DNA of 64,000 nucleotides from Agarophyton chilense (lineage: Eukaryota > Rhodophyta > Florideophyceae > Gracilariales > Gracilariaceae). This document shows positions 1 to 64,000 of this stretch, one piece after another. The stretch covers positions 186,001 to 250,000 of the forward strand of contig JARGXX010000111.1 of the NCBI GenBank assembly GCA_030374765.1. The letters are read 5' to 3'. Each line of letters begins with the position of its first letter. Position 1 is the stretch's first letter. Under the pieces are notes generated by a model. The model did no database searches and was not told where the DNA came from. It saw only the letters and a program-made list of their open reading frames with translations. The translations under genes and the position numbers were made by a program.

Positions 1-579
1 CTATGAATAATTCAGACTCCCTTCACTTAAGGACTATTTGCGTAATGAGGTAATTCGTACTGTCAGCGACTGACGTCGTGAGTCGCATGTCCATAATGGA
101 ATCCACATGGGCTAAGAAGAGCTCACGGAGACGGCGTCAGAGATGGTCGGCAAGCCCTGCGGGCATGTTCTATCTAATTCCTTCTGTCCGGCATGGTAGT
201 CGTTGAGGTGTTTCTGGCCTAGAGTCGGCCCTGGGGAGACGTTCTCGTGAACGCGCTGCCACCAGGAGTTCTCGGCGGATCCTCTCAGGGTTATCCAGGG
301 GGGTCAGTACTTCTTGCGGCTGGTTTCTCGTGTTCCTGCGGTCGCTAAAGTTATCAACCTGAGGTTGAGACAACATCGTTGGCGTTGTAGTCGCAAGTTG
401 TTTGGCCGTGGAAGTTTTATGGTCTTGTATGTTCGGTGTGTTTCTTGCATCCATGATGGCAGTTGCTTCTGTACGTCTGGTCAATTGGGGAATTAAACTA
501 AAGGCTAAAGTATGTATAATTCTTGTTTCCAGTCGTCATCTCAATCATTCCTAAGAGATTATAGGTGGGAAGACCAAAA
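1..579. other. Unassigned left edge
   Basis: I recognise no gene here. A 104-codon minus-strand frame (484 to 170) is polar and rich in Thr, Arg and Pro. It could be an edge of a retroelement Gag, but I see no zinc knuckle or other motif. The stretch ends where the dispersed repeat begins. Confidence 0.3.
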
Positions 580-1025
580 TGTAACACAATGACTGGTGGG
601 TCAGCGTACTGGTCTCAACCTCAGGTAGCGTGGTAGAGCGGGTCTTAAGGCCCCTATCCTTGACGGTGGCACTCCCAGAGTATTAATGCAGTGAGCGGTC
701 TGTCACTGCGTAGTCCCACAGGTCGGAGCTATGGAAACAATGGCTTGAGACCGATTGGTGGAACAAATGTACCAAAAGGGGTAATTTATTATCGTAACGG
801 TGCCTACACGATTCTAAGGGAGAAGCAGCACTCGAGCCAAGTAAATATCAATGGCGAGGCGCTAAAATCTCGCTCGCACTGTAAGGCTATTGTATCACAA
901 CTAAATAAAATGAAATAAAACTCTAAATATCTCCAGCTGAAGTCGGGCAGTCCACGTGGCATCTGTAAGATTCCTTAGGCCCTGACGGCTTTCATGAGTC
1001 AACCGTAATCGTGGCTCCTTCACAA
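580..1025 (+). repeat. Dispersed repeat, copy 1 (SINE-like)
   Basis: About 446 bp, alignable over its whole length with copies at 1981-2426 (minus), 46380-46825 (plus) and 63396-63843 (plus). All begin near GTAA(C/A)(G/A)CA(A/G)TGA and end near GGCTCCTTCACA. Near the 5' end it has TGGTAGAGCGGG, which fits the Pol III A-box consensus TRGYNNAGYNGG. The B-box region that follows is degenerate in this copy. It encodes no conserved protein: the 75-codon plus-strand frame at 691-918 is not kept in the other copies. A tRNA-derived SINE or other short non-autonomous repeat is the likely nature. The repeat call is firm; the SINE class is inference. Confidence 0.75.
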
Positions 1026-1980
1026 TTATAGCCAAAATATCATCCAGCTTTAAAGCTTTGATCAGAGGCTTTTCCAATTTCCATGTAGATCTTACTGTTT
1101 TGGTTACAAACTATAAGTAGCAGCGTCACTGTGGCGAACCATGCAACTTCTTTCTTAGTGAAAATTGAGGTTTTTTGGATCTAATCTACCTAAAGGCCGA
1201 ATTTAAGGTGACTCGCTAACGCAAAAACGTTTCCTGACCAGGGAACAAACAGATATAGAACATATTACCTACTGTTTTTCTTAGTGTTGTGTTCTATTTG
1301 CGGGAACCTTATTGGATTCCGTCTGAAGATGCAACTAATAACACGGCTATACATTCCGCTTTAAAAGAAATAGTTCTGCGTGTTTTGTTGTAAGACAAGT
1401 CCGCTGGTAAGGTACTACGACACAGAAGGCGGTTCAACACTACAGGGACTTTTTCTTATATTCGCGGGAGCGGGTCTAATTAATCTTCTTTATCGCTTAT
1501 TCCTTTTTCTTATACTTGTACCATAAGTCTCTTGTTGGTCCGGAATAATTTCATGAGTCCCGCGACGGGCATTCTCGGTTCAGATGCAATTACGTCTTAC
1601 ATGCTTGCTTCAGTGTTCAGTGAACGGTCATGACAATACCTGAGCCGACACATGCAGACGTCTCTAAGGAGTCTGTTTCGAAGATCTTTCACATGAAAGA
1701 CTTAGTCCGAGTTTTTTCTGTTCTTCTGCAAAGTCCGTGGCACAAGTGGGTGTAGTTCTGCACATGCTCGTGGAGGTGCCTCGACATTTTCCACTTGTTG
1801 TTAGATGAATTTAGTAACGAAAACGATCTTTCGAGTGGAGAACAAGCACAGTGGAATGGGCTGGGAACCTGTGGAAAGCTGTAATTTTACCGATATTAAA
1901 CGTCAGTACCGGAGGTCGGGCCGTTCAAAATATCTTTTTGTTTACCGAGAAGAGCTTCAACGAATGAAAACAGTCCATTT
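1026..1980. other. No gene recognised; between two opposed repeat copies
   Basis: The stretch lies between inverted copies 1 and 2 of the dispersed repeat. A 64-codon plus-strand frame (1805-1999) runs into copy 2 at its 3' end. I could not match it to any family and consider it a chance frame. Confidence 0.3.
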
Positions 1981-2426
1981 TGTGAATGAGCAACGATAAC
2001 GGTTAAGCTTTGTAAGCTGCCAGGGCCTGAGGTATCTTACAGACGCCACGTGGACTGGAAGACCTCATATGGGCTCATTTATATTATGTGTTTATTTTAA
2101 TTTGTGTAATGGATTACCACTACAGTACCAGGGAGATCCTAGCGCCCCACCAGAGTTATTTAACTGGCTCGAGTGACGCTTCTCCTTTAGAGTGAGGTAT
2201 GCACCATTAGGATGTTAAATTACCGCCTTTGGTACATTAGTTCCACCATTTAGTCTTCAAGACATCGTTTCCGTAGCTCCGACCTGTAGTACTACGTATT
2301 AAACGCCAGCCCATTACACCAAGTACTCTGGGAGTGCCGCCGCCAAGGATACGGGCCTTAGGACCAGCTTTACCACGCTAGCACCGGTTGAGACCAGTAC
2401 GCTGTCCCACCAGTCATTGCTTTACA
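1981..2426 (-). repeat. Dispersed repeat, copy 2 (SINE-like, inverted)
   Basis: This is a full-length reverse-orientation copy of the repeat at 580-1025. Read on the minus strand it starts GTAAAGCAATGACTGG near 2426, and it ends near 1981 with the same CCGTTATCGTTGCTC tail. The A-box-like part is diverged and the B box is partly lost. With copy 1 it forms an inverted pair about 0.95 kb apart. Confidence 0.75.
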
Positions 2427-4825
2427 TATGTCACTACCGTAAATTCACTTCTGTGTAAATCTGTAACTCAGTTGGTAGGATTCTATGGTTTTTGTTACAA
2501 AACTACCTGACTACCCTATATTCGTTCATCCCTGACCCCTATTTAATGACCACAGGTGAGTAAATCAACACAAAAAACCCAGCAGGCCTATAATTCAAAC
2601 TCTCACCCAGCCTCCTAATTCCTCCACTTCCCTAGATAAGATCTGCCCATGTGCCTGAAAAGAGCGAAAAGCCAATACTCACTGCAAATCGTAGCTGAAC
2701 TTCATTCATTTGGACGATGGTCATGGATGGGAGCGTCTCGGAATTTTAGATCTTCGAAGTGTTCCCGGCGCGATGTATTAGCACACAGACAGATCAAGGC
2801 TTTTGGAATTTCTTTCCAAAAGCTCACCAAGTCGTTGGGTGTTTCTGCAAACGAGTCGCTCTAAATAAGAAAGGTTAAAATGAACGAATTCGAAATGCTC
2901 CCATCCAGAATGCTAAGCGCATACTGGAATAATTCACATACAATCAGATGGAGGTGAGGGAAAAGGCTGCCGAGCTCGGAATTGTTTTGGAACTGATGCT
3001 AATATATCATGGGTTGAGTGGTAATTGAAGGACGGACAGGCGAGTGATGTGTCCAAAAAAATGGTAAAGCATTTCGGAGAAGATATTCTAAAGTAGTCAT
3101 ATCTCCGACTGCGGAAAAGCAGCATTAGTCGTAATTCTATCATCAACTTTGGAATCACGAATCCAGGGAAAGCGTATCGAAGACAAGTTTTACTACCCCT
3201 GGCGGATAAAAGCAACGGAAGTGGATACCAAGGCTGACTTATAATAACTTGTAATGAAGAGAGATCTCATCCAGTTGTCGATTGGACATATCGAAGCCGT
3301 TTTGAAGCTGTATTACGATCCAGACTGGTTTTCTACGAACAAAATTGTTGAGTAGACTAGCGTAAGAGTGCTAAAAACCTTCAACAGAGTTGAAAGGCAG
3401 AAGTTGCGCACGGACTTAAAGATTCTGGAGAACAGCCCGTAGACACAGCATTCAGAGTACAACAAAAGACCACAATTACCAGAGGTTGAATGTTCACGAA
3501 CTTGATGCACTGCAGTATTGGACAACTCAAGTTAATCAACCACAAACGAATTAAGCACCTTTGATAGTTGTTGCCATCATTAGTTTCCACATACGAAAAC
3601 AAAAGGTTCGATAAGTTTAGCTGGTGGGGCTAAACATCGCAATTGCATCTTCGAGTTTCCTTGAAGGGTACGAGTTCCTACAATAGTACTCGTAACATTG
3701 CTCAGTCAAAATGAGAATCGATAGAATGCTCAAAAAAAAACAGACGAAAAGAATAATGAGTTGATAAAAGAATGAAATCGTTTTTGCGTCGGCTTCCTCT
3801 TTTCCTTGGGAACACGAGTTCAGTACCACCGGAAAATCAAAATCCCCACCAAAACATGAGACACTATCAGTTCGGCCTTGTCTCTGTGCAGCATACAATG
3901 CCCTGCCACTCGTTGTCCACCAAAGAGGTTCTTGGCCGGAACTACCGTACCGTATGACCTTTAATCTCTCTACCTACGTTAAATATACGTAGTCTTGGTC
4001 AAAATTCTTATCACCCCAAAAATAAAATACTTCCAGGGCATTATCGTAATGGTCAAAAACATGTACTAGTTAATTGAATTGAATGTAGTCCTTGTTTCCC
4101 AGAGTTACATTAATAAAAGTGAGCTCATAGTTAAAACGAATCTGTTTCTGATTGCATATTATAATAAAAGCAACGTAATATTTAACGTTTATCTTTTTGT
4201 GTAATTCTATTCTACAAAACATTCAATCACATTCCAGAACATTCTAATGTCAATTAAATGTCATTGTTTGAAAAGTAAAATATATTCCACCCTTCCTTTT
4301 GAGGTTACCTTGAAACTTTTGAAGGCGTAATACAAAATAAAAACATGGCCTGGCATGCAATAACACTGGCCTAATATCCCTAATGCCAAATTTCAAGGTC
4401 CCCTATAGCAAACCCTGTTTTTGGCATTATAGTAGTTTGGCTAAACTTAACCATTGGCCAATCTAAGTTAACAGTCGTCATGCAGGGGCTTACTACGATC
4501 TATCCACCATATTTCAGGCTTAGATGTTTCCAAATTTCTGAATGGTTAAGGATAGAACACAGAGCTCCAGACATGAGACCGCAACCTAAAAAATGCCGTT
4601 AAGTGCGCTATGATGCACCTATGGTCCCGATCTTTGTCTTCCACATTAAACTCTTTCCACTGCATTACTGCTCCTAGACACGAAACTACGTCCTGCGTTG
4701 CCCATGTGTGGATCGCTCACTACCAGAATCGGTCTCTCTAGAGCTACATCTTCGATTAGACGGCACGAAACCATTGCTTTGATCACCTTATGCCCCACTG
4801 CCACTACCTCTTTCACCATTGCTTT
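2427..4825. other. No gene recognised (AT-rich spacer)
   Basis: Only short frames (60-93 codons) occur on both strands, with no motif I recognise. The stretch 3960-4500 is clearly AT-rich. I see no RNA gene and no repeat shared with the rest of the window. Confidence 0.3.
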
Positions 4826-5392
4826 CTAATTCTGTGGTAACCACTGGCGGGGCGTTCTTCGACATTCGAGCCGCTTGTTTGCGTGCCATAGGGTCCAACA
4901 GCTTTTCCAAAGTCCAGGATGGATACGTATACCTAAATGAACGGAACAAAGATCACAGCAGTATGTAGATCTATGCCCCCTGTAACCAGCCTTTTTCAAT
5001 GAACACAATGCACATTAAACGAACTGTTTCTGCTGAGGAAGGTGGACCTTGACAGCAAGTCGCAATGAAACGCCATCGGTTCGGATAAAGAGCACGAGCC
5101 TGTTTCTCTTCCGATTTCGTGCCAATTCAACCTACCGTTTCAACTCATCTGCTGGGGTTACTTCTTCTACACTCAATACATCAGAGCTTTGCATTTCAAT
5201 AGCTGCAGCATAGCTAAGTGAATCCTGTGATACGTCAAACATGAAATCTGCCGTGGCTTGAATCTTGTTTAGACAGTTGCGATAGTTTTCTAGTGACTTG
5301 AAGGATTCCGGCGTCTGCAACAAGTCCTGGGGCTCACACATTCTCCATGCAAATAAGAAAATAATTCCAATCGTCTTCAATGTCTGCGACAC
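4826..5392 (-). pseudogene. piggyBac-like transposase, C-terminal remnant
   Basis: One minus-strand frame runs through the interval with in-frame stops at 5134-5132 and again just before the zinc-finger part. The end shows a cysteine-rich domain: CALC, then about 14 residues on CCDLC followed by SVHL, then CWTLWH. Just upstream is a DGV...KVHLPQ stretch that resembles the join between catalytic core and C-terminal zinc finger in piggyBac (DDE_Tnp_1_7) transposases. The catalytic core is missing, so only about the last third survives. The family call rests on the spacing and context of the Cys/His residues. A host gene derived from piggyBac is unlikely given the stops. Confidence 0.5.
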
Positions 5393-5796
5393 GATTTTCT
5401 GCTCCTATTTGAAATGGGTGGTTGAGCTGCGCAATATGGCTCTCTATTTCGAGGCTCCATCTACACGAGCTTAAGTCTTAGAATAGAAGCTCTGTGCCGC
5501 ATGTTTAAACAGTTTAAAGGTTGGAAAACAACCGTTGTCAAGGACATCTTTGTCAACAATTTTCCAAATCTTGTGCCAAGTCTTTAGGAGGTCCATGTAC
5601 TCTGCCGTCACAAAAGCCGGAAAAAGAATTCTTCCTCATATGCCCACTGCACCAAAGGCCTTGCAGCGTCTTCAATAATATACTTGCACGCGGTAAGGAT
5701 AATTCCCGTGCATTTTATGAGAACTGAGTAGACAATTACAGTCTCTGCAGCCCCGACATACATAGATTAGCGAAGGCTCAGCACGATTAGCTGGTG

Positions 5797-7905
5797 TTAC
5801 ACTTGTTCCCTGTGCTCATTAGGCACATACTTCCGAAATACTTCATCGCCCAAAGTGCAACGCACGAAATCCAAAAACCCCAACTGCATCACTTCCCAAA
5901 GCAATGTTGTAACCATCTTGGTCTTGATCTTCACAACAACAACCTCGATCCGCATTCCATCTATTTGTATAACATCCTCCTCAAACCAACGCCCGAAACA
6001 ATCTGTATCCATACACAAAACAACGTCAGGAGAGCAAGCAAGGTACCTCAAGTTTCTAGCTGAGACCATCCCTACTTCATACAAAGACTTCACAAACGGC
6101 ATCACCTCCAGCGCATTAGTTACAGCCTGTCCGTTTATATTTCCCCTCATCATAGTTTCTGTAGACGCTTTCAAGCTGAACCATCCCCGATTCAAGACGT
6201 CAACCCATTGCTGTAGTGCCCTTTCCTCTTCAACGGTGCCACCCTCCATTTCCATCATGGGCAAAACATCCGAATTCGCCATCAAAAAGTGCCCAGCATT
6301 CGTCCCGGTTACCCTGATCTGGCGCAGCACGAACCAGTGAGCGCATTGCTAACCCAGGGTTATCACACTCCAACCCTTACGTATTCGGCTCTCCGCGATC
6401 TCCCGAAAAGATTGAATTGTATGATCCCTGCTTAGCTCAACAGTGAACATAGTTTTGTTCAAGTTTGTGCTAGATTGTGGCAGAGGGACCCAGGTGTTCA
6501 AACTGCTCTGCAATGCCGGCGGTACGGTGTACATAAACCTGAGTAACTTGAGACATTTAGCTGTTCCACGCTCCCTCACTGCTATCGCCGCAATCTTATT
6601 CTGTTCTATTCTTCGAGCAGAAGCATTTGCATTATTAGTAGCGAACAACACTTCTGGACCCAAAATAAGGTCTTCGTCTATGACGTACTGCCTGCGCCTG
6701 TCGAATCCAACGCGTAATTCTTCCCAAGCATCTCTTTCGACACCACGGGACACTCCAGCTGCTGTGCTTGGAACAACGCGAGAAACATCAACGCCCTGAA
6801 CTGAGGAGTCTGATATAGAAGACTGTCACTGGGAATTTGCTGCGGCAACTTTTGTAGCTCGTACAGCATACACGGACATCTCAAGGCTATCGCTTTCGTT
6901 TGATGTGCTTTCCGCTTCTTCCTTCAAATCTTCTTGAAGTGGATAAAGGAATGACTTGGCGACAAAAACACGGCATCCCAAAATGTCGTCAGCAATGACA
7001 AAAACAGAACCTAGGACGTGTTCTATCAGTATCTCCATGAAACCATCCTTTCCATAGTCTCGAACAGCTGTAACATAACACCCTGTCAGATTTTGCTCCC
7101 CACGCCGACCCATGAGGGATGACATTAGCTGCCTGAAAGATTCCACTTGCGATTTCCTAACTCGCCGAAACCTTATGGACAGCACGATAATGAAAAGAGC
7201 GTCCGCTACCGCATCTGCAGAATGCCCTTCCCTGTCTGCATTCCGAGAGCTTAACATTTTTACCTGGTCGTCGGTTCCTCTGGTGCCGAACAGATCATCA
7301 TCCAGCGTTTCCAATAAGTGCAACAGCATGAAGAAGATTTTGCAAGTTTCCCGGAAGGCCGGAGTCTTAAATTCAGTGAGATAACGCTTTCGATCCCTCT
7401 GCGCATTCCAAATGATATTTCCCTGACTGCCCCTGCCAGTTCGAGGATAGGGCAAAACATTTGCGGTAGGGAATCAGACAGATTATAAATACCGGGAGAT
7501 GCTTCCTGCTTGTCTTAGAATAGACATAGCCTTTTCAAAACTAAAACCAGTTGTGTGTGAAAAAAGGAGGACGGCGAGGTACCTTTACATATCGGACAGT
7601 GACACAGGGTCATTAGAAAGATTTTTGAGGCGAATGCGTTCACTTAATTTTTCCACCAAGTGCCTCAGGAATCTATTGGCCAACAGGAAAACAAACGCAC
7701 AATGTGTCGGAGCAAGATTCTTAGCGTGGCATTCAACCTTCATGTTGGACACGGATACACTGCAGAGCAAACGAGCACGATGCTGAATGACTCTCTCCCC
7801 GAACTTCTTCTCCAGAACCACTTTGTTGTATTCAGTGCTACTCAGTGTCCATCCATAGCTTGCGTCGTGATCAATCCTTCCCTCTCTTCCACGACACGCA
7901 CTTCA
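5797..7905 (-). pseudogene. Broken multi-exon gene with PD-(D/E)XK-like C-terminal domain
   Basis: Four open stretches (7821-7585, 7455-6826, 6753-6349, 6330-5797) all lie in the same minus-strand frame, so they were one gene of roughly 680 codons. Two of the gaps fit short spliceosomal introns whose removal keeps the frame: 48 nt (GTAAAG...TTTTAG) near 7586 and 60 nt (GTATTT...GGCAG) near 7480. The break at 6349 is a plain TAG. The last 110 residues show RGN...YLACSPDVV...VVKIKTK. This resembles YqaJ-type or other PD-(D/E)XK nucleases (SPD, then V-E-I-K-T), but the usual Glu before I-K is Lys here. I see no clear ATG; the frame opens below about 7912. The nuclease call is tentative. What can be said firmly is one decayed gene with one frame. 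Confidence 0.4.
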
Positions 7906-8929
7906 CCTTCCCCTTGTTTCTGCCCCACTTCCCGATCCCGTTCGCCCCTAGCCGGCCCCCTAGTCTTCGATAATGGTCTGCCAGACGTCCAACCTGCTGC
8001 GATATTTGAACGAGCCGCATCTCCAGTAATGCGGGCCGTAACGGGAGAACTGGAGGCGTTTGGGTGCATTGCGCCCTCTTCATTGCCACCCGTGACATCA
8101 TAGTCAACGGTTGCGAGCGCAGTGGGGTATGCAGTCACGTTTGAGGCGCATATGGGTTGATGAAACATCATCATGGAAGGCAGGCACCCTAGGATGACAG
8201 GGAAGGCCGGTTATCAGCCGATTCTGGATTTTGAAAGTGGCGAGAGTTCCACGCTCCATCTGGATTTAAAACCAGCTCGAAGAAATGTACTAAAAAGAGC
8301 CAATTTGGAACGTGAGGGGTAGCAATGGGACACCTGAAACCGCTCTTATGTTCGATACAGCGAACCTAAGGCCAAAACCGTCAAATCGGAATTTTCCACC
8401 TAGGATCGGTAGAGCAAACACATGCAGCAATAGGGATATTATTTTTCATTGATACGTAAGGAAGAATACTTGTTTCGTTCTGAGATATTCTCATATCCGA
8501 TACATTAACATTAAATAGATGGAAATCACTAAATAACAAACAATCCCCGAGTATTAAACAGCAATATTGAGACTTTTTTTAGGCTAACAGAAGGACATGC
8601 TGCAGAGAGTCAGAACCAAAATAGTATTGTTTCCACTGTAAAAGGTCACAATATTTATATTTTTAGTTAACGGTACAGCAGGAGGAACTATTGGAATGCA
8701 CTGTTTCCCATCTCTTGGTCTTTCATTCTAGTTGGCAGCTTCGTCTTTCCTGTGTTGTGAACGCGGCATTTGCAGCAGGCGAAATGGAGGCGGCTGGTCA
8801 TGCAGACATTAGGAGCCAATCTGGTAGCGGTAAGAAAGGTTTTGCAACCAACTTGGCGAGTAGGAAAGATGGGACAGATAGATCAAGTGCTAACGATTTC
8901 AGCCTACGCGGGTAGAATGTAAGTAGTTC

Positions 8930-9307
8930 TCTTTCCATTGATCTTCGTTGGGTACTTCTTGCTTTCCGGGTTTTCAAAGCAGTCAGTCGTTTTCTGTCCA
9001 AGCCGCCCACAATGATAACAGTCGCACGTCCTCGTTTTCTTTTATCTTGATGCAACCTTCATTGCTTTGACAGAACTCTCCAAAAAATCCTTGGCGTTGG
9101 CCAAAAATGCTTCTTTTGGAATCAGCATTGCTTTTCAATTTGCATTTTGTCCAGTCCACGGAAGACTTTGGCGGTAACGTCAAATTCTTTTTCTGAGTCA
9201 TCTAAACAAAGCATGTAGCTTTCCTGTTTCTGAAACAGCGTAAAATAGGCTACCAAGAATTGAATCACGCTCAGAGAGTCGTGCCAAATACTGTGGAACT
9301 GTCTCAC
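8930..9307 (-). pseudogene. Ty1/copia-like Gag remnant with CCHC knuckle
   Basis: On the minus strand a zinc-knuckle sequence CYHCGRLGQKTTDC lies near 9010-8970 (C-x2-C-x4-Q-x4-C, with the canonical His changed to Gln). About 80 residues upstream, in other frames, is a stretch like SVIQFLVAYFTLF...DDSEK...KVFRGL, which recalls the UBN2-type Gag of copia elements. At least two frameshifts separate the parts. I found no protease, integrase or reverse transcriptase next to it, so it is a solo Gag fragment or a remnant of a captured Gag gene. Confidence 0.35.
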
Positions 9308-12258
9308 CCGCCTTCATCTACATGGTTTGATATGTATCAAGTAAAGTGTCACGATTTGCTTGACTCACACATTCGTGTTGTGCCTTCATTGTTTTACACA
9401 CTTCCGAAGGTTTATCCAATTACAGAACGGAAGCTACACAAGACTCGTCATGCATCAGCAGAAGGGTGGACAATGCAGTATCACGACGAAGCGAAAAATT
9501 ATTGTTGGCAGCATCCTCGGTGATGGCCGGGGCCTGCTCAGTTCCAGAAATAATAGTCCAAAGCTCTTTTCTCTTCAAGATTATTTGATTCTTCTTTTAC
9601 ACAGAATAGGTTAGAATGTAAACTCTCACGATAAAAGCAATTCATATCTTCCACAATTGAATTCTAATATCTGTTTTGGTAGTTATAAGCGAAACAAATA
9701 CTACAATACCAGCAGAGAGGCGTCTGGAGTAGTGTGAAAGCACAGTTAAGGAAATCATTATAATTGCAGACTTGCCATGGCTAGCAGCATTGTCATGAAG
9801 ACTTTAAAGCTAGGCAGCTAGATGGCTGTCTACAACGGACTTTAAGCTGCAGAACCTGGCGCAATTGATGCCGCTGCTGCGTGTAAAACGCATATTCGGA
9901 ACGCTAACCTTTGTAGAAGGATGGTATTGAGTTTAGGAAAAGAGCAAGAAGTAGCAAAAAATTGGGTACGTGGTGTCTGGATGTAGTTCGAATGGTTCGT
10001 AAAGGCAAAAATACTGCCATGCCACTTGAAGAAAAATGATTTAGTATTTCTAAGCTAATCTTTCTTTCATCATTCAATGCACCGAAATATCTTATCTTTT
10101 TTTTTTTAACGCCATCGTGGAGCGGTTTGTCTACGTATCATATTCTGAAAAGCCTCATGTGTCACGTTAAATCACGGAACGCAGCGTATTCTGCCGCATC
10201 CATTAACGATAGATCCACAGAATTTGATCAGCCTGTTGTGTAACGCAATTTTGCCTTCTCCAATGATTATACTGTGCGCATGCAGCCAATTCACGCCCGC
10301 CTGTTAATACGAATAGCTACGAAAAGGGAAAAGGCAGATGCAAGTGCTTTTGCCAGTTTGCCCGTTTTAGTATAAGATCCCATATTGGGTGCAGTGACAG
10401 CCTTTAAGGACACGTACTGTGTCAGTTTTAGAGTAAAATGTCAATCTGCACACTTAAATGACACGTGCCGCAACTTAGCAGGCGAAAGCGCACAAAAGGA
10501 GATCGCCCGCCGGCGTAGTTCCGAATAAACTGAGATAGAGCTTCCTCGTCACAGATTATGGAACCCAGGCTACCATGAATATAAACCGCCATTATCTCTT
10601 TCATTACGCATTTCAAACCTCGTGCTTTACACCCATTCAGACCAGCATTTCTTTCTCTTTTCTCTTCCAGCCCCTATTTTAATCTCCTTAACACTACGTA
10701 AGTGTCTCCGGAATGATAGTTTATGGCGAGGATCCGTTAGTTTTTATAGAGGGTCATGCAGTTAATTTTTTGAATAATTCGCTGCGTCTCCATTTTCCAA
10801 AGCGTCTAGTTTTTGGCGAAGGTCCGCTAGTTTATTTGTAAGATATTAACTACAACCTATTCCAGTTAGGCTAGTCTCTTCGCCGGAGATCCTTGTAGCA
10901 TACATTTTGACCGCACTAGTTCTCCCGTGTTAGTAGTTACTGTCACTTTTTTTCAACCGCGCTTTTTCTCTTTTGTAAGTGTTTACTGGTAATTTTTTCT
11001 GCCGCGCTAGTTTCGCGGTGCAGTTTACACTGCCCATCTTTCCGCTCACGCTAGTTTAGTGATACTTGCAAAACTGCACTACTCTCTATCTGGAGCAGTT
11101 TACTAATCACTCTAATCAACTACACTACCTTCTCCTCGGCAGCGTAGCGTGTACACCGTTCAAACCCATCCCCTGACGGCACGGTAAGGAGCGCCATGGG
11201 TCCACCATTCTTTTCACCGCCATGTTTAGCTAATGCGTGTGCCATTCATCAGCCCTCTTTATAGAAAAGTAGAAAAGAAGGAACAATAACGTGATGATGT
11301 GGTTCCGTTCCGCAGATACCTTAAATCGAAACACATCTTCTAAAGTTGGATATCCAAATAAGAAACAGTAATACACATGTCGGTACACCCCTCAGTTGAA
11401 CCTAGAATTCCTGATTACATACGTACCAAGCTTCTGAAAACAATCACAGAAAAAACACCACCCACACCGTCCACACAAATTCCAACCAAAATCATTGTCC
11501 CTGACAGAATTCAAAAATGCAAATCTTACCATGACACGCAAAAGTTAGTACTTTGTCCAAGTCAGTCTCGCGCCTTATACCAAATGTGTACCACTTTTCT
11601 AAACAGAACAACCCAACACCCACACCGTCTTCACCAACTCCAAACTATCCCAAGCACCGTGACATACATCACGTACGAGAACAACACAATGAAGGGCAAA
11701 CGTAAGATCCGCTGTTGCGCCCATGCTCACCAGGTCTCTTTACTTCGTTTCGCCGTCCATCTAGTTCGCGACTGTTATCCCCAAAACCGCCGTGTACATT
11801 GTCATGGATTTCATAATCAATTCGACCCATGTGGTCTCTCCGCAGAAATCCTTCGTTATCTGTTCGCAGAGAATCCCTAGCTAACCGTCCTTTTCTGTCG
11901 CAGCTATTATAATCCCTATTCTTTAAAACTATTTGGGGATGATTTGTTTTGTGAGCAAGATCATTTTGGTCGGGTGCATTATTCGGTCTCCCGTATTCAC
12001 TTTTGTCGCCATCCATGCCATGTCTCGGTTAATTTTTCACAAACAGATCCCTTTCCATCATCTACGAGAGCACGGTTCTGTAAGAGAGGTCTTCCACTTC
12101 CAGAACTTCCGCGAGACAGTTCAAGCATTCGGTTTTCGCTTTTTCTTCGAACAACATGGTGTGATACCTTGCCAACATCCCTTCCATTGCTGGGTCCCAT
12201 TGCTTTTTCATTTTTTTCATACCTGCCCATAGGAGCGCGATTTCCGTCCCGTCCCACA
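9308..12258. other. No gene recognised; degenerate repeats at 10.7-11.1 kb
   Basis: There is a poly-T run near 10098. Between about 10720 and 11060 the phrase (C)CGC(T)AGTTT or a close relative recurs roughly every 35-95 bp (near 10730, 10825, 10915, 11005 and 11050), which suggests a degenerate tandem array. Frames on both strands at 11.4-12.2 kb (up to 167 codons) overlap each other and have no motif I know. Those on the minus strand may be the 3' part of the PAM2-motif gene upstream. Confidence 0.3.
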
Positions 12259-12834
12259 CTATAGTTTGAACTGCTGTGTGGTTTGCCGCCAAATATACCG
12301 CGGTTTGACGGTGATCTGATGTTTTCCTTGCCTCTTCTCGCCCTTGGTCTGTTTTGCCCAGTTCTTCTTTCGCCATTTGTATCTCTGATTGTCGACTATG
12401 TCCCATCGTTTTCTCTTTCGCTGTTTGCAATAGGTGATTTCAGAGCCCCCCTTTTCTGGTAGTGACCCTTTTGCTTGACAGTGCTTTGCAGCATTTTCGT
12501 TTCCGGTTGTATATTCGTCTCGAATTATCTTGCCGCTGCTAAAGCTTTTCCCATCTTTCTTGTCGGTCGTGTTTTGATCTGGTACAAACTCTTTTGTCTT
12601 CGGATTAAGCTTCACTGGTTCTAGATTTGAAACAACGCCTTTACTGGTAGGTGATTCCCGCCTTGACGCATTTTTTCCTGCTTCATTGCGTTCCCCATTA
12701 GGGATCTTGACCGATGGATTTCCTGCGTTGTTGAAAATTTGAGCTATTCCGGTACCGATCTCAGCTGCCTTTCCTTTTTCACTGGGTACAAGACACTTTC
12801 TATTCCTGACATCTGCCGCGGCAGTGAATGGCTA
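12259..12834 (-). pseudogene. Fragment of a PAM2-motif protein (possible PABP-binding protein)
   Basis: The frame is open for about 190 codons from just after a TAG near 12835 down to 12259. In the middle it has VKLNPKTKEFVP, which fits the PAM2 consensus (LNPxAxxFxP) used to bind the MLLE domain of poly(A)-binding protein. The rest is polar, rich in Lys, Arg, Gln and Asn, and probably disordered, as is usual around PAM2 motifs (ataxin-2, PAN3, PAIP, eRF3). No folded domain identifies the family. Upstream minus-strand frames at 12.9-13.6 kb may belong to it but are broken. A chance PAM2 match cannot be excluded. Confidence 0.35.
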
Positions 12835-12859
12835 TAAAGTGAAGATATGATTTGGTAGC

Positions 12860-14095
12860 CGCTTTGATTTCCCGGCCTGAAGCCTCGCAAAAACTTCTTT
12901 GGAAACAAACTTCAGGACTTCAAGATTCAATTGAGATATCTCTTTTAGTCGCACTTCACTCTTTGCAGCATGTTAAACTAAGTTTGGGTATAGGTAAAAG
13001 ACTCTAGCAAATGAGGACAGAGAGTTCCACTGGAAAAGATACTCATTACCTCCGAAAACGTTAAAGAATCCGTTTGTCAGCCTGTCATGAATATCAAACA
13101 GGCAGGGAGAAAACGTGTCGCATCGATTTCTTGCTCTCCCTACCTTTAGATTCTTGAAAGCCATTGATTTTTGTATGAGGCGCTTCTGTTTCGAACACTT
13201 TTCGATTACTTCTCCATCTTTCCATCGTGCCTAAAACTTGTCGGAAAAGAACAGACAGGCCCAGAGCCTCCTTCTCAGAGCAACCATGCAAGACAAGAGG
13301 GACGTTTTGCAGAAATATTTCAAACTAATCAGTGTAAAACATGGACGGAATATCCAAATCTAAAAGCATATCAACTAATCGAGCACAGAATTTTTGCGTC
13401 CGGAATAGAAAGCTTGCATTTTGGTAACACGCATTCTTGGATGAATACTGATACTGGTCCTTTCGAATCTGTCCCAGAGTTTGGGAGAAGAGGAAACTTC
13501 GCGTTTTTTGATGATAAATCTTCTCGTATCCCCGACTTCATTCGTAGCAGAACCCTGCGTTCTTTCTGCAATTTTTCCACGTATTCCCTAATTATGCAAA
13601 TCTTTATGTCAACTTTATTCACGCATTCCATCTACACATGCTCATGATTATGAAAGATGTCAGATTGATTCTCCCATGTTACCTTCACGGATACAAGCCG
13701 CTTGATTTCATCATCTTAGAGCTTGACAAGAACGAAAACTTCACACATTTGCAGTGTCCAAACCGAGCATATTAAATAATGCGGTAACGCTCCGTTTGTC
13801 TTTTCGGAGATTACAGGACCAAACTGAAGCACATCAGGTCGGTTATGACCAGTTTCATTATCGATGATCATGTCTTCGGCCTGTGCATCCTTTGAGAGCT
13901 TGCCGCTGTCAGGTTCATCTGGTTTGTCTTTTGATACAGAGGCGCTTTCGTTTACTCTCCCACACGCGTCTTCATCATCCAAAATGTTCAGGGTGGGTCC
14001 CAGTATGTCGACTGCGGTAGACGTCAGTATATTCAGCTTGATAATCATTTTCGATATACCAATGTGATTAAACGGCCTCTATAACTTCCTCTGAT
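12860..14095. other. Unassigned broken frames
   Basis: Frames of 60-158 codons lie on both strands (for example 13171-13647 plus; 13631-13371 and 14048-13716 minus). The minus-strand frame at 13716-14048 is acidic and polar. None has a recognisable motif. They could be parts of the neighbouring decayed minus-strand genes. Confidence 0.25.
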
Positions 14096-14623
14096 CTATA
14101 ATAGGCTGCTGTTTCGGGTAAATCTGGTTCTACACTTGCGACATTCATGAATCCGTATGTTTTGATAGATGTCTCTGACGTGTTGGTTACGAATGCCAGT
14201 GGTGGAAAACGATTGGCCACAAACCTCGTACGGGTAGCGCCTCATGATGCCGGCAAACTTGGAGGAAATTGGATCTGAGGGTGGGGAGGTGGGCACAGAT
14301 TCAGTATGTCGATGAAAGGACGGAGTGCAGGTGGCGCACTTTTTACCACGGTCATTGGCGTCAGAGTGATCAGTTCGAATATGAATTTGTACCTTGCCTG
14401 AAGTGAAGGAGAGGCCAAAAATGCGATTTTGAGCTGTGCGATGGCGGAAATTGTTTAGATGGCCTGGGATGTGGTGGTGTTGTTGGTGGTAGTGGTGGTG
14501 TCGGTGACGTTTGGTAGTGTTTTTTGTAGGAGTTGTTAGGTACGGGTGGGTTGATAGGTGAAATGGATGCAGAGAAGGCGTCGAAAAAAAGTTGAGGGCG
14601 GCGGTTGTTCGGGCGATGGTCAT
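14096..14623 (-). pseudogene. C2H2 zinc-finger protein fragment
   Basis: The last 50 residues of this 175-codon frame show two C2H2-type units: YPYEVCGQSFSTTG...NQHVRDIY and HECRKCRTRFTRNSSL. In unit 1 the first Cys is Tyr and the second His is Tyr. Unit 2 has CxxC, then the frame ends before its His pair. The N-terminal half is His- and Thr-rich low complexity. Broken Pro/Ser/Thr-rich minus-strand frames continue upstream to about 15962 and may be the N-terminal part of the same gene. A decayed zinc-finger transcription-factor-like protein is the simplest reading. Confidence 0.4.
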
Positions 14624-15620
14624 TCAGGCGGCAGTCGTTCAGGCGGCGGTCGTGGTGCTGGTTGTGAGGGGGTGGTGGTGAGGGGGGTTGGTGGTGAGAA
14701 GGGCAGTGGTGCGAGCGATCGTGGTGCTGGCGGTCGTGGGGTTTGCCGCGATGGATTTAGTGGAAGCGGTGATGAAGTGGGCTTAAATGAAGGCGGTCTA
14801 GTTGTAGTGGGGGCTCGAGGGAGGGTTCATAGAGAGAGTTGGGGGTGGGGGCGGTGGTTGAGGGGCAGTTGGTGTGGGGTTAGTTGCAGACAGGTTTGTG
14901 GCGGTGGTGGAGGGGGAGTTGTTGTGGGGGTGAGTTGCGGACGAGGTTGCGGACGAGGTAGCGGCGGCAGCCGATGTTTTGGTTGTGATTGTAAAAAAGT
15001 TGGGAGGGAAGACGGAGTTGGGCTTGACAATGTACTTCGCAGGACGTCGGGAGAAAGTATATTGCACTTAGAAGGGCGGTGGAGAGGATATGACAATGTG
15101 ATCGTTAGTTGCGGACGGGGTTTCGGCGTAAGGTGATGTTTTGGTGATGGCAATACAAACGTGGGTTTTGGAGGTTGAGTTGGGGTTTTTGGGGGATTGA
15201 GCAGAAGATCGAGGAAAGTTTGTGGCCTTGAGGAGGGCGGTGGAGAAGATGTGGATCACAGGGACGACGGTTGAGGTAGAGTAAAATAAAGTTTGGAGGC
15301 AGTCGGTATGGGGATTCCAACAAAACAGCGAGTTTAGGGGTTGGCTTTTGAAAGGTGGGTGCGTAACGCGCAGCGTTGGATGCCGCCTCGGTTAAAGTGC
15401 TGAGAAAGAAAGAAGAAGGGTGCTGCAGGGGTGCTGGGAGTGGGACGGCGCGCTGCGGCTGCATGCTTGGGCGCGAGCAGCACGGTAGGTGTCTGGTGCG
15501 GGGCAAACTAAGACTTATTGATGACTACGGTTGGGAGAGAGGGAGAAGATGGGGCCAGGGAAGGGTAGGGATAGGGTTCGTGGTGGTTATGGTGGTGTTT
15601 TGAGCAGGGCTCAGCCAAGG
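14460..15620 (+). repeat. G/T-rich low-complexity tract
   Basis: The plus strand is extremely rich in G and T (GGTGGT, GGGGGT, GTGGTG), with many G-runs, and is Pro-rich when read on the minus strand. A motif AGTTGCGGACG followed by TGATGTTTTGGT recurs (near 14932 and 15106), so part of it is an imperfect tandem duplication of about 160 bp. The 192-codon plus-strand frame (14558-15136) is composition-driven and is not called as a gene. Confidence 0.6.
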
Positions 15621-16469
15621 GTAGCATAGAGACGGGGCGGTAACAAGCAGTAGCAAGGATAAAAATAGTATTTGATTTGGCACGATTTTCTTTTGGTAAC
15701 GGGTTGCAAGCGTTTCGAGGTTGGGGACTGTGGAGGTAGAACAAACGGAGGAGGCGTCAAAGAGGATGGAAGTTGGGGAAGCGCGTAAGGAGTGTAGGAA
15801 TCGTGGCTGGCGAGTGTTTTGGATCTTCGCAGAAAGCTGTGGGCGTAGGAATTGATACTCAGGCATCGGTTCTCTTTTGAAACAACAGCGCACGGGCACT
15901 TTTGGGCATTTGTGGCACAGACGCGCTACGTGCGCGTTGCAAGCGTGCCATATGGTGCGCATGCGAAGCGCGGCGTTGGTCCCTTTAGGGACGTCTTTGC
16001 ATTTGGCGGCTCTTTACAGCGTGCTAAAGGGCGGACTGCTTGTCGTATGTTAAAGTTGAAGGACATACAAAACGATCCGAAGCTGTGGTTAAATAGCTTG
16101 TGCGTAACGTCCGTTTTGTCGCAAGAGCGCCTGCGAAGATTTGTGCAGACACTCCTGCTGCTAGTAGTCCCAATTATGAGCTTGCGACGCTGCTCCTGGT
16201 GGCGCTTGGTTGGTCCCCAAATAATACCCTTTTCTCCTCAACGGTGGCATTTATGCTCCCTGCTTCGTTTGCAACTCACCATCGCAGGCCATCTACTAAA
16301 ATTAGTCTTTCTCCCTCGTTGCCCGCTTCCTTGCTTTTCATAACCCTTCTCCGCCCCTTTCATCGGTGATCGCTTTTTCCCGCCAAATATTTGGCTTCTA
16401 CCCGCGCAAATATTGAACAGGGCGCGCGTTTTTTCTCGCTTATACTGCTCGTGCTCGTAAATGCCACAT
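15621..16469. other. Unassigned; possible 5' part of the zinc-finger gene
   Basis: Overlapping frames on both strands (145 codons minus, 163 codons plus) have no recognisable motif. The minus-strand frame 15962-15525 could be the start region of the decayed zinc-finger gene. Confidence 0.2.
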
Positions 16470-18044
16470 CTATTTTCCGATATCATCATCATAATTCTTC
16501 TCTACATCCGGTGTTTTCCGTGTTTGCTGCGTGCACCTTTTCTCAAGTTTTACATACAAGTAACCGTACAAGTGCATCATCCGGGAGCACCATGGCTCGC
16601 AGCCAAATTTCCGTGAGTGCGGTATCACAAAGGGTTCGTCGGGATCAGCTTTCCATCCATGGGCATACCCATACGTGTAAAGCTCTATGAAAGTTTGCTG
16701 GAACCGGTCCTCTCTCTCCTCACCTTCCTTCAGATTGATGTTAATGTCGTACAGGCGAAGTGCAGCATCCGAGTCTTCTATTGAGTCATGCATTTCAGAT
16801 TGTGACGGTTCGCATGACATGGAATGATATTGCAGAGTGCGTGAATGAAATCATGGATGCTTGATATAAATGCCAAAGAATGCATGGAAGGTTTTTCTTT
16901 GGGAAGCAGCAGTGAGGCAGACATCCACCCCAGCCAGCCTTCTCGTCTTCTGAACAACCTGAGGTCCTCTCAATGCCCAGTCACCACAACGTATACAAAA
17001 ACACTAGCTACATCAGCAGCGATGCCGAAAGTAGTATGATCCTGCTACTGGATTTTGCCGTGATGTACTACCAGGAAAGGATTCAAAAGGCCATACTGGA
17101 GGTGAGTTTGACTACGCCGCAAACCAAAAGAACGTCGAAGAGATTCCTCTGACTCGCATGCATCAAGCACACATTCCCCACGCGCAATGCGAGAAGAGCA
17201 CGGCCCCTATCCCAGCAGAAGGTGCTTCGTCGCTCAGCGCGACTGATGATGATGATGGTAGTGGATCCTGCGGCAGCATCATATCCAAAAGATTACTCTC
17301 CAACTGAAGCCAAACCGTCGATTTTTGTTACTAGTATGCCATCGCAGAGCACCACTCGCAAGAACTGTAGGTTTTTCTTTTCTTCTTGTATCGCTTTTTC
17401 GGCAATCTAATCCAGATTGTTAAACACGTTACTAGGACGTCTAGGAGAATGCAAGCTGTCGCTCATTTCAAACCACCATTTGCTACAACCATTCGCTTTC
17501 TTGTTACAGCCCAACAGTAACATATTTGGTAGACTTCTTAATTCACAATTTTGTGTCAAAGATTCAAGTTGGACAATCGCTTCGCAAAAAACTCGCGTTG
17601 CGTCGCCTTTGTGATAGAGACTATGTTCCACAATATCGCAGAAAAAAGGTAGTTTTGGGAACTTCCTAAATCAGTGAATGCTGGAATGGCCTTTCTGTTC
17701 TTTCCCAGTTAGTTTTACTTCCCATGAATGTCCCATACGACCAGGTTTCTGCCCCAAAAGACAGACAGCACAGTGCTTTTTTCCTCTTCAGGTTCATTTT
17801 TGTGCACCTGTTCAAGAAGATAGCGAGTACAATTCTCGGTTCGCTGAGAAAGGAGAAGGGCGTGCGTTCCATCCAAAAGATGGAGAGCTCCTTCGTTCTC
17901 CATCTTCAATGACGCTCGTGTGAAGTGTACTGCTTCACTCGCTATACCCGCACCATCCAAGACACACATATGGAAATGAAAAATAAATTCGCATGATATG
18001 CACCAGTTTTGATGACAAGAATGATTTCCAATTTCAGTCCGCAC
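16470..18044 (-). pseudogene. PAN2: PAN2-like poly(A) nuclease catalytic subunit, decayed
   Basis: PAN2 pairs with PAN3 and shortens mRNA poly(A) tails in the cytoplasm. Three landmarks appear on the minus strand in the family order. Near 17990-17780 a pseudo-ubiquitin-hydrolase part: CISCEF.FHFHM, HFTRA, then RYLLEQVHK, like the CLSCELGFLFHML, NF.RAF and NRF.LEQ stretches of PAN2. Near 17540: CELRSLPNMLLL, like the LPxVLxxN strand of the same domain. At 16800-16690: MHDSIEDSDAALRLY, the last motif of the DEDD exonuclease with its final Asp, then FQQTFIELYTYG as in the C-terminal helix. Stops and frame changes separate them, and the first exonuclease motifs could not be found. It is a relic or strongly intron-broken gene; the stop density favours a relic. 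Confidence 0.7.
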
Positions 18045-18229
18045 CGGAAGACAAAAAGTACAGCGCTTGTACTGCAGGGTTTACGTACAAATTTGGGAGT
18101 GCATTTTCGAGGCCGCAGAAGCGTGGACTCTTATTTTATTTGTGAAAGTCAAACTCTTCTATTCTTTCTAATGCCACGAGATCCATCTTGACGTACTTTT
18201 ATCGTTCGGCTGGTGTGAACAAGTCAATT

Positions 18230-18697
18230 CTATTTGAATTGACGTTCGAAACGTTCCCTACTGGTGAGCTTGATCTTCTTTTCCCTTTGTAAGCGATATT
18301 TTCCATTTGCATGTCTTACTTTCGGTCGCCTCCTGTGACCGGATTCGGAATTCCGAATCAAGAACGGAGGTGGTGCTTGAGCGTAGGAAACAAATGAATG
18401 TTGCTGAGCTTCATCAAGGAGTTCGTCGCTTATTTGTAAAGGAAAGCGAGCAAATGCCCAACGAGGGTACAGATCAAGAGTTGTATCGACACCCTTTCTC
18501 ATTCGCGCGTTATACAGCTTTCCACGTTTTCGTCGCTGCGGTTGAATTGGGATCAAGACGAAGAGTTCCTTTGTGAGATATTCGAATTCAAACTTAGGCA
18601 TGGCGCATTTGGAAATTGTGACTTCATTGTCTGAATTGATGAAATCGTTCATGTGGCTAGTAGTTGTCGGCCGTTCAGGATTGAAGGGTGTAGTCAA
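18230..18697 (-). CDS. Hypothetical protein, 155 codons
   Basis: The frame is open from 18697 to 18230 and is basic toward the C-terminus (RRRPK, REKKIKLTSRERFERQ). It has a more natural amino-acid mix than neighbouring frames. I recognise no domain. It lies between the PAN2 and kinase remnants on the same strand and might be part of either gene, or an independent small gene. Confidence 0.3.
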   Translation of the reverse strand: MTTPFNPERPTTTSHMNDFINSDNEVTISKCAMPKFEFEYLTKELFVLIPIQPQRRKRGKLYNARMRKGVDTTLDLYPRWAFARFPLQISDELLDEAQQHSFVSYAQAPPPFLIRNSESGHRRRPKVRHANGKYRLQREKKIKLTSRERFERQFK

Positions 18698-18839
18698 AAC
18701 TGGTTCTGAAGATTAATTTACCTTAACACACTCTAAAGGTGTCAACTGCTGATTTAATTCCCCAGAATCTCCAAGGGCTAGAAGACCTTGCGAGGAGATG
18801 ACCATCGAAGTGAACGCATTTGATCCCGTGTTCAAATGA

Positions 18840-19030
18840 ATCTCTTCACTCAAGAGATATTCGGGTTACCTGTTTGTGACGGTAGATGTATCCATAAACT
18901 GCATAACTCCATTCAGCGAAAGGATCTACACCGTACTACAGTACGGATCTACCGCACCGCCGCTGGGATCGAACCGAGCACTTTCAGTCCAGCATTTACC
19001 TGTCTAGTTTAAATAGGACACGACGACTCC
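18840..19030 (-). repeat. tRNA-related repeat (second SINE-like family)
   Basis: On the minus strand, GGTTCGATCCC (about 18974-18964) matches the Pol III B box GGTTCRANNCC exactly. Upstream is a tRNA-like stretch (GTCGTGTCCTATTTAAACTAG...GGACTGAAAGT), downstream an unrelated body with a near-palindrome CCGTACTGTAGTACGG. The cloverleaf does not close properly, so I do not call a functional tRNA gene. There is only one copy in the window, so family status cannot be tested here. Confidence 0.4.
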
Positions 19031-19034
19031 CCCG

Positions 19035-20168
19035 CTACCCTTCATTCCCCACCATGGCGACGTGGAGGGAGGGCATCCAGTGCGGGGTACGCTGAAGATG
19101 TCTGCGAACTCCAGTGCGAGGAAACAAGTCCCTCTTTTCGGGGGCCCCCCCGTCTGCGCCCATTGAAACCAGATATGCCCGATTTTCCATTCTGTTGTTT
19201 TTGACGAGTTGGAGAATCGCTTTCGATCTCAATATTCTTTACATCGTCTCACACGCACATATCTAGACTACCTTCTTCTGTCGAACCGTCATCCTCTTTC
19301 CCGATGGCCGAACACAGAGCGCGGCTGATCCCGGCCAGCTCTTCTAACTGTCGCGATCGCTGCACTTGCTCCCCCAACTCCTGCGTATCTTCGCCTTGTG
19401 CGCGGTTGCGTTGCATCTTCCCGTTCCACGTCAACTCTCATTGGTCTCCCTCATTCTTCCGCTTTCCGTCCACCTTTCTCATATCGCGAGCAAGCCGCTC
19501 CTCCAGCTGGCCCTTCGATGCTACTTCTCCTCACTACATACTCCTTCGTGCCGCGAAAGGTATTAGTACGACATAAGTTGCCATTCTCTTGGCGAGGCAC
19601 CTTTTTCAAAAAAACGGCGAGACATATATGGCTAGTAGCATCGATGAGGATATTTTTCAGCTTTAAATCGCGGTAAAACATGCCAAGAGTGTGAAGATGC
19701 TCGAATGCGAGAATGACTTCACAAGCCACAAAGTGCGCAGACTGGTCATTGAGTTGATTTTGTTTCTGGTTGAGGAACTCAAAAATGTCACCGCCTTTAC
19801 TCTATTTGGTAACGAGAAAAGACGCATCGCGCTTTGAATGGCGTAACGCATGTCGACAACGAAGGGATGATTTCGAACCGCTTGTAGAACCCTGCGTTTC
19901 TCATGGAGAGACGATAAGTTTCATTTGTGATAGTGTCAAACACTTTTTACACACGTCCCGGAGAACCTTTGCCAATATGCTTGACGACATATAAATCACT
20001 TAGGTTCTTCTTCCGTTGATGGAGACAGGTATTGAGAAAACCCATCAACGTCTGACGTTGGTGCTCAGAGTCAAATACAAGGCGGGTGTTCCCCTTCAAA
20101 CACTCGGAATCTTCACTCCATGCGCTAGAAGTAAAATGCAGACTTGAACAGAGGAATTCTGAAGACAT
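19035..20168 (-). pseudogene. AGC-family protein kinase, decayed
   Basis: Kinase motifs occur in family order on the minus strand across changing frames: DLYVVKHIGKGSPGRV (glycine loop), KVFDTITNETY, VLQAVRNHPFVVDMRYA, SKGGDIFEFLNQKQ, AFEHLHTLGMFYRDLKLKNILID (catalytic loop), then RTNTFRGTKEYV (activation segment; F-C-G-T-K-E-Y in live AGC kinases) and SMGADGGAPE from the end of the C-lobe. The VAIK lysine is gone, the DFG motif is lost (CLAVFLKK), and there are several stops and frameshifts. It is therefore a dead gene, nearest in style to AKT/S6K/SGK-like kinases. A phrase FDSEHQRQTLMGFL before the kinase may be the end of a PH-type domain. Confidence 0.7.
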
Positions 20169-20199
20169 TTGGAGTGTTTAAGAGAGTTTGTCTGCGTTA

Positions 20200-21488
20200 G
20201 GAAACGTTTAAACGTCCAATGTTGATGGCGTTTCTCAAGTACTTCCGTGTACGTCGATCCTGAAGCCTAGAATTGGTCGCCCTGTCTTTTGTACGATTGC
20301 AAGTAACAGAAGAAAGCCAAAACTAAGATAGCATAAATCAATACATGTGCAAAGAACGATGCCAAACGCTGTCTTGGCTTTGTCAAGTATTCTCGAAACG
20401 CACGGACGCTCGATATGCTCACGAACCCCAATTCACCTATCATATCGACAGTTTGGAATACGGGCTATCGTCTAGTATTTATTGACTACCATGAAGATGA
20501 TTAGCATTATTTCGCCAACAAATCGCTCCCGAAAACAGGTATGTGTATTAACAGAGATCAGGAATTTTACCGAGACTTATGGTAGCCAGGCAAGACTTGA
20601 TAATAGTGTGACCTTCAATCGAGGCAGCACCTGGCGAAGAAAAAGGCGAAAGGATCAACACCCAGTCATTTCGTACCTCCAGGTAACGTGCCGTTCCGGT
20701 GTCCAAACGCTCCTTCAAGCTTGCAACACCTTTATCCGTCGAGTTTTGCTCAGGAAACCCCGGAATCCTGGTCTCTAGTAGGACTGGCTTACCAGCTACA
20801 GTATCACAAGTTTCTGAACTTTTACTTGATGACATTTGGTGCCGGTTACAAGAGGCAGTTGATTCAAATATTTGGAAAGAACTTTTCCGGTTTGCAAAAA
20901 AGATTTTTCTCCGCAGAAATGCATTCCACGGTAGAGTCTTTTAGCATTTCGCGAAGTGCTCGCGACAATGGCATTAAGAAAGTGTCTCTTTCGCTCAAAA
21001 CAGCCGGTAAAACGGGTGACCACGAAGGAGACGCAATTTTTTACGCGCTCTTGTGGTGGGCGGCGTCGAATTGCTTCTTATTGGCATGGCATACATTTAC
21101 GCCCCTTTCCCCCTTCAACATCACGGTCTGGCGGCCACGCATACCTCACTGGCGCCCAGACATATTTCGAACCACAATCATCTTTAGCAACACCTCCGTC
21201 TTTTTTCCTTCAAGCCACCCCTGCCGTTCTGGGCATACACTGCGTATTTACATTTTGTATTACAGTCGCACACTGCTCTGCCCGTAGAAGGCGAGAGGCA
21301 TCCTCTCCGTTGGCCAGCACATGTCGAACTGCCCATACAAGCGCTTGTCCCCTCTCAGCCAACCAAGTGACTCTCAACCTCCCTTTTGACGCTCGAAACG
21401 CTCAAAAATCATCTTCATTTCATTCCGTGCACACTTTTTTTCTCTTTCATCGCAGTACACTGAGAATGCAACTCTCTCGAACTTCGTA
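20200..21488. other. Unassigned; possible N-terminal part of the kinase remnant
   Basis: The minus-strand frame 20835-20548 (YLEVRNDWVLIL and similar) could be a decayed PH-like domain ahead of the kinase, but I cannot confirm it. The plus-strand frames 20688-21287 and 20956-21489 have no recognisable motif and are Ser/Pro-rich. Confidence 0.2.
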
Positions 21489-22160
21489 ATGGATTCCCCT
21501 TCCCCCCAACTGTCAACTTTCTGCTTATTCCAAATGATGCAGGCTCTCCACATCCCCGCACACCACACCCCTTGGTCTTCATTCCGTCATCCTCGCCGCC
21601 TCCATCTGATTCGTTGCTTCAGGAACTTCGTATGGATTTTCTCGTGGTTTATTTTGCGACCGTTGCATCAAATATTAGACACAAGGCCTCTGACGAGCCT
21701 ATATCCCTTCTTCGAAACCCTCGCTTCTCCCAACCACGTTCCAATGAAAGAGTGACCTATTCAAAGCGTTGAACGGAGCTCAAGCACTCTATATTAGAAA
21801 GATATGCCACTGAAAATAGTTACGAGAAGTGCCTCATTACTCCGCAGCCCACTACATTTCGTGACACCCTCTACACAAAAGACCTCTTTAAATTACTTCT
21901 CCAACAGCTTCATCTGGCTAAATCCCAGAATATTTCACCCCGTATCACAGATTCGCCGCATACCCCCCGCAGCATTATCTCACTCCATGTCTGCCGGCCT
22001 CGCAAAAGACGTCTTTCGACATCTTCTCGATCTGATGTTGTTTTCCTCCGACGCTGAATATGTGTGGCACACCCTTGAAGACATTGGAAATGAGTCCTTT
22101 CTAGGGTTATTTCAGCTCTAAATCGATTAATCGTATACATCTTTAAAGCAAACGTCTTTC

Positions 22161-23457
22161 ATGTCCGACCCCCTTCCCAGGACCCTTTTAATTCTCTCCC
22201 AACCTCTTCTGCAGAAGCGTATCACTGAAGATCTCATCATTGTCATGTACATCCCCACAGATATTGAAGAACAGCCACCAACGTGCTCAACTGTGCACCC
22301 TATGCCCTCCATATCTAGCGCTTCGCTAAGAGAAGCAAGATTGCAAGTCCTGCACCACGCCCTTGACCTCATCCTCAAGCCAGTTATCGAACTTTGGAAG
22401 TCTGAAAAAGTATTCACTTCAGCTGAAGAAAGAATTCGTGTCTGCCACCCCTTTCTAGCCAGATAATGTGCAGGTATTATAGAGGCAAAAGAGCTTTCAT
22501 CCGTTTCTTATGGCACTCTCACTGAACGCCGATTCAATCGATGTCTCCTACAGGGAGACTCTCTGAACCTCGCTAGTCCCTCCTCGGCTCCCAACTCTCA
22601 GATTCTTATACACGCAATATCCGAGCAGCACACTCCTTCTTATTGATTACATCCTAACAGGACTCTCTGGAACACCGTCTGAAGAAATCTAGAGAACGCA
22701 GGAGCCAGGCAGAAGTCTTCTGAAGTTCCAGTCTCTCTCTCAGTTTCTATCCTTTTTGGAACAGTTTAACAATCTTAACTGGATTCCAGGCCTTACTCCT
22801 TACAGCATTTTCACCTTTGAACCGCTCCAGAACCTGCACCTAGGAATATCGAAACTCATTGAAACAGCTGCAATAGAACGATTACCCTCGGAAACATGGT
22901 TTTCAACCGCAAGCTCCAGCCCTCTTCGAACTTTTAAGATCATACGCACGGTCATACTGAACCATTTCGCTTCATGGATTCAAAGGAATGCCCCGGGCAC
23001 TGATATTATCATCGACTTCTCCAATAAGGACAAAGGTAAGTCGCTGAACGGATTTTTTACAAAGAATGGTTGTCGCCGTATGCTGGAAGCAAAGGACTAC
23101 AAAGGTTTGGACATGGTATTCCCTTTCATAGGTCCGTTCTTTGAGAGTTGCTGCGGTGAAGAACACCAGACCCCCAACACTACTGTGTTTACCAGGTACT
23201 CATACCTCGTCGGTACTTTGTTTTACTACAATTCCAAACCGCACTGGACAATTACCACTCTTGAGCGATTCCGGGAAAATATCATCGCGTTCAAGCAAAT
23301 CGCTGTACAGACGTTGGGAGAGTTTCACACCTCTGGTCTTGGTACACACAAATTTCACCTCCTCGACCATCTCGTCGATGACCTCCGAGACTGGGCGCCC
23401 ACCTCAGAGTGTTGCTCCCCGATTCTTCCCGGAACCTCCCCGCCAGTCCGAAAATGA
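22161..23457 (+). pseudogene. Transposase-like gene (CACTA/Plavaka/KDZ-type style), broken
   Basis: A 233-codon frame (22756-23457) contains LQNLHLGISKLI near residue 28, RMLEAKDYKGLDMVFPFIG near residue 108, and FHLLDHLVDDLRDW near residue 200. The phrases D/E-P-L-H-N-L-H-x-G and K-F-H-x-L-x-H-x-x-D-D-x-R are typical of large eukaryotic RNase H-like transposases of the tnp2/Plavaka/KDZ group. A 101-codon frame at 22161-22466, and others back to 21489, probably belong to the same gene, with stops between. The frame loses the family pattern after DDLRDW, exactly where the left inverted arm begins (about 23384). The gene is therefore either cut there or was the insertion site. The family assignment is from motif feel only. 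Confidence 0.4.
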
Positions 23458-24018
23458 TGGTCCAAGTGATCGTTTAGATCAGCAATTAGCAACACAGAAA
23501 GGAAGTCAGCACTTTCAAAATCGCACAGGAACGGTATCGCAAGTGCAAGACTTTTTCAGCGTATTACCGACGAAAATATACGTTTTCAAATCACAATTTT
23601 TTCAACCTTGGAAGGAGATACACTGCTTGCAGATGAAGATGTGATGACTCCGGCTACAGCTCCTACCCAACGCACAGCGACTCGCTTCCGCCATGTCGAA
23701 CGTAACGTAGTGACACATAGTCCCTTACAGCGTCCAACACCCTCCTGGAGTACTGTATCCCATGCCCTTCGAGGTACAGGACATAGCTTCTCGCGGGCGA
23801 GGTCAAATAGAATTTGTCATCGTATGGCGCAGCCGAGGGTAAGAGAAGCAATTGAGAAATCAAGAGGAAGGCGTTAGATTCATGATAAAAGTACTCTCAC
23901 GAAGAGTTTCTAGAACTGCTTCATACACCACTTTGGATATTTGTAACAATGGATGTTGTTCGTTTTCACACTTACCTATACGCCTACATGCCTTTCGTAC
24001 TTTTTAGTCATTTCCTAC
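23384..24018 (+). repeat. Left inverted arm, segment 1
   Basis: This segment matches the reverse complement of about 62450-63079, starting at CCGAGACTGGGCGCC. It includes frames such as 23608-23877 (rich in Ser, Thr and Arg). Homology stops at 24018, where the tyrosine-recombinase retroelement begins, and resumes at 29590. Confidence 0.85.
24009..24018. repeat. Short duplication flanking the YR retroelement (left copy)
   Basis: CATTTCCTAC at 24009-24018 is nearly repeated as CATTTTCTCAC at 29590-29600. The right arm has this site once (rc GTCATTTTCTCACAG). The two copies differ by one substitution and one indel. They may be a target duplication, or short homology used at integration. Confidence 0.5.
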
Positions 24019-24395
24019 TTGCAACAATCTAGCCAGCTCTCTACGTTCGTATGCTAATAGAACTACACTCGCTCACCGCTCGCGCTTAAACAAAAGGAAT
24101 ACTATTTGAAACAACAACATTTCTAAGTATTTATTGTAAAGCATTCGTTAATTGTAATTCCACGCGAAGCCCATGCGAGCGCCTAAGTCTAGCTAGCCTT
24201 AGCCGGTTTAACCCATCCTCCGTCAAACCCATCTCCACGCCATACTACCCCAGGATCCAAGAAGTCTCGATGAGGTCCGAAAATCAGAGTTTTTCAGAAA
24301 TTATTGATTTTATACAGATCTTTTTGATTCTGATCAATTTTCCGTCCAAAACTGAAATTGACCCACCGAGAAATAACTAAGTCCTGGAGCCTCCC

Positions 24396-25391
24396 TTAAT
24401 TTCTGCTCCTAGCCTCCTCTAGTGCTTGCACGTTCTCCCGACCTCCAACCCAAGTGGGTGGCGTAACGTTGAATAACGTTGCTGCTCTGGAAATAACCGC
24501 CTCGAACTGAAGTCGCTGGGCGTCTGTCAAAGTTTTCATGAACCCATACAACTTGTGCGGCCGTATGTAGAGTTTAAAATTCTTATCTGACGCCCAACGA
24601 CCTCTGTTCTTTATTTCATGGTCGGTGACGCGACCATAAAGTTTATCGGTTGTGACACCGCCAAAACGCAGCATGTGAGGGGTAACACTTTGTGTTATTG
24701 AAAGTCGCCCAGCGGCACGCCGAAGATGCTCCATAAATCGTGCTTGAGGCATTTTAAAAAGCTTATGTTCCCTGAATACCCTTTTCTTTTCTATCAATCG
24801 AGACAACAATACTGCCATAAAATATGGACGTATTGATACTGCCTCGTTTCGGCCGCGCTGTGAAATAGAAATATTCATGCTTCCATAGTGCGGCCTTTTC
24901 CCTGACAGATCGAGTATCACAATATCGTCAATTTCAAGTCCCAACAGATCCCCCAGACGGAGATACCCATCGAACAGCAGTAGTACTCCCACGCCTTTGT
25001 CCGGTTGTCCATGCCGAACCAGGTCGAGTGCTATTGCATAAGCAACCGGTTCAGGGCAAACCCCATGATGCTGTACAGGCCTAGCTTTTACCCACCCTTG
25101 GATACTTAGTCCCGACAAGGGTAGTTTCCCAACTAAGTTCGGGTAGAAGAATTCTAACCCTGCTTTGGCTTGGGCCGCTTGGCCCCACTGCAAGTTTGGG
25201 TTTGCCCTGTGCCGCTCCACACAATACCTCGTGTACAACCTGTCCACCTCCTGTGCCGTAGAGTACTTTCTTTCAGAATCATCCAGTGTTTTCAACCATT
25301 CGACAAAGCGTTGCAAGTTTTTACGGTAATTTTGGAGAGTGCTTGGCTTTACCCTCTTGTTGGCTAGCTCAAACAGGCCTGGAGGGTTCAT
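24396..25391 (-). CDS. Tyrosine recombinase of the YR retroelement
   Basis: It is 331 codons from an ATG and is the only fully open gene of the element. The tyrosine recombinase signature is complete: Arg145 in YLRLGDLLGL, His239-x-x-Arg242 in TPHMLRFGG, Trp266 in GRWAS at the His/Trp position, and Tyr275 in FKLYIRP as probable nucleophile. An N-terminal SAM-like region (residues 15-110) fits the core-binding domain. The enzyme would join the circular cDNA to the genome. The ORF overlaps the end of the RT-RH frame by 23 nt in a different frame. Because all catalytic residues survive, it may be recently active or supplied in trans. Confidence 0.9.
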   Translation of the reverse strand: MNPPGLFELANKRVKPSTLQNYRKNLQRFVEWLKTLDDSERKYSTAQEVDRLYTRYCVERHRANPNLQWGQAAQAKAGLEFFYPNLVGKLPLSGLSIQGWVKARPVQHHGVCPEPVAYAIALDLVRHGQPDKGVGVLLLFDGYLRLGDLLGLEIDDIVILDLSGKRPHYGSMNISISQRGRNEAVSIRPYFMAVLLSRLIEKKRVFREHKLFKMPQARFMEHLRRAAGRLSITQSVTPHMLRFGGVTTDKLYGRVTDHEIKNRGRWASDKNFKLYIRPHKLYGFMKTLTDAQRLQFEAVISRAATLFNVTPPTWVGGRENVQALEEARSRN

Positions 25392-27304
25392 CAGCAGGAT
25401 TGTTTACTGACGGCATGTAAAATGCTTCCAGTCTCATGTTGCCAGCCAAGAGCAAAGCCGCGACTCTACGACAAATCCGGTTAAAACTGCACACACTGCT
25501 GCGTCCTTTCTTCAAGGCTCTGATAAGAGCTTGGTTGTCAATGAAGATTATCAGACGCTTCCCAAAATGTTTCCGTTGTCGAAGTGCCCATCGAAGCCCT
25601 AAAATGCACGCTTCCCCCCCGAGGATATGGATGGGTGATGTTTTATGCCATTTGTGTCTAATAGCCAGCTTCCATGGTTGTGCGTTAATCCATTGTAATT
25701 TATCATCCGCGGACGCTTTCAGCAGCCCGAGAGGATCTTCTGTCGCCGTGTAAACGACGCCTCCTCCCCGGCAACTGGCATCAACGCAAAGTACCGTCTC
25801 CGCAAATTGTCTGGTTAAATCAACGCGTATTAAAGGTGAGAGAGCAACGAGCAAAGATAATTCTTGCTTAGCGGCTTTTGAGGCCACCACGGACTCGTGT
25901 TCTGCTCGGCTCAACTTGTATACCACGGATAAAACTGAGAACAGGCGACGTTGGAGCAACAAAAACCACGCCCACTTGCCTAACAGTCGCTGTAGCATTT
26001 TCACATTCCATCTTCTCCTACCTATGACCGCTCCCGTTAACCATATTAGTTTACGCAACTTTACTGCGTCGGGCATCAGCAGGCCATTGAGGTTTACTTC
26101 AATGCCTAGGACTTCCGTAAACTCACTCTCTCCTGGCCACGATATTTTTTGTGGTTTGGAGGGCAGATTACTCTTCCTGGACTCCTCGACAACCACTCTC
26201 AGATTCTGTACGCTTTTCTCCCATCCGGTACCCAAAGAAAAATAATCATCGACGTACGCCCCATAACGGAAAGCCGATACCTCGATCACATCCGGTATCC
26301 AATCTTCTTGTCTCAACCCGGCTCTCTCAAGCAGAAACCTGTGCACGTTCTGGGCTATTTAAACGGAATGAGACCATCCCATCGGCATCGAACAGACAAC
26401 AGGGAACAACTGCGAGTCTCCATAGCTGATACTGGGCAGGCCAAATAACGTCCGTGACCACTCAGGCATCTTCATTCTGTGATACTGGTTCTCCATATCA
26501 GTTTTCCCTACATAGAGCTTAGTGCCTGAAGGCAGATAAAGTCTAGCAAGGTCTGCTGGGTTGGGCAACTGTGTATCTGGGGCTGCGAAAAATGCGTTAT
26601 TAGCATTTCTTGCATCGATAATTAGGCGTCGACTGCCCTTTTCTTTCTTTGGGACCGCAAAAACTCCATTCGTTTCTTCTGCTTGTTCCCTTTTGTAACG
26701 ATATTATTCCCACTCCCTCCAGCTTTTCAATAAGCCTTTTGTTTGCTCCTCCTTCAACCCCACAGAAGGGCTTTCGGAGGGCCTCCCTTTCCCGCTTCGG
26801 TTTCACTTGTGAGTCTCGCGACTCATAAACGACCCGAATATCTTCTGTCAGTAATTTCAAGACGTCTGCAGACGCCGCCAGTCCTTCGACCGGCAATGAC
26901 ACCAGATCAGGGTTGATAAGCTTCCAGGAGTGCTTTTCACCATAATAAAATATGCCTTCATCCTTAACGACGGCAGCCGCCGCAGCGAAATAATTTCGGC
27001 GGCATGCTGCCTCCCCGATTTCTCGCAAGAAGGTGGTCGCTAACCGCTGAACTGCGTTTCTCTCCTCACCTTGAGGCTCTAGAGAGAAGACATGCCCAGC
27101 ATATAGGCCATTCAGCCCTGCTACAAGTCTTCGAGTAACCGTTTCCAGCATGCGCCACTTTGCGTAACGCTGTCTTAGTCGACTATTCATACTAGCTTGT
27201 TTTTGCCCATGCCCAGATCCACCTGGGATCGCCCACTGTAGGGGAAGCAAGTCCCGCATGTCCATTACTCCAAATCCCCAGAGTTGCTGTTGTTGTTGTT
27301 TCAT
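25369..27304 (-). pseudogene. Reverse transcriptase-RNase H of the YR retroelement
   Basis: The reading frame runs 27304 to about 26690, then shifts by one base (an apparent extra A in GGAACAAGC) into the frame that continues to 25369. There is one in-frame TAA at 26361-26359 after MGWSHSV. RT landmarks: VPKKEKGSRRLIIDARNAN, motif A KTDMENQYH, FGLP, and catalytic YVDD in GAYVDDYFS. RNase H landmarks: VDASCRGGG, GGEACILGLRW, FIDNQALIRAL and NNPADEPSR, giving the D-E-D-D set. Its function was copying the element's RNA and removing the template. With the shift and the stop it is not translatable as one protein unless by recoding. Confidence 0.85.
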
Positions 27305-27316
27305 TAAATGAACTCC

Positions 27317-28495
27317 CTAATTTGTCTCCCCGCCACCCGGGGCAGACTTATCTTTTCGGGAGCGCCCCGCGAGTTCACGACGTAATTTTGCAGATTTATG
27401 CAGCCTTCGTGGATATTTCTCCGGGACTAACTCGTTGTCATCCTCCTCTAGCTCGCGAGCAGCATCCCAGTTGCCTGAGTTCTCCGCCATAATGACGGCT
27501 GCCAAACGCCGTAGAGCGACTTCAACTGCCAATTCACGCCGGACTCTCATGATCTCAAACGATCCAATGATACAGTATACTATTTTAGCAAGACTTGCTG
27601 CCTCTCGCTCGCTTCGAAGATTTGTCAAATGCCGAGCCTCCACCCACGCCGACACCGTCGGATAATTCGTGAGTGCTTTGCGGAGCATATTTCCCCCAAC
27701 AAGAGATCTACCTGCAAAGACTGTTCCGGGAAAAGGACGAGCTGCAAACTTCTCGAAGAACTTTTTGTTGCTCTTCTTCTTCTCGCTTGTAGCCACATCT
27801 GTATCGGCCTCCGGCTCCGAATCAGAAGAACTCTCACCGAGATCTGGGCCGTCAACTACCCCCTCAGCTAAAGCTCTATCCAAATCCTTCGCTAGATCAC
27901 GGCCGCCAGAACGCCGCTTCCCCTACAACTTTTTGATCTCCCCTTCCAGCGCTCCTTGGTTTTCGAGCATCTTGGCCTGCCCTTTCTGTATAGCAGAAAT
28001 GGCCGACAATATAGCACCAAGCGATTCAGTTTCCTTGAGCGTCTTCGGAGCCTCCTCAATCTCAGAGCTATCAGAGTACTCGTCGCCACTTTCATCTTCC
28101 TCGTAAGTGTCTTTTTGCCTCTTTGAACCACTCGATCCACCAGGAGCCTCTCCGGTTCCGTCGTCTTTACCGGCAACACTCATTGGGTATGTTCCATCTT
28201 GGATTCCCCATAAGAGATCATTGAAATCTCCCTCTTTTGGGATCCCCGTCAATTCCTTTCTGACAGCCTCAAGCAGGGCACGCCTACTAGTCAGTCTCTC
28301 TCCCAAATATTCGGACGCATTCGCCCCGAATCTCTCCCTGAACAGTTTCAGGGCCCCGCCGCCCTTTCCCTTGATGGCTTTCGCCAGGACAGGGCACAAA
28401 GTTTTATCTTTGTTTGTAGCAGGTCTATACTGCCCCGGAAGGCTGACCCAAGCCAACCAGCAGGCTACTTTAACCCATATCAGAGGCTTGCGCAT
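27317..28495 (-). pseudogene. ORF1 / Gag-like region of the YR retroelement
   Basis: It starts at an ATG at 28495 and reads 190 codons to a TAG at 27925-27923. It goes on in the same frame for 188 more codons to a TAG just before the RT frame (also the same frame). The first half ends in an acidic Ser/Glu-rich stretch and a short coiled-coil-like helix (ISAIQKGQAKMLENQ). The second half has a helical, Arg/Ala-rich region (LRKALTNYPTVSAWVEARH). I see no zinc knuckle. Position and size fit the Gag-like ORF1 of DIRS/Ngaro elements. Whether the two stops are mutations or separate real ORFs is unclear. Confidence 0.6.
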
Positions 28496-28726
28496 TAAGG
28501 AGGGCTGCTCCCGACTGAGCGCCTGACCTAAAAAGGTCCAGCCGTCACCTGACCCCCATACTAGTGGGAACTAGGTCTAGGCCTCGTATCCGCCAGACCC
28601 CTAGGAATTACCCTAGTAGTACATGGTCGGACCTTGTGATTGACAAAATCACCAAGTCTTTTCTTACAGCTGTCCGTCGTGTCCATTTGTCTACGTGTGG
28701 TATCTATGTGGTTTGAAGGAGAAAAA

Positions 28727-28827
28727 CAGTCCTGAGAGAGTTCTCCAATCAACCCGCAACAACACACACAGACAGCAAGTCACAAACAAACAACACCAAC
28801 GACTTCTTTTACCTCTCTCAGGACTCA
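28727..28827 (-). other. Long-loop hairpin in the YR element leader
   Basis: AGTCCTGAGAGAG near 28727 and CTCTCTCAGGACT near 28815 are exact 13-base inverted repeats separated by about 75 bases that are A/C-rich. The structure lies upstream of ORF1 in the sense of the element. It could be a leader RNA structure (packaging, primer or translation control). Its function is inference only. Confidence 0.5.
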
Positions 28828-28915
28828 CCCACACAGAGAAGATAAAATTCTTCTCCGCAGCCCAGCCAGAATACTCAGAAAATTCCAAAATCCTGACCAG
28901 AACTGCAAAATTTTG

Positions 28916-29075
28916 AATTCTTTCGCTTACTAGCGTCAGAAATCGTGATTGAAAACATCTGCTTAATAGCATCTGATTTCATACCCACCAAGGATCACTC
29001 CTTGACTTTCTCAATTAGACAGTTAAGACTGCCCGGCCGGCACCGCGAAGGAGGTGGAGATAAGATTCAATCCGG
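28916..29075 (-). repeat. Direct repeat A2 of the YR element
   Basis: About 155 bp, from GAATTCTTTCGCTTA to GGTGGAGATAAG(A/T)TTCAA, matching 29360-29515 at roughly 88-90% by eye. The pair is separated by about 285 bp. Confidence 0.75.
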
Positions 29076-29359
29076 CCCGTATCTTCTTGACTAATTAATC
29101 CCCCTCGGCAACTCACCCTTACTGCTTAAAAAACCTTCTCGGGCCTCACTGCGACGGAAACGCGAAAAAGGTGACATTATTTAAGATTGTAGATTCTACA
29201 TGACGCCTAATCAATTCCGGTTGTGCCCGAGGCATATAGTTTCGTCCTCATCACACTCGCAGTCTTTCATAACTCAGTCATCAATATAGTCTCTAAAACT
29301 GGTCGTGCTCGTGGGGTATTCCCCACATCACACTTGCAGTCCCACCTTTCCCACTAATT

Positions 29360-29515
29360 TGAATTCTTTCGCTTATTGGCGTCAGAAATCGCAACCGAAA
29401 ACATCTGCTTAATAGCATCTGATTTCACACCCACCAAGGATCATTCCTTGACTTTCTTCGTTAGCCAGTTAATACTGCCCGGCCGGCACGGCGAGGAGGT
29501 GGAGATAAGTTTCAA
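29360..29515 (-). repeat. Direct repeat A1 of the YR element
   Basis: The partner of 28916-29075, lying about 75 bp inside the 5' end of the element (sense orientation). Split direct repeats of this sort stand in for LTRs in Ngaro/PAT-type elements and are used to rebuild a full-length circle. Confidence 0.75.
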
Positions 29516-30123
29516 ACCGACCATGTAGAGGCGTCTTGGATTGTTTCACTCGGAAATAAAATTACCTACGCATTCGCTCGGTAATAAAACATTTTCTCAC
29601 ATAACGTTATGGAATGATTCGTATCTAGATCCTCAGTATTCATCCAATGTTGTCGGAATGTACACTATATTTATGATATCTGCATATGTCTTTTCTGCGT
29701 AAGTCATCTTGGGGAACTGCGTCACATTATGCATCATGCTGAATGTAGGCCTACCCGATTCTCCAAGGATTGTTGATTTGATTTCGGGATAGAAGGTAGT
29801 AGCTTTACAGAATTGAATTACCGCAGCAATGGGGTGCTGCAGAGCCTTAACGACGATGTTACAAAGCCAAACCTGCGGAATTTACATATTCCACTTCTCA
29901 AGGGGCCTACCTCTGCAAGTATACGACAGTCTGCTGTTCAGAGTTTATGGATCTCTGGAACTCTGTATCTGCCACTTGAAGGGAAAAGGAATGAGGTTTA
30001 GAGATGCGGACTTTGAGAGGCTTTTCATTGTTTAGAGGTTGCGATTTGGGCGGTACAACTTACCGGTGAGGTGCAGCGTGTCGGTGTCAGGGCTTGAAAG
30101 TATTGGGGGGATGCAGCTATACT

Positions 30124-30804
30124 TTAGTGGTTCGGTGCCGCACTTTGGCTCGGTGGAATGTCAATGTCTTGGGACGGTTGCATTGCGGTTCTGATGGACT
30201 TCGGTCTTCGAGCCCGAGGACGATGAGTCCTTGCGACTTTTCGGCGGTTCGGTGTGTCGAAAGTAGGGCGGATAAGCGGTGCAGCTTGTCGGCTGTGTGG
30301 TCGAAGGCAGTACGCTAGTGCGGAGGAGGATAGGAGTTCCGGTTTGAAGGTGGAGCCGCTGTGTAGAGGTGATAAGGTATGGTGTGTTAGAGATGTGGTA
30401 GTTGGACATTGGGACTTGACGGTGGTGCATTTAGTCGGCGCTATCGTGTGTGGGCGTTGGAACATGAAGATGGTGCGGCGAGTCGGCATCAGTGCTTCAT
30501 GGCGGTGCAGCAATGGGTTTAGGCGGGGCTGCGAAGTGTCAGTGTTCTGGCTGTAAGGCTGTGCGGGTTGATATGCGTCAAGGGTTTCGGAATCGCGGTT
30601 TGCGAGACATATTGGTGCTTTTGTGCAAGCAGCTTTGACGCGCAGCTCACACATGGTGCAACTCACGCAGAAATGGGGAAATGACAGACGACGAATTCTA
30701 AAGTCGTACGAAGGGTACGGCGGGAACTGTGATCTACGAGACAGCAGCGAAGAAAATTGCGTCACATATGCGTCTCCGCGGTTGCTTCTGTCTATTAGAT
30801 TCAA
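30124..30804 (-). CDS. Conserved arm ORF C, left copy (226 codons)
   Basis: The frame is open on the minus strand. It corresponds codon by codon to the 222-codon plus-strand frame at 61368-62036 in the right arm, with many substitutions but no stop in either. It is rich in Ser, Thr, Pro, Arg and His. Near the N-terminus is FPHFCVSCT(M/L)CELRV, a Cys cluster (C-x2-C-x2-C) that is kept in both arms. No family is recognised. It could be a real protein or a stop-poor composition. The first in-frame ATG may lie inside the stated range. Confidence 0.4.
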   Translation of the reverse strand: MNLIDRSNRGDAYVTQFSSLLSRRSQFPPYPSYDFRIRRLSFPHFCVSCTMCELRVKAACTKAPICLANRDSETLDAYQPAQPYSQNTDTSQPRLNPLLHRHEALMPTRRTIFMFQRPHTIAPTKCTTVKSQCPTTTSLTHHTLSPLHSGSTFKPELLSSSALAYCLRPHSRQAAPLIRPTFDTPNRRKVARTHRPRARRPKSIRTAMQPSQDIDIPPSQSAAPNH

Positions 30805-31342
30805 GAATTATTGCAGAACATGTGGGACTCAAAATAGGCCTTGGCGCATCGTCGTTCTCAACTGGTTTCCTTTCATGTTTGGCTGCCTTGGAGTTGACTA
30901 CGAAACGCTATGAGTAGGGCGGTGGAGTCGGAAATTAGGAAAAGCTGAGCGATTAAAAAAAATGAGCCGTGACAGCGCTGATGTTACACATCAGCAACGC
31001 ACACATATCGTAAGCTCCGATTCGTAACGTGGCGCACAACGCACGCGTTCTCGGGAGCATACTTGTAGAGGTAGCGCGAGCCATGACTGCAGCCATCGCC
31101 TCGTGGCTCTGCACGGGATCCTTTTCTCTCTCTCTTTTCATAGGTATGCCATTTCAATACCTACCTAGAGTAGAGGGTTATCTTTGCAAGAAATGTTTTC
31201 TCACGAGGTATGAAAACACCCTTTCTGGACCCTTTTAAACAACTTCAATGCTTGGTATGTAGTAAGAGTGCTTCATGAGCAGTTTTTTTAATGTATGAGC
31301 GCAAAGGATATGATCGGTTTTACGATTCATGACCTTCGAGTT

Positions 31343-32952
31343 CTAATAGTTGTGCTTAGCGTCCGTGAATAAGAAGTTTGTTGTATTCCAGTGATTTGTG
31401 CGCGCTGCATGCCTCATCATAAACAGCTCGGACATGACCAATGGATTATAGTCTTTCAAACCCGCTTGTGTTGAGTTTTCAGGCCACGAGATCCTGGCCA
31501 ACCATTCCTTCCACTGTCCGAGCTCGTGCACCAAATCATAGTTATCCGGGCCAAGCCATCTCGGACGAAGCTCCTCTCATGCGGTGTACTCGAAGATGGT
31601 TAAATATTCTATGTCACTCATGTCCTCTCTGAGCTCATCGGCGATCTGCTTGGTAGTGTACACAAGTTTTGCGTACTTATGAGACACCCAATTATGAATG
31701 GAATCCAGATACATTTTTAAATCTCGTCGGAATAGTATCGGTCCTCGCCCAACCCAGCCTTCAAAATGTCTAATAAGCTCGTACGAGGGTGATGTTCATT
31801 TCACGGAGCTGTTTAGGCCGCATTACGAGCATCGCTTCCTTGACCTCGTGATGAATACTGGTCATGTGATCACCAATGTACTGGGCTGCCCTTCTTGTCC
31901 CTTATGTTAGGTAAGTTAATATCACCGTTTGTCAACACTCTGTGCTCGTTAAGGAACCGTTTGTATACTTTGTCAACCATAGATCGCTGATCATTAACTG
32001 TACTAGTGTAAATATCAGGCCATTGGCAGTTGCCCGCAAATTGAACTGGATATATTTCCCTCGACGTTAGCCGGTATAGACTGTCTGCATCTTAGTGCAC
32101 GCCTCCAAGATCTTTGAATGAGGATTCGTTTTTCAAGTATAGGCCTCTCAGTTCTTCCAGGTCAACGGTGAGACGATAGTGTGCATCCCAAAATGTATTG
32201 ATGTATTTCTCTTCCCGTCGCTCATCATGACTGAATAGACCTGACATCAAAGCAATAGTGAAGTTTTGGTATGCCAGATCGTACAAACGCCAATTTTCTA
32301 TAATACTGGAACTTCAGGAAGGTCCACACTGAGCATGTTCATTTTTTACCGTTTGTCAAACTCACCCAAATCTTTATCGATGAACCATGTTTTGCTAAAC
32401 AAGTATAGATTGTGTTTCCATTGGCAGTATTCAGAGAAAGGACAATACATGGCGTCTTGATGATTGTTTGATAGTACAGGTGGGTCAGTACACTCCGTAA
32501 TTCGACCTTGACCAAGGAACATGGACTGTGGATGGGACTGCCAGTGATGGAAATGGAAAAGCAGATTCTTCCGCATGGTTAGAATGGACTGCTCTCTGCC
32601 GCAATGCAGGATGAGTTCATGTAACGGAATTCCAGGATTATGAAAATATCTGAAGCGGACGACGTTGGTAATGTGGGATTTCAAGAGCTACTTCGAGTAC
32701 AACAGTTTCGACTGCTTCATGAAAGTGTTTCTCATTAAAGCCCAATCATTTTCAGGGAGCAGTACATATATGGAACGCGCGGCACGTACCATACGTGATA
32801 GGAAGCCCCGAAGGAAGAGTCTTTTCTGAGGTGACTATTCGAATCTTTGTTGGTGGAAGGCCGAAGGAAATTGGAATGTCATCAACTGTAAGAACCGAAT
32901 AGTGAGACAATAAATTAGTACCATTGACGAAGATCAGCACCTCATCGACCAA
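31343..32952 (-). pseudogene. Arm gene A, left copy, decayed unknown protein
   Basis: Minus-strand pieces 32952-32752, 32684-32346, 32286-32092 and 31534-31343 line up in order with pieces of the right arm at 58030-59671. Shared phrases include PPTKIRIVTS, PGIPLHELI, HCGREQSILTMRKNLLFHFHHW, FWDAHYRLTVDLEELR and MMRHAAR. They look like a globular protein of perhaps 550 residues or more, broken by stops and frameshifts at different points in the two arms. I do not recognise the family. It is possibly a gene of the mobile element that made the arms, or a captured host gene. Confidence 0.5.
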
Positions 32953-33046
32953 ATCGATCAGTTCATTGTGATGATGTAATTCAACGCATGTTCTAATAAC
33001 CTCAACTCACCGTGAAACAGAACAACGGCTGATCTTTCAAACCGTG

Positions 33047-33051
33047 GAGCG
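33047..33051. repeat. Target site duplication GAGCG, left
   Basis: GAGCG precedes the 5' LTR and recurs right after the 3' LTR (44183-44187). The uninterrupted right arm has one copy (rc GGTGGAGCGTGGCG), which confirms a 5-bp duplication typical for Ty3/gypsy integrases. Confidence 0.9.
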
Positions 33052-33934
33052 TGAATGACAATCTTCAAGGGGGTTTCTGCGCAGGACTTAGAGAGTTCGC
33101 TCGCTTGAGGACTAGCTTGGCCGATTACAAGCTATACCGCCATTGCGTGCTGACAGCCGGTTAGGACCGGAAGTGCACATTGGTGGAACACGTGGATTGC
33201 ACGGATGCCGACGCTCGAGTGCGAGGCGTGCCACACGTGGCCCGGATTCTACCTAGTCGTTAGTATTATGTAGTAATTTTTTTAGTATTTATTTAGCTAT
33301 GCTATTGCTATTTAGTGTCTATTTTTCGGCCGCGCGCCCACTGTCAGGCGCCTCGCGCCACACTACTTAGGAAGTTGAGCACTGCTCCCCGGTAAACACT
33401 CTCTTTGGAGAAAAAGGAGGGAGTCTTGGCTCTTAACTCTTCGCCTTCGGCCCGTCTCCACCGCATACTGCGTGAGCGCCCTTCGCACGTTAGTTCATCC
33501 ACCTCTCTGTCGACCAAAGTGCTACCGCCACCGTGGGTTAATATTTAATCGCCGAAACTTGTATTAGTCTCACCCCTGTATAGGGTTTCGCCCCCGTTGC
33601 TCTTGTTCTCCTTTTTGGCTCTCGTGAGTGGCTGCCCCACTCACCCCGCTCGTCCACCTCATACGAGTTTTTCCTCGCTCCTTTTCCGACAATCGCCGTA
33701 GTACTGCTCCGCCTAGGATTGGTCACACCCCGTATTGCGCCGTGCTCACCTAAACACTCTAGGTATATCCCGCAGGATTGGCCTCGATCTTACACCCGAC
33801 TTCGTCGTGCCTTTCCAGAGTGGCTCTGTTTCTGTGCTCCGCTGGGAGGCGTTTCCTCCGCCTGAGGCGTGTCTCTCAGGAGAAAAAGATCCCGAACATC
33901 TTCGTGGTGTCTCCGCTCCAAGCGTTGTCCTACA
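33052..33934 (+). repeat. 5' LTR
   Basis: It begins TGAATGACAATC and ends GTTGTCCTACA. It aligns with 43297-44182 throughout, with scattered substitutions and small indels (for example TTAGTATTATGTAGTAATTT against TTGGTATTATTTAGTATTT). Putative promoter and polyadenylation signals lie in the T/A-rich stretch near 33260-33320, not resolved further. Confidence 0.92.
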
Positions 33935-33937
33935 AAC

Positions 33938-33953
33938 TGGTCTACCGACTTAG
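33938..33953 (+). other. Primer binding site
   Basis: TGGTCTACCGACTTAG lies three bases after the 5' LTR. The initial TGG is what a tRNA 3' CCA end would pair with. I cannot say which tRNA without the host tRNA set. Confidence 0.6.
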
Positions 33954-34099
33954 AAGTTTGAGTCGGGCACACTCAGTCACGATTAATCGGAAAGGGGACT
34001 CACAAATTGAGGTTGATCTCAGTTGCCCTCTTTGAGGAAGTTTATTGGCCCCACTAGCCGATCGGTTTTGGATAATCACGTGTATCGGATACTGATCTC

Positions 34100-35788
34100 A
34101 TGTCGTCCAAAAACCGTCCGAGGACGCGGAGTCAAACTGGTGCACCGGAACCATCGCAACCATCTCCTATCCCAGTCGGTTGACCGTCTCATACCGGTGG
34201 ATCGACTGACGTGCCAGGTGGAAGGAACTCGAGACCTCCTGTCTCTGATTCGACACCCCCAGCAAGTGGAGCAGGACCGGCGTCTGCCGCCGCCCAGATG
34301 CTCTCCCCTGCTAGGGATGTCACCCCCCCATCCCAGCCTTGCAGCTGTGGAAGAGCAAGTCTGCTCTATGCGGGAAGCTCAAGTCATCCTTGCAGAGGAG
34401 CACGATTCCCTTCGCAAGAAGGTAAATGACACTGCAACGCAGGATTTTTTTGAGGACCTCCTGTCCTCCGTGCGGAGGTGAACTCGATTCTAGAGTCCCT
34501 TGGTGGACCCTCGGCCTTTGTCAAGGACGTCGCGGACAAGTTCTCGCGCGTCCGAAGCCGTCTCGAGACGTTGGAACAAACCCTAATGTCGGGGGATGAT
34601 CCGGCCGAGCCGGTTGCAGTTTCCCATAAGGGAAAAAAGGAAGAGAACCACCATGCTCGAAAGAAGCGAATGAACACGGATCCCGAACCGTCAGACTCCT
34701 CATCCTCGGAGTCCGACTCTTCCGATTCATCGGTGGAAGTAGCTCGCCGTGAGCGTACCTCACGCTCTAAGCGGTCAACAGCCACCCATGGTGTGATCCG
34801 CGCCCGCACGCAGGGAAGGAAGCACAAAGGTTTGAAGGCGCTGAAACCGACCAATTCGCTCTTTAAGAAGCTTTTACCAAACCGGTACTACCGCTTGGAG
34901 GACTCCTCTTTGGATCGTACAACCCGTGGTACGGAAAGAGTGAAGGACTGCATTTAGCGAATGCAGCTCTCACTTTGCAACCAGTTGTTTTCTGGAGAAG
35001 ACTCAATATTGGTATTGGATTTCTTGGCACGCTTTGTCGTGGAAGCTGACATCCTTGAAATGAACGAGGGACAGGCCTCCATTGCCTTACCGTACTTCTT
35101 ACGCGGGATTGCAGAAGACCAGTATCACTCTGTCCGGGGTTCATCACGAGCCTCCGAACGAGGGGTCCCATGCTTGCCTGAAGCAGTTCAATACCTCCTG
35201 AGGTCGTATGCTACTAACTCCGCCATTCAGCAGGCTATACGCGTCCTGCGGGGCACTCGCCAACGTCCAGGCGAGTCGGAAACCGATTATTCGTCGCGCC
35301 TTAACAATGCCTTCCACCGCTGTGGCAATTTTTACCCCGCTGAAGAGCGTTGTACCATGTTTGTCAATGGTTTGGACCCGGCGATCCGAACTCTTGTTGC
35401 TCGACGTCGAGAAAATAGACCTAAAGCCACGTATTCGGAACTAGTGCACTTTGCTCGGGCAGAAGGTGAAGCCCTGCGCACACGCACTCCTGGATCCAGG
35501 GTTAGGTCCGCAAAAGCGTTGTTTTTACAACTAGGTACCCCTTCAGCTAGGATGATAGACGAACAGGACTCTCGAAGGGATTATGATAACGTGCAGCTAG
35601 CCCATAGCGACGCTCATTCTATCCCATCAACGAAGTTACCCTCAACCTTGAACGAGTCACAATACGTGATTGAGGATGATACGCTACTCTATGCGGATAA
35701 TGGTCGCGACTGTGCGCCACGCGTCCCACACGAGAGTGGTATGTCCGCTTTTCGCGTCCTTTTTGGAGAGATACCCGCCCCGCGTTGA
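34100..35788 (+). pseudogene. gag of the Ty3/gypsy element (matrix/capsid part)
   Basis: An ATG at 34100 opens a Pro/Ser-rich N-terminus in the frame used by most of gag. It meets a TGA after 27 codons, an excursion to another frame between about 34335 and 34480 (coiled-coil-like AEEHDSLRKKV), and a TAG at 34955. The capsid-like part follows (34961-35788): DFLARFVVEAD...YFLRGIAEDQY...QRPGESETDYSSRLNNAF...FVNGLDPAIRTLV, a pattern usual for the retrotransposon Gag domain. The product would assemble the particle. Because parts lie in three frames, some indels are certainly mutations. Confidence 0.75.
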
Positions 35789-36159
35789 GGTTCGCCGAGA
35801 CTCGCCACCCAATACCGGCTTCTGGTCTGATTTGTCATCTCTGCTACGAACCAGGCCATACTTCTCCACAATGTGTGTTGTCTCTCCGAGAATGGGCACA
35901 AGTCGTAGTCAATTACGAGGCCCTATCCCCGGAGGACAAAGCAGCTGTTCCGGTTGCATTGTATATCCGTGCTCGAACGGATGTTCCACGTCATGTGTCG
36001 CTACTCCGAGCTCGGGTTGTCCCTGCCCCCGATTCCCGTGTCACAGACGTCGTCGGTAACCCCACCGCTTCTGCGGTACCTTCTGGACCTGACGTCCAGT
36101 CGTTGCCCGCTCAACGCTCTGAGCAGCTGCCTCCGGCGGAGCAGGCCCAGGAAAACTAA
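35785..36159 (+). pseudogene. Nucleocapsid part of gag with CCHC zinc knuckle
   Basis: CHLCYEPGHTSPQC (C-x2-C-x4-H-x4-C) near residue 18 is an intact zinc knuckle for RNA binding. The frame is one base back relative to the capsid frame and overlaps its stop by four bases (TTGA). It ends TAA at 36157-36159, just before pol, which is again one base back. A single deletion probably separated it from the capsid frame. The step into pol may be genuine frameshifting. Confidence 0.75.
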
Positions 36160-36161
36160 AT

Positions 36162-39100
36162 GTGAAAGTCTCTTCCCAAGGAGGGGCGCCCTCAGAGTCG
36201 AGGTCGACGGCGCCCGAGGCGTCCAAGCCTCGCTCCCCGGTCAAAATCCTTTCAAGGAAAGAGGCTGTCAATGACGTGAACTCGGAATACTTTAGTGTTC
36301 TGCGTCGTCCATCGAAACGTGTTTCCCATAACCGGTTCCCGGATAGAGTTCTGGTGATGGCCAAGAGAAACTACAAGGTCTATGCCGACCTTGGCCTTTC
36401 ACCCCAGTTTATGGTGCGACACCTTACCGTCTTAGACACCGGTGCCGGTCCAAAATTTGTCGTGGAGAAAGTGTTTCCGCCTGCTTTGCAGTCTAGGATC
36501 CGCCGCGACCACGTCCCGGAGGTCGCTGACGCGAACAACAAACCGTTGGATACGGTACGGTTCATAGAACTGGTAGTCCTTGTTGGCACTTGCATGGTGA
36601 AACTCGACTTCGTCGTATGTCGGAAATTAGCCGCCCCAGTCATCTTGGGTGGCGACTTTTGCGACGGCTTCGTCGAAGCGATCTTCCCCCGCCAACCGCG
36701 TGTCGAGATGGAGTATGGATCGTCCACTCCGATCGTTTGTCGTCCGTTTAGGCGTGCCACGAAGAAGCATGTCCCGCTACCGGCAGCACAGGAACCTGGA
36801 CCAGATAACCGTGAATTTAATAAGCTCCGCGTCGCAGCGTCGTTGTGCATCCCGCCTGAGTCCCAAATGATGGTGAAAGTAACCTCCCATAAACACGGAC
36901 TCCGGGTCTTGCAACCATTGTCGTCACTGTATGACAGGCACAGCCTCGCAATTGCGAATGGAATCGTTCATGTGAACCCAATAAAACCGTTTCACGTGCT
37001 GATCGCCAATCTACGGACTGTACCCCAGTATCTGGTGAAGAACCAAGTGATAGGGTCCGTCATGCCGCACCCCATCGCTATGGTGCCGACAAAACTGACA
37101 GCAGCTGACGTTCTCGGACTCGTTCACTCTAAGGAGGGGGAAAACCCGCAATCCGTTTCATCGACGGTACCCGGGATTCAACCTGTAACATCAGGGACGC
37201 AGCCCGTTTCAACGAGTTGTGATCGCCCCAATCCAGTGCAAGAACTCGAGAATCTGGATCTCAGCCACGTCCCGGAGTCACACCGCCATCGATTGCGAGA
37301 AGTTTTAAGGGACTTCACCACTATGTGGGACGGCTCCCTTGGTGAGATTGCCACTACGAAACACCGGATTGATTTGCTACCGGACACTCGACCCATCTCT
37401 CAGCACCCATACCGTGCCGGACCCGTCGCACGCGCGGAGGAAAAGACACAAGTGGATAAAATGCTTCGAGCAGGAGTCATTGAACCGGCTCAGTCGCCGT
37501 GAGCTTCTCCATTAATACTTGCTTCAAAGCAGGATGGTTCCTGGAGGTTTTAAGTCGACTATCGTCGGTTGAATGCCGTCACTGTCAAGGACGTGTATAC
37601 AATCCCAAGAATGGAATAGTACATTGACTCGCTGGGCACCGCCTCCGTCTTTACAACCCTGGACGCCAATTGGGGACACTGGAAAGTTCCGGTAAGGAAG
37701 CAAGACCAGGATAAAACCGCTTTCGCGTGTCACTCCGGTCTTTACCGTTTCAAACGGATGCCTTTCGGTCTTACCAACGCCCTAGCTACTTTTCAGCGAG
37801 CCATTGACATCTTATTCGCTCGCTTCAAATGGCGTATTTGCCTGGTCTACCTGGATGACAAAATCGTCTTCTCAGATAATCTGGACAAACATCTCACTCA
37901 TGTGAGGGATATCATGGCCACGCTTCGAGATGCGGGTGTCACTCTGAAGTTGAAGAGATGTGACTTCTTCACGGGTACAGTGAAGTATCTCGGCCATGTT
38001 ATCCGTCATGGACGTGTTACAATCGAGGAGACTCGTGTTTAGTCACTCAAAGAGGCTAAAGAACCGCGGAGGCAAACCGAGCTTCGTTCCTTTCTGAGAC
38101 TCGCAAACGTCTACCAACGATTCATCCCGCACTTTGCGGACAAGGCTGCACCGGTAAACGCGCTTTTGCGGAAAGGCCAACCACCAAAACTGGACCCCTT
38201 AACCCCCGTTCAAACGGAATCTTTCAACTCTCTTAAGGATTCTGTCGTCTCCGCCCCGAATCTTTCGTTGCCCAAACCTGGAAGGCTCTTCACCGTAGAT
38301 ACGGACGCCAGCGACTACCAAGTAGGTTGTGCACTGTTTCAAACTGCACCCAATGGGGAAAGACGCCTCTTAGGGTACTGGTCCCGATCGCTAAACATCT
38401 ACGAGAAGAATCACTCCATCTCGGAGAAGGAATGGCTTGCAGTAGTGTGGGCATTACTAAATTTGCGCCCCTATCTCATGGGTAATCATTTCACCGTTTT
38501 TACGGACCACGCATCGCTTCGATGGCTACTCTCCATCTCGGAGCCTACCGGCCGATTGATGCGTTGGCGTTTCCGTCTAGCGGAATTTCACTTTGACGTG
38601 CAGTACCGAAAAGGATCGTGCAATACCCAAGCCGATGCTCTCTCCCGCCTGGTCACTACTGGCGAAGCAAAACCCATCAAAGACGATTAAATACCCTGCT
38701 TAGCAGTGAATGGCGACGACACTACCATCGAGGACGAGGAACGAGACACGGACTCTTCAGATTCCGCTTCCGAATTGGACGACTTTCTTCTCTCGGAAGA
38801 TTCCGAGAAACCCTTACCAGGGAACTTCGTGCCTATTACTCCAGAGGAGATAATACGGGAGCAATTCGCTTACTTGTTCTGCGTGAAGGTCCGCGCTCAA
38901 CTCAATGGAGGAGGTACTCTCCCCTTTCAGGTGAATGACGCTGGTTACCTTGTACGGACCGTTGGATCGCACCCACAAATCGTGGTACCACATAACCTCC
39001 AGTCGAGAGTCTTGCAGTTGTCGCACTACTCCAAACTGAGTGGCCACGTCGGGGGAAGGAAACTTTACCTCACCCTACGCCGTAGCGTCTACTGGCCTGC

Positions 39101-40607
39101 CATGGCAGTGGACTGCTACCCAACGGTGCGGTTTTGTACCGATAGCGCTCGGAAACGTGTCAAACTCCGCCTTCATGCGACGAAGTTGAAGCTGTTTCCA
39201 GCACGCGCTCCATTGGCCATCGATATACTCGGTCCCTTCCTTACCACTAAGCGGAAGTACAAGTTCTTACTCGTAATTACGGATCGCTTCTCCAAGCTGG
39301 TCCGGCTCGTACCATTACGAAAGATCTCCGCTATGAGCGTGGCCCAAGCCTTCGTCCTACACTGGGTCTTCGTCTACGGTCCACCCGTCAACCTCCTCTC
39401 CGATAACGGGAGACAGTTCGCCTCTCGTTTCTTCGAGGATGTGTGTCGCATGTTGAACATTAAGAACCTGTTCATGACCCCTTACCACCCCCAAACTAAT
39501 AGGCAGGCCGAACGGTTAAACCGAACATTACTTGCGACACTCCATTCATACGTTCCAGACCACCCCAAAGATTGGGAATTGTTCACTGATGCGCTCACCT
39601 TTGCGTACAATACGCAGGTGCACAGGACAACTGGATTAACGCCCTTCGAGTCGGTACTGTCCCGTACCCCACCGCCCGTGGCGCTGAAACCACAGCCCAC
39701 GCTGGATACCTTTCCGTCACCGACTGCTTACCGCGAAGCATGGAAAACTTGGCTCACGAAGCTCGTTCCCGCCGCACGGCGTTCAATAGGCCGAGCCCAG
39801 GCCGCTCACAAGCGTGACTTTAATACAGAAGCCTCTCGCTCGCCGCAACGTCTCGCCCCCGACGGTTATGTATTCATCCGCAACGAGTATTGGGACCTAG
39901 AGAAGGAGAAACGTCACAAGCTGTCATCCATTGCCGACGGCCCCTTCCGGGATATTTCGGTGGCTCCCGACACTGTCGTTGTTGACCTCCATGGTAATTA
40001 CGAACGCATCTCCCGCGGTGGCGTGGTATCGGCTCCTCCGCCGTTAACATCCAAACCTACTGGTGTGAATGCTCCCGTTGAAACGGATACATCGACCCCC
40101 ATACCCCAGGTCCACCTGCGTCCCTACGCGTTACCACACCCATCTCGGGGTTGGTCTGAACTTCCGCTACCCGCAACGCCCAACCCGAAAGGAATTGTGT
40201 CACGCATTCGTCGCTCCTCCCCAGTCCACCTGACGGACACCAACTCCGGTGCATCGTCTAAGGAGGGGGAGGCGCCCTACAGCCGTTGTAATCCGGTCGA
40301 TACCGTCGCTGGAAAGACCGCACCGTCGCGTGTCATTCTCTGCCCATCAGGGGTGCCTGATACCGACGTCCGGCACGACTCGACGCAGACGCTATCCAAG
40401 CCTCAGAACGGAGCTGCGGATAACGCCACCAACACTCGCCGAGGTGTCACCACACGTGCAACATGGAATGCAAATGCGCTCGAAGCACCGCAGCCTGATA
40501 CAGTACGAGTGGACGGCACACCGCTAAAAACCCTGCACAGGGAGCAGGGAGGCGGATACATACACGGCGCCGAAGCCGGACAGCCATCCATTGGAACGCT
40601 CACGTGA
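36162..40607 (+). pseudogene. pol polyprotein of the Ty3/gypsy element
   Basis: A single frame of about 1,480 codons with five stops: TGA 37500, TAA 37551, TAG 37617, TAG 38040 and TAA 38688. Protease: LDTGAG near residue 91, ILGGDF later. RT: DLLPDTRPISQHPYR, VDYRRLNAVT, catalytic Asp in TTLDANWG, RMPFGLTNA, and YLDD. RNase H: TDAS, SEKEWLAVVWAL, FTDHASLRWLL, QADALSR. Integrase (from 38706): His107, His114 and Cys144 of the HHCC finger, but the last Cys is Ser147; catalytic Asp173, Asp233, Glu269 with D-x35-E spacing intact; GPF module near residue 417. Three stops sit in the RT finger/palm, so the enzyme cannot be made. The step from nucleocapsid to pol is a one-base frame change. Confidence 0.9.
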
Positions 40608-41467
40608 CTAAACGGAACCTCGCCGTGGGACAGAGAGGTCCGACAATGCGCCACCGCCCCAGCGAAACTCACCGCCGAAGCGAGCTTCACCACGCCAGTT
40701 AGCGAAACGACCACCCGGGTTACCAGCCAGTGTGGGCCCTCCAACCGGAGTGAGAAACGATGAAGCAAACCAGGCACTTGGGAAAGATGAACCGCCGAAA
40801 TTGGATCGACATTCTACTCAGCCGAGGAATGCCTTGCGCGCTACACGGTCCCACCGGAGCCAAGCCGCCCGACGCGTGATCACTTCGGTACCCCCTGGCT
40901 CAGGACGGGTACCACCCGGAAATAGCGACACCGTCATACGGAATGGAAGGGAAGTGTACTGACAAGGGTTCGTGTTCGGACGCATTCTGAGGCACTCCTA
41001 CCACCCAAAGGGTTATCTCCAATAATTGGTGCGCTGGTACGGGTACGGCCCCGAATGGGATTCAGACGAACCGATAGAGAACCTACCTTGGTCAAACGTG
41101 GTACAGTAGCATCGTCGTAGTTACACGGCTTTGCCGGCCACCATAGACCGAGCCCAAGTGAAATAAGAAGACACCCGATGGGGATAAAGGAACAGAAGAT
41201 CTGGAAAAGGACGCTTGGAAGAAGGAAAGGATGCACAGAAGACCTGGGGAAGGACACTCGGAAGAAGTGGAAGAGAAGAAAGAAAACAAATACGTCATAG
41301 GAGGAAGCAGTTTACTATTTTCGAAGTTGCTGCACACACTACCGCACAGCGGGATTTAGTAACCAAGATCACAAGGGATTAGTTGGAAGAACCCGGATTG
41401 CCGTGCACGCCAACCGAATCGCTAGCGGAGTCACTCCCGCCGGTCAGGCGTGCCACGAAAGCGTCTC

Positions 41468-43306
41468 TTATCGCACCGATGTCGCCGCTCGCCGCTCGCC
41501 GCTCGCCGCTTGCACGTTCAGTCTGACACCCCGAAGGAACTGGGAGATCAATGCCGCCTCTGGGCGTATGGGAACCTCGATAACTTCCGGCTCGTCCGGC
41601 AACGCCGCTGCCACTGGATCAATGACCTCACATGCGTGAGTTGCTCCCTGTGCCGTCTGCGCCGTAGTATCTACACCATCGGGGTCTCCCACATCTTCCA
41701 TGACCTCGTCGCCACGGTATTCGCCCCCCTCCTCCGGGAGATCATCACCGCCAAAGGCTTAGTAGAAGTCATCCGAGTTGAAAACCCCCACGGGGTGCCC
41801 GTCTGGTATGCCTCGCGGAGCCATCCGGAGTGCCGACGCCTCCGCCTCGAAGATCTCTTGCTGCTCCTACGGGTTAAAGAAGATGAAATCTCCCGCCAAC
41901 GGCGTGCGACGCCCCGGCGACCGATCAGCCCCATCGGCTTCTTGACCACGGCCGCTTTGCCGGACAGGCACGACAGCCCAGTCGACACGCCCAATAATGT
42001 CGATGAGCTCTTGAGCTTAATCAGCGTCATTGACACCTCCAAGAGGGAGTGGAAGGTCCAGCTGCCGGATGTAACAACGCAAACGCGGAGGAAGATACCA
42101 CAGTAGATATTGGTCGTAGGCTTCCCACAAGACATACGCCGCGGCGCGAACTGCCCGTTCGGTTAGTACCACGGACCATAAGCCGGAGTGCGGATCCTCG
42201 ATGAGGTACGAGCCCAGATAGGAGACGACTGGAGGCAACTCCACGTAACATCCCTGGTACACCTCGACGGAAGACCACCACCCAGGCAGGGAAACGTATC
42301 GCGCGAACTGATAGAAGGGACTAATCCGGTTTATCTCCTTGTTCTGATAAGGGAAAAGGAACCCAGAGCGGGACCTGCCCGGACGCTCCTCGCAGATGAA
42401 GTTCTGTAACCACCGATATTGGGACTCACGGCGAAGGTGACGGAACTCGGCACGAATGATCGAACGGACCCAGCAGATCGCTTCTTGACGCGCTCGCGGT
42501 TGACCGCGCCATGCATAAGTTTCCAAAGCCGCAAGGCGGTCACAATAGCCGATCTCACCCTGCGTCCGGTACATCCGTAGGTCGAAGCCGAATTCGTCGG
42601 GGATGGGGTATTGAAAGTTTGCCCGGTTGATCCGTCAGTAGCCAATGCGGACAAAGGTACAATATGACTCTTCCGCCCACTCGCGCCTTCGCTGCCGAAT
42701 CGCGTGAATGGGAACCGCCACACGGCGTCGCCAGTCCCACGAAGTGGTGATCAAAGCCGGCAGCTCGCCCGGGAGACGCGCATTGCCATCAGCATACGCC
42801 GCCACGAGTTCTTCGCCGAAGACCGCTGTCGGATGGAACCACGGAGCTCTCCGGTGAATTGCCGCATGTTGACGGGGGTTTAACCCGACGAGTTCATCGT
42901 AACTGGGCCAGGTGTCCTCCGCAGGGGTGATGTGGCTCGAAGCTTCAACGGGACCCCGGGATCGGCTAGGCGTGGTTGACGAGGCACTCCCCCGCGGAGG
43001 GGGAGCCGAATGGAAACCGGAGAAGTAACCCCGGCGGGGATTGATACCACCGTTCATCGGGAGTACTGGTCGCCGAGGTATCGGAATGTGGTCGCTGAAA
43101 GTTGGCGTACGATGCAGAAAAGCGCTCTTAGTTCGAGGAGTGGTCACCGCGTTGGTGCGTTTGTCGTTCTGTGGTGCTGCTCTGCCTTCGACAGTCGAGT
43201 GGTCACTGGACACATTACGCGGCTCGCTCTTATGCCGGTTGAACCGTTGCCTCCCCGCCGTGTCGACGGCGTGTTTGTCACCTAAGGAGGGCGATATGAA
43301 GGACAA
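41468..43306 (-). pseudogene. Antisense gene of the Ty3/gypsy element (about 610 codons)
   Basis: On the minus strand one frame runs from the 3' LTR border to 41468 with only four stops: TGA 42637-42635, TAA 42019-42017, TAG 41869-41867, TAA 41761-41759. All segments are in the same phase. The damage density resembles that of pol, suggesting a once-intact protein. The first ATG in frame is at 43060. The middle is rich in Trp, Tyr and Arg (RESQYRWLQNFICEE, FYQFARYVSLPGWWSS, AYVLWEAYDQYLLWYLPP) like a folded protein; the end is acidic (DEVMEDVGDPDGVD). No family is recognised. Antisense ORFs near the 3' LTR are known in some plant gypsy elements (for example RIRE2 and Grande), whose role is not settled. 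The competing plus-strand frame (41450-42106) looks like its shadow. Confidence 0.6.
43282..43296 (+). other. Polypurine tract
   Basis: CTAAGGAGGGCGATA lies directly before the 3' LTR, where plus-strand DNA synthesis is primed. The same core CTAAGGAGGG also occurs inside pol (37129 and 40258). Confidence 0.75.
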
Positions 43307-44182
43307 TGCCCTTCAAAGGGGTTTCTTCGCAGGACTTAGAGAGTTCGCTTGCTTGAAGACTAGCTTGGTCTATGACAAGCTATACCGCCATTGCGTGCTG
43401 ACGGCCGGTTCGGACTGGAAGTGCACATTGGTGGAACACGTGGACTGCACGGATGCCGACGCTTGAGTGCGAGGCGTGCCACACGTGGCCCGGATTCTAC
43501 CTAATCGTTGGTATTATTTAGTATTTATTTAGTATTTATTTAGCTATGCTATCGCAATTTGGTGTCTATTTTTCGGCCGCGCGCCCACTGTCAGGGGCCG
43601 CGCGCCACACTACTTAGGAAGTTGAGCCCTGCTCCCCGGTAAACACCCTCTTGGGAGAAAAAGGAAGGAGTCTTGGCTCTGAACTCTTCGCCTTCGGCCC
43701 GTCTACACCGCATACTGCGTGAGCGCCCGTCGCACGTTAGTTCATCCACTCCTCTGTCGACCAAAGTGCTAGCGCCACCGTGGGTTCATATTTAATCGCC
43801 GAACCTTGTATTAGTCTCACCCCTGTATAGGGTTTCGCCCCCGTTTCCTCTTGTTCTCCTTTTTGGCTCTCGTGAGTGGCCGCCCCACTCACCCCGCTCG
43901 TCCATCTCATACGAGTGTTTCCTCGCTCCTTTTCCGACAATCGCCGAAGTACCGCTCCGCCTAGGATTGGTCACACTCCGTACTGCGCCATGCTCACCTA
44001 AACAATCTAGGTATATCCCGCCAGATTGGCCTCGGTCTTACACCCGACTTCGTCGTGCCTTTCAAGAGTGGCTCTGTTTCTGTGCTCCGCTGGGACGCGT
44101 CTCCTCCGCCTGAGGCGTGTCTCTCAAGAGAGAAAGATCCCGAACATCTTCGTGGTGTCTCCGCTCCAAGCGTTGTCTTCCA
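43297..44182 (+). repeat. 3' LTR
   Basis: Begins TGAAGGACAATG, ends GTTGTCTTCCA, 886 bp, and pairs with the 5' LTR at 33052-33934. Confidence 0.92.
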
Positions 44183-44187
44183 GAGCG
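44183..44187. repeat. Target site duplication GAGCG, right
   Basis: Second copy of the 5-bp duplication, followed by TGGCAAAATAG, which continues the left arm. Confidence 0.9.
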
Positions 44188-44527
44188 TGGCAAAATAGTA
44201 CAGAAGCAGGAGAAGATATCAACTATGATAAGCCGACGGCGGTCACAATGATAGTGAGGAATACAGAACTGACTCAACCACGTCTATGTCGAAGCGACGC
44301 GCGTTTGGAAGAGGTGTTCTTGAACATAGCACATACCCTGCGTCGCTGCGGCAGCGTGGACAGAAGCGTACTGTACACGATGACCAAGCGACAGCATCAG
44401 CGACAGCGACAGCGACCGCGACATCAACAGCGACCACGACCACGACAGCGACAGCTAAAGTGAAGCGAGATAACTACGACCACTACCATAACCGCTATAA
44501 CGGATATGAGGTGCATCGTGCAGCACC

Positions 44528-45160
44528 ATGACGAAGCGCATGTTAGGGGCAAAGTGCAAACTGTTCTGGTGTCGCACCAAATCGGCAATGATGCGGACAT
44601 CTGTTGTTGTATGCAACGCCTGCACGCCCATGACGCATGAAATACATGCGAAGCATCGTCACACGCGTGCCACCTATTCAATGTGGGCCCACTTTCCCGT
44701 GTATTGCAGCCAGTGGCTGCAGACAATCCCGTGCCACTGTCGGACGGGTGCACTCTACTCGGTGCGGTTTTGGTAGGCGTTGCGCTATTCAAATCGTTGA
44801 GAAGAGGCAGCGACTCTTTGGATGGCCCAAAGAGGCGTTAGAGAGATGCGCCATTGAGTGCTGCTGGCTTCTGGCTTTTGTAGTAACCATGACCGCGCCA
44901 CCGCTATTGCATCCGCGTTATGTTAGAAATGCACCCGTCTCTGCAGGTGCTCTGCTCACGTATGTGAACGCTGATAAACAGCTGTAGCCAAGCGCCGCAC
45001 ACGCTCGCTGGTTGTTCAAAACGGTGCTGCTGTATCTTCTTTCAAAGAGGACCCGTGCGTTGGTGACATTGGTGTTGTTGGCGTGTATGGTGTCTGTCAT
45101 GCTGTTTTTGTAGTTTGGCGTTTTGTTTCCGCCTTTTATTGTGCCGTGGAAACGAAAAAA
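44528..45160 (+). pseudogene. Arm gene B, left copy, unknown protein
   Basis: The frame from 44528 (MTKRMLGAKCKLFW...) is shared with the right arm (57629 downward, minus strand), including CNACT, HTRATY, QWLQTI and CHCRT, and later SFK(E/D)DPCVGDIGVV and FYC.VETKK. Stops interrupt both copies. It is rich in Cys, Trp, Arg and His. I cannot name the family. It diverges from gene A: the two arm genes point away from a shared promoter region, which in the left arm is where the gypsy element landed. Confidence 0.4.
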
Positions 45161-45213
45161 AGCCTAGGATCGTTCAGTGCTTGATATTCGTCCGTGTTGC
45201 CACAGGATTAGCC

Positions 45214-45550
45214 GCTGGGAGATGGCCTAAACCACTAAAACCCCTAAGAGCTCCACTGAAAGAGGTGCCCGAATTGAGGCGAATAGAACCCATTCGTTTC
45301 GTGACAATGAGCAAGTACACTATCTGCCCTGAGGACCCCCAAGTCTCTTCCGGCTCCACCATGCCCACCTTTCTCATCATGTAAAACGAAAAACATCCAT
45401 CGCTACCACTTTCATCTATGCCTACTTCCTTTTCGCATATTTCACGCCCCCCTCCATGTCTCACATCTGCCGCAACACAACAAGGGCTTCCCTTTACAAA
45501 TCTCTCCTCTGAACGCCCTCACACTTTAAAAACCGGGGAAAATCCAGCCG
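45214..45550. other. Core edge, no gene
   Basis: First unique sequence inside the left arm. Frames here are short. The 96-codon minus-strand frame (45464-45174) crosses the arm boundary and is not supported. Confidence 0.25.
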
Positions 45551-46374
45551 TTGCCCCCCACAATGATTTTACACCCCAATATACCGACAACACCGGCGAC
45601 GCGTGCAACACCATATTCAAAGGGCTTCCGCTTCAACGAACAACTTCATGTGCTATTGTTGCAATCTGTGTTTACTTATTGTGCACACACAGCACCATTG
45701 GGAAAGATGCAGGAGCACCTTGGAAAGGCCCACGACTTGTTAATTACCGCACCGCACTTTAAGTTGATGTTTACCTGCGCAAACCCGGCATGGAAGACTA
45801 TATGCGATCGCTTCAAGAAGATTTGTGCGGATAGACGTTCGGAGAACAAAACAAACGCCATAGCGTCAAGAATTCAACAGAAATATGGGTAAAGGGATCA
45901 GCTCCTGGACGATATAATTCTCCAAGTAGATGAATGGTGGAAGGCTCCACTGTTAGGCAAGAAGAAGCAACTGTCAAATGAAAATAAGCTGCCATAGACA
46001 GGGAAACAAATGCCTGATAAAGTTTTAAAGCGCCTGCGTTTTCACAAGGAAAGCAGCTTCTCTTTTCGTGGCTATGTGGGCTTAAACGAACCGCATCTTG
46101 AAGAAAAGGTCATCCGTACAAAAAATAGAAGCACGAAAGGTGGCCGAGAACGCTAAGCAGTGTACCGAAAAAGACCGTCTCGATATGGAAATGAACCGCA
46201 TGGATCAAGAAGAGACCAGAATCAAACCCATGAAGCACATGGAGACCCGGCGTCTTGATTTGGAAGAAAAACGAGCAGATCTGGAACAGAGACGACTCGA
46301 CGCAGATGTCAAAATCAGAAAAGAATAGAAAGAAGAGCTCCTTCTTGCGTTAACAGAGTGCAAATCTTTAATCG
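45551..46374 (+). pseudogene. Myb/SANT-like protein with coiled coil (PIF/Harbinger partner), decayed
   Basis: The first part (45600-45960) reads RFNEQLHVLLLQSV...PAWKTICDRFK...NAIASRIQQKYG..DQLLDDIILQVDEWW. This fits a trihelix/Myb-like DNA-binding domain with spaced Trp residues. The C-terminal part (46098-46328, other frame) is a long charged coiled coil (DRLDMEMNRMDQEE..., RRLDLEEKRADLEQRR), then LLLALTECKSLIDVV. PIF/Harbinger elements encode such a Myb-like protein next to the transposase to help DNA binding and nuclear import. Stops and a frameshift break it. The copy of the dispersed repeat starts six bases after its likely end. Confidence 0.5.
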
Positions 46375-46379
46375 ATGTT

Positions 46380-46825
46380 GTAACGCAATGACTGATGGGT
46401 CAGCGTACGGGACTCGACCAGTGGTAGCGTGGTAGAGCGGGTCCTTAGGTTTAAATCCTTAAAGGCGACACTTCCAGAGTACTTGGTGCGACGGGCTGTC
46501 ATTTACTCCGTAGTCCTCCAGGTTGGAGCTACGGCAATGATGGCTTGAAGACCAATTGGAGAAACTAAAATACCAAAGGGGTTATTTAGTATCCTAACGG
46601 TGCCTACCTTACTCAAAGGGAAATATGCTTCACTCGAACCAAGTAAATTGTACTGGCCAGGGGCTGGGATCTCCCTGGCACTGTAATGCTAAACTATTTT
46701 ACTCATTAAAATATATTAATAATCTACACTATTCCTGCTGAGGTCGGCCGGTCTATGTCGCGTCTGTAAGATCCCTCAGAGCCCGGCGGCTTACAGAGCT
46801 CAACCGTTATCGTTGCTCCTTCACA
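46380..46825 (+). repeat. Dispersed repeat, copy 3 (SINE-like)
   Basis: Full-length copy, about 445 bp. It has TGGTAGAGCGGG, followed closely by GGTTTAAATCC, a one-step variant of the B box. It lies between the two convergent PIF/Harbinger genes. Confidence 0.75.
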
Positions 46826-47114
46826 GACATCTTGGGTGCGCTTTGCAAGAAACTAAGTCCTCAGTAGCTTTAAAACCAGTACACAACCTAGTAAATGCCC
46901 GCAGAAGACTTTCAAAACCCTGCACCATTTTTCACAAACTCACGCTCCCGACCTCGGTCCCTTTCCGTCCTTATTCGAGGTTTGAAGGCTGGTATACTGA
47001 GAGAAGAACCGCACGATGCCGTTGAACGGAGCCCACACTTGAACTTTATGGCCTAGGCACGTCTTGAGGTTAGACTGCAGAACTGAGCAGATAAATAGAA
47101 TACAAATCAATGAC

Positions 47115-47896
47115 TACCAAAGTTTCAGTTTTCTCTTAATGTCTTGGGTCGTAAAATGCAACTTGATCTTTTTGTAGCTCCGTCCCACTGCCTATCTCAC
47201 AGAGCTCATTGGCTCTATATAGTGGGCCTGTTCCACTGTAGCATGGTCTCGGAGAAACGCTACTTGTAACCAGGACCGTGGCATATATGCCGCGTCGCTG
47301 TAGATTCAGTACTGCTTTCCGTCAATGCTAAGATGGGTCAAAATCAAATTGTCCATATTGCTCTTCCCGTATAGAGTAAGGTCGTCTTTAGGGCCCTCTT
47401 TGGGCCCATATGGAGTGAGTATTAGACCATCAGGTGTGGTTATGGTTTGATATGTAAGGCGGTAAAACCTCTTCGGGCCAGAGTATACGCTTCTTTGATT
47501 AGTAGCAGTTCCACCTGGTCCACAAATCTGGATCTTCGTGCAGTCTATGAACCCTACGCAATTGCTTAGCGGTTCCGCTTAGTGACGGATTAAGTGATCC
47601 AATATTTGAGCTCTTTCTTGTAAAATACCTGTCCTAAGCGTCGATTAAGTATTCGAATGGATGGTGTAAAATGTCTCCAGCACTTCCCAAAATATTTCCG
47701 ACAGATGCGACGAGTGCATGCCAAACTCTACCTCCAGGTCAGCCCACCCACATGGGCTTGTTAAACGCTTTATTACTATGAATTTTGACGCTATACGGTC
47801 ACAGGGGTATCTGGAGCGAGCTGCAGATTCGTTATGCCATCCCATGAGGCCCTGTATAATTGGAATCTCATTTGAACGAAAGCGAAAATCACGCAA
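47115..47896 (-). pseudogene. PIF/Harbinger-like DDE transposase, decayed
   Basis: N-terminal part (47896-47645): LTSPCGWADLEVEFG...LSEIFWEVLETF, as in the helix-turn-helix of DDE_Tnp_4 transposases. Then, after a frameshift: GFIDCTKI (first catalytic Asp), YSGPKRFYRLTYQTI, TPDGLI, YGPKEGPKDDLTLYGKS, IYSDAAY (second Asp) and YKKIKLHF at the end. The expected third acid before the final motif is lost (a stop and a Gly in AVGRSYKK). Further stops lie after HLIRH and before IYSDAAY. It is convergent with the Myb-like gene at 45551-46374; together they make a typical two-gene PIF/Harbinger set. Terminal repeats were not identified. Confidence 0.75.
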
Positions 47897-48458
47897 AGAT
47901 GCGGATTCGCTCTATACTTTAAGTTTAAAACTGTTGCAATGGATAGATACAATACGAAGCTGTATCTTGGGCAAGTCTTGTGTTTCGCGACTCATTTTCC
48001 TATCAAGACGAAGAAGGAGGGTTGTACTTGAACTAGCAGCGAGCCCAGTCCTTAAAACCGATTTCTTCTTCTTGAAACGTACCTTTCTTCGCCAGCGACA
48101 AAATTCGTCTTGGTGCATTTAGCTTTGCAGCGGTTTGGCTCTTTGAGCCTCTTTATTAGTGAAGCATGAAGATACTGCAGCAAAGCCTTCCTGCAGATGA
48201 AAAGTGTCGGCCTCGTGGCGTAAACGAAGAATCGGAGGGCACAGATGTTAAGGGTGACACCATATAGTCATACAACCTTCGTACTGTAGCTATATTTAGT
48301 TTTTGGGTAAACTGTTGTATCTACGATATGGTTAAAATACGGCTATGAATTATTCGTTTCAAATTACCCACATATTTTCGAAAACTGCCCAGGTGTAAAG
48401 AATCTACTTAAATGGAAGAAAATCAATCACTAACCTCTTTTAGAAACTATGAGCCAAA
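47897..48458. other. No gene supported
   Basis: The 134-codon plus-strand frame (47718-48122) is antisense to the transposase start and is judged a shadow. The rest is AT-rich without motifs. Confidence 0.3.
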
Positions 48459-49745
48459 TTAATGGCCATGATGGGATCTGAATGATCCCAGCATGCTCAT
48501 GAAGAAGCTTAATAGGTGAAAGTAAAATCGTTTAGATATCACCACAAAAAGGTATACTACACTCCCCAGCCTTGTGTCATTACTACAGTCTACGACTTCA
48601 AGCGCTACCATGAATTCGAAAACGGATGTGATATATTCAGAAGTCTTTTGGACAGTCTTTTGATTTCGATATTTGTAATACTTCATTAAATGGGACAAAC
48701 AGAAAGAAAATGACCATATTGGAAAAAATATTTCCAATCGTGTTAATAAATTGACGTACACTCGAAATCGCGTCCAGTCTTTTCCCATATGTGTTACACA
48801 TCTAGCTCTCTCTGTCTCGGATCTATCGCAGTGGTGTCCAAATGCATCTCTTCCAATCGCTCCGATGGCGTCTGCTTCTAGTGGAACTACCTTCAGAAAA
48901 TATGTTTCATCATTGATGTGGGCGTCGTTTTCATTTTGTCTCATCCACTCTCTCCAAGCGCCAACCTTTTCGATGGCTCCATTGGTGGTAAGCACAACTG
49001 CTGTTGCTCTAAGAACTCCTGCACCTCCTTCTAAGATCCAGGGGTGTCCAACAGACATCCAACCATCATTGAATTGTAATTTCTCGGGAAAAAGTCTTGG
49101 AATATCTCTATCAACAATCACAGATTCTTTGAAACACGTCGTAATATTATAAATAACCTCAACTTTGCCCTGATACCCTTCCCTCTCGCTCGATGCCGCA
49201 ACATTTATGAGCAGTGTTTTATCTACTCCTGGAAAATTCCTAACTGCGATTGGATTAACAACCACCGCAACTCGGATATTAGCCGGTTCCTCACACTCAG
49301 AAAATCCTTCTGGGTACTCCGGTAAGCCCTGAATATAGTCATCCTCTTCCCTACCGTACTGAACTTTCGTTGTTGCAAGTAACCAACTTATGAATAAAGG
49401 CAAGTCATAAATTGAACCCTGTATACTGAATAATATAAAAAATAGAATAGCACCATTGTTACTGAGCTCAAACATATGCTTTCCATGAGTAAGATAGAGA
49501 GATCTGTCTGATGTAAGAACTTGGAACGATGCTAGTCTCGCAATTTTGCATCCTCCCTCGGTATTGCATTTATCTCCTAATTCATAGCTTCCATATCCTT
49601 CCCCAAGGCGCCCCGATAAGAACTGTACAATATGCGATTTAATAACCCGATCTAAGTACAGTATGGTTGTAGCAAAAATGATTATGTACTTTATGAATGA
49701 TCTCCTACTTATGGATTTTGAAAAAAATCTGAAGTCAATGCTCAT
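48459..49745 (-). CDS. Intact membrane-associated protein of unknown family (428 codons)
   Basis: The longest intact non-retroelement ORF, from an ATG at 49745; the frame is also open 15 codons upstream without another ATG. A hydrophobic segment follows a basic patch near residues 17-34 of the ATG form (FIKYIIIFATTILYLD), consistent with a type II anchor. Further hydrophobic stretches are at about 98-124, 339-355 and 396-417. The region between, with several Cys and NITTCF, could be an extracytoplasmic domain. No family is recognised. Base use is AT-rich like the surrounding core, unlike the retroelements. With no stop while all neighbours decay, it is the best candidate for a live gene here: host, or cargo between the arms. 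Confidence 0.7.
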   Translation of the reverse strand: MSIDFRFFSKSISRRSFIKYIIIFATTILYLDRVIKSHIVQFLSGRLGEGYGSYELGDKCNTEGGCKIARLASFQVLTSDRSLYLTHGKHMFELSNNGAILFFILFSIQGSIYDLPLFISWLLATTKVQYGREEDDYIQGLPEYPEGFSECEEPANIRVAVVVNPIAVRNFPGVDKTLLINVAASSEREGYQGKVEVIYNITTCFKESVIVDRDIPRLFPEKLQFNDGWMSVGHPWILEGGAGVLRATAVVLTTNGAIEKVGAWREWMRQNENDAHINDETYFLKVVPLEADAIGAIGRDAFGHHCDRSETERARCVTHMGKDWTRFRVYVNLLTRLEIFFPIWSFSFCLSHLMKYYKYRNQKTVQKTSEYITSVFEFMVALEVVDCSNDTRLGSVVYLFVVISKRFYFHLLSFFMSMLGSFRSHHGH

Positions 49746-49880
49746 TCTCCCGAATTCTGGCTGTACCAATGCTTTTTTTTCTGTATGCAATTTTTCAAAG
49801 CAAACGGCGCAATAATAATCTAGTCACCTATCCGAAGACTCTAAATAGTCCTAAAAGCATTCTTTCCAAACTTAATTAGC

Positions 49881-49997
49881 CGTTAAAGTTTAAACTCGTT
49901 GTTGTGTTTTTTTTATTCTTTGAAAAAAGTTGACTTTTTTAAAAGAATGAAAAAAAACAAAACCCAACATTGCAAAAAAGAGTTTTAACTTAAACTG
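49881..49997. other. AT-rich palindrome upstream of the 428-codon gene
   Basis: An imperfect inverted repeat with centre near 49931. Inner arms GTGTTTTTTTTATTCTTTG and AAAGAATGAAAAAAAACA, outer arms TTAAAGTTTAAACTC and GAGTTTTAACTTAAAC. Total about 117 bp. It could be a hairpin, a small MITE, or promoter DNA of the gene at 48459-49745, whose start is about 140 bp away. Confidence 0.6.
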
Positions 49998-51464
49998 CTA
50001 TTTAAGTTTGGTAATATTTTAACGTCTCACAATCCGAATGCTTAGAAAAATGTCGTTCCATAAGCCTCTTGAAATCCGACTTTTTTTATTGATGCAAATC
50101 AGGAGCTCAAGGCAGTATATATTTATTATTTGGGACAGAGGTGTCGTTTTGTGTACAATGCCAGTCGCCATGCAGAGATGACTGTCTAATGCGCTCATAA
50201 ATATCTTCGGTGGGTATGCAGTTCTCGTTCTCGGAATGTCCAGAAAGCTCGTGATGCAAAAGCTCTAAAACTGAAAATCTGCTGAAATCTTTGCAATAGT
50301 GTGTGGTTTATATTAACCATGCGTATAAATTGGTGTTCATAAGATATAAGTAAACGTATAGTTTAAGTTTGGCGCAATTGTGAGTTTAGAAAGTAGTCGA
50401 ATTCCAATTTACAACGGCGCTGATGACGAAAATCATCTAGCAAGAGCACCTAATCTTAGAAAAATGTCTGTCAAAAACATAGATATGAATTTCAGACAGT
50501 ATCAATCGATGAACTAGCTACAATCTGAAAATGAAATTCCATTTTCTAATTCCTTCCTGTGCAGCGGCTTTTTCAGCTATGGACCAAGGCCATCTTCTAC
50601 TAGGTGCGGGCGCATACGATGTGGACTCGAAGACTCATCTGGAAAAAAGGTGTGCTTTTGTTGTCAACCGATTTCAACATCTATGCAAGTCGCCAAAGCT
50701 CGGTGGAATTTCTGTGCTTCCAGAAAATTATGAAAACTGTACGGCCACAGCGCCTTGTGAGTTATCAACAGAAGTCAAAAAAGTAAAAATGAGAAAAAAA
50801 AATAAGAGTAGCCATAGATAGCAGTGTACCCGGCATTGATAATTCTTTTCTGTCATATTCCTTTGTTAATACTTCTGATGCGTCTCCATTAGGCTCGTTG
50901 TAGTGATCAAAATGTTCGCAAACATCAATCAGGCACGAAAGAATTAATCGTCTCATCAAGCTAAGGCCAGAAAACTTGGCCCAATATATATTTCTACTCG
51001 TTCTGTGTGACAAATCTCCACAGAAAAGAATATGCAACCGGTCCTAGCGTAGTATACTTTGATGGTTCAGGATATATAAGCCCGGTCTCTAAATTCCATT
51101 CCTAAAAAATAGATGGTTACTCTTCAATTGAACAGTTCCGTTGTGTATGAATTGTTTTATTTCACGGGCAGTTCTTTGTAGATGAACAATTTTTTTTTCG
51201 TGATTTTTGTGGAGGAGCATCAATCCTTCAATTAACCAGTAGTCTGCCACACCCGAAATATCAAATTTTGGATTCAGTGTAGCGCTAGAACAAGTTAACA
51301 CTAAGACGAAGACGATCACTAATTTATTTATGTATCAGGTATTGTTAGGTACTTTACGGTCACGTAAAATAACAATGAATATTAGCCAACTAAAACTAAT
51401 ACGTAAAGACTTTTGAACGTTTATTTAGTTTGTAAAAACATTATAAACAGCCTGACCAATTTAT
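49998..51464. other. AT-rich spacer with one small ORF
   Basis: A 96-codon plus-strand frame (50531-50821) starts with an ATG and a hydrophobic N-terminus (FHFLIPSCAAAFSA), then a polar, Lys-rich tail. It could encode a small secreted peptide but has no family. The minus-strand frames 51037-50765 and 51319-51089 have no motif either. Confidence 0.3.
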
Positions 51465-53442
51465 TTGCGTCCTAATCGAAACTCCAAAAGTAAAGCAGCT
51501 ACATCTAATTGCTTCCTGGCAAAGCATGGCAAGCGCCAGTACCAGACGTTTCTGTTATTTAACCTTTCCATTGTCCTTTTGTGTGCATTTGACCTCATGC
51601 CTACAATTGTTAACATTTATTTACGTTCGTCACCACTAAAGCCAGCACATTCCTTCCTGTCAACTGTACCACGGAGCCCCTCGCGTGTTATTCAAAACTT
51701 GGACGACGTCACACCCCATCCTCCACATACTTTTCATCTTCTCCGAATCTCTAGCACTGCCACGCACCAGACTCCATCGGCCCTGCCGCGAATCCAGACA
51801 CCCACCTAGACCCAAAATTGCTCTCCGCAATCGCCGACAAGCTTTTAAACAGAATCATGGAATGCAACCTTCTGTCAAGGCGATCCCACACGTCGGAGAC
51901 CACAACAAGAACTCGCAAAACTCCGCCCGCTCGATACCCCGTCCAGGAATCCACACAACCGGACATTTCCCCATGGCCCCGAAAAGATCTTCGCATTCAT
52001 TCAAAAGCAGACACAAACAATGTTGATGGTTTTCGATTAACTACACTCAATGCAGATACACCCTGACGTTCTGTTTGCCTCCCTGTCCCATCATCGCCTC
52101 TCTTACTCACACAACTCCGCAACCCCCTCCCTTCTGATATCCGCCTCTCATCCAATATCGATTAGTTGTACGAAACTCTTCCCCGCTCCATCGAGAAGCT
52201 CGAATGCATACGGCCTACTTTACTGCTATAAATGAAGAACCGAGTCGTGACCAACGTGTACTACAAAAATAATGACGAACAAAGCTCTCTAATGTTTCGG
52301 TCAATTATTGTTTCCGTACTACACGTGAAAGCTCTCGCCTTGATGACATCCGCACAGAGAGTTCACATAGAAACATGCCCTCTTTGGTACTCGGCTAGCA
52401 GCTGGTATATTCTACACGACAGAGAGAATTTCGATGTCGAGTCTCTCAACGAACATCAGGCAGCCAAAAGGCTCATCTTTGTCCAAAAACAACAGCAAGA
52501 ATCCGCTGGCATGACTGCAGTTCGCCTCTGACATATCGACGGCTGCCGTTGGCCACACATCTCGGGCTTATGCGACATGGGGCATATCTGTACAGAGCTG
52601 GTGTACGAAGCGTACACTCTCTATCAACCGGCTGTACCGAACAGTTTCAGGTGCAAACTCATCGAGAAATTCGCCGGGCATAGCAATCGTCTACATATAC
52701 GTCCTGATCCTGTACCTCACAGGAAGATGGGATTAAGGCCCTATAGCCAAAACATCTACTTCTTTGGAAACATCTTTCTACCGAATGGAGAACTCCTTGT
52801 GTGGGCTTCCTCCCCTTCAAACCTGCGACCATCCATAGTCTTGTTAAGCACGACCCGTAAGCAAAATTATGGGTATGTGTCTAATTTCAAAAAATTCTGC
52901 AAAGAACATCATGCACAACTCGCACAATCTGTGTGAGAAATGCAGGCTTGTTCCTCAAAATGACAAAAAACACTCCTGTCGAACTAACTTTTCTTTCCAT
53001 TCCTGCTGTAGACCTTGAAAGAACTCAAAAAATCTAGGCCAGCCGTACTATAGTGCGGCTCATACCGTTACGAATTTTTTTTTTGACTTTACCCCGGGCA
53101 ATATACGATTTAGTCAACCATTTTAGACAAAATAGTCCACGCAGCAGAATTAAAAATACATCCAGATATTCTAAATCTCGATCGAGTGGCTTTGCACGTC
53201 TTCATCTCCCCAAAAGCTGTCTGAAGCTGCGAACTGCGTCTTTAAGCTTTGTTCCTTCCAATGATTCTTTAAAAGAATTCGGCGTTAACTCGACTGCCTT
53301 AATTCTGCCCAAGTCAAGCACAACATATTTCTTGCGGGAGCAAAAAGAACCCGCCCTACTCTATGAATTAATAAGTATGGACCGGAGGATGGGGTTCTTC
53401 TCATCATCTTTGGACGTCAGCGGTTTCGAAACGATTGTATAG
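51465..53442 (+). pseudogene. Broken plus-strand ORF series of unknown family
   Basis: Frames 51465-51809, 52232-52531, 52577-52936 and 53053-53442 follow each other on the plus strand. The third contains PYSQNIYFFGNIFLPNGELLVWASSPSN...NYGYVSNFKKFCKEHHA, and the second ends in VQKQQQESAGMTAVRL; both look protein-like. They may be one decayed gene of a mobile element. I recognise no catalytic motif, so no function is proposed. Confidence 0.3.
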
Positions 53443-56400
53443 AGAATGCTTGGAATGCGTAATGCCTAATCCTGAGGAATGCTGATGGTTTCCTGATAAA
53501 AACGAACCCCCGCCGCTAGTTAATACATCAAAAACCTCCCTCATCATTGCCATGCCTTCGATCACCTCGATGAGCATGCATCGCCTTTTCGAAAGACACC
53601 ACTGCAACTGTAGGTAATCGAAATATATCCTTCATCATCCATGAATTGTAAAACAGAGCATCTCTGGTTTGTCGAAGAATTGAAAAATTGCTTCACAGCA
53701 GAGCTAGCTACCGAACTGCTGCGCCAACAAGACTTGCACTCTGAGATAAACCTTAACGAAGACCAAGAACCGCTAGTCCGATGCATCGTCGGGGTCTCCA
53801 TCAATTAGCTCAGAAAACGTCGTAGTATTTTGAAAAAGCTCCTACAGAGAGGCGTCGTACGAATCTTTTCTTTTTACTCGTTTGGATTCCCGGTTGAATT
53901 ATTCGCAAAAAGTTTGGGGAACTCAGTATGGTTTGTACTTACCGTGCAAATAATCTCATAACAGTCCCGGACGCGATATCGTTCTCGATGGTTAAAAAAG
54001 GACTAGATCAAATCGCAGGCGTCAGTATCTTCTCACCAACTGTTCTCGTCGGCGCTAGCAACCAGGCTCGCATCAAGGACAACGACTACCACAAATTCTC
54101 TATTGAGATGTGTTCTTTCCATTCCAATTGACACGGTCTCTGCTGCTCTGGGCTCTGCAAACAACGAGCAGAGTTTTCCAAGCTCATTTCTAAAGCCCTA
54201 TTTGAACTGAGTAAACACGGCCTTCTGATCTATTGGAATAAAATTCTAATGTGTACATCAGTTTTCTTTAGTGGGAGAACCTTGAAAGAAATTACAAGAA
54301 CTCTGGATTAGTATAAGCTAATGACTGGCGCTAAGACGCCTTTTCAGTTGCTTCTAAACTGAAGGTAACATATATGTACTCATTGATTTGCAGTTAGCGT
54401 GAAAGAGAAGCAAAATACGTTATTTCTAACGTCCATTGGAGGCGAATAGATTTTCTAATGTATATACGCTCGAAACATGGACGTCATATGATGCCAGTTG
54501 TTTAAAAGTGTATTTTTCATACGCCGGTTTTTGCACTGCAGCGCCCGATTCTATTGTCTAAGTAAAACCTTATTCAAACCATGCTCTAACGACTTTACAC
54601 TACATTGTTTGAACTGCTTTCTTCATTATCACCAGCTCAATGGTTGTACGACCCCTCAAACACGTATTAAAACATGGTTCATACCTCCCTGAGTTGGTTG
54701 TAAATAAAAAACTCTTTCGGGAGCTCGACTAATTCTAATAATCATTTGCACTCATTAACTATTATGACAGATCGCTATGCTAGTACTATATCGCTTCTCA
54801 TTCTAAGTGAGTACTATTTGGCAATTTAAAAAAATAACTTTAACAACATGAATTCAAGTTTTAGTACGAAGCTATAGTTGTTTTAACCAACCACGCGATG
54901 ACATCCAAGAAACTTAACCAGAAATTAATTAAGTGCCAGTCAGCTCGACCCCACTCTCCAAAATTAAATTCTAGACCAACAACCTATTTAAACTCTGACA
55001 ACCAGGCCCACTACTATGATCCCAATTACACATGCTATTTGCGATAAAGATTCCAAGCTCTAAATTGATATATCAGGAAACGTTTTCTTTTCTGAACTTT
55101 TCTCAGAAAACTGAATCCGATTGTCAGAATTCTCTGACTCTGATTCAGAATTCCTGATGAACTGCCTGAAACGATTTTCGGTTTAAGTTTCCACGTGAGC
55201 ATCCAAACCCCCAGCCCAATCTTTCATGGGCAACGTTAAAGATTTGAATGCACTCTTGTAACCGCTATGAGTCCCTGGCGTTGGGATGGGGATGTTCTGA
55301 TAAGAACTGATGGAGTTCATGTGGTCAAATTTTCCCCTTAAATCGATTTACTAACATACTCGGCATTCTGTTTCCTCATTTGCTAGCTGAGCTTTCTTTT
55401 CTTTTTCTGCGCTCTTCTAGCCCGCCTCCGGAACTCTCCCTACAAGTTCCCGATATCCTCCCGCCTTCCCTCCAGAAAAAAGGCTTCTTAGTTCCCACAA
55501 CCTCTCTTCCACTTTGAATAATTTTTGTCATGTACTGTAGTTGGCACGGAGAAGCAACTAGATGTCCACTGGATGATAGGGAGATGTCCCAATGACGTAC
55601 AAGTGATATTTCGGAAGTTCAACAGATGTGTATATGATGTTCAAAGTATTTTAATTCAGAATATTGCTTGTCACACGGATGTCTGCGTGATAGTGCATCG
55701 GATTAATTGATGCACACTTGATGTTTTTGGGATATTGTTTGTAAAATTTAGTTTCCTGGTTATGACCTCATTGCTATACAGTACTTTTCAAATCGGAAAA
55801 TGTAGGCTGTTGCCTTAATTTTCGCCGTTTGTGTGTCACCTGATCTCAAATGATTCAATTCTGAGAGGTGTGACTGTTTTAGGCCCTTCTTCCTTGCCGC
55901 CAGCTAGCTTCTTCTATTCTCCGCCGAGCCAATGCTCCCCATGCGCATGAGCACGACGCCTCACGCTACCACGCACTCACTGAGCCCCCCGCCATACAAC
56001 CGCTTCTGCCCATTCGCAAGCTGTTAGATCGCAATGAAATCGACTGGATGCTTCGAAAGTGTTTATTTCCAGACACTCGCGAGAAAATGAAAATGAGTTA
56101 CGCATGGGCGTCCAAATTTGTACCAACAAGAAAGAAGTTACAAATGAATTGCTTTTATCAACGACTGCCAAACATAGTAAAGCTTTTACGCAAAAAAACA
56201 GCCGAAAGGGGCGTAAATTATAAATGTGCGAGCCCTTAGGAGCTCGCTCTGGAAACTAAAGTTAATACTGCAGCACATATGCCATCACCATAGAATTCAT
56301 GCCTCTCACATAATACTGTAAATTTCAACGAAAAAATAATATTTTCCATCACAATGGAAAACAAGAAAGAAGGGGAATAAGATCGGTCCCAAGGAAGTTT

Positions 56401-56954
56401 GGGTACGATCAATATGATATGTACCGTGGTACTCGAACATACTGTCAATGATAGACTCCGCTGATAGACAGACGTAGTTGAAATCATCGCACGAACAAAT
56501 TCACCAGGACAAGGAACCCACAAACTGCTGCCAAACAGAAACGGAAGGCATTTTACCCACCAAAACCACCCCCATCTCCTCCACTGTTATCTCCGCCACA
56601 ACCGTCTTCCTGTTGGAAGAAGTTTCTGAATTCATGGGGTTATCTTGTTGTATTGAACTCACAAAGGGTGCATATTGTTTCAAAAGTAAATCCTGAGAGA
56701 TTTGAGAATCTGTATTCAGGGTCTGGGCAGAGCATTCTACGGGTTTATCTGATTTGGTTGGGGATTCTGCAGTCCCGCTCGAGCAGAATCCTGCACGGGC
56801 TTGTCACGGTGGCTTGTAAAATCTCTGTCGACAGCTGGTAGTGTTTCGAGGCTATCAATGATATGCTGAGGCTGTCTTCCCCGGACAAAAATAGAGACCG
56901 GCGCGTCCTCGGACCCAGACTTCCGTCGGTGAACATCTTTCAGCACCTCATCCT
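53443..56954. other. No gene supported (right part of the core)
   Basis: AT-rich, with short frames only. One at 56048-56239 (DRNEIDWMLRKCLF upstream in frame, then RKKLQMNCFYQRLPNIVKLLRKK) reads like a real basic protein tail but is too short to place. Nothing here is shared with the region just inside the left arm. Confidence 0.3.
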
Positions 56955-57629
56955 GTGGCAAAACGGAGGAATAACAAGCAACGAACAATCCAAAGCTTTT
57001 TTCGTTTCCACGGGACAATAAAAGGCGGAAACAAAACTCCAAACTACAAAAACAGCTTGACGGAAACTATACATGCTAACAACACCGATGTCACCAACGC
57101 ACGGGTCGTCTTTGAAAGATGATACAGCAGCACCGGTTCGAACAACCAACGAGCATGCGAGGCGCTTGGCGACAGCTGCTTGTCAGCGTTCACATACTTG
57201 AGGAGAGCACCCGCAGAGACGGGTGCATTTCTAACATAGCGCGGATGCAGTAGCGGTCGCGTGCTCATGGTTACTACACAAACGAGAAGCCAGCAGTATT
57301 CAATGGCGCATCGCTCTAACGACTCGTCGGGCCATCCAAAGAGTCGCTGCCTCTTCTCGACGATTCGAATAGCGCGACGCCTTCCAAAACCGCAGCGAGT
57401 AAAATGCACTCGTCCGACAGTGGCACGTGATTGTCTGCAGCCACTGGATCCAATACACGTGCAAGTGGGACTGCATTGCATAGGTGGCACGCGTGTGAAG
57501 AAGCTTCGCATGTAATTCATACGTCACGTGTGTGCATGCGTTGCATTCAACAACAGATGTCCGCATCATTACCGATTTGGTGCGCCACCACGACAGTTTG
57601 CACTTGGCCTCTAACATTTGCTTTGTCAT
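56955..57629 (-). pseudogene. Arm gene B, right copy
   Basis: Minus-strand frame 57629-57300 and, in the same phase, 57149 down to the arm end (VVRTGAAVSSFKDDPCVGDIGVV, FYCPVETKK). It corresponds to the left copy at 44528-45160. There are several stops between the parts. No family recognised. Confidence 0.4.
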
Positions 57630-58029
57630 GGCGCTGCAAGATGCACCTCATCTCCTCCATAGCGGTTATGGTAGTGGTCGTGGTTGTCTCGCTTCATTGT
57701 TGCCTTCGCTGTCGTGGTCGCTGTTGATGTCACTGTCGCAGTCACTGTCGCTGTTGCTGGCGCTTATTCATCGTGTACAGTACGATTCTTTCCACGCTGT
57801 CGCGGCGACGCAGAGTACGTGTCGTGTTCAAGATCACTTCTTTCAAACGCGCATCGCTCCGATATAGACTCAGCTGAGTCTGTTCCGTATTCCTCACTTT
57901 CATCGTGACGGCCGTCTGCCTGTCATTATTGATATGTTCTCCTGCTTCTGGATTATTTCGCCACGCTCCACCGTTTGAAAATCCAGCCGTTGTTCTGTTT
58001 CAAGGGGAATTGAAGTCATTTAAAATGCG

Positions 58030-59671
58030 GTGAAAACACGGCATCACAATGAACTGCTCGATTTGGTCGATGAGTTGCTGATCTTCGTCAATGGTGCCAA
58101 TTTATTGTCTCACAATTCTTTTCTTACAGCTGATAACATTCCACTTTTCTTCCACCTTCCACCAACAAAGATTCGAATAGTCACCTCAGCAAAGACTCTT
58201 CCTTCGGAGCTTCCTATCATGTATGGTACGGGCTGCGCATTTCATATATGTGCTGCTGCTTGAAAATGATTGGGCTTTAATGGGAAACACTTTCATGACG
58301 AATTCGCAACTGTTGTACTCGAAGCAGCTCTGGAAATCCCACATTACCAACGTCGTCCGCTTCAGACATTTTAATAATCCTGGAATTCCGTTACATGAAC
58401 TCATCATGCATTGCGGCAGAGAGCAGTCCATTCTAACCATGCGAAAGAATCTGCTTTTCCATTTCCATCACTGGAAATCCCATCCACAGTCCATGTTCCT
58501 TGGTTAGGGTCGAATTACGGAGTGTACTGAGCCACCTGTACTATCAAACAATCATCAAGACGCCATGTATTGTCCTTTCTCTTAATAATGCCAATAAAAA
58601 AGCAAACTTTACTTGTTTAGCAAAACATGGTTCGTCGATAACGTCTTTAATGAGTTTGACAAACGGTACAAAATGAACATGCTCGGTGTGGACCTTCCTG
58701 GAGTTGCAGTATTATACCAATTGGCGTTCGTACGATCCGGATTACAAAAACTTCACTATTGCTTTGGGACCAGGTCTATTCAGTCATGATGAGCGACAGG
58801 AACGAAAATACTTCAATACATTTTGGGATGCACACTATCGTCTCACCGTTGACCTGGAAGAACTGAGAGACCTATACTTGGAAAACGAATCCTCATTCAA
58901 AGATCTTGGAGGCGTGCACTAAGATGGAGACAGTCTATACCGGCTAACGTCGAGGGAAATATATCCAGTTCAATTTGTGGGCAACTACCAATGGCCTGAC
59001 ATTTACACTAGTAAAGTTAATTATCAGCGATTTATGATTGACATAGTATACAAACGGTTCCTTAACGAGCACAGAGTGTTGACAAACGGCGAACTTAACT
59101 TACCTCGTATAAGAGACGAGAAGGGCAGCCCATTACATTGGTGATCACATGACCAGTATTCGTCACGAGGTCAAGGAAGCGATGCTCGTCATGCGGCCAG
59201 AACAGCCCCATGAAATGAACATCACCCTCGTACGAGCTTGTTAAACATTTGTCGAGCTGGGTTGGGCGAGGACGGGTACCATTCCGACGAGATTTCAAAG
59301 TGTATCTGAATTCCATCCAGAATCGGTTGTCTCACGAGTACGCGAAACTTCTGTACACTACCAAACAGACCACCGATGAGTTCAGAAAGGACATAAGTGA
59401 CAGAGATAATTAAACCATGTTCGAATACACCGCATGAGAGGAGCTTCGTACGAGATGACTTGTCCCGGATAACTATGATTGGGTGCACAAGCTCTGACAG
59501 TGGAAGGAATGGTTGGGCAGGACCTCGTGGCCTGGAAACTCACCACAAGCGCGTTTGAAAGACTATAGTCCATTCGTCATGTCCAAAATGTTTATGATGA
59601 GGCATGCAGCGCGTGCAAATCACTGGAATACCACAAACTTCTTACTTACGGACGCTAAGCACAACTATTAG
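58030..59671 (+). pseudogene. Arm gene A, right copy, decayed unknown protein
   Basis: Plus-strand pieces 58030-58263, 58223-58507 and 58686-58922, then stop-broken frames through NLPRIRDEKGSPLH, EKPHEMN-like and FQSVSEFHPESVVSREYAKLLYTTKQ, to TNFLLTDAKHNY at 59671. They align in order with the left copy. The stops differ between arms in part, so decay continued after duplication. Combining the arms shows a protein of 500-600 residues with no motif I can name. Confidence 0.5.
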
Positions 59672-59774
59672 AACCCGAAGGTCATGAATCGTAAAACCGA
59701 TCATATCTTTCGCGCTCATATGTTAAAAAAAAACTGCTCATGACGCACTCTTACTACAAACCAAACATTGAAGT

Positions 59775-60814
59775 ACATGGATTAGAGTACTCAGAGTTTA
59801 ATCAGTACTGCGACATAGAAAACATGACCGAACGACAAAAATTGAAAGTCGTCAGAGGAAGAATCCTTGGCTGTTCGTTATTCGTCTTGGAATTCAGAAA
59901 AGTATTCATTATGATGTTGCTGTGACGGCAACTCTTCGCAAAGGTTTGATAAGAATGGAGGAGAATACTTTCTCTTTCATTTTTTATCACGTTCAGTAGT
60001 ATGTGGATGGGTTTAGCTAGAACAGGCCGTGCCCGGACAACGTTGCAAAGGATCATGATTGCGATACCATGCAGGAACATCAATATTAAAATTTCGCTAT
60101 CTTGGAATAGGTGGAGGGGGAAGCTGTAGCCGGTGAATAGGGGGCGTAGAAGGGACTATATATTATCCAGTGATATGAAGGTCAGTGCGAGACTTGATAA
60201 AAAAGCTTTATCCAGCATCACATCTGGAAAGTGACCTTTGGTTTTCGTATATATGCGACACCATTGCATACTCCTACTATCGAACTGGACCCTCCGTGGA
60301 TCCTCCTGAAACTGACAGAAGTTGAGAAAGAGTCTTGATTTTGAATGGAAGGCAGTTGGAACGCAAGCACTTCTACATGCAGATGTAGCTTATCTACTGT
60401 ACGAAACCCTTTGAGCTGATAATGCTTCAATAACAATCGGTGTACAGGTAGGGATGTAGCTTGAATTGCGAATTCATTCCACTGAACGTGACCGAATGAG
60501 GTGGACCTTATGAATTCTTTTTCTCCTGTTCGTCTACGGCTTGAGCGCACGGCACTCTTGACAATTCTGATTCAAGAACATCAAAGGTCGTAAAGGGAAA
60601 CTGAAGTCGCGGTCGCACACCTTTTTTGTGGACAAACACTGACGCAACATCTGTTATCCACATATCTCGTGATCACTAAGTGCTTTTGAAATCGCAGACC
60701 CGGGTGAGTGAACATTGTAGATTACTACTGGTTTATATATCCGAAGGAGTCACGATTTCGACGACTCATGTTGCCTCCGATACGGCAATTACAATGATTG
60801 GACACAGGATAGGT
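59775..60814. other. 1.04-kb segment present only in the right arm
   Basis: The left arm joins directly across this point (CATTGAAG|TTGTTTAAAAG in right-arm orientation). The two edges share only GT, and there is no terminal inverted repeat. A deletion in the left arm is more likely than an insertion in the right. A 110-codon minus-strand frame (60550-60218) inside has no known motif. Confidence 0.6.
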
Positions 60815-61367
60815 TGTTTAAAAGTGTCCAGAGAGGGTGTTGGCATACCTCTTGAGAGAACGTTTCTTGCAAAGATAACCCTCTACTCTAGGTACGTATT
60901 AAAATGGCATACGTATGAAAAGAGAGAGAAAAAAGGATCCCGTGCAGAGCCACGAGGCGATGGATGCAGTCTTGGCTCGCGCTTATGAACGTACCTGTAC
61001 AAGTATGCTCCCGAGAACTCGTGCGTTGTGCGCCACGTTACGAATCGTAGCTTACGATATGTGTGGGTTGCTCATGTGCATCATCAGCGCTGTCACGGGT
61101 CATTTTGTTAATCTCTGAGCTTTTCCTAATATCAGACTCCACCGCCCTACTTCTGGCGTTTCGGAGTCAACCCTAAGGCACCCAAACATGAAACGCCACC
61201 AGTTGAGAACAACGATGCGCTGAAGCTTATTTTGAGTCACACATGTTCTGTAATAATTCGTGAATCTGATAGACAAAAGCAACCGCGGAGACATATATGT
61301 GACGCGATTTTCTACGCTGCTGTTTCGTAGATTACAGTTCCCGCCGTACCCTTCGTAAGACTTTAGA

Positions 61368-62036
61368 ATGCGTCGTCTGTCATTTCCCCATTTCTGCGTG
61401 AGTTGCACCTTGTGTGAGCTGCGCGTCAACGCTGCCTGCACAAAAGCACCCATATATCTCGCAAACCGCGAATCCGAAACCCTGGACGGCTTTCAACCAG
61501 CACAGCCTCGCAGCCAGAACACCGACACTTCGCAGCCCCGCCTAAACCCACTGCTGCACCGACATGAAGCACTGATGCCGACTCGCCGCACCATCTTCAT
61601 ATCCCAACGCCCACACACGATACCGCCGACTAAACGCGCCACCGTCAAGCCCCAATGCCCAACTCCCACATCTCTAACACGCCAGACCTTATCACATCTA
61701 CACAGCTGCTCCACTTCCAAACCGCAACTCCTATCCTCCGCACTAGCGTTCTTCCTTCGACCACACGGCCGAAAAACTGCACCGTTTATCCGCCCCACTT
61801 TCGACACACCGAACCGCCGAAGAGTCGCAACGACTCACCGTCCTCGGGCTCGAACACCGAAGTGCATCAACACCGCAATGCAACTGTCCCAAGACATTGA
61901 CATTCCACCGAGCCAAAGTGCGGCACCGAACCACCAAAGTATAGCTGCATCCTCCCAATACTGTCAAGCCCTGATACCGACACGCTGCACCTCACCGGTA
62001 AGTTGTAACGCCTTAATCGCAACCTTAAAACAATGA
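61368..62036 (+). CDS. Conserved arm ORF C, right copy (222 codons)
   Basis: Open partner of the left frame at 30124-30804. The C-x2-C-x2-C cluster (FCVSCTLCEL) near the start and the phrase HRHEALMPTRRTIF are kept, as is the ending SQDIDIPPSQSAAPNH, after which this copy runs on for about 35 codons. Substitutions are many, yet no stop arose. The protein would be Ser/Thr/Pro-rich and basic. No family recognised. Confidence 0.4.
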   Translation: MRRLSFPHFCVSCTLCELRVNAACTKAPIYLANRESETLDGFQPAQPRSQNTDTSQPRLNPLLHRHEALMPTRRTIFISQRPHTIPPTKRATVKPQCPTPTSLTRQTLSHLHSCSTSKPQLLSSALAFFLRPHGRKTAPFIRPTFDTPNRRRVATTHRPRARTPKCINTAMQLSQDIDIPPSQSAAPNHQSIAASSQYCQALIPTRCTSPVSCNALIATLKQ

Positions 62037-63079
62037 AAAACCTCTCAAAGTCCGCATCTCTAAACCTAATTCCTATTCCCTTCAAGTGGTAGCTACAATG
62101 CCAGAGATCCATAAACACTGAACAGCAGACTGTCGTATACTTGCAGAGGTAGACTCCTTGAGAAGTGGAACATATAAATTCCGCATGTTTGGCTTTGTGC
62201 CATCGTCGTGAAGGCTCTCCAGCACCCCATTGCTGCGGCAATTCAATACTGTAAGGCTACTACCTTCTATCCCGAAATCAAATCAACATGCCCTGGAGAT
62301 GCCGGTATGCCAAAATTAAGCGTGACTCATAATGTGACGCAGTTTCTCAAGATGATTTACGCAGAAGAGACTTATGCAGATATCATAAATAAAGTGTACA
62401 TATCGACAACATTGGATGAATAATGGGGATCTAGATACGAATCAATCCATAGCGTTCTGTGAGAAAATGACTAACAAGTACGAAAAGCATGTAGACGTAT
62501 AGTTAAGTGTGAAAACGAACTACATCCATTATTGCAAATATCCAAAGTGGTGTATCAAGCAGTTCTAGAAACTCTTCGTGAGCGTACTTCGGCTATGAAT
62601 CTAACGCCTTCTTCTTGATATCTCAATAGCTCCTCTAACCCTCGGCTGCGCCATAGGATGACGGATTCTATTTTAACTCGCCCGCGAGAAGCTATGTCGC
62701 GTAACTCGAAGGGCAAGGGGTACAGTACTCCAGGAGGGTGTTGGACGCTGTAAGGGACTATCTGTCACTTGGGCGGAAACGAGTCGCTGTGCAATGGGTA
62801 GGAGCTGGGGCTGGAGTTATCTCATCTTCATCTGCAAGCAGTGTATCTCCTTCGAAGGTTGAAGAAATTGCGATATGAAAACGGATATTTTAGTCTGTAG
62901 TACGTGGAAAACGTCGTGCGTTTGCGATACCGTTCCAGTGCGATTTTGAAAGTACTGGCTTCCCTTCTGTGTTGCTAATTGCTTATCTAAGTGATCATTC
63001 AGGCCATCACTTTCGGACTGCCGTGGAGATTCTGGGACGAATTGGGGAGCAACACTCTGAGGTTGGCGCCCAGTCTCGG

Positions 63080-63395
63080 CGGTGCCATCACATATATTCC
63101 CAGTCGCGTATTTTGAAGCCTCTGCATCATCACCGTGAGTTTGATTCGCACGTTGGTGGGTACTTCCTAGCACGAAAAGAGTGGTAATGTTCGGGACCAG
63201 CTACCGGGCAGGTACAGGAACTGAAGGTGTCGTGACATTTCTCCTACTTCTTGGACAAGTGTACTTCCGGTCACGCCTAATCGCTTCTTGTATAAGCATA
63301 TTTAAAGCCCACTGTCCCTCTGCCTTTCAAAGGGCCCTGTAGGGCTTTTCTATCTTCGTGCGCAGCTCAACCAAAATGGTAGGGTGTGTATGTTT
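63080..63395. other. Outside the right arm, possible transposase tail
   Basis: A short plus-strand frame from about 63133 to 63325 (FGTSYRAGTGTEGVVTFLLLLGQVYF) reads like a protein. If the arm structure was inserted into the transposase gene at 22161-23457, this could be the other half. That is speculation. Confidence 0.2.
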
Positions 63396-63843
63396 GTAAC
63401 GCAGTGACGGGTTAAGTCAGTGCACGGGTCTCGACCGGTGGTAGCGTGGTAGAGAGGGTGCAAAGGTTCGAATCCTTGACGGCGCCACTCCCAGAGTATT
63501 TGGTGCAATAGGTTTGCCTTCACTTCGTAGTCCTACAAATTGAAGCTACGGAAACGATGGCTTGAAGACCAAAGGGTGGAACTAGTATACCAAAGGGGTT
63601 TATTTACTTTCCAGAATGTGCCTACCGTACTCTAAAGGAGAAAAGTCACTCGAGCCAAGATAATAGTACTGGCGAGGCGCTGAGATCTCTCTGGCACTGT
63701 ACTGTTAATCTATTACCCTAATTAAAATAAATCAATAATCTGCATGAGTCCACCTGAGGTCGATTCGTACACGTGTTACCTTCAAGATCTTTCGAGGCCA
63801 GGCAGCTTACCGGGCTTAACCGTTATTATCGCTCCTTCACATA
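63396..63843 (+). repeat. Dispersed repeat, copy 4 (SINE-like, best-preserved B box)
   Basis: A full-length copy with TGGTAGAGAGGG (A-box-like) at 63448 and a perfect B box GGTTCGAATCC at 63465-63475, followed by CTTGACGGCGCCA, which resembles a T-arm plus acceptor 3' strand of a tRNA. The two boxes are only 5 bases apart, far closer than in a tRNA, as if the anticodon arm was lost. Confidence 0.8.
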
Positions 63844-63950
63844 TCTCCCTCCTTAGGATTCGACCGTCACGGCGAATTCCAGATGTTTTCATAAATGCTC
63901 CAGGGGACGCGTGCTCTGTATTGCTCTCGGTACCATTGGGGGCGACGGTA

Positions 63951-64000
63951 CGTCGCGTTGTTACCGCCTGCTTACCGCCTGCGGGGATGCGGGGATGCGT
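63951..64000 (+). repeat. Short tandem duplications at the window edge
   Basis: TTACCGCCTGC occurs twice and GGGGATGC twice in the last 45 bases. The window ends inside the second pair, so the extent is unknown. Confidence 0.5.

Follow-up and report, generated by a model that had tools for sequence, protein, structure and literature searches.

A mirrored locus of the red alga Agarophyton chilense, read as two opposed copies of one EnSpm/CACTA-superfamily transposon

The window that we analysed is a 64,000-base stretch of one contig (C111:186001-250000) of an Agarophyton chilense assembly of 79.8 Mb in 135 contigs. A preliminary description had reported that a right arm in this stretch matches three separate left pieces in reverse complement, with a divergence of about 11%. 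Self-BLAST of the window recovered the same inverted arms, with limits within ~20 bases of those described (56934-63083 against the left pieces). The matches, all in reverse complement, pair 62465-63083 with 23381-24013 (86.4% identity), 60813-62469 with 29590-31243 (89.8%), 57962-59774 with 31242-33053 (90.1%), and 56934-57968 with 44183-45224 (86.2%). The resulting divergence of 10 to 14% agrees with the earlier figure, and the E-values of 0 exclude chance as the source of the matches. The features of the locus are collected in Table 1.

Table 1. Features of the mirrored locus (positions in window coordinates) and 3-base target duplications of family copies
Feature	Position	Strand	Basis or remark
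Dispersed repeat adjoining the left copy where the copy breaks off (23380)	22200..23380	+	best other places 77-79% identical
Left copy, piece equal to right copy 62465-63083	23381..24016	-	self-BLAST
Recombinase-bearing insert in left copy	24017..29589	-	tyrosine-recombinase ORF 24396-25391, reverse-transcriptase-like ORF 25369-26346, direct repeat 28912/29358
Left copy, piece equal to right copy 57962-62469 without 59775-60812	29590..33053	-	self-BLAST
LTR retrotransposon in left copy	33054..44182	+	LTRs ~33052-33929 / 43297-44177, 93.5%; integrase domains in ORF 38706-40607
Left copy, piece equal to right copy 56934-57968	44183..45224	-	self-BLAST and end searches; terminal 1.4 kb beyond missing
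Single copy of abundant LTR-like repeat, inserted in core	46379..46825	+	self-BLAST and genome search
443-aa ORF in single-copy core DNA	48459..49790	-	ORF list and genome search
Dispersed repeat, target of right copy	54742..55544	+	other flank carries on at C111:263158
Right copy, 5' part of complete EnSpm/CACTA-type transposon	55545..63399	+	homology with other copies; left end CACGGAGAAG, flank TGG
~9.5-kb retroelement-like insert in right copy	63400..64000 in window, on to window coordinate 72909	+	terminal direct repeats
Target duplication, right copy			TGG/TGG
Target duplication, C109 copy			ATG/ATG
Target duplication, C4 copy			TAC/TAC; 34.8 kb between the ends, read as a single element that holds nested inserts
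Target duplication, C4 copy at 1.24 Mb			TAG/TAG
Target duplication, C18 copy			AAA/TAA
Target duplication, C26 copy			TAA/GAA

The three left pieces are one copy of the element, split by two younger insertions and shortened by one deletion. The deletion removed ~1,038 bases corresponding to 59775-60812 of the right copy; the equivalent sequence is kept in the copies on C18, C26, and C10 and, up to 60613, in the copy on C71. In the first insertion, the recombinase ORF stayed below the curated cut-offs of both models that it matched, NCBIfam Xer (E 1.4e-5) and PF13495 (E 3.1e-5), and had no PDB match at E 0.1; the reverse-transcriptase match was very weak (E 0.25), and the direct repeat pair lies near one end of the insert. 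We tentatively regard this insert as DIRS-like. The second insertion, with its LTRs and integrase domains, is an LTR retrotransposon, probably Ty3-like. The left copy lacks its two ends and the transposase part; searches with pieces of the C109, C26, C18, and C10 copies found neither missing end within the window or up to 10 kb outside it in each direction. On one side the copy gives way, at 45225, to core sequence that has a relative on C96, and on the other it meets a dispersed repeat of another kind. A 233-aa ORF (22756-23457) lies within that repeat and extends into the left copy; it had no match in Pfam or NCBIfam.

The right copy is much longer than the arm. Its homology with other genomic copies stops at 63399 and restarts at C111:258910, past the nested insert, and its far end lies at C111:263157 (window coordinate 77157), 13 kb past the end of the window. 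The whole copy thus spans C111:241545-263157, which amounts to 12,103 bases of its own and 21,613 with the nested insert. The positions previously taken as the ends of the element, 56955 and 63079, are both the ends of the left fragment; the true ends were missed because the ~9.5-kb insert interrupts the right copy at 63399 and the window stops short of the far end.

Both ends of the right copy are flanked by TGG, a 3-base target duplication, and the copy sits in a dispersed repeat that occurs in at least ~40 other places among the matches listed (40 of 213 candidates scored). When we joined the two flanks, the resulting sequence aligned to all four of the target-repeat relatives that we fetched, none of which carries the element (79.2 to 81.5% identity, 1 to 14 gap positions). 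Because these four relatives represent empty sites, the right copy must have entered as one unit, with the core outside it.

The right copy's nested insert has terminal direct repeats, the first at ~63395-63841, which share 84% identity over 397 bases. This figure looks older than the 90% identity between the arms, and it counts against a simple history; unequal rates and gene conversion from one arm to the other are possible causes. When identity between the arms was examined for gene conversion in 16 windows of ~250 bases, it ranged from 85.6 to 93.4%. We had also considered the repeat at 63395 as a tRNA-derived SINE, a reading dropped because the same repeat doubles as the terminal direct repeat of the insert and occurs singly at 46379. 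Self-BLAST placed a further, inverted pair of this LTR-like repeat at 579-1024 and 1981-2426, in addition to the examples at 46379 and 63395, and the repeat at 579-1024 joins, on its left, a decayed copy of the ~9.5-kb retroelement-like sequence.

The preliminary description had stated that the ends lack ordinary terminal repeats. This does not hold for the element itself, which has imperfect terminal inverted repeats: the left end reads CACGGAGAAGCAACTAGATGTCC and the right end, reversed, reads CCCAGAGAGACATCGAGATGTCC. Set end to end, the outer 31 positions of the two ends of the right copy agree inversely at 23 (simple binomial probability 1.3e-8 at one match in four). An unanchored local alignment of the termini scored 15 against a mean of 8 and a best of 16 for 500 shuffled pairs. 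Since this score does not beat the shuffles, the case for terminal repeats rests on their fixed position and their recurrence among copies. A genome search that allowed up to 3 mismatches gave nine matches to the left-end pattern (seven forward, two reverse) and 10 to the right-end pattern (seven forward, three reverse), counts that include a few places judged by pattern alone (C16, C95, and C111:658681); the backward control gave none for either pattern. The subterminal regions are also repetitive. Of the 17 GATGTYC units in the right copy (12,103 bases, insert excluded), 10 fall in its outer 450 and 650 bases, and in the C109 copy 8 of 17 fall in the outer parts.

The C109 copy lies in retroelement-like sequence, an uninterrupted relative of which adjoins the window, and comparison with this relative fixed the limits of the copy exactly, together with its duplication. 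In the six copies for which both ends could be read, the two 3-base flanks are identical in four and differ by a single base in the remaining two. Empty sites were found for two copies, the right copy and that on C109.

Profile searches identified a tnp2-type transposase in the family. The copy on C109 matched PF02992 (Transposase_21) with an E-value of 2.3e-13 (50.3 bits, cut-off 28.6), and that on C80 matched it with an E-value of 9.9e-15. The corresponding region of the right copy (C111:260596-260991) carries two in-frame stops. The right copy is a complete transposon, with both ends, subterminal repeats, a target duplication, empty sites, and a transposase region broken by stops. Across the genome, the PF02992 profile gave at least 100 matches, part of them below the cut-off, and it matched none of 14 control genomes. 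The alternative assignment to Plavaka (PF18759) was rejected, as the transposase region is only weakly similar to Plavaka transposases and stayed below the cut-off of 26.3 bits in both the C109 copy (15.9 bits, against 50.3 for PF02992) and the C80 copy (13.1 bits).

As summarized in PMC8978399 and PMC2613891, the superfamily is characterized by a tnp2 transposase, terminal and subterminal repeats, and a 3-base target duplication. All of these are present here, and the earlier view of the structure as unlike a standard DNA transposon is wrong: the element belongs to the broad EnSpm/CACTA superfamily in the Repbase sense. Strict CACTA elements, in the account of PMC8978399, have an intact CACTA motif at both ends. 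The ends here read CACGG on the left and CCCAG on the right, and we have placed the element outside the strict CACTA group because the motif is absent. The same distinction separates it from plant CACTA elements such as Tgmt* of soybean, with which it otherwise shares, as far as PMC2613891 describes them, a tnp2-type transposase, imperfect terminal inverted repeats, subterminal repeats, a 3-base duplication, and large size. A red alga has yielded such elements before: enlarged En/Spm (CACTA) families of 16 to 20 kb with 4 to 5 ORFs are attributed to Chondrus crispus (Kojima et al. 2013, cited in PMC6431247). In the account of PMC4455052, the Repbase entries for that alga number 1,181 and the EnSpm superfamily was widened. 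Compared by description rather than by sequence, the present element resembles those in PMC6431247 as a large En/Spm element of a red-algal host but measures 12.1 kb without its insert and has decayed ORFs. The genome has nine matches to PF00504, and for one of them the closest PDB sequence is a chain of entry 7y5e (E 6.9e-60), a red-algal complex, which makes a host of this kind likely.

A genome-wide search with the arm had been proposed as the means of telling two opposed copies from a single giant element. Using three pieces of the right arm as queries, we found at least 11 other loci, on C4 (two), C10, C18 (two, near-identical), C22, C26, C27, C71, C80, and C109. None of the 11 forms an inverted pair, and the pairs on C4 and C18 each run the same way; the proposed test thus favours single scattered copies. 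The two stretches on C18 (53253-60406 and 148158-155311, the latter at the contig end) have the same orientation and a separation of 94,905 bases, and the 6.5 kb that we compared (L008 versus L009) showed 99.9% identity; either the contig end overlaps the other stretch or a direct duplication took place recently.

The copies on C109, C80, and C4 (at 1.24 Mb) carry an extra ~2.8 kb on their left, where a second terminal sequence, related to the old one, lies farther out (the three extra parts are L041:1750-4540, L042:1387-4169, and L046:1341-3998), and share an internal deletion with each other and with the C22 copy. Measured at the outer end, the 3-base duplications of the C109 and C4 (1.24 Mb) copies are identical, and the outer end is therefore the one used in transposition. 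It is conceivable, if somewhat doubtful, that the family acquires new outer ends as it evolves.

The stretch between the two insertions, the core, is ordinary DNA. Bases 48400-50400 occur once in the genome and hold the long ORF to which the preliminary description had drawn attention, a 443-aa frame that had no match in Pfam or NCBIfam, had a best PDB match at E 0.73, and may be a host gene. Bases 45246-48400 have one diverged relative, on C96 (40 of 1,467 first-look candidates scored). These properties bear on the other reading originally offered, a giant element that moves as a unit, with the arms as very long inverted repeats and the core as cargo. In its favour, the arms are inverted and neither has a closer relative than the other arm. 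For the right copy this reading is refuted by its own two ends, its TGG duplication, and its empty sites, which leave the core outside. Moreover, part of the core is single copy, arms and core were not found together at several places, and an inverted pair is lacking among the 11 other loci found. The core pieces that are repeated belong to dispersed families, though the target repeat sits ~0.9 kb from the C22 copy and the LTR-like repeat lies in or beside the C4, C27, and C71 copies. Both observations count against the independence of core and element; we attribute them to chance neighbourhood because both repeats are dispersed families. A giant element is therefore extremely improbable.

How the two copies are related was addressed with a tree of 12 copies, which groups the arms as sisters (support 100/100) at a distance of 0.11 changes per site, although eight of the 12 rows fill less than half of the columns and the tree excludes the second C18 copy. 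In 14 of 16 windows of ~250 bases the closest relative of the right copy is the left copy, and the reverse holds in 12 of 16. The left copy is thus the closest relative of the right copy among the 12 compared. The short distance between the two copies, 10.3 kb, suggests that the pair arose by a local jump or by duplication within the locus. Linked transposition is a feature of En/Spm in plants.

The same proximity of sister copies would suit an inverted local duplication, in which recombination copied an inserted element into the left arm with no second transposition. The left copy has lost its ends and its own target duplication, so that nothing there contradicts such a duplication, and thus we only infer a separate insertion event. 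Self-comparison of the window revealed no flanking homology beyond the element, which argues against this explanation, and we consider it unlikely. An inversion produced by the assembly itself has a precedent of sorts in the 99.9% repeated contig end on C18, but the arms differ by 10 to 14% and the nested inserts and deletions differ between the copies, so that an artefact has almost no probability.

We therefore conclude, with high confidence, that the locus holds one EnSpm/CACTA-superfamily DNA transposon in two copies, 10.3 kb apart and in opposite orientation. The first of the original readings, two opposed copies of one unknown mobile element, was right about the opposed copies; the kind of element is one already known. 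A transposase of the family would have attached to the end repeats, excised the element, and reinserted it, and the pair would have arisen by a short-range jump or by local duplication. Both copies are now probably inactive, and the mirror look is a by-product of their orientation.

As a mechanism this offers little that is new and is an ordinary outcome for a repeat-rich genome. It illustrates that nested insertions can give two ordinary transposon copies the look of a giant mirrored element, the true ends of which may fall outside the window that is read, and it contributes a large EnSpm family from a red alga, delimited and supplied with empty sites.
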